A DNA stretch of 33,383 bases from an uncultured Geobacter sp. GTDB lineage: Bacteria > Desulfobacterota > Desulfuromonadia > Geobacterales > DSM-12255. The stretch is taken from positions 1-33,383 of the forward strand of contig CALMOE010000296.1 of NCBI GenBank assembly GCA_937871715.1. Reading direction: 5' to 3'. The translations under genes were made by a program, and so were the position numbers. Every line of letters begins with the position of its first letter. The first letter of the stretch is position 1. Below are positions 1 to 33,383 of this stretch, one piece after another. The notes beneath the pieces are model-generated. The model saw only the letters and a program-made list of their open reading frames with translations, searched no databases and was not told where the DNA came from.

Positions 1-43
1 TTTCTGCCTGTCTCGTGGGCTCGGAGATGTGTATAAGAGACAG
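1..43. other. Illumina Nextera adapter remnant (sequencing artefact)
   Basis: Bases 10-43 match the Illumina Nextera Read 2 transposase adapter over its full 34 nt as I recall it, and 25-43 are the 19-bp Tn5 mosaic end. Translated from base 15 it gives the spurious peptide MGSEMCIRDS, a known signature of untrimmed adapters. Bases 1-9 are of unknown origin. Genomic sequence therefore begins at 44. Confidence 0.97.
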
Positions 44-567
44 TGCATGGGGCGGGGCCGTTGGTCTCCCTGGCTGGAATCGACTCGGGTGCAAGCGAAA
101 CCGGGCGCATACCTTCTGCCTTGCAGGAAAAAGTGGAGCTTGGGGAGAGGGTCGTGTCTCAGGTAGTGGCTGGCCTCGATCTGCACAGGCCGCAGGGGGA
201 TGGCGAAATAACCATCAGGCTGCATCCGGAGGAGCTGGGGGAGCTTCGGATCAACCTGCGTCTGGAAAACAGCCAGCTGAGCGTGGAGATAACCGCCGAG
301 AAGGGGGTGGTGAGGAGTGCCCTCATGGAGAATCTGGATCACCTCAAAGAGGCCCTCGGCCGCCAGCAGCTGATGGTGGAGAGCTTCTCGGTCTCATCGT
401 CCGCAGGGGATTGGGCCGGCCACGGGAAGAGGGATGGCTACCGCCCTTTCCAAGGCCGACCCTACGAAGCAGTTGAGCCCGATCCCCGTGAAATGGATGG
501 CGGGAGTGCAGCGCTGCTCCATGTTGCGGATGTGGATGAGCATTCAATGGTGAGTATAAGGTTGTAG
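44..567 (+). CDS. fliK: Flagellar hook-length control protein FliK, C-terminal part (5' truncated)
   Basis: FliK is the secreted molecular ruler that measures the hook and, through its C-terminal domain, makes FlhB switch export from rod/hook to filament substrates. About 174 residues remain. They hold the conserved Flg_hook C-terminal domain: the stretch around GEITIRLHPEELGELRINLR is characteristic, followed by LSVEITAEKGVVRSAL and a Gln/Ser-rich tail. The N-terminal ruler region is missing because the contig starts at an adapter, so the apparent GTG at 43 is not a real start. flgD follows 17 bp later, the usual fliK-flgD-flgE order. The family call is firm; the total length is unknown. Confidence 0.9.
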
Positions 568-584
568 GGACAAAGGGGGATGAC

Positions 585-1247
585 ATGTTAGGCGAGATCT
601 CAACCGTATCGGCTGCCGCGGATGGGGCAGCGGCAATGAAGAAGGCCACCGGGCTGAACAAGGACGATTTCCTCAGGCTTTTCATGGCCCAGATGCAGAA
701 CCAGGACCCCTTAAACCCGCAGGACGGCTCCCAGTTCATAACCCAACTGGCCCAACTCACCCAGGTGGAGCAGTCCTATAACACCAATAGCAATCTGGCT
801 AAAATACTGGCTGCTTTTCAGGATGCGTCGAGCCTCTCCCTGGTGTCGTTCATCGGCAAGCAGGCACTTGTCCGCGGCAACAGCATCTCCATGACGGAAG
901 GGAGCCAGCCCCTTCTCTCCTTCAATCTCCCCTCGGCTGCAACGACCCTGAATGTGGAGATAAGGGATGGGAAGGGTGTACTGGTGAGAACCATCAGCAG
1001 CGGTGAGCAGGGGGCAGGTGACGGTTCTGTCCTGTGGGATGGGAAGGACGATGGCGGCAAGCCGCTCCCTGCCGGAACTTATCGCTTTTCTGTAACAGCC
1101 ACGGGCAAGGATGGCAGCAGCTTCAGTGGAGCCCCCTACATGGAGGCAACCGTTACCGCTGTCCGCTATGACAGCGGCAGGGCCATCTTGAACTGTGGTC
1201 CTTTGGAGGTGCAGGTTGCCGATCTAATCGCCGTCAAGGGTAATTGA
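585..1247 (+). CDS. flgD: Flagellar hook assembly (capping) protein FlgD
   Basis: FlgD is exported to the tip of the growing hook, where it forms the cap under which FlgE subunits polymerise. It is later replaced by FlgK. The 220-residue protein has the conserved N-terminal scaffold segment at about residues 25-70, with the signature DDFLRLFMAQMQNQDPLNP and a following TQLAQLTQVEQ. It then has a FlgD Ig/tudor-like region (about 85-200) with the DGKDDGGKPLPAGTYRF motif typical of the family. Length is normal (E. coli 231). ATG at 585 is preceded by a purine-rich AAAGGGGGA. It lies between fliK and flgE. Confidence 0.95.
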   Translation: MLGEISTVSAAADGAAAMKKATGLNKDDFLRLFMAQMQNQDPLNPQDGSQFITQLAQLTQVEQSYNTNSNLAKILAAFQDASSLSLVSFIGKQALVRGNSISMTEGSQPLLSFNLPSAATTLNVEIRDGKGVLVRTISSGEQGAGDGSVLWDGKDDGGKPLPAGTYRFSVTATGKDGSSFSGAPYMEATVTAVRYDSGRAILNCGPLEVQVADLIAVKGN

Positions 1248-1318
1248 CCACTCCCGGTTGGAGTGAAGCGATACGCCGACTCAAGTTGGCATAACCAAGC
1301 ATTAAAGGAGGATTTACA

Positions 1319-2128
1319 ATGAGCATCACATCCGCAATGTACAGCGCCATTACCGGTCTCTCCGCCAACAGCGAAGCAATGAGCGTCATCAGCAACAACA
1401 TCTCCAATGTCAATACTGTCGGCTTCAAGAGCAGCCGGGCGCTCTTTTCCGACATGCTGTCGTCAACGATCGGCAACGACTCCCAGATAGGCAGCGGCGC
1501 GCTGATCCAGCAGGTGGACAATGTCTTCAGCCAGGGCTCATTCGAGACGACCGGGCAGGTCACTGATCTGGCAATCCAGGGCGACACATTCTTCTCCCTC
1601 GGCGCACCGTCAGCAACCGGAGCCCAGAGTGTCAACTCAATGTATTTCACCCGCGCCGGGGCATTCCATGTGGATGGCAACAACTATCTGGTCAACCCCG
1701 ACGGCTATCGGGTCCTCGACGAGGCTCTCAAACCCGTTGTCTTCGATACGACCAATGCGCCAGCAGGCTTCACCAAAATAGTCTCCATAGACGATGTGGG
1801 GACCATTACCTACCTGGACAACACCGGCGCCCAGCAGAGTTACGGCACCAGAATCGGTGTGGCGACGATCCCGGACGAGAGCAGGATGGTCAAGGTAGGT
1901 GGGACTCTTTTCCAGGCAGGAGCTGTCACCGGCATAACAGCCACCAGTATTGCCGCGGCCAACGGCAATGACGAAAAGGTGCTGTCGAACAATCTGGAGC
2001 AGAGCAACGTGGACATGGCTACCCAGTTCGTCAAGATGATCCTTACCCAGCGTGCCTACTCGGCATGCTCGAAGGCAATCACCGCAGCTGATGAGATGAG
2101 CCAGGAGGTCATCAACATCAAGAGATAG
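1319..2128 (+). CDS. flgE: Flagellar hook protein FlgE (short form)
   Basis: FlgE polymerises into the curved hook, the universal joint between rod and filament. The 269-residue protein starts with the axial-protein N-terminus (AITGLSANSEAMSVISNNISNVNTVGFKSSR) and ends with the matching helix (TQRAYSACSKAITAADEM...INIKR). It has the mid motif LAIQGDTFFSLG. It is about 130 residues shorter than Salmonella FlgE and similar in size to Bacillus FlgE, so the outer D2 domain appears to be absent. It lacks the rod-specific insertion seen in the FlgG at 20691, which with its place after flgD favours FlgE over a rod protein. A strong AAAGGAGG precedes the ATG. One cysteine (about residue 250) lies in the C-terminal helix. 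Confidence 0.9.
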   Translation: MSITSAMYSAITGLSANSEAMSVISNNISNVNTVGFKSSRALFSDMLSSTIGNDSQIGSGALIQQVDNVFSQGSFETTGQVTDLAIQGDTFFSLGAPSATGAQSVNSMYFTRAGAFHVDGNNYLVNPDGYRVLDEALKPVVFDTTNAPAGFTKIVSIDDVGTITYLDNTGAQQSYGTRIGVATIPDESRMVKVGGTLFQAGAVTGITATSIAAANGNDEKVLSNNLEQSNVDMATQFVKMILTQRAYSACSKAITAADEMSQEVINIKR

Positions 2129-2162
2129 CCCGGGGCGGGGGTAAGGTGATGTCCTGGTGCCG

Positions 2163-2176
2163 GTCAAAAAGATGAC
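2163..2176. promoter_or_regulatory. FleQ-like box upstream of fliL
   Basis: The site reads GTCAAAAAGATGAC, a GTCA-N6-TGAC dyad. It resembles the FleQ box of Pseudomonas (GTCA-N6-TGAC, from memory). Its centre is about 140 bp before the predicted sigma-54 start site of fliL, a usual distance for an enhancer site. The same dyad occurs before flhA and before the regulator gene at 13174. Binding is inferred. Confidence 0.55.
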
Positions 2177-2283
2177 GCTCCATATGGTGGGAATCTGACG
2201 CCGAAGTTTCAGCCGTATGCGCGCGTGTTTGCGATGTTACGTGATTTCAGCTTGTTAGTTGGTTTTAACGGTTGTTGCTGCGG

Positions 2284-2299
2284 TGGCACTGTGGTTGCA
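2284..2299 (+). promoter_or_regulatory. Sigma-54 promoter of the fliL-flhB operon
   Basis: TGGCAC-N5-TTGCA with the invariant GG and GC exactly 10 bp apart, a near-perfect RpoN -24/-12 element. The predicted start site is near 2310, 42 bp before the fliL ATG. A small dyad (GGTTCA-tgc-TGAACC, 2300-2314) straddles the start site. Confidence 0.85.
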
Positions 2300-2351
2300 G
2301 GTTCATGCTGAACCGCGACGGGGCTTGGTAATAAAGGGTTGGGGAGACAAT

Positions 2352-2837
2352 ATGGCTGAAGGTGTTGAAGAGAAGAGTCAGGGCGGCAAGGGCGGCAAGC
2401 GCAGCAAGCTCATCATTATAATCGCCGTATCTCTCCTGGTTATTTTTCTGGCTGCCTCGTTTGCATACTATAAGTTTGCCGGCGAGAACGAGGCTGAAGC
2501 CGGGGGGGAGAAACAACCCCATGCGGGCAAGGAGCCAGAAGTGGTTTATCCCCTGGAGCCCTTTGTCGTGAATATCAATGAAAAGGAAGATATCCGCTAC
2601 CTGAAGGTGAAGGTGGAGTTCGGCATCAAGAGCGAGAAGGCCAAGGAGATGCTCGAAGCCCGCAAGGCGCCGTTGCGCGATGCCATCCTGGTTCTCCTCA
2701 CCACCAAGACATATGCCGACGTCCAGGAGCTGAGTGGCAAGAGCAAGTTGCGGGATGAGATTTTGTCAGCAGCCAATCGTATCATTCCAGAGGGTGGCGT
2801 GGCTAAGGTCTATTTCACGGATTTCGTGATCCAGTAA
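2352..2837 (+). CDS. fliL: Flagellar basal body-associated protein FliL
   Basis: FliL is an inner-membrane protein that surrounds or supports the stator units at the basal body. The chosen ATG gives 161 residues: a short cytoplasmic Lys/Gly-rich N-terminus (1-20), one membrane segment (about 21-42, LIIIIAVSLLVIFLAASFAYY) and a periplasmic stomatin-like FliL domain. That domain contains VVYPLEPFVVNINEKEDIRYLKVKVEFG and ends with VYFTDFVIQ, the classical family ending. The reading frame is open upstream to 2259, but ATG 2352 has a GGGGAG ribosome site 6-7 nt before it and lies downstream of the sigma-54 promoter. It is the first gene of the operon leading into fliM. Confidence 0.94.
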   Translation: MAEGVEEKSQGGKGGKRSKLIIIIAVSLLVIFLAASFAYYKFAGENEAEAGGEKQPHAGKEPEVVYPLEPFVVNINEKEDIRYLKVKVEFGIKSEKAKEMLEARKAPLRDAILVLLTTKTYADVQELSGKSKLRDEILSAANRIIPEGGVAKVYFTDFVIQ

Positions 2838-2851
2838 GCTGCGGTGGGGGG

Positions 2852-3820
2852 ATGGCAATGGAAAAGATCCTCAGCAGGGAAGAGATCGAAGAGCTTGTCA
2901 ATCTGGTTGCCCAGGGGCGGATCGATCCGGCAAGGGAGTTGGCCCGCCAGGGGGGGGTCGCCAATTACGACTTCTCCGGGATGGAGTACAGGTCATACTC
3001 CCTGCCGAACCTGGATCTCATCTATGACGGCTTCATCCGCTTCAACCGGGTTACCATGTCCAACCGGCTGCGGCGAATCGTCGAGATCAAGAAGGTCGTT
3101 GCAAAATCGTACAAATTCGACGACTTCCTCCCCACGCTGCCATCACCGGTATGCATGGCAATCTACAAGATCGAGCCGCTCAAGGGGGCGGCGCTGGTCG
3201 CAATGGACAGCAGCCTGGTCTTTTCCGTGGTTGACAGTGTTCTCGGAGGCTCAGGGCAGCCAATCGTTACCGCGGAAAACAGGTTGTTCACCTCCATAGA
3301 GCTCAGGCTGATGGAGAAGATCGTCAAGGATCTGCTCCTTGACATGGAGAAGGCGTGGGCTCCCCTTTACGCTACCAGGATGAACCTCCTGCGCATGGAG
3401 ATGAACCCCCGGCTCGTCAATATTGTCCCCTCCGAATATCAGGTGGTAGCCACTACCTTGAGATTCCAGATCGATGATCTTGTGGGCGATATGGTTTTCG
3501 CTATTCCCTACATGACCATTGAGCCGATCAGGGAGAAGTTGCGCAGCGGCCTCCCCTTCGACTCGATGGCTGTCGACCCGATGTGGTCCTGCAGGCTCTC
3601 CGATGAGATCTGCGAGGCTCCCATGGATATCAGGGTGGAGTTGGGGCGCTCAAATATCAACCTGGGCGAACTTCTCGACCTGCAGAAAGGTGACACCATC
3701 ATGCTCGACAAATACAGTCAAGGTGAGATGTCGGTCCTGGTGGGGGGGGTGGAGAAGTTTGTCGGGGTGCCGGGTATCCGGCACGGCAGCAAGGCGGTGC
3801 AGATAACGAAAAGTGCGTAG
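2852..3820 (+). CDS. fliM: Flagellar motor switch protein FliM
   Basis: FliM forms the middle of the C-ring and receives phosphorylated CheY to reverse the motor. The 322-residue protein opens with a CheY-binding peptide of the usual type (ILSREEIEELVNLV). The CheC-like middle domain follows (about 40-230, with DFSGMEYRSYSLPNLDLIYDGFIRFNR), then a C-terminal SpoA domain (about 245-318, IRVELGRSNINLGELLDLQKGDTIMLD). A second in-frame ATG at 2858 is possible. An eight-G run at 3742-3749 encodes part of VLVGGVEKF near the C-terminus and is a potential slippage site. Confidence 0.96.
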   Translation: MAMEKILSREEIEELVNLVAQGRIDPARELARQGGVANYDFSGMEYRSYSLPNLDLIYDGFIRFNRVTMSNRLRRIVEIKKVVAKSYKFDDFLPTLPSPVCMAIYKIEPLKGAALVAMDSSLVFSVVDSVLGGSGQPIVTAENRLFTSIELRLMEKIVKDLLLDMEKAWAPLYATRMNLLRMEMNPRLVNIVPSEYQVVATTLRFQIDDLVGDMVFAIPYMTIEPIREKLRSGLPFDSMAVDPMWSCRLSDEICEAPMDIRVELGRSNINLGELLDLQKGDTIMLDKYSQGEMSVLVGGVEKFVGVPGIRHGSKAVQITKSA

Positions 3821-3834
3821 ATGGGGGGGCGAGT

Positions 3835-4143
3835 GTGAGTGAAATCAGCGAGGTAGTTGAATTGCCAGAGGCCGGAAATGGTGCGAATAAGCTGGAGTTC
3901 ATCTTTGATATCCCCTTGCAGCTGACCGTGGAACTGGGCCGAAGCAAGCTCCTGGTGAAGGAGATCCTGCAACTGGGCCAGGGGGCTGTGGTGGAGCTGA
4001 ACAGGCTCGCCGGGGAGCCGCTGGATGTCTTCGTCAACTCCAAACTTGTTGCTCGCGGCGAGGCGGTTGTGGTCAATGAAAAACTGGGGATAAGGATTGT
4101 GGACATAGTCAGCTCCAAGGAGCGGATGGAGAAGATGCTATGA
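3835..4143 (+). CDS. fliN: Flagellar motor switch protein FliN
   Basis: FliN forms the base of the C-ring and docks the export ATPase complex through FliH. The 102-residue protein is essentially one SpoA domain (about 25-98): FIFDIPLQLTVELGRSKL, then GQGAVVELNRLAGEPLDVFVNSKLVARGEAVVVNEKLGIRI. The start is GTG at 3835; the ATG at 3821 is followed by an in-frame stop, so no ATG start is possible. The last codons overlap the fliO start (ATGCTATGA), indicating translational coupling. Confidence 0.95.
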   Translation: MSEISEVVELPEAGNGANKLEFIFDIPLQLTVELGRSKLLVKEILQLGQGAVVELNRLAGEPLDVFVNSKLVARGEAVVVNEKLGIRIVDIVSSKERMEKML

Positions 4144-4907
4144 GGCACGTCGGGGCATTGTTGGCGACGCTGTTGCTAGTCCCCCTGGCAGAGGCTGCGG
4201 AGAAGGAGGCCGGGGACTTTTCTCTGCTAGGCAGCTTCGTACAGATGCTCGCCTCCCTGGCCCTGGTGCTCGGTGCGATTTTCCTTGTCCAGGCATTGTC
4301 GCGTCGCTGGCTGAATATGCGTGGCGGAGGGGGGGGCGAATCCAGGCACATAAGGTTGGTGGAGACCCGCTATCTGGCCCCGAAGAAGTCGCTGATGCTG
4401 GTGGAGGTAGGGGGGGAGTACCTGCTCCTGAGCGATGGTAACGAGGGTGTCCGGCTTATCAAGCAGGTGGAGGTTAAGGAGAGTGTTGAGCTCGGCAGCG
4501 TCAGCCAGGTGGCAGAGCCCCACTGCGGAACCGGTCCCGCAAGCGCGGGGAGGGGAGCATGGTGCTCTGCGACTGAGCTGCTCGACATACTGGTGCGGAA
4601 TGTGCGCAGGATCTTCGTTTCCGGGCGCAGCCTGGCAGTCACCGTGGCGGATAATCTCCCCTATGAGCGTCTGCGCTGCATTCGCCGTCTCCTGGTCCAG
4701 TCCGGACTTAGCTGTATCGCTTGCTGTCGGAGACTGGCAGTGGGCGTTTGGCAGAAGGTTAGCTATGAGCGCCTGCGAGAGATTCTCCTGCTGGCAGGGA
4801 TGTTTTCCGTAGTCGCCTGGAAGGTTCTCCGGGCATTGGCTGCCCGCCTCCCTTCCGGCAATCTGCGCTGCATACCTGCTCGCATAAGGAGCGGCCTGTT
4901 GCCATGA
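4140..4907 (+). CDS. fliO: Flagellar export protein FliO with an unusual repeat-bearing C-terminal extension
   Basis: FliO is a membrane chaperone that helps assemble the FliP ring of the export gate. Residues 1-20 look like a signal peptide and 31-52 form a membrane helix. The FliO cytoplasmic domain covers about 55-115 (IRLVETRYLAPKKSLMLVEVGGEYLLLS...GVRLIKQV). Most FliO proteins end near there; this one runs to 255 residues. From residue 163 it holds a 34-residue tandem repeat: R163-S-L-A...Y175ERLR, R197-R-L-A...Y209ERLR, and a degenerate R231-A-L-A...LRC. The tail is Arg/Leu-rich with several Cys. Both ends overlap neighbours (fliN, fliP) by ATGA junctions, which argues that the tail is translated in this frame. 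Its function is unknown. Confidence 0.85.
   Translation: MRHVGALLATLLLVPLAEAAEKEAGDFSLLGSFVQMLASLALVLGAIFLVQALSRRWLNMRGGGGGESRHIRLVETRYLAPKKSLMLVEVGGEYLLLSDGNEGVRLIKQVEVKESVELGSVSQVAEPHCGTGPASAGRGAWCSATELLDILVRNVRRIFVSGRSLAVTVADNLPYERLRCIRRLLVQSGLSCIACCRRLAVGVWQKVSYERLREILLLAGMFSVVAWKVLRALAARLPSGNLRCIPARIRSGLLP
4626..4904 (+). repeat. 102-bp tandem repeat encoding the FliO tail (2.7 units)
   Basis: Units start at 4626, 4728 and 4830, exactly 102 bp (34 codons) apart; the third lacks four codons and is degenerate. Units 1 and 2 share CTGGCAGT near the start and TATGAGCG-CTGCG at codons 13-17. By eye 13 of 34 residues are identical between units 1 and 2. Confidence 0.7.
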
Positions 4908-5659
4908 AACGCTGGAGCGGACCTGCAATCTACGCCCTTTTGTTGACGATTCTCACCTCTGCCGGTGCAACGGCGGAGCCGATCGCCATGCCGGACATCG
5001 GCGGGACAGTCGCCGGCCTGGCCACCCCCGGAGGGATCTCCTCGGTCATCCAGATACTGTTCATGATGACCGTGCTCTCCCTGGCGCCGGGAATACTCAT
5101 CATGACGACCTCCTTCACCCGCATCGTCGTGGTCCTATCCTTCCTGAGGAATGCCATGGGCACGCAGCAGGCCCCCTCAAACCAGATAGTCATCGGCCTG
5201 GCCCTGTTCCTGACCTTCTTCATAATGAGCCCAGTCTGGCAGCAGATCAACGTCCAGGCGGTGCAGCCTTACAAATCCAAGAAAATCAGCCAGGAGGAGG
5301 CCTTCAGGAGGGGTGTGAACCCGATCAGAAAGTTCATGCTTTCCCAGACCCGGGAAAAGGACCTCGCACTTTTCATGAGCCTGTCAAAGCTGCCACGGCC
5401 GAAGAGCCCGGCGGACATCCCGACACTGACGATCATCCCCGCCTTCATGGTTTCCGAACTCCGCACCGCTTTCCAGATTGGTTTCCTTCTCTACATACCT
5501 TTCATCGTGGTGGATATGGTGGTGGCATCGGTGCTCATGTCCATGGGGATGATGATGTTGCCGCCGGTCATGATATCGCTCCCTTTCAAGATACTTCTCT
5601 TCGTCCTGGTTGACGGTTGGGGGTTGGTCCTGGGGTCGCTCGTCAAGAGCTTTGCCTAG
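4904..5659 (+). CDS. fliP: Flagellar export gate protein FliP
   Basis: FliP forms the pentameric core of the type III export gate with FliQ and FliR. The 251-residue protein has an N-terminal signal peptide (about 1-24), the hallmark segment SLAPGILIMTTSFTRIVVVLSFLRNAMGTQQAPSNQ at about 59-94, and the C-terminal FMVSELRTAFQIGFLLYIPFIVVDMVVASVLMSMGMMMLPP. Four membrane helices are apparent. The ATG overlaps the fliO stop (ATGA). Length and motifs are canonical. Confidence 0.97.
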   Translation: MKRWSGPAIYALLLTILTSAGATAEPIAMPDIGGTVAGLATPGGISSVIQILFMMTVLSLAPGILIMTTSFTRIVVVLSFLRNAMGTQQAPSNQIVIGLALFLTFFIMSPVWQQINVQAVQPYKSKKISQEEAFRRGVNPIRKFMLSQTREKDLALFMSLSKLPRPKSPADIPTLTIIPAFMVSELRTAFQIGFLLYIPFIVVDMVVASVLMSMGMMMLPPVMISLPFKILLFVLVDGWGLVLGSLVKSFA

Positions 5660-5712
5660 TTAATGGCAGATGCAGGGTGCAGGCGGTTAATACAGCTCAA
5701 GGGAGATTTTCC

Positions 5713-5982
5713 ATGACGCCGGAACTGGTTGTTCAGTTGGCACGGAGGAGTTTCGAAACCGTACTAATACTCTCCGCGCCCCTTCTCGTCCTCAGCATTG
5801 TGGTCGGCCTGCTGGTGAGCATTTTTCAGACCGTTACCACCATCAATGAGGCTACCCTTACCTTTGTGCCGAAGATCGTTGCCGTGATGATCGGGATGCT
5901 GATCTTCTTCCCGTGGATGATGAGCTTCATGTGCGACTTCACCCGCCACGTTTTCGGGATGATAGCCACCCTGAGGCACTGA
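5713..5982 (+). CDS. fliQ: Flagellar export gate protein FliQ
   Basis: FliQ is the small two-helix subunit (four copies) wrapped around FliP/FliR in the export gate. ATG 5713 gives 89 residues, the family's normal size, starting MTPELVVQLARRSFETVLIL. The two membrane helices are at about 15-40 and 55-80, with TTINEATLTFVPKI between them. The frame is open upstream to 5617 inside fliP, but those residues do not belong to the family, and AAGGGAGA lies just before 5713. fliR begins 3 bp after the stop. Confidence 0.96.
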   Translation: MTPELVVQLARRSFETVLILSAPLLVLSIVVGLLVSIFQTVTTINEATLTFVPKIVAVMIGMLIFFPWMMSFMCDFTRHVFGMIATLRH

Positions 5983-5985
5983 CTG

Positions 5986-6771
5986 ATGCCCATTTCGCTG
6001 CCGCTGGTTACCCTTGAGCAGTTTATCCTCTTCATCCTGGTGATGGGGAGGATGGGGGGGATATTCTTCGTCATCCCCCTCTTCGGCGGCAAGGTGGTGC
6101 CGATGCGGATCAAGGCGGCAGTGGTGCTGGCAATGACCCTGCTCCTCTTCCCGATGCTGGCAGGCAGGTCTTCCCAGCTCCCCGGGGACCTACCCTCCCT
6201 CTTCATCATCGTGCTGAGCGAACTGCTCATCGGCCTGGCATTGGGGCTGCTCGCCAATGTGGTTTTCGCAGCCGTGGAGTTCTGCGGGCAGCTGCTCGGC
6301 ATGCAGATCGGTTTCGGCATGGCCACGATCTTCGATCCGACTTTCCAGACTCAGCAGACCCCGGTCAGCGGTTTCCAGAACCTGCTGGCAATGCTCATCT
6401 TTCTCTCTTTCGGCATCCATCACTTTTTCCTCTCCGCCCTGGTGGAGAGTTACCACTCCATCCCCATAGGGGGGGGGAGGCTGAATGGCGAGCTGGTCAG
6501 CTTTGTCATCAGCAGCACGGCAGGGGTCTTCACCCTGGCCGTGAAGCTGGCTGCACCGGTCATGGCGGCTCTCATGGCCTCCAGCATAGTCCTGGGGATC
6601 ATGGCCCGCTCCTTCCCCCAGATGAACGTATTCATGCTGAGCATGCCGATGAACATCGGCATAGGGCTGATCATTCTGGGGCTCTCACTGCCGGTGTTCA
6701 TCTCGGGGGTGGAGAGTGCCTTTGCCACAACCCTGCAACAGCTGAAGGCCGCGTTCAAGCTGCTCTCCTGA
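5986..6771 (+). CDS. fliR: Flagellar export gate protein FliR
   Basis: FliR completes the FliP5Q4R1 gate and contacts FlhB. The 261-residue protein has about six membrane helices and conserved segments such as RMGGIFFVIPLFG and GLLANVVFAAVEFCGQLLGMQIGFGMATIFDPTF. A nine-G run (6469-6477) encodes Gly-Gly-Gly in the loop before RLNGELVSF. That is the longest plus-strand G run seen in a coding region here and a potential frameshift point; the frame is intact in this copy. flhB follows after 9 bp. Confidence 0.96.
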   Translation: MPISLPLVTLEQFILFILVMGRMGGIFFVIPLFGGKVVPMRIKAAVVLAMTLLLFPMLAGRSSQLPGDLPSLFIIVLSELLIGLALGLLANVVFAAVEFCGQLLGMQIGFGMATIFDPTFQTQQTPVSGFQNLLAMLIFLSFGIHHFFLSALVESYHSIPIGGGRLNGELVSFVISSTAGVFTLAVKLAAPVMAALMASSIVLGIMARSFPQMNVFMLSMPMNIGIGLIILGLSLPVFISGVESAFATTLQQLKAAFKLLS

Positions 6772-6780
6772 AAACAAACC

Positions 6781-7842
6781 ATGTCCGATCACGACAAGAG
6801 CTCAAAAACCGAACAACCCACCGGCAAGCGGCTGGATGATGCCAGGCGGAAGGGTAACGTGCCGCGCAGTCAGGAGGTGACCACCATCGTCACCATCCTG
6901 GCTGCCGCGGCTGCTCTCTATTTCGGCGGCGGTTTCATGCTGTCGGTACTGAAGCAGAGCAGCAGGGAGCTTTTTGCCTCCCTGAACCCTGCACAGGTGA
7001 CCGAGGCGGGAGTATACTCCCTGATGCTCAAGACCTTTGCAACCCTTGCCCTGGTTCTGCTCCCCTTCCTCCTCATCCTCTGCTGTGTGGTCCTGGCTGC
7101 CAATGCCTGCCAGGGTGGGATCGTCATGGCAGGCGAGAGGCTTGCCATCGACCCTGCAAGACTGAACCCCGTCAACGGGATAAAGAGGGTCTTCAGCGGC
7201 GAATCGGCTTTCAACGTGCTCAAGTCCCTGTTGAAAACCGTCATTGTCGCTTACATGGCTTACAGGACCATGCGGGGCGAACTGGATGAGATCGTCTCCC
7301 TGACAGGAGACGTGCAAGGGATCGCCAGCTTCATCTGTTCCATATCGTTCAAGCTGGTTTTCCAGATTTGCGGGGTGATGATCGTCCTTGCGGTGCTCGA
7401 CGCCGTGCATGTCAGGTGGCAGCACAGAAGCAACCTGAGGATGACCAAGCAGGAGGTCAAGGATGAGTACAGGGAGACCGAGGGGGATCCGAAGGTCAAG
7501 GGGAGGATCAAGCAGCTCCATTTTGAGAGGGCCAGGCGGAGATTTGCCAGGGTCGTTCCTCAGGCTGACGTGATCATAACAAACCCGACCCATTATGCCG
7601 TGGCACTCAAGTACGATCGCGACAAGATGTGGGCGCCGGTTGTCCTGGCGAAGGGGGCCGACCACCTGGCGCTGAAGATCAGGGAGATTGCGCGGCAGAG
7701 CGGGGTGACCATTGTGGAGAACCGGTTCCTGGCGAGGGAGTTGTACGCCAAGGTGAAAGAGGGTGAGGAGATCCCGGAGGCGCTCTATACCGCAGTGGCT
7801 GAGGTGCTTGCCTATGTCTACGGCCTTAAGGGCAGGGTCTAG
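6781..7842 (+). CDS. flhB: Flagellar export switch protein FlhB
   Basis: FlhB is the substrate-specificity switch of the export apparatus and cleaves itself after FliK signals hook completion. The 353-residue protein starts with the family motif KTEQPTGKRLDDARRKGNVPRSQEV. It has four membrane helices (about 33-210) and a cytoplasmic domain with the autocleavage motif NPTH at residues 268-271 (ADVIITNPTHYAVALKYD). The C-terminus EIPEALYTAVAEVLAYVYGLKGR is canonical. It is the last gene of the run; its stop codon shares bases with the convergent cheB stop in the tetranucleotide CTAG. Confidence 0.97.
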   Translation: MSDHDKSSKTEQPTGKRLDDARRKGNVPRSQEVTTIVTILAAAAALYFGGGFMLSVLKQSSRELFASLNPAQVTEAGVYSLMLKTFATLALVLLPFLLILCCVVLAANACQGGIVMAGERLAIDPARLNPVNGIKRVFSGESAFNVLKSLLKTVIVAYMAYRTMRGELDEIVSLTGDVQGIASFICSISFKLVFQICGVMIVLAVLDAVHVRWQHRSNLRMTKQEVKDEYRETEGDPKVKGRIKQLHFERARRRFARVVPQADVIITNPTHYAVALKYDRDKMWAPVVLAKGADHLALKIREIARQSGVTIVENRFLARELYAKVKEGEEIPEALYTAVAEVLAYVYGLKGRV

Positions 7843-8897
7843 GCGGCGAGCTTGATTATCTCCCTGCCGATTATCTCCAGGGGGAGCACTGAGTCCGCAA
7901 CCCCCCCCTCCACGCATGCCCTTGGCATGCCGTAGATGGTGGAGGTTGCCTCGTCCTGTACCAGGGTGATGCCACCCATCTGCTTCAGGTGCTGCATCCC
8001 CTTGAAGCCATCGCTCCCCATCCCGGTGAGGATTACGCCGAGCATTGCACCGCTGCATGCATCGCTGAGGGTGCGCATCATCAGGTCTATGGACGGGATA
8101 TAGATAAACTGCGGATTGGACTCGGCTGGAGATGTGGCGGCAACGATCTCCCCCTGCTGCCGGCTGAAGGATGTATGCATCCCCCCCGGGCAGATAAGGA
8201 CCCTGCCCGGCCGAAGCTGGTTGCCGTTCTCAGCCTCCAGTATCTCCAGGGGGCATTTTGCATTAAGGTGCGCGGCATAATGCCCGGTGAAGAGTTTAGG
8301 CATATGAATCCCGGCGACTATGGGGTGTGAAAAGCTGGACGGAATATTGGCAAGCACCTTCTGCAACGCCATTGGCCCCCCGGTGGAGGCTCCAATGGCA
8401 ATGGCAGTTATTCTGCCACTCTCCAGAGTCTCAGTATTGGCCAGCGCCTCCCCGAGAAGCGATGTGGACCTGATCATGCCGATCTGATTGCTCAACCCTT
8501 TTACCTTGCGCAGCAGTTCGGCCCGGAAAAACTTAGCCTGCCATGATGTGCCATCGGGGCTTTTTGGGATGAAGTCGACCGCGCCGGACTCAAGCGCCTC
8601 CATGGTAACCATCGCCCCCTCCCTCGTCTGGGTGGAAACCATGAGTACATGGGTGGGGCATTTCGCCATGATCTCCTTCAGCGCGGTGATGCCATCCATG
8701 CGCGGCATCTCGATGTCCATGGTTATCACTTCCGGCTTCAGGTGGCAGGCCTTTTCCACTGCCTCAATGCCGTCGACAGCCGTTCCAACCACCTCGATGT
8801 CAGGGTCGCTCGCCAGGGTTGAGCTGATGGCCAGCCTCATGAAAGCCGAATCATCAACCACCAATATCCTTGTCTTCCCCCTTACTGCTCTGTTCAT
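7839..8897 (-). CDS. cheB: Chemotaxis response regulator protein-glutamate methylesterase CheB
   Basis: CheB removes methyl groups from, and deamidates, chemoreceptors when phosphorylated by CheA, giving adaptation. The 352-residue protein has a receiver domain (about 9-125) with acidic residues D15/D16, phosphoacceptor D61 (TMDIEMPRMDG) and K112. The methylesterase domain (about 160-350) carries the triad S171 (IGASTGGP), H198 (GIHMP) and D296 (GMGSDGFKGM). ATG at 8897 follows GAGGG. It is the last gene of the minus-strand che run and ends against flhB. An eight-C run lies at 7901-7908 (G8 in the coding sense). Confidence 0.97.
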   Translation of the reverse strand: MNRAVRGKTRILVVDDSAFMRLAISSTLASDPDIEVVGTAVDGIEAVEKACHLKPEVITMDIEMPRMDGITALKEIMAKCPTHVLMVSTQTREGAMVTMEALESGAVDFIPKSPDGTSWQAKFFRAELLRKVKGLSNQIGMIRSTSLLGEALANTETLESGRITAIAIGASTGGPMALQKVLANIPSSFSHPIVAGIHMPKLFTGHYAAHLNAKCPLEILEAENGNQLRPGRVLICPGGMHTSFSRQQGEIVAATSPAESNPQFIYIPSIDLMMRTLSDACSGAMLGVILTGMGSDGFKGMQHLKQMGGITLVQDEATSTIYGMPRACVEGGVADSVLPLEIIGREIIKLAA

Positions 8898-8909
8898 GGC
8901 GCCCTCGTG

Positions 8910-9803
8910 TCATGTCCCTACGAATATGTACGTTACCATCTCACGTATCTCAGGTACCCTGTCGTCCAGTTCAAAGCAGAACTTCTCCGCGTCGAAGTTC
9001 AGCCTGTTAGGGGTGAAGTCCTCGATAATCCGCCACCCCTCCTCCTCGGCCAGGTTGAAGCTGATCCACTCCCTGCCGCCGTAGTCGAGCCCCCTCACCG
9101 AACAGAAGAGGTCGGCCAGGTTGATGATGGCCGCCAGCAGCGGCTCGAGCGGCGCTTCGCGGGGGGCATGGTGATGTTCGATGACTTCGCAGTACTCCTG
9201 GGGGAAGTTCCATTTGTTGGCAATGCAAAGCCCTATGTGGCAGTGGGTTGTGCCGATGAGACGCTCCTCCGAAGCGATCCACCTCAGTGGCTCGGATGCA
9301 ATGAGGTCGAGTATCTCCTGGAGCGTTTCCTTCATGTAGTAGCTGAGGAATACTTCGCCGATGTCGTGGACAATACCCGCCAGATATGCTTTTTCAATTT
9401 CCGGGAAGCGGATGCGCTGGGCAATTATGCGCGCGACGATCCCAACCCCAAGGGAGTGTTCCCAGAATGTCTTGATGTCGAATGCGCCGTTCTTGTCGCG
9501 AAATACATCGATTATTGAGCAGGTCATGACTATCTCGCGAATGTGGCGGAACCCAAGGTAGGTGAGGGCATGTCTGACCGAGTTGATCTCATGACGGGGC
9601 CTGTAGAGTGGCGAGTTGACCATCTTGATGACCCTGGCCGCAAGTACCTGGTCGGACAGGATCATGTCGACGATGGTGTCCATTTCCGCGTCGAAGCTGT
9701 TCAACAGCTTCAGTATCTTGGCAGCCACTGTCGGGATAGTGGGGAGGTCGACGCAATCCCTGACCAGCGCCTGGGCTTTTTGCATCATCGGGCTGTTTTC
9801 CAT
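8910..9803 (-). CDS. HDOD-domain protein of the chemotaxis operon
   Basis: HDOD proteins are non-classical relatives of HD phosphohydrolases that often act in signalling; the molecular role is usually unknown. The 297-residue protein has an HDOD domain over about 14-215: DLPTIPTVAAKILKLLNS, LSDQVLAARVIKMVNSPLY, LGFRHIREIVM, WEHSLGVG (H116), GIVHDIGEVF (H146, D147), a CHIG segment and IEHHHAP. A further 80 residues have no recognised domain. ATG 9803 is chosen because AGGAAG sits 7 nt before it; the frame is open to a TTG at 9824 that would overlap cheR. It lies between cheR and cheB, 4 bp and 12 bp away, so it is co-translated with the adaptation enzymes. Confidence 0.85.
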   Translation of the reverse strand: MENSPMMQKAQALVRDCVDLPTIPTVAAKILKLLNSFDAEMDTIVDMILSDQVLAARVIKMVNSPLYRPRHEINSVRHALTYLGFRHIREIVMTCSIIDVFRDKNGAFDIKTFWEHSLGVGIVARIIAQRIRFPEIEKAYLAGIVHDIGEVFLSYYMKETLQEILDLIASEPLRWIASEERLIGTTHCHIGLCIANKWNFPQEYCEVIEHHHAPREAPLEPLLAAIINLADLFCSVRGLDYGGREWISFNLAEEEGWRIIEDFTPNRLNFDAEKFCFELDDRVPEIREMVTYIFVGT

Positions 9804-9807
9804 GTTC

Positions 9808-10683
9808 TCACTTCCTATAGGCAAATCCGCCAGGGAAATGGACCGTCTTGAATCTGTCGTTCACTCCGTGCAGCGATTCCGATTGTCCGACAAAGAGATA
9901 TCCGTAGGGGAGCAGATTATTGTAAAAATGTTGCACGACCTTCGCCTTTGACGACTCGTCAAAGTAGATGAGCACATTGGCGCAGAAGATGAAATCGAAG
10001 CTTTTCATGAAAACCATCCTGCTGTCATCGTACAGATTCAGATGGGAGAAGGTGACGAGCTTTTTAACCTCCTGGGAAAGAACGTATCGCTCCGGATTTT
10101 CCTCCAGGAAGTATTTCTTCCGGTAGTATTCCGGCATGTTTCGCACCGCGTAGCCGTTGAATATCCCCTCCCGCGCCTTGGCCAGTATGGTTTCATTTAT
10201 ATCGGTACCGATCACCTCCACGGTCCACCCCTTGAGGATTGTGGCCATCTTCTCCAGAAGGATCATTGCCAGGGTGTAGGGCTCTTCGCCGGAGGAGGTT
10301 CCCGCGCTCCAGACCCGGATCTTGCGGAAGCCGATTTTCTGCTTTGCCTCAACGATCTCCGGCAGGAACCTGTTCTCCATGGCGCTCAACTGGGGCATGA
10401 TGCGGAAAAAGCGGGTCTCCGTGGTTGTCAGTTCATTGAGAAGGTGGCGCAGCTCCTCCTTGCCGCGCACCCCGTCACGCAATAGCTTGCCGTATTCCTC
10501 ATGGCTTTTGATCCCTGTTGCGCACATGCGGCGGGAGAGGCGGTTTTCCAGGTAATATTTTTTGCTGGCATTCATGTATATGCCGCAGTGACTGTAGATG
10601 AAATCCCTGATCATCTCGAAATCAGCATCTGAGATTTTTACGGATGCCGATCCCTGTCCCATCTGGCAATTGCTTGAGATCAT
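9808..10683 (-). CDS. cheR: Chemotaxis protein methyltransferase CheR
   Basis: CheR methylates glutamates of chemoreceptors using S-adenosylmethionine. With ATG 10683 it has 291 residues. The N-terminal helical domain holds ISDADFEMIRDFIYSHCGIYMNASKKYYLENRLSRRM. The SAM-binding domain holds NELTTTETRFFR, the motif RVWSAGTSSGEEPYTLAMIL, then EVIGTDINETILAKAREGIF, a DFIFCANVLIYFDE motif and a C-terminal GYLFVGQSESLHGV. Ribosome sites are weak; ATG 10662 (MGQGSASVK) is an alternative start. It follows cheA by 7 bp. Confidence 0.95.
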   Translation of the reverse strand: MISSNCQMGQGSASVKISDADFEMIRDFIYSHCGIYMNASKKYYLENRLSRRMCATGIKSHEEYGKLLRDGVRGKEELRHLLNELTTTETRFFRIMPQLSAMENRFLPEIVEAKQKIGFRKIRVWSAGTSSGEEPYTLAMILLEKMATILKGWTVEVIGTDINETILAKAREGIFNGYAVRNMPEYYRKKYFLEENPERYVLSQEVKKLVTFSHLNLYDDSRMVFMKSFDFIFCANVLIYFDESSKAKVVQHFYNNLLPYGYLFVGQSESLHGVNDRFKTVHFPGGFAYRK

Positions 10684-10690
10684 ATGCAGC

Positions 10691-12448
10691 TCACATGGCC
10701 TGCATTCCCGGCAGGTACGAACCATCATAGCCGCCGATAAGCCCAACCGGGTCTACGATGAGGGCCACCTGGCCGTCCCCCAGGATCGTGGAGCCGGCGA
10801 ATCCTGGGATGGTGCCCAGGTATCTCCCCAAGGACTTGATGACCACCTCCTGTTGGCCGAGAAGTCTGGAAACCACCAGGCCGAGCCTCCTCTCCGCCGC
10901 ACCAACAACCACGACGTAGCAGAAAAGCTTCTCCCCGGCGTCATCATCGTTGTTGAACAGCCTGTCCAGTTTTAAAAGAGGCAGAATCTCTTCCCTCAGC
11001 CTGAGCACCTCCTGGCCGCCTACCCGGTGGAAGCTGCCGTTCTCTACCCGGAGAGTCTCCAGAACCGACGATAGGGGGATGGAGTATGTTTCCTTGCCAA
11101 CGCCCACGAGGAGCGTCTGGATGATGGCCAAGGTGAGTGGTAGCCTGATGATGAACTCCGTGCCGCTGCCGACCGTGCTCCGTACTTCGATGATGCCGTT
11201 CATTTTTTTAATGTAGGTCTTCACCACATCCATCCCCACCCCCCGTCCGGAGATGTCAGAGGCGGTCTCCTTTGTGGAAAAGCCGGGGAGGAAGATCAGG
11301 TCCAGGATTTCGCGTTTACCCATGTTGGCCAGCTGAGCCTCTGTCACGACCCCTTTTTCCAGGGCTTTTTGGCTCACCTTTTCGTGATCGATGCCGCGAC
11401 CGTCATCCTTGATGCGTATGACTATATGATTCCCTTCGTGCTCGGCTGAAAGGACCAGAGCCCCCCCGGCGGTCTTTCCGTTGGCAATCCGCTCGTCGGG
11501 CCTTTCCAGGCCGTGGTCGAGGGCGTTGCGGACCAGGTGGACGAGTGGGTCTCCCAGCTCTTCAAGGATCGAGCGATCCAGTTCGGTCTCTTCTCCAACG
11601 AGATGCAACTCAACCTCTTTGCCAAGGTCCCTGGCAAGGTTGCGGACTATGCGGGGAAATTTCCTGAAAATCTTTTCCACCGGAATCATGCGCATCTTCA
11701 GGACCTGCATCTGCAGTTCGCTGGTGATGTAGTTCATTCTTTTCGAGAGGCTGTTGAACTCACGGACAAACTCCAGCCTGTTCACCCCGTTCTGCTGTTC
11801 GCTGCTGAGCTGCAGCATCCTGTTTCGTTCAAGTACCAGTTCCCCCACTTGATTCATGAGATCATCTAGCCTTTTGACATCTACCCTGACGCTGGCACTC
11901 TCGGAGCTCTCATCGCTCCTTGGCTTCCCTGCAGCTTCAGCTGGCGTTTCTGTGGTGGCCGGCTCCCGGATGGCCGTTTCCACGGGTGGGGGATTCTCCC
12001 TTGCCACCTCGCATGTCGCGGTAGCCTCCTTTTTCAGGCAGCTTGCCTCCCCGGAGTTGTCGGAGAGGAAGGGGCTCAGTTTGCCGATGGTCTCCTCGAC
12101 CGGGCGATCCCGCAACTCCCCCTCCGCTATGTCGTTTACCAGCAGCTTTACAAGGTCAGCCCCCTCCAGGATCACATCCATGATCTCGCTTGTCAGCAGC
12201 AGGTCACCCTTGCGGAGCCTGTTGAGCACATCCTCTATTTTGTGGGTTACCTGGACCAGCAGCTCGAAGCCGAGAAAGCTGGAGGTCCCTTTCACGGTAT
12301 GGATCGAGCGGAAAACCCTGTTGAGGAGCTCATTGTCCCGGGGGCTCTTCTCCAGGTTCACCAGGTCGTCGTCGAGTTTTTGCAGAAGTTCGGTGGATTC
12401 GGTGACAAACCCCTCCAGCAACTCCTGATCTTCGCATTCCAGTTTCAT
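10691..12448 (-). CDS. cheA: Chemotaxis histidine kinase CheA
   Basis: CheA autophosphorylates in receptor arrays and passes phosphate to CheY and CheB. The 585-residue protein has an HPt (P1) domain at about 1-110 with phosphorylated H50 (FRSIHTVKGTSSFLGF). A Pro/Thr/Ala-rich linker spans about 130-185. The dimerisation helices run about 187-255. The ATPase domain runs about 260-435, with N-box HLVRNALDHG, DDGRGID and GRGVGMDVV. A CheW-like domain covers about 437-585. No recognisable P2 (CheY/CheB-docking) domain is seen between P1 and P3, which makes it shorter than E. coli CheA (654). ATG 12448 has AGGAG 6 nt upstream; the frame extends to a TTG at 12454. Confidence 0.96.
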   Translation of the reverse strand: MKLECEDQELLEGFVTESTELLQKLDDDLVNLEKSPRDNELLNRVFRSIHTVKGTSSFLGFELLVQVTHKIEDVLNRLRKGDLLLTSEIMDVILEGADLVKLLVNDIAEGELRDRPVEETIGKLSPFLSDNSGEASCLKKEATATCEVARENPPPVETAIREPATTETPAEAAGKPRSDESSESASVRVDVKRLDDLMNQVGELVLERNRMLQLSSEQQNGVNRLEFVREFNSLSKRMNYITSELQMQVLKMRMIPVEKIFRKFPRIVRNLARDLGKEVELHLVGEETELDRSILEELGDPLVHLVRNALDHGLERPDERIANGKTAGGALVLSAEHEGNHIVIRIKDDGRGIDHEKVSQKALEKGVVTEAQLANMGKREILDLIFLPGFSTKETASDISGRGVGMDVVKTYIKKMNGIIEVRSTVGSGTEFIIRLPLTLAIIQTLLVGVGKETYSIPLSSVLETLRVENGSFHRVGGQEVLRLREEILPLLKLDRLFNNDDDAGEKLFCYVVVVGAAERRLGLVVSRLLGQQEVVIKSLGRYLGTIPGFAGSTILGDGQVALIVDPVGLIGGYDGSYLPGMQAM

Positions 12449-12502
12449 CTGCAACTCCTGAAGGGGGGTGGTTGGCCATCGGTTCGTCGGACTGTGCAGA
12501 AG

Positions 12503-12973
12503 CTATTCTTTCATGATGCCCCGCTCTTCAGAGCCGATCAGCTTGTCCAGATCAAGCATGATCAGCAGCCTCTCACCCCTGTTGATCACCCCCGAGACGC
12601 ACTCCTGCTGGACTCCTGCGCTGATCGCCGCAGGGGGGGGGAGAATCTCGGCCTCTGCCACGCGCAGCACCTCGGAAACCGAATCGACTATGAACCCCAT
12701 CAGCTCGCCCGTTACGTCAACCACCATGGTGCGTGTCCGTCTGCCGTTCTCGCTACCGTCCAAATTGAACCTCTTGCGCAGGGATACGAGGGGGATAACT
12801 TTGCCGCGAAGATTCATCACCCCCTCCACATACGTGGGGGTGTTCGGCACGCGTGTCACCTCCGGCATCCGCAGTATCTCCATGATCTTCAGCACCGGTA
12901 TGGCGTACTCTTCCCGGTCCACGCTGAAGCTGACCAGCTGGGTCATCTCTCCTGCTACGTCGTTAAGGCTCAT
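12503..12973 (-). CDS. cheW: Chemotaxis coupling protein CheW
   Basis: CheW couples chemoreceptors to CheA. ATG 12973 gives 156 residues of one CheW/SH3-like domain: QLVSFSVDREEYAIPVLKIMEILRMPEVTRVPNTPTYVEGVMNLRGKVIPLVSLR at about 12-66, then GFIVDSVSEVLRV and the C-terminal GVINRGERLLIMLDLDKLI. The open frame continues upstream to 13105, but AAGGGGG lies 7 nt before 12973 and the earlier residues do not match the family. It is the first gene of the che run, 54 bp before cheA. A nine-G run on the plus strand (12633-12641) encodes Pro-Pro-Pro in the loop EILPPPAA. Confidence 0.95.
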   Translation of the reverse strand: MSLNDVAGEMTQLVSFSVDREEYAIPVLKIMEILRMPEVTRVPNTPTYVEGVMNLRGKVIPLVSLRKRFNLDGSENGRRTRTMVVDVTGELMGFIVDSVSEVLRVAEAEILPPPAAISAGVQQECVSGVINRGERLLIMLDLDKLIGSEERGIMKE

Positions 12974-13004
12974 CTGGATTCCCCCTTTGTTTCCTTGATA
13001 GTTA

Positions 13005-13031
13005 ATATCGGCAGCCAACGGCAAAAGTTGA
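13005..13031 (-). promoter_or_regulatory. Sigma-28 (FliA) promoter of cheW-cheA-cheR-HDOD-cheB
   Basis: Read on the minus strand: TCAACTTT-N11-GCCGATAT. Against the enterobacterial FliA consensus TAAAGTTT-N11-GCCGATAA it matches 13 of 16 bases with exact spacing. The start site would be near 12998, about 25 bp before the cheW ATG. Confidence 0.7.
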
Positions 13032-13100
13032 GAGATTTTTACTCCCGACTTAACTCTCTTCGGGCAGGGCAAGATTATCGTGACGTGGTTGCAATATTGT

Positions 13101-13114
13101 GTCATATGATTGAC
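13101..13114. promoter_or_regulatory. FleQ-like box overlapping the regulator gene's own promoter
   Basis: GTCATATGATTGAC, a third GTCA-N6-TGAC dyad. Its last five bases are the first five of the putative -35 hexamer TTGACA (13110-13115), a position expected for repression, so autoregulation by the protein at 13174 is a reasonable inference. Confidence 0.5.
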
Positions 13115-13137
13115 AGGTCTTGTTAATGTGATATTTT
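13110..13137 (+). promoter_or_regulatory. Sigma-70-type promoter of the sigma-54 regulator gene
   Basis: TTGACA (13110-13115), a 16-bp spacer and TATTTT (13132-13137). The start would be near 13144, leaving a leader of about 30 nt to the ATG at 13174. Confidence 0.5.
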
Positions 13138-13173
13138 TCAGGATGCTGTTGCAATCCTTATTGCGGAGGGCTA

Positions 13174-14562
13174 ATGGAGCGCGCCAGAATCCTCATTGCT
13201 GATGATGACAGAAAGACCAGGGATGTGATCTCCATATTCCTGCGCCATAAGGGGTATGATGTTTTTCAGGCGTTTGACGGCGAGGACGCCCTGGAGAAGG
13301 TCGAACAGCATGATCCCCACCTGGTGATTACCGACTTCATGATGCCGAGGGCCAATGGTCATGAGGTAATCCGGCGGATAAAGGCAGCAAGGCCGGAGAT
13401 AGTCACCATCGCGTACAGTGCGTTTGCCAACTTCGAGATGACAGCGGACCTGCTCAAGGCGGGGGCTTTCTTCTACCTGGAGAAACCTTTCGAGCTGGAG
13501 GTGCTGGAGGCCCAGATAGAGCGGGGGCTGGAGCATTATGCCATGCAGAGCAGGGCATTCAGTTCAGCACCGCGCATCAAGAACCGCTCCCTTTTCCAGA
13601 ACATGATCGGCGAAAGCCAGCGTATGCTGGCTGTTTTCGAGTTGATCGAGAAAATTGCCAACTCCGACTCCACCGTGCTCATCCAGGGGGAGTCGGGGAC
13701 AGGCAAGGAGCTTGTGGCCAAGGCAATACACGACCTCAGCCGGAGAAGAGCCAATCCATTCGTTGCCGTCAACACCGCGGCTATTCCCGATGAGCTTCTG
13801 GAGAGCGAGCTCTTCGGACATGTAAGGGGGGCTTTCACCGGCGCGGTAGCCAATCGCGTCGGGCGCTTCGAGCTTGCCGACGGAGGGACTATCTTTCTCG
13901 ATGAGATCGGCGAGATGCAGATGCGTCTCCAGGCCAAGCTCCTCAGGGTTTTGCAGAACCGCATGCTGGAACCGGTAGGGGCAAGCAGTTCCAGGAAGGT
14001 TGACTTGAGGATCATAGCAGCCACTAACCAGAACCTGGAACGCCTCGTCGCCTCCAGGGATTTCAGGGAGGATCTCTATTACAGGCTCTCCGTCATCCCC
14101 ATCATCCTCCCCCCTTTAAGGGATCGGCGCGAGGATATCCCTCTTCTCATTGAGAGCTTCCTCGACAGGTTTTCCCGGAGCGGCAACCATAAGGTCAAGG
14201 GTATTGAGAAGGGGGTGGTTGAACTTCTCTGCTGTTATGACTGGCCTGGCAACGTCAGGGAGTTGGAGAATCTCATTGAGTACCTCGTCGTCCTTAAGGG
14301 GAGCGGCACGATAACCATGCGCGACGTCCCAGACAAGTACCGTAAGGGAAAGAAGCCGGCCGACAGCGCAACAGTGACCCTGCCGGAGGGGGGGCTCTGC
14401 CTCAACAGCGCAGTGGCGCAATTCGAGGACAGGCTGATCAGTCAAGCCCTGGAGATGTCCGGCGGCAACAAGAAAGAGGCTGCTCAGCTGCTCAACCTGA
14501 AGAGGACCACCCTCATCGAGAAGCTCAAGAAGAAGAATATCGCCATGGCAACAAGCGACTAG
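13174..14562 (+). CDS. Sigma-54-dependent flagellar response regulator (FgrM/FlrC/FleQ type)
   Basis: A bacterial enhancer-binding protein that should activate RpoN polymerase at flagellar promoters. The 462 residues contain an intact receiver (about 5-118; D10-D12, phosphoacceptor D54 in ITDFMMPRANG, K104). The AAA+ domain (about 143-380) has Walker A GESGTGKE (172-179), the sigma-54-contacting GAFTGA loop (219-224) and Walker B IFLDEIGE. A Fis-type helix-turn-helix lies at 430-456 (NKKEAAQLLNLKRTTLIEKLKKK), close to that of FleQ as I recall it. Position and architecture match FgrM, described as the flagellar master regulator in Geobacter; orthology is not proven. No partner histidine kinase gene is in the window. 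Three FleQ-like boxes nearby are candidate targets. Confidence 0.92.
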   Translation: MERARILIADDDRKTRDVISIFLRHKGYDVFQAFDGEDALEKVEQHDPHLVITDFMMPRANGHEVIRRIKAARPEIVTIAYSAFANFEMTADLLKAGAFFYLEKPFELEVLEAQIERGLEHYAMQSRAFSSAPRIKNRSLFQNMIGESQRMLAVFELIEKIANSDSTVLIQGESGTGKELVAKAIHDLSRRRANPFVAVNTAAIPDELLESELFGHVRGAFTGAVANRVGRFELADGGTIFLDEIGEMQMRLQAKLLRVLQNRMLEPVGASSSRKVDLRIIAATNQNLERLVASRDFREDLYYRLSVIPIILPPLRDRREDIPLLIESFLDRFSRSGNHKVKGIEKGVVELLCCYDWPGNVRELENLIEYLVVLKGSGTITMRDVPDKYRKGKKPADSATVTLPEGGLCLNSAVAQFEDRLISQALEMSGGNKKEAAQLLNLKRTTLIEKLKKKNIAMATSD

Positions 14563-14564
14563 CT

Positions 14565-14580
14565 TGGAATCTCTTTTGCA
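14565..14580 (+). promoter_or_regulatory. Sigma-54 promoter of the transglycosylase gene
   Basis: TGGAATCTCTTTTGCA: GG and GC 10 bp apart, with the -12 half TTTTGCA ideal and the -24 half less so. The predicted start is near 14591, inside the dyad at 14589-14615. Confidence 0.7.
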
Positions 14581-14588
14581 TGGAACGA

Positions 14589-14615
14589 CAGTGGGGAGTT
14601 AACAACTCCCCACTG
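14589..14615. repeat. Perfect 12-bp inverted repeat at the predicted mRNA 5' end
   Basis: Arms CAGTGGGGAGTT and AACTCCCCACTG around the loop AAC. There is no T-run after it, so it is not a typical terminator. Because the sigma-54 start site falls at its left edge, the transcript would begin with this stem-loop; a DNA operator is the alternative. Confidence 0.85.
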
Positions 14616-14635
14616 GAAACGCGGGGAGACTCTCC

Positions 14636-15376
14636 ATGTCATTAGACCCTTTCGCAACATTGAAGACTCTCCCGATTTTTGGGGGGAGCAGGCAGCCCAG
14701 CCGGAGCGGCATGGGACAGCAGTCCGAATCGTCCTTTGCCGAGCAACTTCTCCGCGCCGGGGACAGTTCCGCGCCTTGCCCGGGAGGGAGCTCGCCGGCC
14801 GAGGCCGCTGAGATCCTGCGTCTCGCCATGCTCAGGTCTGCCATGGATATCACCGCCTCTTGTCCTGTCGATGAAAGTCCCCTCCATGCCGGCCAGAGCA
14901 GTCGTATGCTGCGCCAGTTTGCCATCGCCGCTGAGGATAACCGGGTGACGGAAACTCCCGGCCCAGTGGAAAGCCGGACACCAGGCAGACATGATGGTCG
15001 CTACGATGGAATCATATGCAAGGCATCAAGGCGATACGGCGTTGATGAGGGGCTGATCCGGGCGGTCATCCGCGCGGAGAGCGATTTCAACCCCAGGGCG
15101 GTCTCTTCCGCAGGCGCCCAGGGGCTGATGCAGCTGATGCCGGCCACTGCCAGATCCCTGGGGGTTACCGACCCGTTCGATGCCGAGCAGAACGTCATGG
15201 CCGGCACAAGGTTCCTTGCAGATATGCTCAAGCGTTACTCAGGTTGCATTGACTCCGCCCTTGCCGCCTATAACTGGGGTCCAGGGAATCTGGACCGTCA
15301 CCCCACATCTCTCCCCAGGGAGACCCGTAACTACCTGGCCAGGGTAAAAGGCTACTACTCCGGATCTGTTGCCTGA
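14636..15376 (+). CDS. Lytic transglycosylase (SLT domain) of the flagellar locus
   Basis: Cleaves peptidoglycan glycan strands, presumably to let the rod pass. The 246 residues have a low-complexity N-terminal half (1-120) and an SLT/goose-lysozyme-type domain (about 123-240). The domain carries catalytic E148 (RAESDFNPRAVSSAGAQGLMQLMP) and AAYNWGPG. No signal peptide is visible, so export could go through the flagellar type III apparatus or another route. The FlgJ at 24044 lacks a muramidase domain, so this enzyme is a good candidate to supply that missing activity, as separate flagellar transglycosylases do elsewhere. The ATG follows GGGGAGACTCTCC. It stands alone between the regulator and flhA. 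Confidence 0.88.
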   Translation: MSLDPFATLKTLPIFGGSRQPSRSGMGQQSESSFAEQLLRAGDSSAPCPGGSSPAEAAEILRLAMLRSAMDITASCPVDESPLHAGQSSRMLRQFAIAAEDNRVTETPGPVESRTPGRHDGRYDGIICKASRRYGVDEGLIRAVIRAESDFNPRAVSSAGAQGLMQLMPATARSLGVTDPFDAEQNVMAGTRFLADMLKRYSGCIDSALAAYNWGPGNLDRHPTSLPRETRNYLARVKGYYSGSVA

Positions 15377-15436
15377 CAACCGTCGGGCAGAGCAGCTCTC
15401 CCCACGGGATTTGTCTTGCCCATACCCACCCTGCTT

Positions 15437-15450
15437 GTCAAATCATTGAC
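15437..15450. promoter_or_regulatory. FleQ-like box upstream of flhA
   Basis: GTCAAATCATTGAC, GTCA-N6-TGAC, 11 of 14 bases like the FleQ consensus GTCAATAAATTGAC (from memory). It is centred about 173 bp before the predicted flhA start site. A second, gapless GTCATGAC lies close by at about 15456-15463. Confidence 0.55.
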
Positions 15451-15590
15451 CTGAAGTCATGACAACGTCTCCCAATCCAGCCTTCAACTAACCAACCAAC
15501 TCTCCTCCAGCCCCTTTTCGCTGAAAAGAAACTTCCTGTTTACAGGCTGTTATCGGCTGTGCAGATCGCCTGCCATCAACTGCCGGCCAA

Positions 15591-15606
15591 TGGCATGCCG
15601 GTTGCA
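15591..15606 (+). promoter_or_regulatory. Sigma-54 promoter of the flhA operon
   Basis: TGGCATGCCGGTTGCA with GG and GC 10 bp apart. The start would be near 15617, giving a leader of about 56 nt before flhA. The rest of the 296-bp gap from 15377 holds the FleQ-like box and no gene that I can see. Confidence 0.85.
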
Positions 15607-15672
15607 AAATGTGTCTTTACCAATAATGTGTAGCTGTCTCTTGTAGCAGGTTATTAGCAGAGGGGAAATGCG

Positions 15673-17754
15673 ATGATGAACCTGGAGGCCAAGTCCATGG
15701 GGAACGGGCAGGCAAAAAGCAACTCGGACATATACATGGCCCTGGTTCTCATCGGCATCCTCTCCCTGATGATCGTCCCACTGCCGGCGTTCATTCTCGA
15801 CATCTTCCTGGCAACCAACATCACCATCTCCCTCGCCATCTTGCTTGTCTGCCTCTACACCGTGCAGCCGCTGGACTTCTCCGTCTTCCCATCCGCCCTG
15901 CTGGTGACCACGCTCTTCAGGCTGGCGCTCAATATCGCTTCGACCCGCCTCATCCTGCTCCACGGCAGCGAGGGGGTAGAGGCTGCCGGGGTGGTGATCA
16001 AGGCGTTCGGACAGTTCGTCGTCGGTGGAAACTATGTGATCGGCGCCGTCATCTTCCTCATCCTGGTGATCATCAATTTCGTCGTCATTACCAAGGGTGC
16101 CGGACGTGTGGCAGAGGTGGCCGCCAGATTCACTCTGGATGCCATGCCGGGAAAGCAGATGGCAATCGATGCCGACCTCTCCAGCGGTCTTCTCACTGAA
16201 AAGGAGGCCAGGGCACGCCGCCTGAAGATCACCCGCGAGGCCAACTTCTACGGATCCATGGATGGGGCGAGCAAGTTCGTCAGGGGGGATGCCATTGCCG
16301 GTATCCTCATCATGATGGTCAATATCTTCGGTGGATTCATCATCGGGGTCTTCCAGCAGGGTATGTCCATTGAGAGCGCCCTGGCCAACTACACTTTCCT
16401 CACCATCGGCGAGGGGCTTGTGGCCCAGATACCGGCGCTGATCATCTCCACGGCTGCCGGCATCATAGTCACCCGTTCCGCCGATGAGAAGAATTTCGGC
16501 CACGAGGTTACCGGGCAGCTGCTCGCCTATCCCAAGGCATTCTATGTCTGCTCAGGCGTCCTGTTCGCCTTCGGCCTCATCCCGGGGCTCCCCCATTTCC
16601 CCTTCTTCCTCCTCTCCGGAATATCCTATCTCTTGGGGAGGATGTCTCGGGAAAAAGTCGAAACCGACGTGGTCGCCGAGCTCGATGAAATCTCACCCAG
16701 CGAGGAGGGGGATGACCAGATAGGAGCCGTCAAGCCCCTGGAGATCCTGGAGATGGAGCTGGGCTATGGCCTGGTGCCGCTGGTGGATGCCGGGCAAAAG
16801 GGTGACCTGCTGGAGCGAATCCGCTCCATCCGCAAGCAGTATGCCCAGAAGTTGGGGTTCATCGTCCCCCCCATCCATATCCACGACAACCTGCAGCTCT
16901 CCCCCTATGAGTACAACATCTACATCAAGGGGGGGAAGGTGGGTGGTGGCGACATGTCCGGGCAGTTCCTGGCCATGGATGCGGGGGAGTCCTCGGCCAT
17001 GATCGAGGGGGTCAAGACTGTGGAGCCGGTGTTCGGACTCCCGGCAATCTGGATAAGGGAGAGCGAGCGGGAAGAGGCGCAGCGCAGCGGCTACACTGTA
17101 GTGGACAAGGCCACGGTCATGACCACCCATGTGAGCGAGATAATCAAGCGCCACGCCCACGAGCTCATCGGCAGGCAGGAGTTGCAGCATCTGCTGGACA
17201 ACCTGGCATCCGTCTCCCCGCGTGTGGTGGATGACCTGATCCCGGCGGTGCTCAGCCTGGGGACGGTGTTGAAGGTCATCAGGAACCTGCTCAAGGAGAA
17301 CGTCTCCATCCGTGACCTGAGATCGATACTCGAAGCACTGGCTGATTTCGGCACTTACACCAAGGATGCCGAAGCACTTACCGAACTGGTGCGCCAGGAG
17401 CTGGGGCGTTACATCGTGGAGCAGTACAAGGTGAAGGACGACACCCTCTACATCTTCTCCCTGGACAGGGAGGTGGAGGAGGCGGTGGCCGATGCGGTGC
17501 AGATTTCCGAGCATGGCAGTTTCCTCGGCATAGAGCCGGAGGTGGCGCAGCGGCTCATTCACGGCATACGTTCGGTCATGGAGCGCTTCGATCAGGTAAA
17601 CGGCTCTCCAGTCCTGCTCACCACCTCCACCATTCGACGTTTCGTCAAGAAGCTCACCGAGCGATTCATCCCGAATCTGACTGTAATCGCCCATAACGAG
17701 ATTCCGCCGCACATAAAAATCAAATCAATCGGGGTGGTGAACCTATCATGCTAG
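15673..17754 (+). CDS. flhA: Flagellar export gate protein FlhA
   Basis: FlhA is the nonameric export-gate component whose cytoplasmic ring receives substrate-chaperone complexes. The 693-residue protein has about eight membrane helices in residues 20-330. The conserved FHIPEP-family region includes LVTTLFRLALNIASTRLILLHG and GRVAEVAARFTLDAMPGKQMAIDADLSSGLL. The cytoplasmic domain runs from about 345 to the end (GYGLVPLVDAGQKGDLLERI...RQYAQKLGFIVPPIHIHDN). Of two adjacent ATGs, 15673 is chosen because AGGGG lies 7 nt upstream. Its end overlaps the flhF start. Confidence 0.97.
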   Translation: MMNLEAKSMGNGQAKSNSDIYMALVLIGILSLMIVPLPAFILDIFLATNITISLAILLVCLYTVQPLDFSVFPSALLVTTLFRLALNIASTRLILLHGSEGVEAAGVVIKAFGQFVVGGNYVIGAVIFLILVIINFVVITKGAGRVAEVAARFTLDAMPGKQMAIDADLSSGLLTEKEARARRLKITREANFYGSMDGASKFVRGDAIAGILIMMVNIFGGFIIGVFQQGMSIESALANYTFLTIGEGLVAQIPALIISTAAGIIVTRSADEKNFGHEVTGQLLAYPKAFYVCSGVLFAFGLIPGLPHFPFFLLSGISYLLGRMSREKVETDVVAELDEISPSEEGDDQIGAVKPLEILEMELGYGLVPLVDAGQKGDLLERIRSIRKQYAQKLGFIVPPIHIHDNLQLSPYEYNIYIKGGKVGGGDMSGQFLAMDAGESSAMIEGVKTVEPVFGLPAIWIRESEREEAQRSGYTVVDKATVMTTHVSEIIKRHAHELIGRQELQHLLDNLASVSPRVVDDLIPAVLSLGTVLKVIRNLLKENVSIRDLRSILEALADFGTYTKDAEALTELVRQELGRYIVEQYKVKDDTLYIFSLDREVEEAVADAVQISEHGSFLGIEPEVAQRLIHGIRSVMERFDQVNGSPVLLTTSTIRRFVKKLTERFIPNLTVIAHNEIPPHIKIKSIGVVNLSC

Positions 17755-19088
17755 TGAAGACATTTCAGGCAAGGGACATGGCAGCGGCCCTGAGAATGGT
17801 CAAGGCGGAGATGGGTGCGGATGCACTGATACTCTCCTCCAAGGCCGAGCGTCGCAAGGGGATCATGGGGATACTCTCCAAGCCGATGGTTGAGGTGACA
17901 GCCGCCTACGATCCCCGGCCGGCCCAGGGCGCCACCCATCGCGGCAGGCAGGAGGAGGTGGAGCTGAATACCCGCCAGGAGTTCCAGAACTCCATGCTGG
18001 CACCCATTGCCAGGGAGCTGAAGGAGTTGCGTCAGAAGGTGGATACTCTTGCCAAAAGGGATGTGGAGAGCCTGTTGCCGGCAGCGACGCCGGACTACAT
18101 GGCAGATCATGCGGTCAGCTACATCCCCCGAGTGGATCCGGGCAAGATGATCCTGGAGGATGATGTCACCGAGTTCAGTCGCCTCCTGGTGGATGCGATC
18201 GAGGCGAAGCAGAAGGAGCTTGCCACCTCCGCAGCGACTTCAGCCGCTGCGCAGATGGCTGCTGCAGTCGAACTGCCCGATGCATCCACATCTGCAGGCC
18301 AGGCTCCATCCGTGGTCACGGGGATGCTGCGGGATGCGGGTCTTACGGCGGATAGCGTGGAACTGGTCAGCGGCGAGCTCTTGCCGCTGCTGGAGGCGAG
18401 GGGGGATGGGGAGGTCGAAGCCCCCCTGGCTGAGGCGCTGACCCGGCTGGTCAGGTGCAGCGGACCACTCCAGCCCATGAAGGATCGGACGCGAGTCCTG
18501 GCTTTTGTCGGGCCGAGCGGGGTCGGCAAGACGACGGTGCTACTCAAGATGGCTGCAGCCCTGGCAAAGCGGAAAGGGACGTCGATAGCTCTCCTCTCCG
18601 CCGACAGAACGGGTCTCATGGAGAGATATCCGGATGTCAACAGCCTGCAGGGGGTCGCGCTGCAAAAGGTTACCGGCCCGAAAGAGATGCAGGCGGCCAT
18701 TGCCGCCCACGGGGACAAGGGATTCATCCTCGTCGATACGACAGGCATCTGCCACAGGGATGTCGGCAAGCTGAAGGGGCTAAAGTCCCTGCTGGCTTCG
18801 ATCCCCGATGCCGAGGTGCACTTGTGTCTTGCCGCGACGACAAGGGACAGGGAGCTGGGCGAAACGATGGCAGGGTTTGCCATGCTGCCGATCAAGGGGC
18901 TTGTTTTCACCAGGCTTGATGAATGCGCGACCTATGGCTGCGTTGTCAACGCCCACTTGAGCAGCGGGCTACCGCTTACTTATTTCTCCAGAGGAGACAG
19001 GATTGCCGACGGCTTGCACCCTGCCAAGGGGGGGTGGCTGGCTGCACGGATGCTGGAGTGCAGTGCCGCAGTCGGCCAAAACGAATGA
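17748..19088 (+). CDS. flhF: Flagellar biosynthesis GTPase FlhF, with divergent GTPase motifs
   Basis: FlhF is an SRP-type GTPase that sets flagellum position and number, normally controlled by FlhG. The 446 residues have the FlhF N-terminus (VKTFQARDMAAALRMVKAEMGADALILSS), a linker, a helical N domain and a G domain with P-loop GPSGVGKT (255-262). Motif II, usually DTYRIGA, reads SADRTGL, replacing the motif Asp by Ser if aligned through R287/G289. Motif III, usually DTAGR, reads DTTGI (330-334). TRLDE (388-392) resembles the usual TKxDE guanine-specificity motif. The ATG overlaps the flhA stop. fliA follows after 38 bp, with no flhG in between. Confidence 0.93.
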   Translation: MLVKTFQARDMAAALRMVKAEMGADALILSSKAERRKGIMGILSKPMVEVTAAYDPRPAQGATHRGRQEEVELNTRQEFQNSMLAPIARELKELRQKVDTLAKRDVESLLPAATPDYMADHAVSYIPRVDPGKMILEDDVTEFSRLLVDAIEAKQKELATSAATSAAAQMAAAVELPDASTSAGQAPSVVTGMLRDAGLTADSVELVSGELLPLLEARGDGEVEAPLAEALTRLVRCSGPLQPMKDRTRVLAFVGPSGVGKTTVLLKMAAALAKRKGTSIALLSADRTGLMERYPDVNSLQGVALQKVTGPKEMQAAIAAHGDKGFILVDTTGICHRDVGKLKGLKSLLASIPDAEVHLCLAATTRDRELGETMAGFAMLPIKGLVFTRLDECATYGCVVNAHLSSGLPLTYFSRGDRIADGLHPAKGGWLAARMLECSAAVGQNE

Positions 19089-19126
19089 ATGGGCGGCCCG
19101 GTGCATTGTAACGTTTTGGAGTTCTT

Positions 19127-19870
19127 ATGAACGGTTTTGTGAAAATTTATGAACGCGAGGCCCAGCGGGGCTTGGTGGGGGACAGGGATGAGCTTGTCCT
19201 TTCCCATCTCCCCCTGGTCAGATTCCTGGTGGGTAGGATGGCAAACCAGCTGCCATCCCATGTGGATCAGGACGAACTGGTGAGTGCCGCCTGCCTGGGA
19301 CTGATCCAGGCTGCACGTCGATTCGACCCCGCTCGCGGGGTAAAGTTCAAGACATTTGCCGAACAGCACATCAAGGGGACCATCATTGATGAACTGCGCG
19401 CTCAGGACAGGCTTTCAAGGCCGTTGCGGGGCAAGTTCAAGCGACTGGAGAGCGAGTTTGCCGTCCTTGAGCAGAAGCTTGGCAGGACACCGAACGGCGA
19501 GGAGGTGGCCGCTGCCATGGAGATCCCGATTGAGGAGTATCACCAGCTCCTCAAGGAGGTCCACTGCTTCACCTTCACCAGCCTGGACGACAACTGTGGC
19601 GACAATGAGGGGAGCCTGCTCGACATAATCGAGGACAAGGGGGTGGGAACCCCTCAGGAGCAGATGATCTCCCGGGAGATGCTCGATGGGCTTGCCGCGG
19701 CGATTGAGGCATTGCCAGAGAAGGAGCGGCTGGTGATAACCCTCTATTACTATGAAGAGCTGACACTGAAGGAGATCGGCGAAGTGATGAACCTTACCGA
19801 GTCGCGCATCTCCCAGTTGAACAGCCAGGCGATCATCCATCTGCGAGCCATCATGAAATCCCATGTCTAG
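19127..19870 (+). CDS. fliA: RNA polymerase sigma factor FliA (sigma-28)
   Basis: FliA directs transcription of late flagellar, motor and chemotaxis genes. The 247-residue protein has the region-2 core ELVSAACLGLIQAARRFDPARGVKFKTFAEQHIKGTIIDELRAQDRLSR, region 3 (LEQKLGRTPNGEEVAAAMEI) and region 4 with the helix-turn-helix LTLKEIGEVMNLTESRISQLNSQAIIHLR. ATG 19127 is preceded by TTGGAG. Candidate target promoters with TAAA-N15-GCCGA-like sequence occur in this window before cheW, flbD and the flagellin. Its anti-sigma factor FlgM is encoded at 24429. Confidence 0.96.
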   Translation: MNGFVKIYEREAQRGLVGDRDELVLSHLPLVRFLVGRMANQLPSHVDQDELVSAACLGLIQAARRFDPARGVKFKTFAEQHIKGTIIDELRAQDRLSRPLRGKFKRLESEFAVLEQKLGRTPNGEEVAAAMEIPIEEYHQLLKEVHCFTFTSLDDNCGDNEGSLLDIIEDKGVGTPQEQMISREMLDGLAAAIEALPEKERLVITLYYYEELTLKEIGEVMNLTESRISQLNSQAIIHLRAIMKSHV

Positions 19871-19889
19871 GTAATGAAAGGAAAAGGCA

Positions 19890-20624
19890 ATGGACAGCGG
19901 CATGTATGCGGCACTGGCAGGCAGTATAGCTTCGATGAAGCGTCTCGACATCATATCCAACAACCTGGCGAACTCGGCTACCCACGGATTCAAGAGGGAT
20001 AATGTCAGTTTCGAGGCCCTTCTGGCCGACAGCATGGCAGGCAGCGGAGACACGGGGCTATCCCGGGCGGTTCAGGTTTCGGCTGAGCGGAGTGCGGTGG
20101 ATTTTTCCCAGGGGGGGATAATCCAGACCGGCAACAGCCTGGATTTTGCCATCAAGGGTGACGGCTTCTTCGTTGTCCGCACCCCCCAGGGGGTGGCCTA
20201 TACCCGGCAGGGGAGTTTTCACCTTGGCGAGAACGGCAGGCTGATTAGCGGCGACGGATACGAAGTGCAGGGTGGTGGTGGGGGGATAACCCTGCCGGCA
20301 GGGAGCGTTGCGGTGGATGAAAGGGGGCGGATCTCCGTGGACGGGAGGGAGGTCGCTACCCTGGATATCGTCGATTTCCCCAAGCCCTATCTCCTGGAGA
20401 AGGTCGGCTCCAATCTGCTTGCCTCGGCGGATCAGGAGCAGCCACCATTCGCTGCAACAGGCAGCAGCGTGCAGCAGGGTGCGCTTGAAGGATCAAATGT
20501 AAATGCCGTCAAGGAGATGGCGGCGATGATAGAGAATTCCAGGTTTTTCGAGGCCTGCGAAAAGATAGTGCGTAGTTATGACGAGATTAAGGGGAAAGCG
20601 GTCAATGAACTGGGGAGGCTTTGA
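19890..20624 (+). CDS. flgF: Flagellar proximal rod protein FlgF
   Basis: FlgF is a proximal rod component. The 244-residue protein has the axial N-terminus MYAALAGSIASMKRLDIISNNLANSATHGFKRD, the mid motif LDFAIKGDGFFVVRTPQGVAYTRQGSF and the C-terminal helix VNAVKEMAAMIENSRFFEACEKIVRSYDEI. The order fliA-flgF-flgG and its divergence from the FlgG consensus favour FlgF. The start at 19890 has AAAGGAAAAGG before it; an ATG four codons later is possible. A hairpin-forming dyad (ATGCCTCG at 20624-20631, CGAGGCAT at 20660-20667) lies in the gap to flgG. Confidence 0.93.
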   Translation: MDSGMYAALAGSIASMKRLDIISNNLANSATHGFKRDNVSFEALLADSMAGSGDTGLSRAVQVSAERSAVDFSQGGIIQTGNSLDFAIKGDGFFVVRTPQGVAYTRQGSFHLGENGRLISGDGYEVQGGGGGITLPAGSVAVDERGRISVDGREVATLDIVDFPKPYLLEKVGSNLLASADQEQPPFAATGSSVQQGALEGSNVNAVKEMAAMIENSRFFEACEKIVRSYDEIKGKAVNELGRL

Positions 20625-20690
20625 TGCCTCGATAGGGTGATGACGAAAATCGTTCATGCCGAGGCATGACAGCTGTAAAGGGGGTAGGTG

Positions 20691-21479
20691 ATGATCAGGG
20701 CACTATGGACTGCAGCGTCTGGTATGCAGAGCCAGCAACTAAACATTGATGTGGTCGCCAACAATCTGGCTAACTCCAATACCACGGGGTTCAAGAAGAG
20801 CAGGGCCGATTTCCAGGACCTCCTCTACCAGAATCAGAAGACCACCGGCGCAGCCTCATCCAACTCAACCCAGATAGCCGCCGGAATACAGGTCGGACTC
20901 GGCTCCAGGGCTGTAGGGGTAAACAAGGTCTTTTCCACCGGCACCATGACACAGACGGGTGGCGAGCTGGATATGGCGATCGAGGGGGACGGTTTTTTCC
21001 AGGTCCAGCTCCCTGACGGCTCGACGGCCTACACCAGGGCCGGCTCTTTCAAGAAGGACAGCCAGGGGAGGATTGTCACCGCCGATGGCTACCCCATGCT
21101 CCCCGAAGTAGTCCTGCCGAGCAATACCACCAAGGTTACCATCGGCAGCGATGGTACCGTTTCGGTTCAGCAGGCGGGCCAGAGCACATCCACCACTGTG
21201 GGGAGCATTCAGTTGGCCGGTTTTACGAACCCTGCGGGGCTGTCCAGCATGGGGCGCAATCTCTACCAACCCACCGAATCGTCGGGCACCGCCAATGCCG
21301 GTGCAGCCGGGCAGAACGGGCTCGGCATCATCAGCCAGGGGACCCTGGAGATGAGCAATGTAAGTGTGATGGAGGAGATGGTCAGCATGATAGTCAGCCA
21401 GAGAGCATACGAGATCAACTCGAAGGTAGTGCAGGCCGCCGATGAGATGCTGCAGCAGGCCAACAACCTGAGGAGATAG
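20691..21479 (+). CDS. flgG: Flagellar distal rod protein FlgG
   Basis: FlgG builds the distal rod that crosses the peptidoglycan and outer membrane. With ATG 20691 it has 262 residues, the canonical length, starting MIRALWTAASGMQSQQLNIDVVANNLANSNTTGFKKSRADFQDLLYQ. The segment after LLYQ (about 47-70, rich in Thr/Ser/Ala) corresponds to the FlgG-specific insertion that makes the rod straight. Also present are LDMAIEGDGFFQVQLPDG and the C-terminal MVSMIVSQRAYEINSKVVQAADEMLQQANNLRR. GGGGTAGGTG precedes the ATG; a GTG one codon earlier is also in frame. Confidence 0.97.
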   Translation: MIRALWTAASGMQSQQLNIDVVANNLANSNTTGFKKSRADFQDLLYQNQKTTGAASSNSTQIAAGIQVGLGSRAVGVNKVFSTGTMTQTGGELDMAIEGDGFFQVQLPDGSTAYTRAGSFKKDSQGRIVTADGYPMLPEVVLPSNTTKVTIGSDGTVSVQQAGQSTSTTVGSIQLAGFTNPAGLSSMGRNLYQPTESSGTANAGAAGQNGLGIISQGTLEMSNVSVMEEMVSMIVSQRAYEINSKVVQAADEMLQQANNLRR

Positions 21480-21483
21480 CGAC

Positions 21484-22236
21484 ATGGTGAACCTTGCTGC
21501 TAGGGTGGGGGTGATGCTGTTACGCCGCATTTTGCCGCTTCTCCTGCTCTTATTTGTGCAGATGCCCCAGGCCGGCGCCGCTCCGATTGCCGGGAAAACC
21601 GTGGTTTCCGAGGCGGAGGTCAAGGGTTATCTCGCCGAATATCTTCAGGGTAGACCTGCCCTCCGGGGTGCGGAACTGCACATCAAGTCCATGGACTACA
21701 AAGGGGAGATGATCCTCCCGGCGGGGAGGGTGGACTTCGAGGCAATCGCCCCTCGTCAGTGGGAGGGGTGGGGTCCCGCTTCCATTGCTCTTATCGTCCG
21801 GGTGAACGGCCGTCTTGAGCGGAACATCAGCATAAGGGTGGATGTGGAGGCATTCGTGGAGATGGTTGTCTCCCTTCGCCCATTTGAGCGGGGGGAGATA
21901 ATCAGCGGCGGGGATGTGGCCCTGGAGAAGAGGGATCTGGCGAAGGTAAGCGGCCGGATCTGCCGCAACCTGGACGATGTGCTGGGGAAGAGGGTCAGGA
22001 CCGGCATCAGCGGCAACTCCCCGGTCAGAAGCGATTACCTGGAGAAAGTCCCTCTGGTCAAGCCCGGGCAGATGGTGACCATAGTAATCGAGAACCAGAA
22101 TCTGCGTATCACCGCCAGGGGGAAGGCCAAGAACTCCGGGGCCGAGGGGGATACCGTCCTGGTGCAGCAGTTGGGCGCGCAGCGCGAGATTCATGCCAGT
22201 GTGGTGGATGCCGGCACCGTGAGAGTGGAGTTCTAG
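21484..22236 (+). CDS. flgA: P-ring assembly chaperone FlgA
   Basis: FlgA is a periplasmic chaperone needed to build the P-ring from FlgI. The 250-residue protein has a signal peptide (RRILPLLLLLFVQMPQAGAAP; cleavage near residue 33), an N-terminal FlgA region and a SAF domain from about 125 (SLRPFERGEIISGGDVALEKRDLAK). It ends with QMVTIVIENQNLRITARGKAKNSGAEGDTVLVQ...GTVRVEF, the conserved ending. The ATG at 21484 lies 4 bp after flgG; an internal ATG at 21514 would still leave a signal peptide. Confidence 0.93.
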   Translation: MVNLAARVGVMLLRRILPLLLLLFVQMPQAGAAPIAGKTVVSEAEVKGYLAEYLQGRPALRGAELHIKSMDYKGEMILPAGRVDFEAIAPRQWEGWGPASIALIVRVNGRLERNISIRVDVEAFVEMVVSLRPFERGEIISGGDVALEKRDLAKVSGRICRNLDDVLGKRVRTGISGNSPVRSDYLEKVPLVKPGQMVTIVIENQNLRITARGKAKNSGAEGDTVLVQQLGAQREIHASVVDAGTVRVEF

Positions 22237-22245
22237 GGGGGCTAG

Positions 22246-22917
22246 GTGAAAAAGTCGTTATTAGCGATTATTCTTATGCTGACTGCCTGTGCCCATCCCG
22301 TGGTTGAGGGGGGGAGGGTGGCCCATGTCGCAGAGCCGCCGGCGCCACGACCGAACTATGCGGCAGGGTCGCTATGGCAGAGCTCCTCAGTCGGCATGAC
22401 TGAGGATTTCAAGGCCAGGCGCCTGGGGGATACCCTGACGATCCTCATCTCAGAAGTGGCCAGCGCAAGCAAGGAGGCGACCACCGGAACCTCCAGGAAA
22501 TCTTCCCATTCAGCCGGGATCCCCAACCTGCTTGGGCTTGAAACCAGCACGACCGGCATAAAGAACTGGATGGATCTGAGCAGGCTGATCAGCGCGGCCA
22601 ATGAATCCAAGTTTGACGGCAACGGTTCCACTTCGCGGAAGGACAATCTCAGCGCCACCATTACCGCAAGGGTTGTGGATATCCTTGCCAACGGCAACCT
22701 GGTCATAGAGGGGCGACGCAACGTGCGGGTTAACAGCGAGGATCAGGTCATAGTCCTCAAGGGGATGGTGAGGCAGCGTGACATCTCCCCAGACAACACG
22801 GTCAACTCCGGCATGATAGCCGATGCCAGAATCGTCTATTCGGGTAACGGCGTCATAAGCGACAGGCAGAATCCGGGTTGGCTGGCAAATATGATCGATA
22901 CTGTCTGGCCATTCTGA
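22246..22917 (+). CDS. flgH: Flagellar L-ring lipoprotein FlgH
   Basis: FlgH forms the outer-membrane L-ring bushing, so the cell has an outer membrane. The 223-residue protein starts at GTG 22246 with GGGGGGCTAG upstream. It has a lipoprotein signal with lipobox LTAC (C15), and then SLWQ, DFKARRLGDTLTILISE, and the C-terminal region SATITARVVDILANGNLVIEGRRNVRVNSEDQVIVLKGMVR and VYSGNGVISDRQNPGWLANMID. All are typical of FlgH. It sits between flgA and flgI as usual. Confidence 0.96.
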   Translation: MKKSLLAIILMLTACAHPVVEGGRVAHVAEPPAPRPNYAAGSLWQSSSVGMTEDFKARRLGDTLTILISEVASASKEATTGTSRKSSHSAGIPNLLGLETSTTGIKNWMDLSRLISAANESKFDGNGSTSRKDNLSATITARVVDILANGNLVIEGRRNVRVNSEDQVIVLKGMVRQRDISPDNTVNSGMIADARIVYSGNGVISDRQNPGWLANMIDTVWPF

Positions 22918-22928
22918 CGGTGGTTACC

Positions 22929-24026
22929 ATGAAAACAATTATCCTAATCTTCCTCTGCATGATTTTGCTGGCTCCCTGCCCCGTCGAGGCTGTGCGCATC
23001 AAGGATATAGCCAGTTACGACGGTGTGCGGGAGAACCAGCTCATCGGCTACGGCATAGTGGTCGGGTTGAATGCCACCGGAGACAGCGACCAGACCAAGT
23101 TCCCGGTGCAGTCCATGGTGAATGTCCTGGAACGTATGGGTGTAACGGTTAACCGTTCGGATATAACCGTCAAGAATGCGGCTGCGGTCATGGTTACCGC
23201 GACCCTGCCTGCATTCGCCAAGCAGGGGAGCAGGCTAGATGTGCTGGTCTCCTCCATGGGGGATGCCAAAAGCATAGCTGGCGGGACCCTGTTGATGACC
23301 CCCCTGCGCGGTGCCGACAATCAGGTCTACGCAGTGGCCCAGGGGGGGGTGCTGACCAACTCCTTCTCCTATGGGGGGCAGGCTGGCTCGGCAATGAAGA
23401 ATCATCCGACAGCGGGAAGGATACTGGGTGGAGCCCTGGTCGAGCGGGAGATCCCCTTTGACCTCAGCGGCAGGGTGGAGCTGAAACTCAACCTGCACGA
23501 TCCGGACTTCACAACCGCTTCGCGCATGGCGGCGACGATCAACGGCAAATTCGGCAGAGCCGTTGCCGCGTGCAATGATCCAGGCGCCGTGCTGCTGGCT
23601 CTCCCCGCCGATTACCAGGGGAAGATGGTGCAGTTTCTCGCCGAGCTGGAAGGGCTTGAGGTCCAGCCGGACAGCGTGGCGAGGGTAGTGCTGAACGAGC
23701 GGACCGGGACGATTGTCATGGGGGATAATGTCCGCATCTCCACCGTAGCCATCTCCCATGGGAACCTCTCCCTCTTCATCAAGGAGACCCCCAAGGTCTC
23801 CCAGCCCCAGCCGCTCAGCAGCGGCGGTGAGACCAAGGTGGTGCCACGGACCTCCATGCAGGTCAAGGAGGATAGTGGCGGCCTCACCCTCCTGCGCGAG
23901 GGGGCGAGCATAGGCGAAGTGGTGCGCGCCCTTAATACCCTAGGGGTAACGCCCCGGGACCTGATCGGCATCATGCAGGCGATAAAGGCGGCCGGGGCCT
24001 TGCAAGCCGAAGTGACAGTCATCTAA
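22929..24026 (+). CDS. flgI: Flagellar P-ring protein FlgI
   Basis: FlgI forms the periplasmic P-ring around the rod. ATG 22929 gives 365 residues with a signal peptide (MKTIILIFLCMILLAPCPVEA). The mature protein starts VRIKDIASYDGVRENQLIGYGIVVGLNATGD, with SIAGGTLLMTPLRGADNQVYAVAQG and a C-terminal VVRALNTLGVTPRDLIGIMQAIKAAGALQAE. The frame is open back to 22878 inside flgH, but that adds residues before the signal peptide. An eight-G run (23342-23349) encodes part of AQGGVLTN. Confidence 0.97.
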   Translation: MKTIILIFLCMILLAPCPVEAVRIKDIASYDGVRENQLIGYGIVVGLNATGDSDQTKFPVQSMVNVLERMGVTVNRSDITVKNAAAVMVTATLPAFAKQGSRLDVLVSSMGDAKSIAGGTLLMTPLRGADNQVYAVAQGGVLTNSFSYGGQAGSAMKNHPTAGRILGGALVEREIPFDLSGRVELKLNLHDPDFTTASRMAATINGKFGRAVAACNDPGAVLLALPADYQGKMVQFLAELEGLEVQPDSVARVVLNERTGTIVMGDNVRISTVAISHGNLSLFIKETPKVSQPQPLSSGGETKVVPRTSMQVKEDSGGLTLLREGASIGEVVRALNTLGVTPRDLIGIMQAIKAAGALQAEVTVI

Positions 24027-24043
24027 CCGCTTACGGGGGGATT

Positions 24044-24439
24044 ATGGGAATAAATCCTTTGGCAATGGACATCGGCCCAATTAATGATAAAAAAAATGGA
24101 CATATTGCTAAAGTTCTGCCGGGCTCCGCCGATAATAGGGTTGACAGTACGAGAAAGGGGGCCAGCGAATTTGCAACCCTGTATGTGGGGATGATGCTCA
24201 AGGCCATGCGTGGCGAGGGGAAGGGGGACACCCTGACGGGTGGCGGGAGGAGCGAGGAGACCTACCGTTCCCTGCTTGACCAGGAGTACGCCAGGATCAT
24301 TGCCCAGAGCGGAGGCACGGGGCTGACCACCGCCATTGAAAAAGAGCTGCTGCGCCTCGATGACTGTCGGCAAGAAAACTCAGCCGGGTCCCGGATGGAG
24401 CCGGCGACTGAAAGGAAGTGGAATTATCATGAAGATTGA
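24044..24439 (+). CDS. flgJ: Rod-binding protein FlgJ (N-terminal domain only)
   Basis: FlgJ scaffolds rod assembly. This 131-residue form has only the rod-binding domain (about 38-98: GASEFATLYVGMMLKAMRGEGK, GGGRSEETYRSLLDQEYARIIAQSGGTGL). It lacks the C-terminal muramidase domain found in enteric FlgJ. The peptidoglycan-cutting role is probably taken by the SLT enzyme at 14636. The last 11 bases overlap the flgM start. Confidence 0.92.
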   Translation: MGINPLAMDIGPINDKKNGHIAKVLPGSADNRVDSTRKGASEFATLYVGMMLKAMRGEGKGDTLTGGGRSEETYRSLLDQEYARIIAQSGGTGLTTAIEKELLRLDDCRQENSAGSRMEPATERKWNYHED

Positions 24440-24728
24440 AAGTGACAGACTGACCGCAATTCTCAACATGCCCAAGCATGAGGAGCCCGACAAGGGTGTC
24501 GATTCCGCAGTCCCAGCGGATCCCGGTTCCAGCGGTGGGGTCGATCGGGTTGATATCTCAATCAGCAAGGGGGCGATGGACAAGCTCGGCGATCTTGTCA
24601 ACGAGATGAGTGAAGAGCGGAAAAACAAGATAGCTTCACTCAAAAAAGAGGTGGAGTCCGGCACGTACCAGGTCGACTCCAAGCTGGTTGCCAAAAAGAT
24701 GCTGGAGGCATGGAGAGGCAATAACTGA
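24429..24728 (+). CDS. flgM: Anti-sigma-28 factor FlgM
   Basis: FlgM holds FliA inactive until it is exported through the finished hook-basal body. ATG 24429 gives 99 residues: a flexible Pro/Ser/Gly-rich N-terminal half and the FliA-binding C-terminal helices (DRVDISISKGAMDKLGDLVNEMSEERKNKIASLKKEVESGTYQVDSKLVAKKML). The frame is open upstream to 24336, inside flgJ; the family start and a GGAAGTGG sequence favour 24429. It is followed by flgN and flgK, the usual checkpoint/chaperone group. Confidence 0.94.
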   Translation: MKIESDRLTAILNMPKHEEPDKGVDSAVPADPGSSGGVDRVDISISKGAMDKLGDLVNEMSEERKNKIASLKKEVESGTYQVDSKLVAKKMLEAWRGNN

Positions 24729-24738
24729 TGGAGACGCC

Positions 24739-25233
24739 ATGGGCACGGCAATAGCAAATCTCGCGGCCATGCTTGCTGCCAAAGGGGAGGCGATGGATCG
24801 GCTGCTCTCCCTGCTGGACAACGAATGCCGCCTGGTTACCAGTCTCGACATGGGGTCACTGGCTGAGAACGACTGCCAGCTGGAGTCCCTGCTGCAAGAG
24901 ATAGCGCTGCTCACGCGCCGGTGTCGCCAGCAGCTGCGTGCCGCGGCAGCCGACAACGGTCTCCTCCCGGAGAGCACCTTCAGCCAGTTGCTGGACAGGG
25001 TAGATCCCCATGAGCGGGATGAGCTGGGGAGATTGCGTGAGAGGCTCTTTTGTCTCGGGGCAGAGTTGCAGCGCCGCGTTGATGTGAGCAGCGCCATTCT
25101 TGGGAAATCGCTAGCATCCGTTGGCCGCTCCATCACGCTCATGACTAAAGGCTTGAACCCGGCTGCCACATATGGCGAGGCCGGCAGGATGGTGACGGGG
25201 ACAGGTTTCGGCATTTACCGCAAGGAAATATAA
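24739..25233 (+). CDS. flgN: Flagellar export chaperone FlgN
   Basis: FlgN is a cytoplasmic chaperone for the hook-filament junction proteins FlgK and FlgL, encoded immediately downstream. The 164-residue protein is predicted all-helical, with the family pattern LLSLLDNECRLVTSLDMGSLAENDCQLESLLQEIALL at about 21-57, and it ends ...GTGFGIYRKEI. Sequence conservation of FlgN is low, so position between flgM and flgK is part of the evidence. The stop overlaps the flgK ATG (TAATG). Confidence 0.88.
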   Translation: MGTAIANLAAMLAAKGEAMDRLLSLLDNECRLVTSLDMGSLAENDCQLESLLQEIALLTRRCRQQLRAAAADNGLLPESTFSQLLDRVDPHERDELGRLRERLFCLGAELQRRVDVSSAILGKSLASVGRSITLMTKGLNPAATYGEAGRMVTGTGFGIYRKEI

Positions 25234-26696
25234 TGAGCATTGAAAATATTCTCAACATCGCTTCAACGGGGATCATGGCCCAGCGGGTGGCAATCGAGGT
25301 CACCAGCGAGAATATCGCCAATGTGAACACCCCCGGCTATTCGCGCCAGAGGGTGGTGATGCAGAGCTCCCTGCCGATCAGTACCGGCGGTTTTGGCGGA
25401 GGGGTTCTTGTCGAAGGCGTGCAGAGGAGTTACGACGGCCTGCTGCAACAGCAGATCGTCAGTGGCAGCAGCGATTACGCCAACAGCCTTGCCAGGCAGA
25501 GTGCCCTGCAGGAGGTAGAGCCGCTTTTCAACGAATTGACAGGTAGCGGGCTCGGCCAGGCGATGGATGACTTCTTCAACTCCTGGCAGGACCTTACCCT
25601 GAACCCCCAGGGTTCTCCGGAGCGTCAGGCCCTGCTGACCAGCAGCCAACTGATGGTTGACCGTTTCCGGCAGCTGAATGCCTCCCTCGTCAGGATACAG
25701 TCGGCCGCGGATTCGTCCCTGTCGGGAATCGTCGATTTCATCAATGACAAGGCGGAGAGTATCGCCCGGTTGAACGGCCAGATACTGCAGGCCGAACAGC
25801 TCGGGGTTAATGCCAACGAACTGAAGGACAATCGTGATTATCTCCTCCAGCAGCTTGGTGAGAAGGTCGGCATATCCTTCAGCCAACAGACGGACGGTAC
25901 GGTAGCCGTCTCCCTCCCCGGCGGGGAGCCGCTTGTTGCAGGGATTCAGTATGCATCACTCTCCATAGTTTCGGTTGCCACAACCGGGTCAAATCTGCCC
26001 AATCCGGCCAACTCCATACATGTCACCGCCATCGGCAATCCGCCCCCCGCTCCCCAGGGTACGGATGCGGACATTACCCAGAGCGTGGGTGGGGCGGATA
26101 ACTCCAAGGGGGAGATGGGCGCCGCTCTCTATGTCCGGGATCTCCTGATCAAGGGGTATCTGGACAAGCTGGACGCCATGGCGAAGACGATGGTCACCGA
26201 GGTCAATGCCAAGCATAATCTCGGCTACGGACTTGACGGCAGCAGTGGCGATTTCTTCGATCCAGCCGGCATTACCAGCGCCAGCATAGCTCTTTCCACC
26301 GGTTTCAGCGCCGCCAAGATCGCCGCTGCCGGCCCTCTGCCGGCCCCGGCAGGCGTGGACCCCGGAAACAACGTCAATGCGCTGGCCATGGCCGACCTGA
26401 AGACAAAGGTGGTCGATTTTGTCGTGGGAGGGGTGACATCCTCAACCCAATTCGGCACTTTCCAGAATATCTTTGTCAGCGGAGTGGGGAGTGACCTGCA
26501 GAGCGCTAAGAATACCCAGCAACAGGATGATGGTTATTTAAGGCAGCTGAAGTTGATGCGCGAATCCATCTCCGGGGTTTCCATAGATGAAGAGATGACG
26601 AACCTGATCAAGTATCAGAGGGGATTCGAAGCTTCCGCCCGGCTGGTTTCAGTTGCCGGCGAGATGTACGATGCCGTGCTGGCCATGCTGCGCTAG
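25233..26696 (+). CDS. flgK: Hook-filament junction protein FlgK (HAP1)
   Basis: FlgK is the first junction protein between hook and filament. The 487-residue protein starts ILNIASTGIMAQRVAIEVTSENIANVNTPGYSRQRVVMQ. It has the FlgK segment LGQAMDDFFNSWQDLTLNPQGSPERQALLTSSQ at about 107-139 and ends SGVSIDEEMTNLIKYQRGFEASARLVSVAGEMYDAVLAMLR. The central domain is variable, as in the family. It is translationally coupled to flgN, and flgL follows after 11 bp with GGAGGAG. Confidence 0.96.
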   Translation: MSIENILNIASTGIMAQRVAIEVTSENIANVNTPGYSRQRVVMQSSLPISTGGFGGGVLVEGVQRSYDGLLQQQIVSGSSDYANSLARQSALQEVEPLFNELTGSGLGQAMDDFFNSWQDLTLNPQGSPERQALLTSSQLMVDRFRQLNASLVRIQSAADSSLSGIVDFINDKAESIARLNGQILQAEQLGVNANELKDNRDYLLQQLGEKVGISFSQQTDGTVAVSLPGGEPLVAGIQYASLSIVSVATTGSNLPNPANSIHVTAIGNPPPAPQGTDADITQSVGGADNSKGEMGAALYVRDLLIKGYLDKLDAMAKTMVTEVNAKHNLGYGLDGSSGDFFDPAGITSASIALSTGFSAAKIAAAGPLPAPAGVDPGNNVNALAMADLKTKVVDFVVGGVTSSTQFGTFQNIFVSGVGSDLQSAKNTQQQDDGYLRQLKLMRESISGVSIDEEMTNLIKYQRGFEASARLVSVAGEMYDAVLAMLR

Positions 26697-26707
26697 GAGG
26701 AGTTGCC

Positions 26708-27628
26708 ATGCGTGTCACACCCGGAATGACGGCGGATAACGCCCTTTATTATCTGCAGCAGGGGAGGCTGGGCCTGGACCAGGTCCAGGAGAAGATCGCC
26801 AGCGGGAACAACATCAACAGGCCGTCAGACGATCCCATAACCACCAGGCAGCTCCTGGACCTGAGCTCGCAGATCAGATCCTGGGAGCAGTTCGGCGACA
26901 ACATAAAGAGTGGCAACATCTGGCTGAATGTAACCAACACTGCCTTGACCGCCATCCGCGCGATGATCTCCCAGGCAAAGAGCATTGCTGGCAGCATATC
27001 CAGCGGCAGCAGCGACGCAACCTTGCGCAACAGTGTAATATCCCAGCTGAGAGGCTTGAAAAGCCAGTTGGTTGACCTTGGCAATACCCAGTTGGGGGAT
27101 CGCTATATCTTCGCCGGGTTCAAGAACAGTATCCCCCCATTTGTTACCGGCAGCGATCCAGATCCCCTCTCCGCAACTTTCACCCCGGTGCAGTTTGTTG
27201 GAGATAACCAATCCCCTGTCATCGAGGTGGGGGAGGGGCTGACAGCTTCGATCGCCACAGCCGGAGGGGAGCTGTTGTCCGGCAGTTCCGGTGGTACCGA
27301 TGTCCTGGCGGTCTTCGATCGCCTTATTCAGGCAATCTCCGCAAACGACGCTACTGCCATCAATACCGAGGCGAAAGGGTTGGATGCAGCTGCAACTCAG
27401 GTGGACGATGCCATCAGCAGGGTTGCCGGGAAATTGCTTCTCCTCAAGAATGCCGAGGAGGTCAATACCGGGAATATCAATACTCTGAAAAATGTCATTG
27501 GTGACAGACAGAACGTCGACTACGCCATGGCGGCTACCGTCCTGAGCCAACAGCAGACGGCCTTCCAGGCGGCGTTGTCGACGACTGCCAAGATATCCCA
27601 GCTCTCTCTCCTCGACTATTTGAAATAG
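26708..27628 (+). CDS. flgL: Hook-filament junction protein FlgL (HAP3)
   Basis: FlgL is the second junction protein, directly below the filament. The 306-residue protein has the flagellin-like N-terminus (RVTPGMTADNALYYLQQGRLGLDQVQEKIASGNNINRPSDDP), the FlgL motif QLVDLGNTQLGDRYIFAGFKNSIPPF and the C-terminal helix YAMAATVLSQQQTAFQAALSTTAKISQLSLLDYLK. GGAGGAG precedes the ATG. It ends the long plus-strand operon. The usual csrA/fliW genes are not found after it. Confidence 0.96.
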   Translation: MRVTPGMTADNALYYLQQGRLGLDQVQEKIASGNNINRPSDDPITTRQLLDLSSQIRSWEQFGDNIKSGNIWLNVTNTALTAIRAMISQAKSIAGSISSGSSDATLRNSVISQLRGLKSQLVDLGNTQLGDRYIFAGFKNSIPPFVTGSDPDPLSATFTPVQFVGDNQSPVIEVGEGLTASIATAGGELLSGSSGGTDVLAVFDRLIQAISANDATAINTEAKGLDAAATQVDDAISRVAGKLLLLKNAEEVNTGNINTLKNVIGDRQNVDYAMAATVLSQQQTAFQAALSTTAKISQLSLLDYLK

Positions 27629-27702
27629 CGACGGTTCACCTCTGCATGGCTCCGGCGCGGCTATCCCCTTTGCGCCTTTCTTCAACCAGCTCCAAACACT
27701 CC

Positions 27703-27729
27703 TAAAGAAAATTCAATATCTGCCGAAAC
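27703..27729 (+). promoter_or_regulatory. Sigma-28 (FliA) promoter of flbD-motA-motB
   Basis: TAAAGAAA-N11-GCCGAAAC, 11 of 16 bases like the FliA consensus, with TAAA and GCCGA both intact and exact 15-bp spacing. The start would be near 27737, about 30 bp before flbD. Confidence 0.6.
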
Positions 27730-27765
27730 GTGAAGTGAGGGGTTACCACACGGAGGACTGCGTCC

Positions 27766-28029
27766 ATGATCAGACTTACACGTTTTGATTCAACGGTGAT
27801 GTATCTCAACCAGGATCTTATCGAGATAATCGAAGAAGTGCCGGAAACCCACATCACCCTGACGAATGGGAACCGTTATCTGGTACTTGAGTCGGTCAGG
27901 GCGATAATCGATAAAATCCTGGCGCAAAAGGTGATGATCAACTCCCGGGCCTCATGCCGTTCGGGGAAAAAATACCTGCTGAGGAGATTGAAGGGGGGGG
28001 CTCCCTTTTGCAGGTTTGACTGGGGTTAA
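27766..28029 (+). CDS. flbD: Flagellar protein FlbD family
   Basis: This is the small FlbD family found beside motA in many bacteria (not the Caulobacter NtrC-like regulator of the same name); its exact role is uncertain. The 87-residue protein matches over residues 1-50 (MIRLTRFDSTVMYLNQDLIEIIEEVPETHITLTNGNRYLVLESV). The tail (about 55-87), with two Cys and many Arg/Lys, is longer than usual. An eight-G run at 27993-28000, nine codons before the stop, could slip and replace the last residues. GGAGG lies upstream of the ATG, and motA follows after 41 bp. Confidence 0.85.
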   Translation: MIRLTRFDSTVMYLNQDLIEIIEEVPETHITLTNGNRYLVLESVRAIIDKILAQKVMINSRASCRSGKKYLLRRLKGGAPFCRFDWG

Positions 28030-28070
28030 TCTCCTTGACAACATCCTTCTACTAATCTGGCGGGACCTTT

Positions 28071-28862
28071 ATGGATATTGCCACAATCATAGGGCTTTTA
28101 TTGGGGTTTGGCGCCGTAATAGGCGGGCAGGTGCTGGAGGGTGGCAGGATTGCCGCCATCCTGCAGCCAACTGCTGCCCTGATCGTACTCGGTGGTACTT
28201 TCGGTGCCACGTGTGTCAGTTTCCCCCTAAGTGGGATCATCCAGGCATTCAAAAGCATCAGGAAAGTGCTGTTCATCTCCAGCGACAACCCGGAAATTCT
28301 GCTTAAGGATATAATCAGTTACGCCACAAAGGCGAGGAAAAACGGTCTTATCTCCCTGGAGCAGGAGGCGAAGAGTGCCAGGGACGTCTTTACCCGCAAG
28401 GGTATATCCATGGTGGTTGACGGCATCGATCCGCAGAAGCTGCGCGACACAATGGAGGTGGAGCTGGCGGTTTTCGAAGAACATGAGAAGCTCAGCGCCG
28501 AGATATTCGAAGCCGCCGGCGGTTACGCGCCAACAATCGGCATAATCGGCGCTGTTCTGGGTCTGATTCATGTAATGGAAAACCTGTCGGACTCCTCCAA
28601 GCTGGGGGAGGGGATAGCGGTTGCCTTCGTGGCGACCATCTACGGGCTTATGACCGCCAACATCGTCTGCATTCCTTTCTCCTCCAAGCTGAAGCAGCGC
28701 CTGAAGCACGATATCCAGAAGCGGGAAATGGTCATAGAGGGGCTGATCTCCATCCAGAACGGGGAGAATCCACACTTCATCGAACAGAAGCTCCGTGCCT
28801 ATCTGCAGGAGAGCGGCGCTGCGGAGAAGAAGGGGCAGCCAGCCGAGAAGAAGGGGAAATAA
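28071..28862 (+). CDS. motA: Motor stator protein MotA
   Basis: MotA pentamers surround a MotB dimer and convert ion flow into torque on FliG. The 263-residue protein has four membrane helices (about 3-22, 30-55, 150-172, 182-204). Between helices 2 and 3 lies the large cytoplasmic loop that contacts the rotor. The family signature is AAGGYAPTIGIIGAVLGLIHVMENL at 148-172. The Lys-rich tail ends immediately before motB (stop TAA at 28860-28862, motB ATG at 28863). The coupling ion cannot be assigned safely from sequence alone. Confidence 0.95.
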   Translation: MDIATIIGLLLGFGAVIGGQVLEGGRIAAILQPTAALIVLGGTFGATCVSFPLSGIIQAFKSIRKVLFISSDNPEILLKDIISYATKARKNGLISLEQEAKSARDVFTRKGISMVVDGIDPQKLRDTMEVELAVFEEHEKLSAEIFEAAGGYAPTIGIIGAVLGLIHVMENLSDSSKLGEGIAVAFVATIYGLMTANIVCIPFSSKLKQRLKHDIQKREMVIEGLISIQNGENPHFIEQKLRAYLQESGAAEKKGQPAEKKGK

Positions 28863-29636
28863 ATGGCGAGAAAGAAAAAGCCCGAGAAGGAGCCGAACCT
28901 GGAGAGATGGCTGGTTTCCTATGCCGACTTCATTACCCTGCTGTTCGCAGTCTTTGTGACCCTCTACTCCATGGGGCAGACGGACAAGAAGAAGGTGGAT
29001 CAGTTGATCATCTCCCTGCGAGAATCCTTCAACTACAGCCGGCCAGGCTCCACCCCGAGGCCCGCCCTTGTCGACACCGGGGACGTCCGTGTCGTGCCGT
29101 CCCTCCATCCCGAAACTATTGCCCCCCAGGAGGAGAAAAGGGGGGCAAAGGTGCATGCTGAGTCAAAGGACTTCCAGAGAATTAAAAGCTCCATGGATTG
29201 GTATCTGGCGAAGCATGGCGGCCATGACAAGGTAAGCGTGGAGATAACCCGGCGTGGATTGGTGGTAAGTCTCAAGGAGGCGGGCTTCTTCGATTCGGGG
29301 AGCGCAATAGTGCGCAGGGACTCCCTCCAGCTCCTGGCCAAGGTTTCGGAGTCTTTGCGCGACTACAAAAATGCCATCAGGGTCGAGGGGCACACGGATA
29401 ACGTGCCGATCAACATCCCCCCCTTTCATACCAATTGGGAGCTATCGACCGCCCGGGCCACCAATGTGGTCAGGTATATGATTGACAGGTACGGTTTCGA
29501 GCCGAAGCGTCTCTCCGCCATCGGTTATGGCGAATTCAGGCCAATTGTGGATAATGGCACTTCGGAGGGGAGGACCAAGAACCGCAGGGTGGATCTTGTC
29601 CTCATGTCGAGGGAGAACGAGAAGGGGGAGCCTTAG
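28863..29636 (+). CDS. motB: Motor stator protein MotB
   Basis: MotB anchors the stator to peptidoglycan and carries the ion-binding aspartate. The 257 residues have a basic N-terminus and one membrane helix (about 18-37) with the essential D22 in SYADFITLLFAVFVTLYSM. A plug/linker follows (about 41-110), then an OmpA-like peptidoglycan-binding domain (about 135-250; RVEGHTDNVPIN, LSTARATNVVRYMI, GYGEFRPI, NRRVDLVL). It ends 4 bp from the convergent PilZ gene, with no terminator between them. Confidence 0.96.
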   Translation: MARKKKPEKEPNLERWLVSYADFITLLFAVFVTLYSMGQTDKKKVDQLIISLRESFNYSRPGSTPRPALVDTGDVRVVPSLHPETIAPQEEKRGAKVHAESKDFQRIKSSMDWYLAKHGGHDKVSVEITRRGLVVSLKEAGFFDSGSAIVRRDSLQLLAKVSESLRDYKNAIRVEGHTDNVPINIPPFHTNWELSTARATNVVRYMIDRYGFEPKRLSAIGYGEFRPIVDNGTSEGRTKNRRVDLVLMSRENEKGEP

Positions 29637-29640
29637 TGGA

Positions 29641-30435
29641 TCACTCCTGGCGGATCCTTTTCTGCAGGCTGTTGCGCTGTTCCATGAAAATGTAGGCTAT
29701 GATCGCCTCCCTCTCCTTGGCATCGATGAGATGAAACTTCATGGCGGTGCTGTACAATGTATCCCTTTCCCAACTGAGCTCCTGCTCCTTCACCCTGAGA
29801 ACCTCACCAACAGCGTTGATTACCCGGGTCGGGTTCATCGGGAGGAAGATCTCCAGGTCGAGGATGGTGTCTGTTTCCAGGCGCTCCTTGATCATGATCC
29901 GTAAGCCGCCACCACTGAGGTTCACCCACATGGGGAGTATCTCTTCAGTGCCGTTCCACCTGACTATCTTCTGCCCTTTCTCCCAAGGTACGGTTACCGG
30001 CAACGCCTTGTTCCCGGTGAGCAGCCTGCTTGTATACCACTTCTCTTCGGTACTGGCGCGATCTCCGTTCGTGGGGATTTTATAGCGCAGGGGGATAAAA
30101 ACATCGAAGCGGAAATACTCTCGCTGCTGCTGCTCCGTGACCGGGCCTTGAAACCTGAAGAATAGATCACGTGCGGCATCTCTTTTCTCCAGGACCATGT
30201 GACAGCGGCAGTGGGCCCAGCTGCCGATGGTGCTGATGATCGCCTCTCTACCTGCCTCAATTCTCAAACCATGGGGAAGATCCTTGTAAAGCTTGAGGTG
30301 AATCCTGTCGTTTTCAATGGATATGATTTCAGCATAGTCGCTGAACATGTTGTCGCCAGCCAGGTGTAAGCCGAACCTTACCTCCATGCCAGCGTTGAAG
30401 AAATTTTTATACTCAGTAGAGCTGGTTATAATCAC
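29641..30435 (-). CDS. PilZ-domain protein, YcgR-like (putative c-di-GMP-responsive motor brake)
   Basis: PilZ proteins of the YcgR type bind cyclic di-GMP and slow or bias the motor through MotA/FliG. From GTG 30435 it has 264 residues: an N-terminal YcgR-like domain (about 10-100) and a C-terminal PilZ domain with both c-di-GMP motifs, REYFR (RxxxR) and NLSGGG (N/DxSxxG). GTG 30435 is preferred because AAGGAA lies 7 nt upstream. A GTG at 30495 (284 residues) is also open but has its purine run too close. Its place next to motB supports a motor role; this is inference. Confidence 0.82.
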   Translation of the reverse strand: MIITSSTEYKNFFNAGMEVRFGLHLAGDNMFSDYAEIISIENDRIHLKLYKDLPHGLRIEAGREAIISTIGSWAHCRCHMVLEKRDAARDLFFRFQGPVTEQQQREYFRFDVFIPLRYKIPTNGDRASTEEKWYTSRLLTGNKALPVTVPWEKGQKIVRWNGTEEILPMWVNLSGGGLRIMIKERLETDTILDLEIFLPMNPTRVINAVGEVLRVKEQELSWERDTLYSTAMKFHLIDAKEREAIIAYIFMEQRNSLQKRIRQE

Positions 30436-30537
30436 TGGCAGATTCCTTAAGGGGAGTTCCGCGGTTTCCCGCGTCCCTGCATCAATCCCAGCCACTCACC
30501 CTGGATTTGCTGGCGGGGTGGCACGTCAACGCTTCCA

Positions 30538-30566
30538 ATAATATCTTCCGTCTACCTCGTCCACAA
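30538..30566 (-). promoter_or_regulatory. Possible sigma-70 promoter of the PilZ gene
   Basis: On the minus strand TTGTGG, a 17-bp spacer and TATTAT. It lies about 40 bp before the GTG at 30495 and 100 bp before that at 30435. This is a pattern match only. Confidence 0.3.
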
Positions 30567-30677
30567 CAATTTTCCCTCATACTGCGGCGAGATTTCATCC
30601 GATCAATTTTCTCATCGGCACAAATCCAATTTTCTCCAGTCTCGATCTGTAATTTAGGCTGTTTAGCCAATCAGTTC

Positions 30678-30704
30678 TAAAGTTATCGCCGTTTAGGTCG
30701 ATGA
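30678..30704 (+). promoter_or_regulatory. Sigma-28 (FliA) promoter of the flagellin gene
   Basis: TAAAGTTA-N11-GTCGATGA, 13 of 16 bases like the FliA consensus with exact spacing. The start would be near 30711, giving a leader of about 142 nt. Confidence 0.75.
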
Positions 30705-30706
30705 GA

Positions 30707-30720
30707 TTGTCAGATGACAA
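30707..30720. repeat. Palindrome at the flagellin transcription start
   Basis: TTGTCA-GA-TGACAA, a perfect inverted repeat spanning the predicted start site. The half site TGACAA resembles the TGAC halves of the FleQ-like boxes, but the spacing is 2 rather than 6. It may be an operator or may form the 5' end of the mRNA. Confidence 0.6.
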
Positions 30721-30852
30721 AGAAATCTCGGTCTGGAAAGGGGGGTGAGTCATTAAACATAGATCGCTTTGAGGTATTAGGGGCGTTATGTCAGCAGTAC
30801 AACCAAGAACTTCGGCAAGAAAGCCGAAAATACCTAGAAAAGGAGAAATACC

Positions 30853-32349
30853 ATGGCAATCAACGACATTTCATTGACAGCGGGCATGCGTAACAACCTC
30901 CTGGCACTGCAGGGGACAGCGGCTGCATTGACCCAGACCCAGGACAGATTGAGCAGCGGCAAGAAGGTCAACAGCGCTCTCGACAACCCCACCAACTTCT
31001 TCTCTGCCCAGTCCCATCTGCAGAGGGCTTCCGACCTGGCCGACCGCAAGGACGGCATGTCCGAGGCGGTGCAGACGGTAAAGGCTGCCAATGCCGGCAT
31101 ATCCGCCATTACGGCGCTGGTTCAGGCGGCCAAAGGTCTGGTCAGCTCGGCCCTCGGTACGACCGACACGTCAACGCGGGCTAATTACTACGACCAGTTC
31201 AACACCCTGCGCGGACAGATCGACACCCTGGCCAACGACTCAAGCTACAAGGGTACCAATCTCCTCAAGTCGGACAAGCTGACGGTGCAGTTCAGCCAGA
31301 ACACCAACGATGCAACCCTGTCAATCACCGGTTTCGACGCCAGCACGAGCTCCACCGGCCTGGGGATCCTCGTGGCCGGCGGCTCCACCGCATCCATCGC
31401 CAGTGCGACTACGGCCAGTACCAGCCTGACCACCGCCGCACAGGAGCTGAATGACCTGGCGGCTGTTGCCCTTGGCGGCGCCGCAGCCAAGACAGCCCTG
31501 ACAACAGCGGCCACCGCCCTGGCAGCCGCCTCCAACGGCACCGTAACTTCAGTGACCGCAGCCGACGCCCTTGCGGCAACTAACGCCGCCACGGCAGCCG
31601 GCGTGGCCATGTCCGCTGCCTGTAGGAACGGCGATGTCGCCTCCTACAACAAGCTGTCCGCCGCCCAGACCGCCCTCACCACTGCCGCTGCCGCCATCAC
31701 CAGCGCCATGAGCGATACCTCAGGTGCTAAAGCAGCTTCCGCTTCCGCCACCACTGCGGCCAGCACCCTCGGTACGGTCAGCGCCATACTGACAACCTCC
31801 AGCCTCACCGCGGTACAGAGTGCCGCAACCCAGGCAACCAGTGACGCCGCCACCGCCCTGGCAGCCGGCGACGACACCATAAGTGCAGGCCTTACCTCGG
31901 CTGCCGCCGCATTGACCAGCGCTTACAACGCCCTGAGCGTAGGTGCCTCCAGCGCGACGGCAGCTACCTCGACCGCCGCCACCAGTGCCGCAAGCGATGC
32001 AACCACAGCAGCCAATGCGGTCAAGGGGAGCGCAGCCCAATGGGACGATGCAGATGCAACCATTGGAGCAGCAGCCATCAACACCACCTCATCCCAGCTG
32101 GACGGCGCCCTGACAAAACTCAGGACACAGTCGTCAGTGCTGGCATCCAGCCTTTCGGTCATCACAACCAGGCAGGACTTCACTTCGTCCATGATCAACA
32201 CCCTACGGCAGGGGGCGGACAACCTGACCCTGGCGGATATGAACGAAGAGGGGGCCAACATGCTGATGCTGCAGACCAGGCAGTCTCTCAGCACCACGGC
32301 ACTCAGCCTCTCTTCCCAGGCAGCACAGTCGATACTCAAACTCTTCTAG
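30853..32349 (+). CDS. fliC: Flagellin with a long Ala/Ser/Thr-rich central domain
   Basis: Filament subunit. The 498 residues have the conserved D0/D1 N-terminus (about 1-165; LQGTAAALTQTQDRLSSGKKVNSALDNPTNFFSAQ) and C-terminus (about 410-498; TLADMNEEGANMLMLQTRQSLSTTALSLSSQAAQSILKLF). The middle (about 178-396) is dominated by Ala, Thr and Ser in helix-like runs; it contains the only Cys (C257) and is probably the surface-exposed, variable part. That composition is compatible with O-glycosylation, which is not shown. AAAAGGAG lies 8 nt before the ATG. flbT and flaF follow. It is the only flagellin in the window. Confidence 0.95.
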   Translation: MAINDISLTAGMRNNLLALQGTAAALTQTQDRLSSGKKVNSALDNPTNFFSAQSHLQRASDLADRKDGMSEAVQTVKAANAGISAITALVQAAKGLVSSALGTTDTSTRANYYDQFNTLRGQIDTLANDSSYKGTNLLKSDKLTVQFSQNTNDATLSITGFDASTSSTGLGILVAGGSTASIASATTASTSLTTAAQELNDLAAVALGGAAAKTALTTAATALAAASNGTVTSVTAADALAATNAATAAGVAMSAACRNGDVASYNKLSAAQTALTTAAAAITSAMSDTSGAKAASASATTAASTLGTVSAILTTSSLTAVQSAATQATSDAATALAAGDDTISAGLTSAAAALTSAYNALSVGASSATAATSTAATSAASDATTAANAVKGSAAQWDDADATIGAAAINTTSSQLDGALTKLRTQSSVLASSLSVITTRQDFTSSMINTLRQGADNLTLADMNEEGANMLMLQTRQSLSTTALSLSSQAAQSILKLF

Positions 32350-32356
32350 GGAGAGG

Positions 32357-32384
32357 AGGGGGGGAGGGGAGATCCTCCCCCCCT
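32357..32384 (+). terminator. GC-rich stem-loop after flagellin, without T-run
   Basis: Arms AGGGGGGGAGG (32357-32367) and CCTCCCCCCCT (32374-32384) with a 6-nt loop, 8 bp after the flagellin stop. The absence of a T-run means termination would be weak at best. It could protect the flagellin mRNA 3' end and lower flbT/flaF expression. Confidence 0.45.
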
Positions 32385-32441
32385 CTGCAGTAATGCAGAT
32401 CATCACAGCCACCATTGAACTTTGCGAGGGATTTAAGCGTT

Positions 32442-32831
32442 ATGGCTCTGACACTTGTCCTCAAGCCCCATGAACGGATGATCATCGGCGGAGCCGTAAT
32501 GAAGAACGGCAGCAGGACCACCGAATTTTCCGTGGAGAACACCGTCTCCATCCTGCGCGAAAAGGACATCATGTCCGATAGCGAGGCGATCACCCCGTGC
32601 AGGCGGATATATTTCGTGATTCAGCTGATGTATGTGGATAGCGGTTGTCTCTCCGAGTATATGGCCATGTTCCGTGAACTGACAGAAGACGTTGTCAGCG
32701 CCGCTCCGAGTACAATCGATTATATCGAACGGATAACCGATCTTACTTCGGACGGCAAGTACTACCAGGCGCTCAAGCTGGCCAGGAAACTAATAAACTA
32801 CGAAGAGGAGCTACTTAAACATGTTCACTAA
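32442..32831 (+). CDS. flbT: Flagellin post-transcriptional regulator FlbT
   Basis: FlbT, best known from Caulobacter, binds the flagellin mRNA leader and represses or adjusts its translation and stability. ATG 32442 gives 129 residues with the family pattern MALTLVLKPHERMIIGGAV, NGSRTTEF, VSILREKDIM and CRRIYFVIQLMYV, then an all-helical C-terminal half. The frame is open upstream to a TTG at 32415, but the family start matches 32442 and GAGGGA lies before it. The end overlaps the flaF start by 11 bp. The flagellin leader at 30711-30852 is the likely target. Confidence 0.9.
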   Translation: MALTLVLKPHERMIIGGAVMKNGSRTTEFSVENTVSILREKDIMSDSEAITPCRRIYFVIQLMYVDSGCLSEYMAMFRELTEDVVSAAPSTIDYIERITDLTSDGKYYQALKLARKLINYEEELLKHVH

Positions 32832-33222
32832 CCCGTACAATACCTATCAGCGCATCAACAAGGAGCAGATGTCGTCCAGGGAGCTCGAGGCTTCAATCCT
32901 TAACAAGGCCGGTGCGATGCTGAAGCGGTGCCAGGAACACTGGAACGATACAGACCGGGACGCGAGGCTGGATGACGCCTTGAAGTTCAATCAGAAGATC
33001 TGGAGCTTTTTCCAGGCCGAATTGATTGATCCGGAAAACCCCCTCCCCATGGAGCTGAAGTGCAGCATCCTGAACCTGAGCCTGTTTATAGACAAGTCCA
33101 TCTACGATATCATGGCCTATCCGGAGGCTGACAAGCTGACGCCGATCATCGACATCAACCTGAACCTGGCCGCTGGCCTGTTCGCCAGGGTTGACGATAC
33201 TGACGTGGAGAAAGCCGCCTGA
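32821..33222 (+). CDS. flaF: Flagellar biosynthesis regulator FlaF
   Basis: In alphaproteobacteria FlaF acts opposite to FlbT and promotes flagellin translation or secretion, possibly as a flagellin chaperone. The 133-residue protein starts NPYNTYQRINKEQMSSRELEASILNKAGAML and contains DALKFNQKIWSFFQAELIDPENPLPMELKCSILNLSLFIDKSIYD, the conserved FlaF pattern (N-x-x-L-W-x-x-F and L-x-x-N-I/L-L-S-L-F). It is translationally coupled to flbT by overlap and followed by a terminator. Confidence 0.9.
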   Translation: MFTNPYNTYQRINKEQMSSRELEASILNKAGAMLKRCQEHWNDTDRDARLDDALKFNQKIWSFFQAELIDPENPLPMELKCSILNLSLFIDKSIYDIMAYPEADKLTPIIDINLNLAAGLFARVDDTDVEKAA

Positions 33223-33258
33223 AATTACGGATCTGCTTCGATTATAGACTGGCAAGGA

Positions 33259-33284
33259 AAGAGCCCCCTGTTACGGGGGCTTTT
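33259..33284 (+). terminator. Rho-independent terminator after flaF
   Basis: Stem AAGAGCCCCC (33259-33268) and GGGGGCTTTT (33275-33284) with loop TGTTAC; the 3' arm ends in a T-run. It closes the flagellin-flbT-flaF unit. Bases 33285-33383 show no further gene. Confidence 0.85.
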
Positions 33285-33383
33285 CATTTGGGGCAGGTGT
33301 CGCAATTTGTTAACTAGCGGTACCTCACAGGTAGGCCCTGTTTAGAAGAGAGTTGAATTCCGGGCCAACCTGATAGTTCTCCC

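Follow-up and report, generated by a model that had tools for sequence, protein, structure and literature searches.

A GTCA-N6-TGAC box at flagellar promoters of Geobacterales as the predicted site of a FleQ-like master regulator

Flagella are regarded as important in bringing Geobacter relatives to iron oxides (PMC2725144). FgrM, the described Geobacter flagellar master regulator, is an RpoN-dependent enhancer-binding protein essential for the flagellum, and fgrM is reported as absent from a laboratory G. sulfurreducens strain (PMC8844916). A binding site for FgrM was not found in print among open-licence PMC papers. FleQ of Pseudomonas aeruginosa and P. putida is an AAA+ protein with a Fis HTH and a receiver described as phosphorylation-incompetent; its targets include flhA, fliL and fliE, and it recognizes a 14-bp pseudopalindrome, GTCA-N6-TGAC, with an A/T centre (PMC6120874, PMC10723142, PMC5026340). 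The published forms, GTCaNTAAAtTGAC (PMC6120874) and the 14-bp GTCAAT/ATTGAC (PMC10723142), confirm the Pseudomonas box named in a preliminary description of the present DNA. The P. aeruginosa consensus was judged unreliable in P. fluorescens, where most genomic matches were reported as unbound (PMC6120874). In Desulfovibrio vulgaris, the FlrA/FleQ-like DVU2894 has been assigned the predicted motif yGTCA-N6-TGACr, found upstream of its own gene, together with a predicted regulon of flagellar operons and a proposed autoregulation (PMC4641369). In Vibrio cholerae, of another phylum, the FlrA site GTCA-N6-TGGC has the same half-site and spacing (quoted in PMC4641369), and binding by FlrA is described as blocked by c-di-GMP (PMC3930126). 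Boxes of this type therefore have a precedent in Pseudomonas and a predicted counterpart in Desulfovibrio (PMC4641369); the assignment in Geobacterales, the two architectures and an extra target appear to be new.

The window, that is, the whole stretch of 33,383 nucleotides that was analysed, holds three exact matches to GTCA-N6-TGAC, compared with 0.49 expected (Table 1). These are the sole exact matches. As the preliminary description had it, they lie at the positions it gave, all three are intergenic, and the distances of about 140 and 173 bp at fliL and flhA hold when taken from the box centre to the inferred start site. Of the three flagellar promoters that it links, two are sigma-54 operon promoters and the third, with no adjoining sigma-54 element, is the regulator's own. 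FleQ reportedly binds near the flhA, fliE and fliL promoters without looping (PMC6120874, PMC10723142, PMC5026340), whereas in the window 107 and 140 bp separate the two sigma-54-linked boxes from the -24 elements that follow them. DVU2894, whose motif and regulon are predictions only, is described as lacking an N-terminal domain and as carrying GAFTHA, and a conserved sigma-54 promoter was not found near its gene (PMC4641369); in contrast, the window has a regulator with a full receiver and GAFTGA, a -35 hexamer overlapped by the box, and sigma-54 partners at similar spacing.

Table 1. Positions in the window of the boxes, promoter elements and genes discussed in the text.
Feature	Position	Strand	Evidence or remark
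FleQ-like box GTCAAAAAGATGAC, fliL operon (candidate enhancer site)	2163-2176	.	exact match
Sigma-54 -24/-12 element TGGCACTGTGGTTGC, fliL operon	2284-2298	+	0 mismatches to TGGCAC-N5-TTGC
fliL, first gene of the fliLMNOPQR-flhB operon	2352..2837	+	FliL models of NCBIfam below cut-off, lowest E 5.5e-30
cheW ORF, divergent first gene of the cheW-cheA-cheR-HDOD-cheB run	12503..13105	-	Pfam CheW
FleQ-like box GTCATATGATTGAC at the promoter of the regulator gene (candidate autoregulatory site, probably repressive)	13101-13114	.	exact match
-35-like hexamer TTGACA	13110..13115	+	overlaps the box's right half-site
-10-like hexamer TATTTT	13132..13137	+	4/6 match after a 16-bp spacer; most relatives have a stronger hexamer
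Regulator, receiver - sigma-54 AAA+ - Fis HTH, 462 aa, FgrM-like	13174..14562	+	Pfam Response_reg, Sigma54_activat, HTH_8
Fis-type HTH with recognition helix LNLKRTTLIEKLKK	14425..14544	+	best PDB match FleQ
FleQ-like box GTCAAATCATTGAC, flhA operon (candidate enhancer site)	15437-15450	.	exact match
Sigma-54 -24/-12 element TGGCATGCCGGTTGC, flhA operon	15591-15605	+	1 mismatch
flhA, first gene of flhA-flhF-fliA-flgFGAHI...	15673..17754	+	TIGR01398, E 3.5e-268, above cut-off
flhF and fliA (sigma-28), with no intervening flhG, following the flhA promoter	17748..19870	+	

We consider it likely that GTCA-N6-TGAC is the dimer site of a FleQ-like, FgrM-type flagellar master regulator of Geobacterales, used in two architectures, as a sigma-54 enhancer and over the regulator's own -35 hexamer. 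The box looks like a docking site from which flagellar genes would be switched on. In the enhancer architecture, the regulator would bind a box placed some 75-160 bp ahead of a -24/-12 element (at flgB in one genus, about 50 bp), loop to the sigma-54 polymerase and fire the early flagellar operons, namely fliL, flhA with flhF-fliA, and flgB. In the second architecture, the regulator would sit atop the -35 hexamer of its sigma-70-type promoter and shut its own gene down. From the presence and placement of the boxes, their conservation, their association with both sigma-54 elements and the regulator, and a recognition helix resembling that of FleQ, we infer binding, activation, looping and autorepression. 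A conserved 14-bp box with fixed partners would make a predicted flagellar regulon readable directly from sequence.

Dozens of Geobacter relatives keep this short mirror-image word in corresponding positions. Consistent with the conservation that the preliminary description required, the box was retained at both flhA and fliL. Among 49 genomes with flhA, the window's included, the flhA box was exact in 35, carried one mismatch in 13 and was absent from one (G019); one-mismatch boxes are weak evidence alone, an estimated 12% or so of 340-bp stretches holding one by chance. No sigma-54 element within two mismatches was found in 7 of these 49 flhA regions (G015, G023, G025, G030, G036, G050 and G056). 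At fliL, where G011 was left out for having only 130 bp of upstream sequence, the exact box went with the promoter: of the 28 genomes whose sigma-54 element has at most one mismatch, 26 have the box, compared with 1 of the 20 that lack such an element. The one-mismatch form GTCA-N6-TGGC, which is that of the FlrA site, occurs at flgB of the window's genome and at flhA of G013 and G021. When 3840 dyads were ranked blindly at the regulator, fliL, flgB and flhA upstream regions, the box ranked first at the regulator (12/16 genera), at fliL (9/16 genera) and at flgB (4/11 genera, tied on genera and first on genomes). At flhA it ranked second (13/17 genera), behind TCAA-N4-TTGA, the inner part of the same box. 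These relatives are not independent and represent 17 genera at most. Separately, in the f1 and f3 groups a conserved TTCAAAATGNCG-like element follows the flhA box at a distance of about 8-12 bp; it may represent either an IHF site or another, degenerate copy of the box.

The bare motif occurred at 54 places in the window's 3.4-Mb genome, compared with 29 for the reversed control, and the motif alone is therefore not diagnostic. The diagnostic feature is the box combined with a sigma-54 element. Only two boxes in this genome lie 97-156 bp before a sigma-54 promoter, and both are in the window. Across 58 related genomes there were 61 such pairs and no reversed-control pair; 26 preceded flhA, 26 preceded fliL, 3 preceded one diguanylate cyclase gene and 6 lay elsewhere. 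The enrichment near flagellar promoters that the preliminary description called for was thus found, 52 of the 61 pairs preceding flhA or fliL. Four of the six other pairs fell inside reading frames (L223, in flgD; L225; L231; L256). Three chance palindromes that happen to fall between genes would be compatible with the 54 genomic occurrences, and three matches did arise in 1 of 100 shuffles of the window. Fixed-position conservation in up to 13 of 17 genera, the 61 paired hits against none and the rank of 1 to 2 among 3840 dyads leave this explanation next to no probability, and as far as sequence allows it is already refuted. With a looser sigma-54 pattern, 18 hits compared with 1 in the reversed control were obtained in one search and 6 compared with 0 in another; L354, L360 and L362 were further matches from these searches. 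Three matches from the pair searches came from non-flagellated genomes (L231 and L360 in G001, L354 in G007). Two remaining pairs look intergenic, L229 before a gene for a small exported protein with a divergent MCP gene, and L248 before a methyltransferase-like gene.

The local regulator, which we take to be FgrM-like, has the AAA+ domain of sigma-54 activators (PF00158, E 3.8e-72) with the GAFTGA loop at residue 219. The FleQ-like Fis helix attributed to it earlier was borne out: FleQ was the best PDB match of the whole protein, and with the HTH alone, which has an RTTLxEK helix, FleQ chains ranked first and second, FleQ (RIRRTTLVEKMRK) scoring 33 bits compared with 21 for ZraR. LNLKRTT was found in the HTH of 40/40 orthologues, many alignments ending just past it. 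The regulator is nevertheless not a FleQ, because its receiver is intact (acid pair D10/D11, D54 in ITDFMMP, and K104) and the c-di-GMP residue R144 is Q; the FleQ ligands R138, R144, R185 and R334 correspond to K, Q, K and R. None of 40 orthologues had R at the R144-aligned position (L043 is gapped there). FleN/FlhG was not found at E 1e-15 in the window's genome and was present in 46 of 49 flagellated genomes.

An orthologue of the regulator, whole or in pieces, was present in 49/49 flagellated genomes, compared with 0/9 non-flagellated ones, in which the best E values were 1e-112 to 1e-124 and three of which are only 78-81% complete. In 47 flagellated genomes it scored E 1e-142 or better (partial in G011); in the others it was cut by a contig end (G019) or split by a transposase (G048). 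In a laboratory strain of G. sulfurreducens, fgrM is reported to be disrupted, and the state of the gene in G048 resembles this. The boxes could instead be bound by another enhancer-binding protein of the genome, with the local regulator acting elsewhere: at least 28 regulators related to it received a score in the genome of the window, and G013 and G021 each have two copies of the regulator. However, the next HTH of the genome by E value is 33% identical (E 1.3e-5 compared with 8.9e-37), a box lies on the local regulator's own promoter, and regulator and flagella co-occur as above, so that we regard another protein as improbable.

Upstream of the regulator, an exact box was found in 43 of 48 genomes with a readable gene start (the cut-off gene of G019 is not counted) and was absent from G004, G013, G021, G037 and G052. 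In the window this box lies about 60 bp before the regulator ATG, inside the divergent cheW/regulator gap; the true start of cheW is probably further in than the ORF start. Of the 40 relatives compared first, 36 have the box, and in each of these it overlaps a -35 hexamer that belongs to a sigma-70-like promoter: the right half of the box reads TTGAC[A/T], and 15-18 bp further on lies a hexamer resembling TATAAT, which matches in at least 5 of 6 positions in 30 of the 36. The right half could in part be held by the -35 hexamer alone. Instead of serving for activation, the box at 13101 probably covers the -35 hexamer, an overlap that suggests autorepression, by which the master regulator would probably throttle its own gene. 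We consider it unlikely that the box activates the regulator gene (positive autoregulation) or acts for the divergent cheW operon. On the cheW side, a sigma-54-like element with one or two mismatches was found in 5 of 34 fetched loci with box and cheW, at 84-97 bp in L039, L040, L041 and L049 and at 64 bp in L038, and a pattern search returned further ones in G045, G053 and G057 (L356-L358). However, none was found in the window or in the other 29 of the 34 loci, and a site that overlaps a -35 hexamer is usually an occluding one. A dual role of the 13101 box that includes cheW was not adopted, since the element occurs in these 5/34 loci and in L356-L358 and is absent from the window.

The diguanylate cyclase gene was picked out by the motif, out of sample, in three genomes. 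Among the 12 best homologues of this cyclase, those three included, a box was present in 12/12 (10 exact, 2 with one mismatch), each time together with a sigma-54-like element that has no more than two mismatches. An exact box was found in none of 13 lower-scoring homologue loci (L341-L353), several of which match the GGDEF domain only. The link fails in the window's own genome, where the cyclase homologue C289 (37-39% identical) lacks the box as well as the sigma-54 element. In several species, the box adds a c-di-GMP enzyme to the predicted regulon.

In the f4 lineage, the receiver of the regulator has decayed. The MMP motif was lost in 20/20 f4 orthologues (L051-L069 and G048), D10, D11 or D54 was changed in 19/20, and Asp at position 54 was kept in 15/20; this decay may be an independent step towards a FleQ-like state. 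Among 47 regulators, not counting the window's own, tandem boxes 17-18 bp apart at flhA accompanied 17 of 20 decayed receivers, compared with 1 of 27 intact ones (at 19 bp). At flgB, tandem boxes 17 bp apart were found at 10 of 13 f4 loci, compared with 0 of 17 others. A Fisher test of decay against tandem boxes (p 7e-9) ignores kinship and was not used as evidence. Since receiver decay maps to one change on the tree and the tandem to two, the association is one correlated transition and not a statistic. One tentative and rather doubtful reading is that in a single Geobacterales lineage a switch encoded in the DNA took the place of one based on phosphorylation, a decayed receiver going with two boxes and an intact receiver with one; cooperative DNA binding would replace phosphorylation-driven assembly, with c-di-GMP feedback through the sigma-54 diguanylate cyclase gene in several species. 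The conserved box also suggests that a regulator with a phosphorylatable receiver can operate a site of the FleQ type, in an order where some receivers have decayed.

An exact search for the FleQ-like dyad GTCA-N6-TGAC (the box) confirmed the three copies that the preliminary description had placed between genes of the window: three matches were found in 33,383 bases against 0.49 expected, a number reached in 1 of 100 window shuffles, and all were intergenic. The description had also claimed that the box links three flagellar promoters. This held for the sigma-54 sites of fliL and flhA; the third box lies between the regulator gene and the divergently oriented cheW, about 60 bp upstream of the regulator ATG, and is reinterpreted as a putative autoregulatory box. 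Across the own genome (3,425,549 bases, 304 contigs), the bare motif occurred at 54 places vs 29 for the reversed pattern, and thus the motif alone is insufficient to define a site.

Boxes and promoter elements in the window
Feature	Position	Remark
Box	2163-2176	
Sigma-54 -24/-12 element	2284-2298	good match, before fliL, downstream of box
Box	13101-13114	over the regulator's -35 hexamer
Regulator promoter hexamers, TTGACA-N16-TATTTT		weak -10
Box	15437-15450	
Sigma-54 -24/-12 element	15591-15605	good match, before flhA, downstream of box

The contig starts with adapter-like sequence (10-43), including at 25-43 AGATGTGTATAAGAGACAG, which we take to be the Nextera transposase adapter. This indicates assembly contamination, and the open reading frame from 15 is partly an artefact.

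Pairs of a box 97-156 bp upstream of YGGCAY-N5-TTGC were sought in 58 genomes, comprising the own genome, one congener, and members of the family and order. Two pair searches yielded 61 pairs vs 0 with the reversed control; the own genome's two were both inside the window. By coordinates, 26 pairs preceded flhA, 26 preceded fliL (within 1000 bp of fliM, the intervening gene being fliL) and 9 lay elsewhere; 52 of the 61 pairs were thus at flagellar operons. Looser sigma-54 patterns gave 6 vs 0 and 18 vs 1 reversed, the places of the latter search overlapping in part with those of the others. Three of the nine other pairs (G006, G009 and G054) were upstream of one same diguanylate cyclase (GGDEF) gene, and four of the remaining six were inside reading frames. 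Apparently intergenic pairs at loci L229 (G026) and L248 (G033) preceded non-flagellar genes, for a small exported protein and a methyltransferase-like protein.

FlhA and FliM were present in 49 of the 58 genomes, and the box was conserved among these relatives. At flhA it was exact in 35 of 49 genomes, had one mismatch in 13 and was absent in one (G019); seven flhA regions, all of family f4, had no sigma-54 element within two mismatches. At fliL, 28 of 48 readable genomes had a sigma-54 element deviating at no more than one position, and the box accompanied it in all 28 (26 exact, 2 one-mismatch) vs 1 exact and 2 one-mismatch among the 20 without such an element. The 340 bp searched at 30 flgB loci held an exact box in 20, a one-mismatch box in 9 and none in 1; in the own genome (contig C70), GTCAAAATAATGGC lies 85 bp upstream of TGGTACGTCTTTTGC. 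The complete set of 3840 four-base dyads (spacer length 0-14) was also ranked, counting by genera, which is fairer than by genomes because relatives are non-independent. GTCA-N6-TGAC ranked first upstream of the regulator (12/16 genera; runner-up 7) and fliL (9/16; runner-up 7). It ranked first by genomes and tied by genera (4/11) at flgB, and second at flhA (13/17) behind TCAA-N4-TTGA (14/17), the inner part of the same flhA box. The interpretation of the box as the predicted site of the flagellar regulator is supported. In families f1 and f3 (L095 and L085, for example), the flhA box is followed at a short distance by a second conserved element, which resembles TTCAAAATGNCG.

An exact box was found within 140 bp of the start in 36 of 40 fetched regulator orthologue loci, mostly as GTCATTTTATTGAC or GTCATTTAATTGAC. 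Each of these 36 boxes ended on the right in TTGACA or TTGACT and was followed after 15-18 bp by a TATAAT-like hexamer (at least 5/6 matches in 30). The left half-site GTCA was conserved though outside the promoter. Once the window, G011, G045, G047, G049, G053 and G048 were included, 43 of 48 readable genomes had the putative autoregulatory box; G004, G013, G021, G037 and G052 did not. By sitting on the box, the regulator would occlude its own sigma-70 promoter, and we infer probable autorepression by this occlusion. P. aeruginosa fleQ is likewise sigma-70 dependent, according to the title of a study cited in PMC3930126.

The regulator has receiver, AAA+ and Fis HTH domains and the GAFTGA loop; among the 25 NCBIfam matches listed for it, no model reached its cut-off. 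FleQ was the top PDB match, whether the query was the whole protein (E 1.2e-91) or just the HTH (33 bits; ZraR 21, NtrC 19), in agreement with the FleQ-like Fis helix described earlier. LNLKRTT was conserved in 40/40 orthologues, many alignments ending directly after it, which parallels how little the box itself varies. Within the own genome, the HTH ranked next by E-value had 33% identity. All 49 flagellated genomes had an orthologue (47 strong matches, E 1e-142 or better), partial in G011, in two copies in G013 and G021, cut by a contig end in G019 and split by a transposase gene in G048 (L369 2446-5566), where the flhA and autoregulatory boxes are retained. In the nine non-flagellated genomes, three only 78-81% complete, the best match was 1e-112 to 1e-124, and an HTH check of six of these nine found nothing close. 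FgrM is its candidate identity, a name that fits the account in PMC8844916.

The regulator resembles FleQ in its predicted working but is not classed as FleQ, because its receiver is intact (acid pair, phospho-acceptor aspartate and lysine all present), its c-di-GMP contacts are altered and its genome has no detected FlhG/FleN. The c-di-GMP contacts of FleQ include R138, R144 and R185 (PMC10723142); R138/R144/R185 are K/Q/K in the window regulator, R334 is kept, and no orthologue of the 40 has R at the R144-aligned position. FlhG/FleN was found in 46 of 49 flagellated genomes, the others being G004, G037 and the own genome, in which the 38 bp separating flhF from fliA (19088-19127) are empty. 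The autoregulatory box, too, is missing from G004 and G037.

Besides the window regulator, 47 regulators were read, and 27 of them had intact receiver residues (in G011 the lysine is cut off). The other 20, all of f4, had lost the MMP motif after the aspartate; the acid pair or acceptor was changed in 19, and Asp at position 54 was kept in 15. With spacings of 16-19 allowed, a second flhA box (at most one mismatch) followed the first, starting 17 or 18 bases beyond it, in 17 of 20 decayed-receiver genomes vs 1 of 27 intact-receiver genomes (at 19 bp); G052, of f4, has an intact receiver and a single flhA box. At flgB, counted by eye, tandems occurred in 10/13 f4 loci vs 0/17 others, all at 17 bp. 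In a phylogeny built from the AAA+-HTH part, receiver decay required one change and the tandem two, and thus they count as one correlated transition.

For Pseudomonas, the FleQ box is well documented (PMC10723142, PMC5026340), although no robust consensus could be drawn from P. fluorescens and P. putida ChIP-seq data and most genomic matches were unbound (PMC6120874). The same motif is predicted for D. vulgaris DVU2894, with flagellar operons in its regulon and, as for the window regulator, a copy before its own gene (PMC4641369). The RpoN promoter of G. sulfurreducens fliL was mapped by primer extension (PMC2725144). No Geobacter regulator binding site was found in the open-licence PMC literature, subscription papers being mostly outside that scope. 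Binding, activation and repression by the regulator at the boxes are predicted from sequence.

The GGDEF protein was searched in the 58 genomes. Its best 12 homologues (L329-L340, at least 42% identity, the three discovery loci included) all had a sigma-54-like element within two mismatches together with a box, which was exact in 10 and had one mismatch in 2, vs an exact box in 0 of 13 further homologue loci, the own genome's included. This diguanylate cyclase gene, with its sigma-54-like element and FleQ-like box, is thus common to several Geobacterales and connects flagellar control with c-di-GMP.

Follow-up and report, generated by a model that had tools for sequence, protein, structure and literature searches.

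Filament modules in Geobacterales are probably exchanged together with their flagellin regulators, and tandem AGAA-loop hairpins are the proposed target of FlbT

FlbT has been known for decades as a regulator of flagellin, and in Caulobacter it binds the 5' leader of flagellin mRNA according to work cited in a 2015 review (PMC4347634). The review lists no recognition motif for FlbT and calls the mechanism unresolved; studies of the Caulobacter fljK leader (Anderson and Gober 2000; Ardissone 2020) may describe such an element. In Caulobacter, FlaF acts as a chaperone for the secretion of flagellin (PMC7591256). A different system, CsrA-FliW-flagellin control, is represented in Geobacter sulfurreducens by its csrA and fliW (PMC13407953) and in sister species fills the place after flgL; in G. 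sulfurreducens CsrA also controls biofilm and electron transfer (PMC11934962).

The window analysed here, a whole stretch of 33,383 nucleotides from an uncultured Geobacter sp. (contig CALMOE010000296.1), carries flagellin, flbT and flaF at 30853-33222. This succession, which an earlier note had read from the sequence, is genuine, as the matches to PF00669/PF00700, PF07378 and PF07309 demonstrate (Table 1). The Flagellin_N match of the first ORF has an E value of 4.5e-14, and the FlbT match, at 140 bits (cut-off 27), spans the full domain (profile positions 1-125 of 125), alignment with relatives giving the ATG at 32442 as the best start. An AF2 model of FlbT (pLDDT 93.4) consists of five N-terminal strands and a four-helix C-terminal bundle. 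The flbT and flaF genes overlap by 11 bases, and 161 bases separate the end of flaF from the end of the window. The GC hairpin between flagellin and flbT may act as an mRNA stabiliser or attenuator and possibly sets the ratio of flagellin to FlbT. A possible sigma-28 type promoter precedes the flagellin leader region, and a FliA gene lies in the same window at 19127-19870. As the same note had remarked, csrA and fliW do not follow flgL; the first ORF there, at 27766-28029, belongs to the FlbD/SwrD family (PF06289) and is followed by motA and motB, these genes filling the slot held in the other type by csrA-fliW-flagellin-fliD-fliS.

Table 1. Features of the flagellin-flbT-flaF region of the window
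Feature	Position	Strand	Basis
flgK, hook-filament junction protein; segregates with filament type	25233..26696	+	PF22638; tree
flgL, hook-filament junction protein; segregates with filament type	26708..27628	+	PF00669 N domain, position; tree
flbD/swrD-like ORF, motA, motB	27766..29636	+	PF06289, MotB_plug; comparative layout
PilZN1-PilZ protein, divergent from flagellin	29641..30495	-	Profile match
Possible sigma-28 type promoter, TAAAGTT ... GTCGATGA	30678..30704	+	Read from sequence; inference
Leader element R1, two tandem AGAA-type loop hairpins before flagellin	30809..30855	+	Covariance model R1, 57.2 bits, E 1.8e-13 in own genome
Hairpin 1, UUCGGC-AAGAAA-GCCGAA	30811..30828	+	Predicted fold, z -2.7; covariation across 43 sequences
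Hairpin 2, CCU-AGAAA-AGG	30833..30843	+	Predicted fold; arm shuffle
Flagellin, FlbT-associated type, 498 aa, long Ala/Thr/Ser-rich middle	30853..32349	+	PF00669 + PF00700; flagellin tree
Very stable GC hairpin between flagellin and flbT	32356..32385	+	Fold, -39 kcal/mol for 61-nt stretch, z -4.1
flbT	32442..32831	+	PF07378, E 3.5e-41
flaF	32821..33222	+	PF07309, E 1.8e-31
Terminator-like hairpin with U run, 3' of flaF	33259..33284	+	Sequence and fold

Two further observations concern gene content. Within the flagellar cluster of the window, between flhB and flhA, the minus strand carries cheB, an HDOD gene, cheR, cheA and cheW (7839-13105). Most FlbT loci hold an uncharacterised protein of ~200-230 aa in the gap between flagellin and flbT (consensus IVKNYPPFPxxSxERxxLLxSYxSLRKEI...PPPP; examples at L164:7131-7805, L138:8147-8764 and L150:7714-8382), counted in 34 Geobacterales loci and in 59 loci of the named-genome set, many of them from other phyla. 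It is missing from the gap of the window (32350-32441), was found in no CsrA-type locus, has no Pfam, NCBIfam or PDB match and may be a filament assembly factor of the FlbT module.

A search of the whole source genome, 97% complete in 304 contigs, found neither csrA nor fliW, and FliS and FliD were likewise not found across it. Comparison with 58 relatives identified FlbT in 39, and CsrA and FliW in the same 8, with no genome combining FlbT with either; for the 49 relatives that have FlhA this amounts to 39 with FlbT only, 8 with CsrA and FliW only, 2 with neither and 0 with both, and the 9 relatives without FlhA have neither system. If genomes are taken as independent, which they are not, all 8 CsrA genomes would land in the 10 lacking FlbT with a probability of 1e-7; many of the genomes are MAGs. 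Seven of the 8 CsrA genomes have FliS and 6 have FliD, and neither protein occurs above its family cut-off in any FlbT genome. Given that FliS and FliD accompany CsrA only, the swap exchanges the filament end of the flagellum together with its regulators. Across 277 genomes of the class, FlbT is found in 89, all within the order Geobacterales, and CsrA in 82-83 (82 over the cut-off), in one of them together with FlbT. Outside the order, CsrA is present in 67 genomes of the class, none of which has FlbT, and the CsrA system therefore looks ancestral for the class.

The one genome of the 277 in which FlbT and CsrA coexist (G221) has an intact but short csrA between flgL and flbD and a full flagellin-flbT-flaF set ~12 kb away, and looks like a transitional state; a similar short csrA lies beside an FlbT-type flagellin at a contig end in G212. 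These two short CsrA proteins (L177:1302-1454 in G221, L134:5375-5533 in G212) lack the C-terminal tail seen in the FliW-linked CsrA of the order and have no fliW alongside, and another FlbT-type locus (L067) has a csrA at 4373-4600 with a different tail of its own. One CsrA/FliW genome, G052 (L130, L205), has no fliD, fliS or nearby flagellin; its FlhA groups with another family, for which reason it was dropped from the counts as a within-genus switch, and it is possibly a whole-cluster exchange or a binning error.

Two gene orders accompany the two regulators: flgK-flgL-csrA-fliW-flagellin-fliD-fliS in the CsrA type, and flgK-flgL-flbD-motA-motB with flagellin-flbT-flaF nearby in the FlbT type. 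The trees of these genes conflict. In the FlhA tree both types are mixed within three genera, the CsrA/FlbT label changes 8 times, and a single clade of the CsrA type is rejected by an AU test (p-AU 4e-69), while the flagellin tree splits almost cleanly by type into two groups ~10 changes per site apart. The label changes 7-8 times in the trees of FlgI, FlgH and FlgJ, 4 times for FlgN, and once each for FlgK, FlgL and flagellin, although the FlgK tree places the CsrA member G037 and the mixed member G212 weakly. Given that the number of changes falls from 7-8 through 4 to 1 along the cluster, the exchanged unit appears, from these trees, to start around flgK and so to take in the hook-filament junction as well. 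Four independent switches lie on well-supported branches, and in all of them flagellin type and fliD change together. Within the FlbT genomes, flagellin distances follow those of FlbT (rho 0.545; 0.55 given FlhA) and not those of FlhA (rho 0.01; 0.014, p 0.44). FlaF is intermediate, its distances being weakly related to flagellin (rho 0.18) and more strongly to FlhA (0.41), which indicates that the module was not always moved as one block; several genomes have flagellin-flbT-flaF at some distance from flgL, and in a few flaF lies elsewhere. FlbT and FlaF are short proteins and their trees are weak. The earlier note had proposed that one post-transcriptional system replaced the other and that flagellin was transferred as part of a module, and this is strongly supported by the alternation in the 49 flagellate relatives, the conflicting trees and the agreement of flagellin with FlbT distances. 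The replacement is not, however, peculiar to this genome: it recurs across the order, extends to FlgK, FlgL and the leader RNA, and is accompanied by loss of both FliS and FliD.

The same note held FlbT and FlaF to be mainly alphaproteobacterial, which proved too narrow: both are widespread in Geobacterales and other phyla, and 444 relatives of the source FlbT occur in named genome contigs. The best 80 of these 444 include records of Geobacterales, Nitrospirota, Desulfobacterota, betaproteobacteria, Bacteroidota/Ignavibacteria and Gemmatimonadota; in nearly all of these 80 loci flagellin adjoins flbT, and the FlbT-type profile gives all of these flagellins far higher scores than the CsrA-type profile does. 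Since FlbT/FlaF was described in alphaproteobacteria, an alphaproteobacterium could conceivably have supplied the flagellar cluster in its entirety. This is very improbable: alphaproteobacterial FlbT is 28-40% identical to the source protein, against 46-70% for relatives in the order and in other phyla, and falls almost wholly outside the source group; the alphaproteobacterial order is flagellin-flaF-flbT rather than flagellin-flbT-flaF; and the FlhA of the f3 FlbT genomes sits among the CsrA-type FlhA of the same genera. Nor is a recent transfer of FlbT from alphaproteobacteria supported, the source FlbT not being nested in the alphaproteobacterial FlbT of a tree that has long alphaproteobacterial branches and weak resolution. 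That FlbT is common in the order agrees with another explanation, in which FlbT and FlaF are old and vertically inherited and the CsrA genomes arose by differential loss from an ancestor with both systems, and the csrA beside a full flagellin-flbT-flaF set in G221 indicates that both can be carried for a time. The earlier note had allowed that FlbT and FlaF might prove both common and vertical, and the first half of this stands. Vertical descent is nevertheless improbable, given the lack of any relation between flagellin and FlhA distances within the FlbT genomes, the (weak) grouping of the FlbT of some Geobacterales with other phyla and the distribution of CsrA outside the order; moreover, with flagellin groups so far apart, the ancestor would need both filaments and both sets of FlgK and FlgL. 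It is scarcely credible that the missing csrA, fliW, fliD and fliS reflect an assembly gap: the source genome is indeed in 304 contigs, but five FlbT genomes reported as one contig each (G018, G022, G031, G033, G043) also have none of the four. The exchange of one filament module for another on an otherwise retained flagellum, with each mRNA bearing the target of its own regulator and FlbT proposed to read AGAA, is considered the likely explanation for Geobacterales.

The flagellin leader of the window folds, by prediction, into exactly the two hairpins of element R1, and the 3' side of hairpin 2 is part of the Shine-Dalgarno sequence AAGGAG (30840-30845). Comparison of 43 leaders gives 86% pairing over the structure, against at most 54% when the structure is slid, and two-sided changes in 35 cells, where shuffling gives 10.3 (0 of 500); every one of the 35 lies in helix 1. 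Hairpin 2 is short and its changes are mostly one-sided; as MAFFT puts its loop one base off between two leader classes, it was tested by its own arm shuffle, in which pairing was 2.33 against 1.41 (0 of 2000). Of 96 leaders, 77 have AGAA as a loop (0.8 in shuffles) and 0-3 have control loops; the motif precedes 35 flagellins out of 40, and it is absent before all 234 other flagellar gene starts. When model R1 was run on 58 whole genomes, all matches of at least 35 bits that were read or placeable were flagellin leaders, those of second, unlinked flagellins among them; the best non-flagellin match (33.9 bits) lies before a hemC-like gene in G039, and R1 also gives ~25-34 bits ahead of unrelated genes that have AAAGGAG-like sites. 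Several f4 leaders have another loop in the hairpin nearest the Shine-Dalgarno sequence, and their AGAA hairpin lies upstream of it. A search of the FlbT-type leaders against Rfam gave no match at the gathering score of any family. Several Geomonas genomes (L286, L287, L288, L297, L298) have a second, unlinked FlbT-type flagellin with an AGAA leader of its own.

Flagellins beside flaF-flbT in Rhodobacterales and Azospirillum belong to another flagellin group and also have AGAA hairpins, in 9 of 9 leaders (0.1 in shuffles), 6 of the 9 having two (0 in shuffles). These hairpins were found by eye and tested by shuffling, model R1 not detecting the alphaproteobacterial leaders. The leader element is thus conserved and covarying, matches no Rfam family and spans several phyla, alphaproteobacteria included. 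Alphaproteobacterial flagellins near very divergent FlbT (L303, L247, L255) show other loops in their leader hairpins, for example ACAA in Methylorubrum, and may thus use a changed code. In the CsrA type, all 11 leaders read combine a GGA-loop hairpin with CANGGAGG at the Shine-Dalgarno sequence, the known layout of CsrA sites. With AGAA leaders accompanying FlbT and GGA leaders accompanying CsrA, the code in each flagellin mRNA matches the regulator of its genome, and the cis element thus swaps together with the trans regulator. It could be argued that the hairpins are a general feature of strongly translated flagellin mRNAs, acting in standby or stability or being bound by some other protein, given that hairpin 2, a short one, shares sequence with the ribosome binding site and that the link to FlbT comes from sequence comparison. 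This is unlikely, if less so than descent with differential loss: the element tracks the regulator, CsrA-type flagellins of the same genera having GGA hairpins; AGAA hairpins recur beside flaF-flbT in the different flagellin family of alphaproteobacteria; and the review cited above refers to work placing FlbT on the 5' leader in Caulobacter.

From this association it is inferred that the AGAA loops are the binding site of FlbT. In the proposed mechanism, the FlbT module, which comprises a flagellin of a distinct family, FlbT, FlaF and matching FlgK and FlgL without the cap FliD and the chaperone FliS, takes the place of the alternative csrA-fliW-flagellin-fliD-fliS module. FlbT would bind both AGAA loops of the flagellin leader as candidate sites and, given that the second hairpin holds the Shine-Dalgarno sequence, could control translation or stability of the message in one direction or the other. 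FlaF would act as flagellin chaperone instead of FliS and couple this control to flagellin export; we infer such a substitution for Geobacterales, and the absence of FliS alongside FlbT is consistent with it. That FlbT reads tandem AGAA hairpins across phyla, and that filament module, regulator and RNA code are jointly swapped for the CsrA/GGA module, is favoured on balance, with less assurance than the exchange within Geobacterales. The five-strand pattern of the FlbT N domain and its invariant Arg (R39) resemble CsrA, and in a weak profile comparison (E 0.018-0.09, probability under 3%) none of 100 column shuffles reached the global score; when structures were searched with the full AF2 model, and again with just the N domain, no CsrA was listed and no match was significant. 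If the proposal is true, FlbT and CsrA, proteins without a demonstrated relationship, share one arrangement of two sites on flagellin mRNA.

With an element that is conserved, covaries and has a fixed loop, the recognition of flagellin mRNA by FlbT becomes directly testable in a model organism, and the alternation with CsrA/FliW indicates that translation control is replaceable together with its target and the structure controlled. Given that CsrA is missing from many related genomes, results on CsrA in G. sulfurreducens are not simply transferable to species that use FlbT. Like the Rfam leader families, the element is a cis-regulatory RNA beside a start codon, and it differs in that none of them reaches its gathering score. 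The FlbT/FlaF system of Caulobacter crescentus and Brucella (PMC4347634, PMC7591256, PMC8781033) is similar in having both protein families beside flagellin and the flagellin mRNA leader as the proposed target of FlbT. It differs in phylum and flagellin family and, in the alphaproteobacterial loci read, in the order of flaF and flbT; tandem AGAA-loop hairpins are proposed here as the candidate binding element. CsrA-FliW-flagellin control in Bacillus and Campylobacter (PMC4894983) likewise pairs a leader site in the loop of a hairpin with a second one at the Shine-Dalgarno sequence, but its loop code is GGA instead of AGAA, and FliD, FliS and another flagellin family come along with it.
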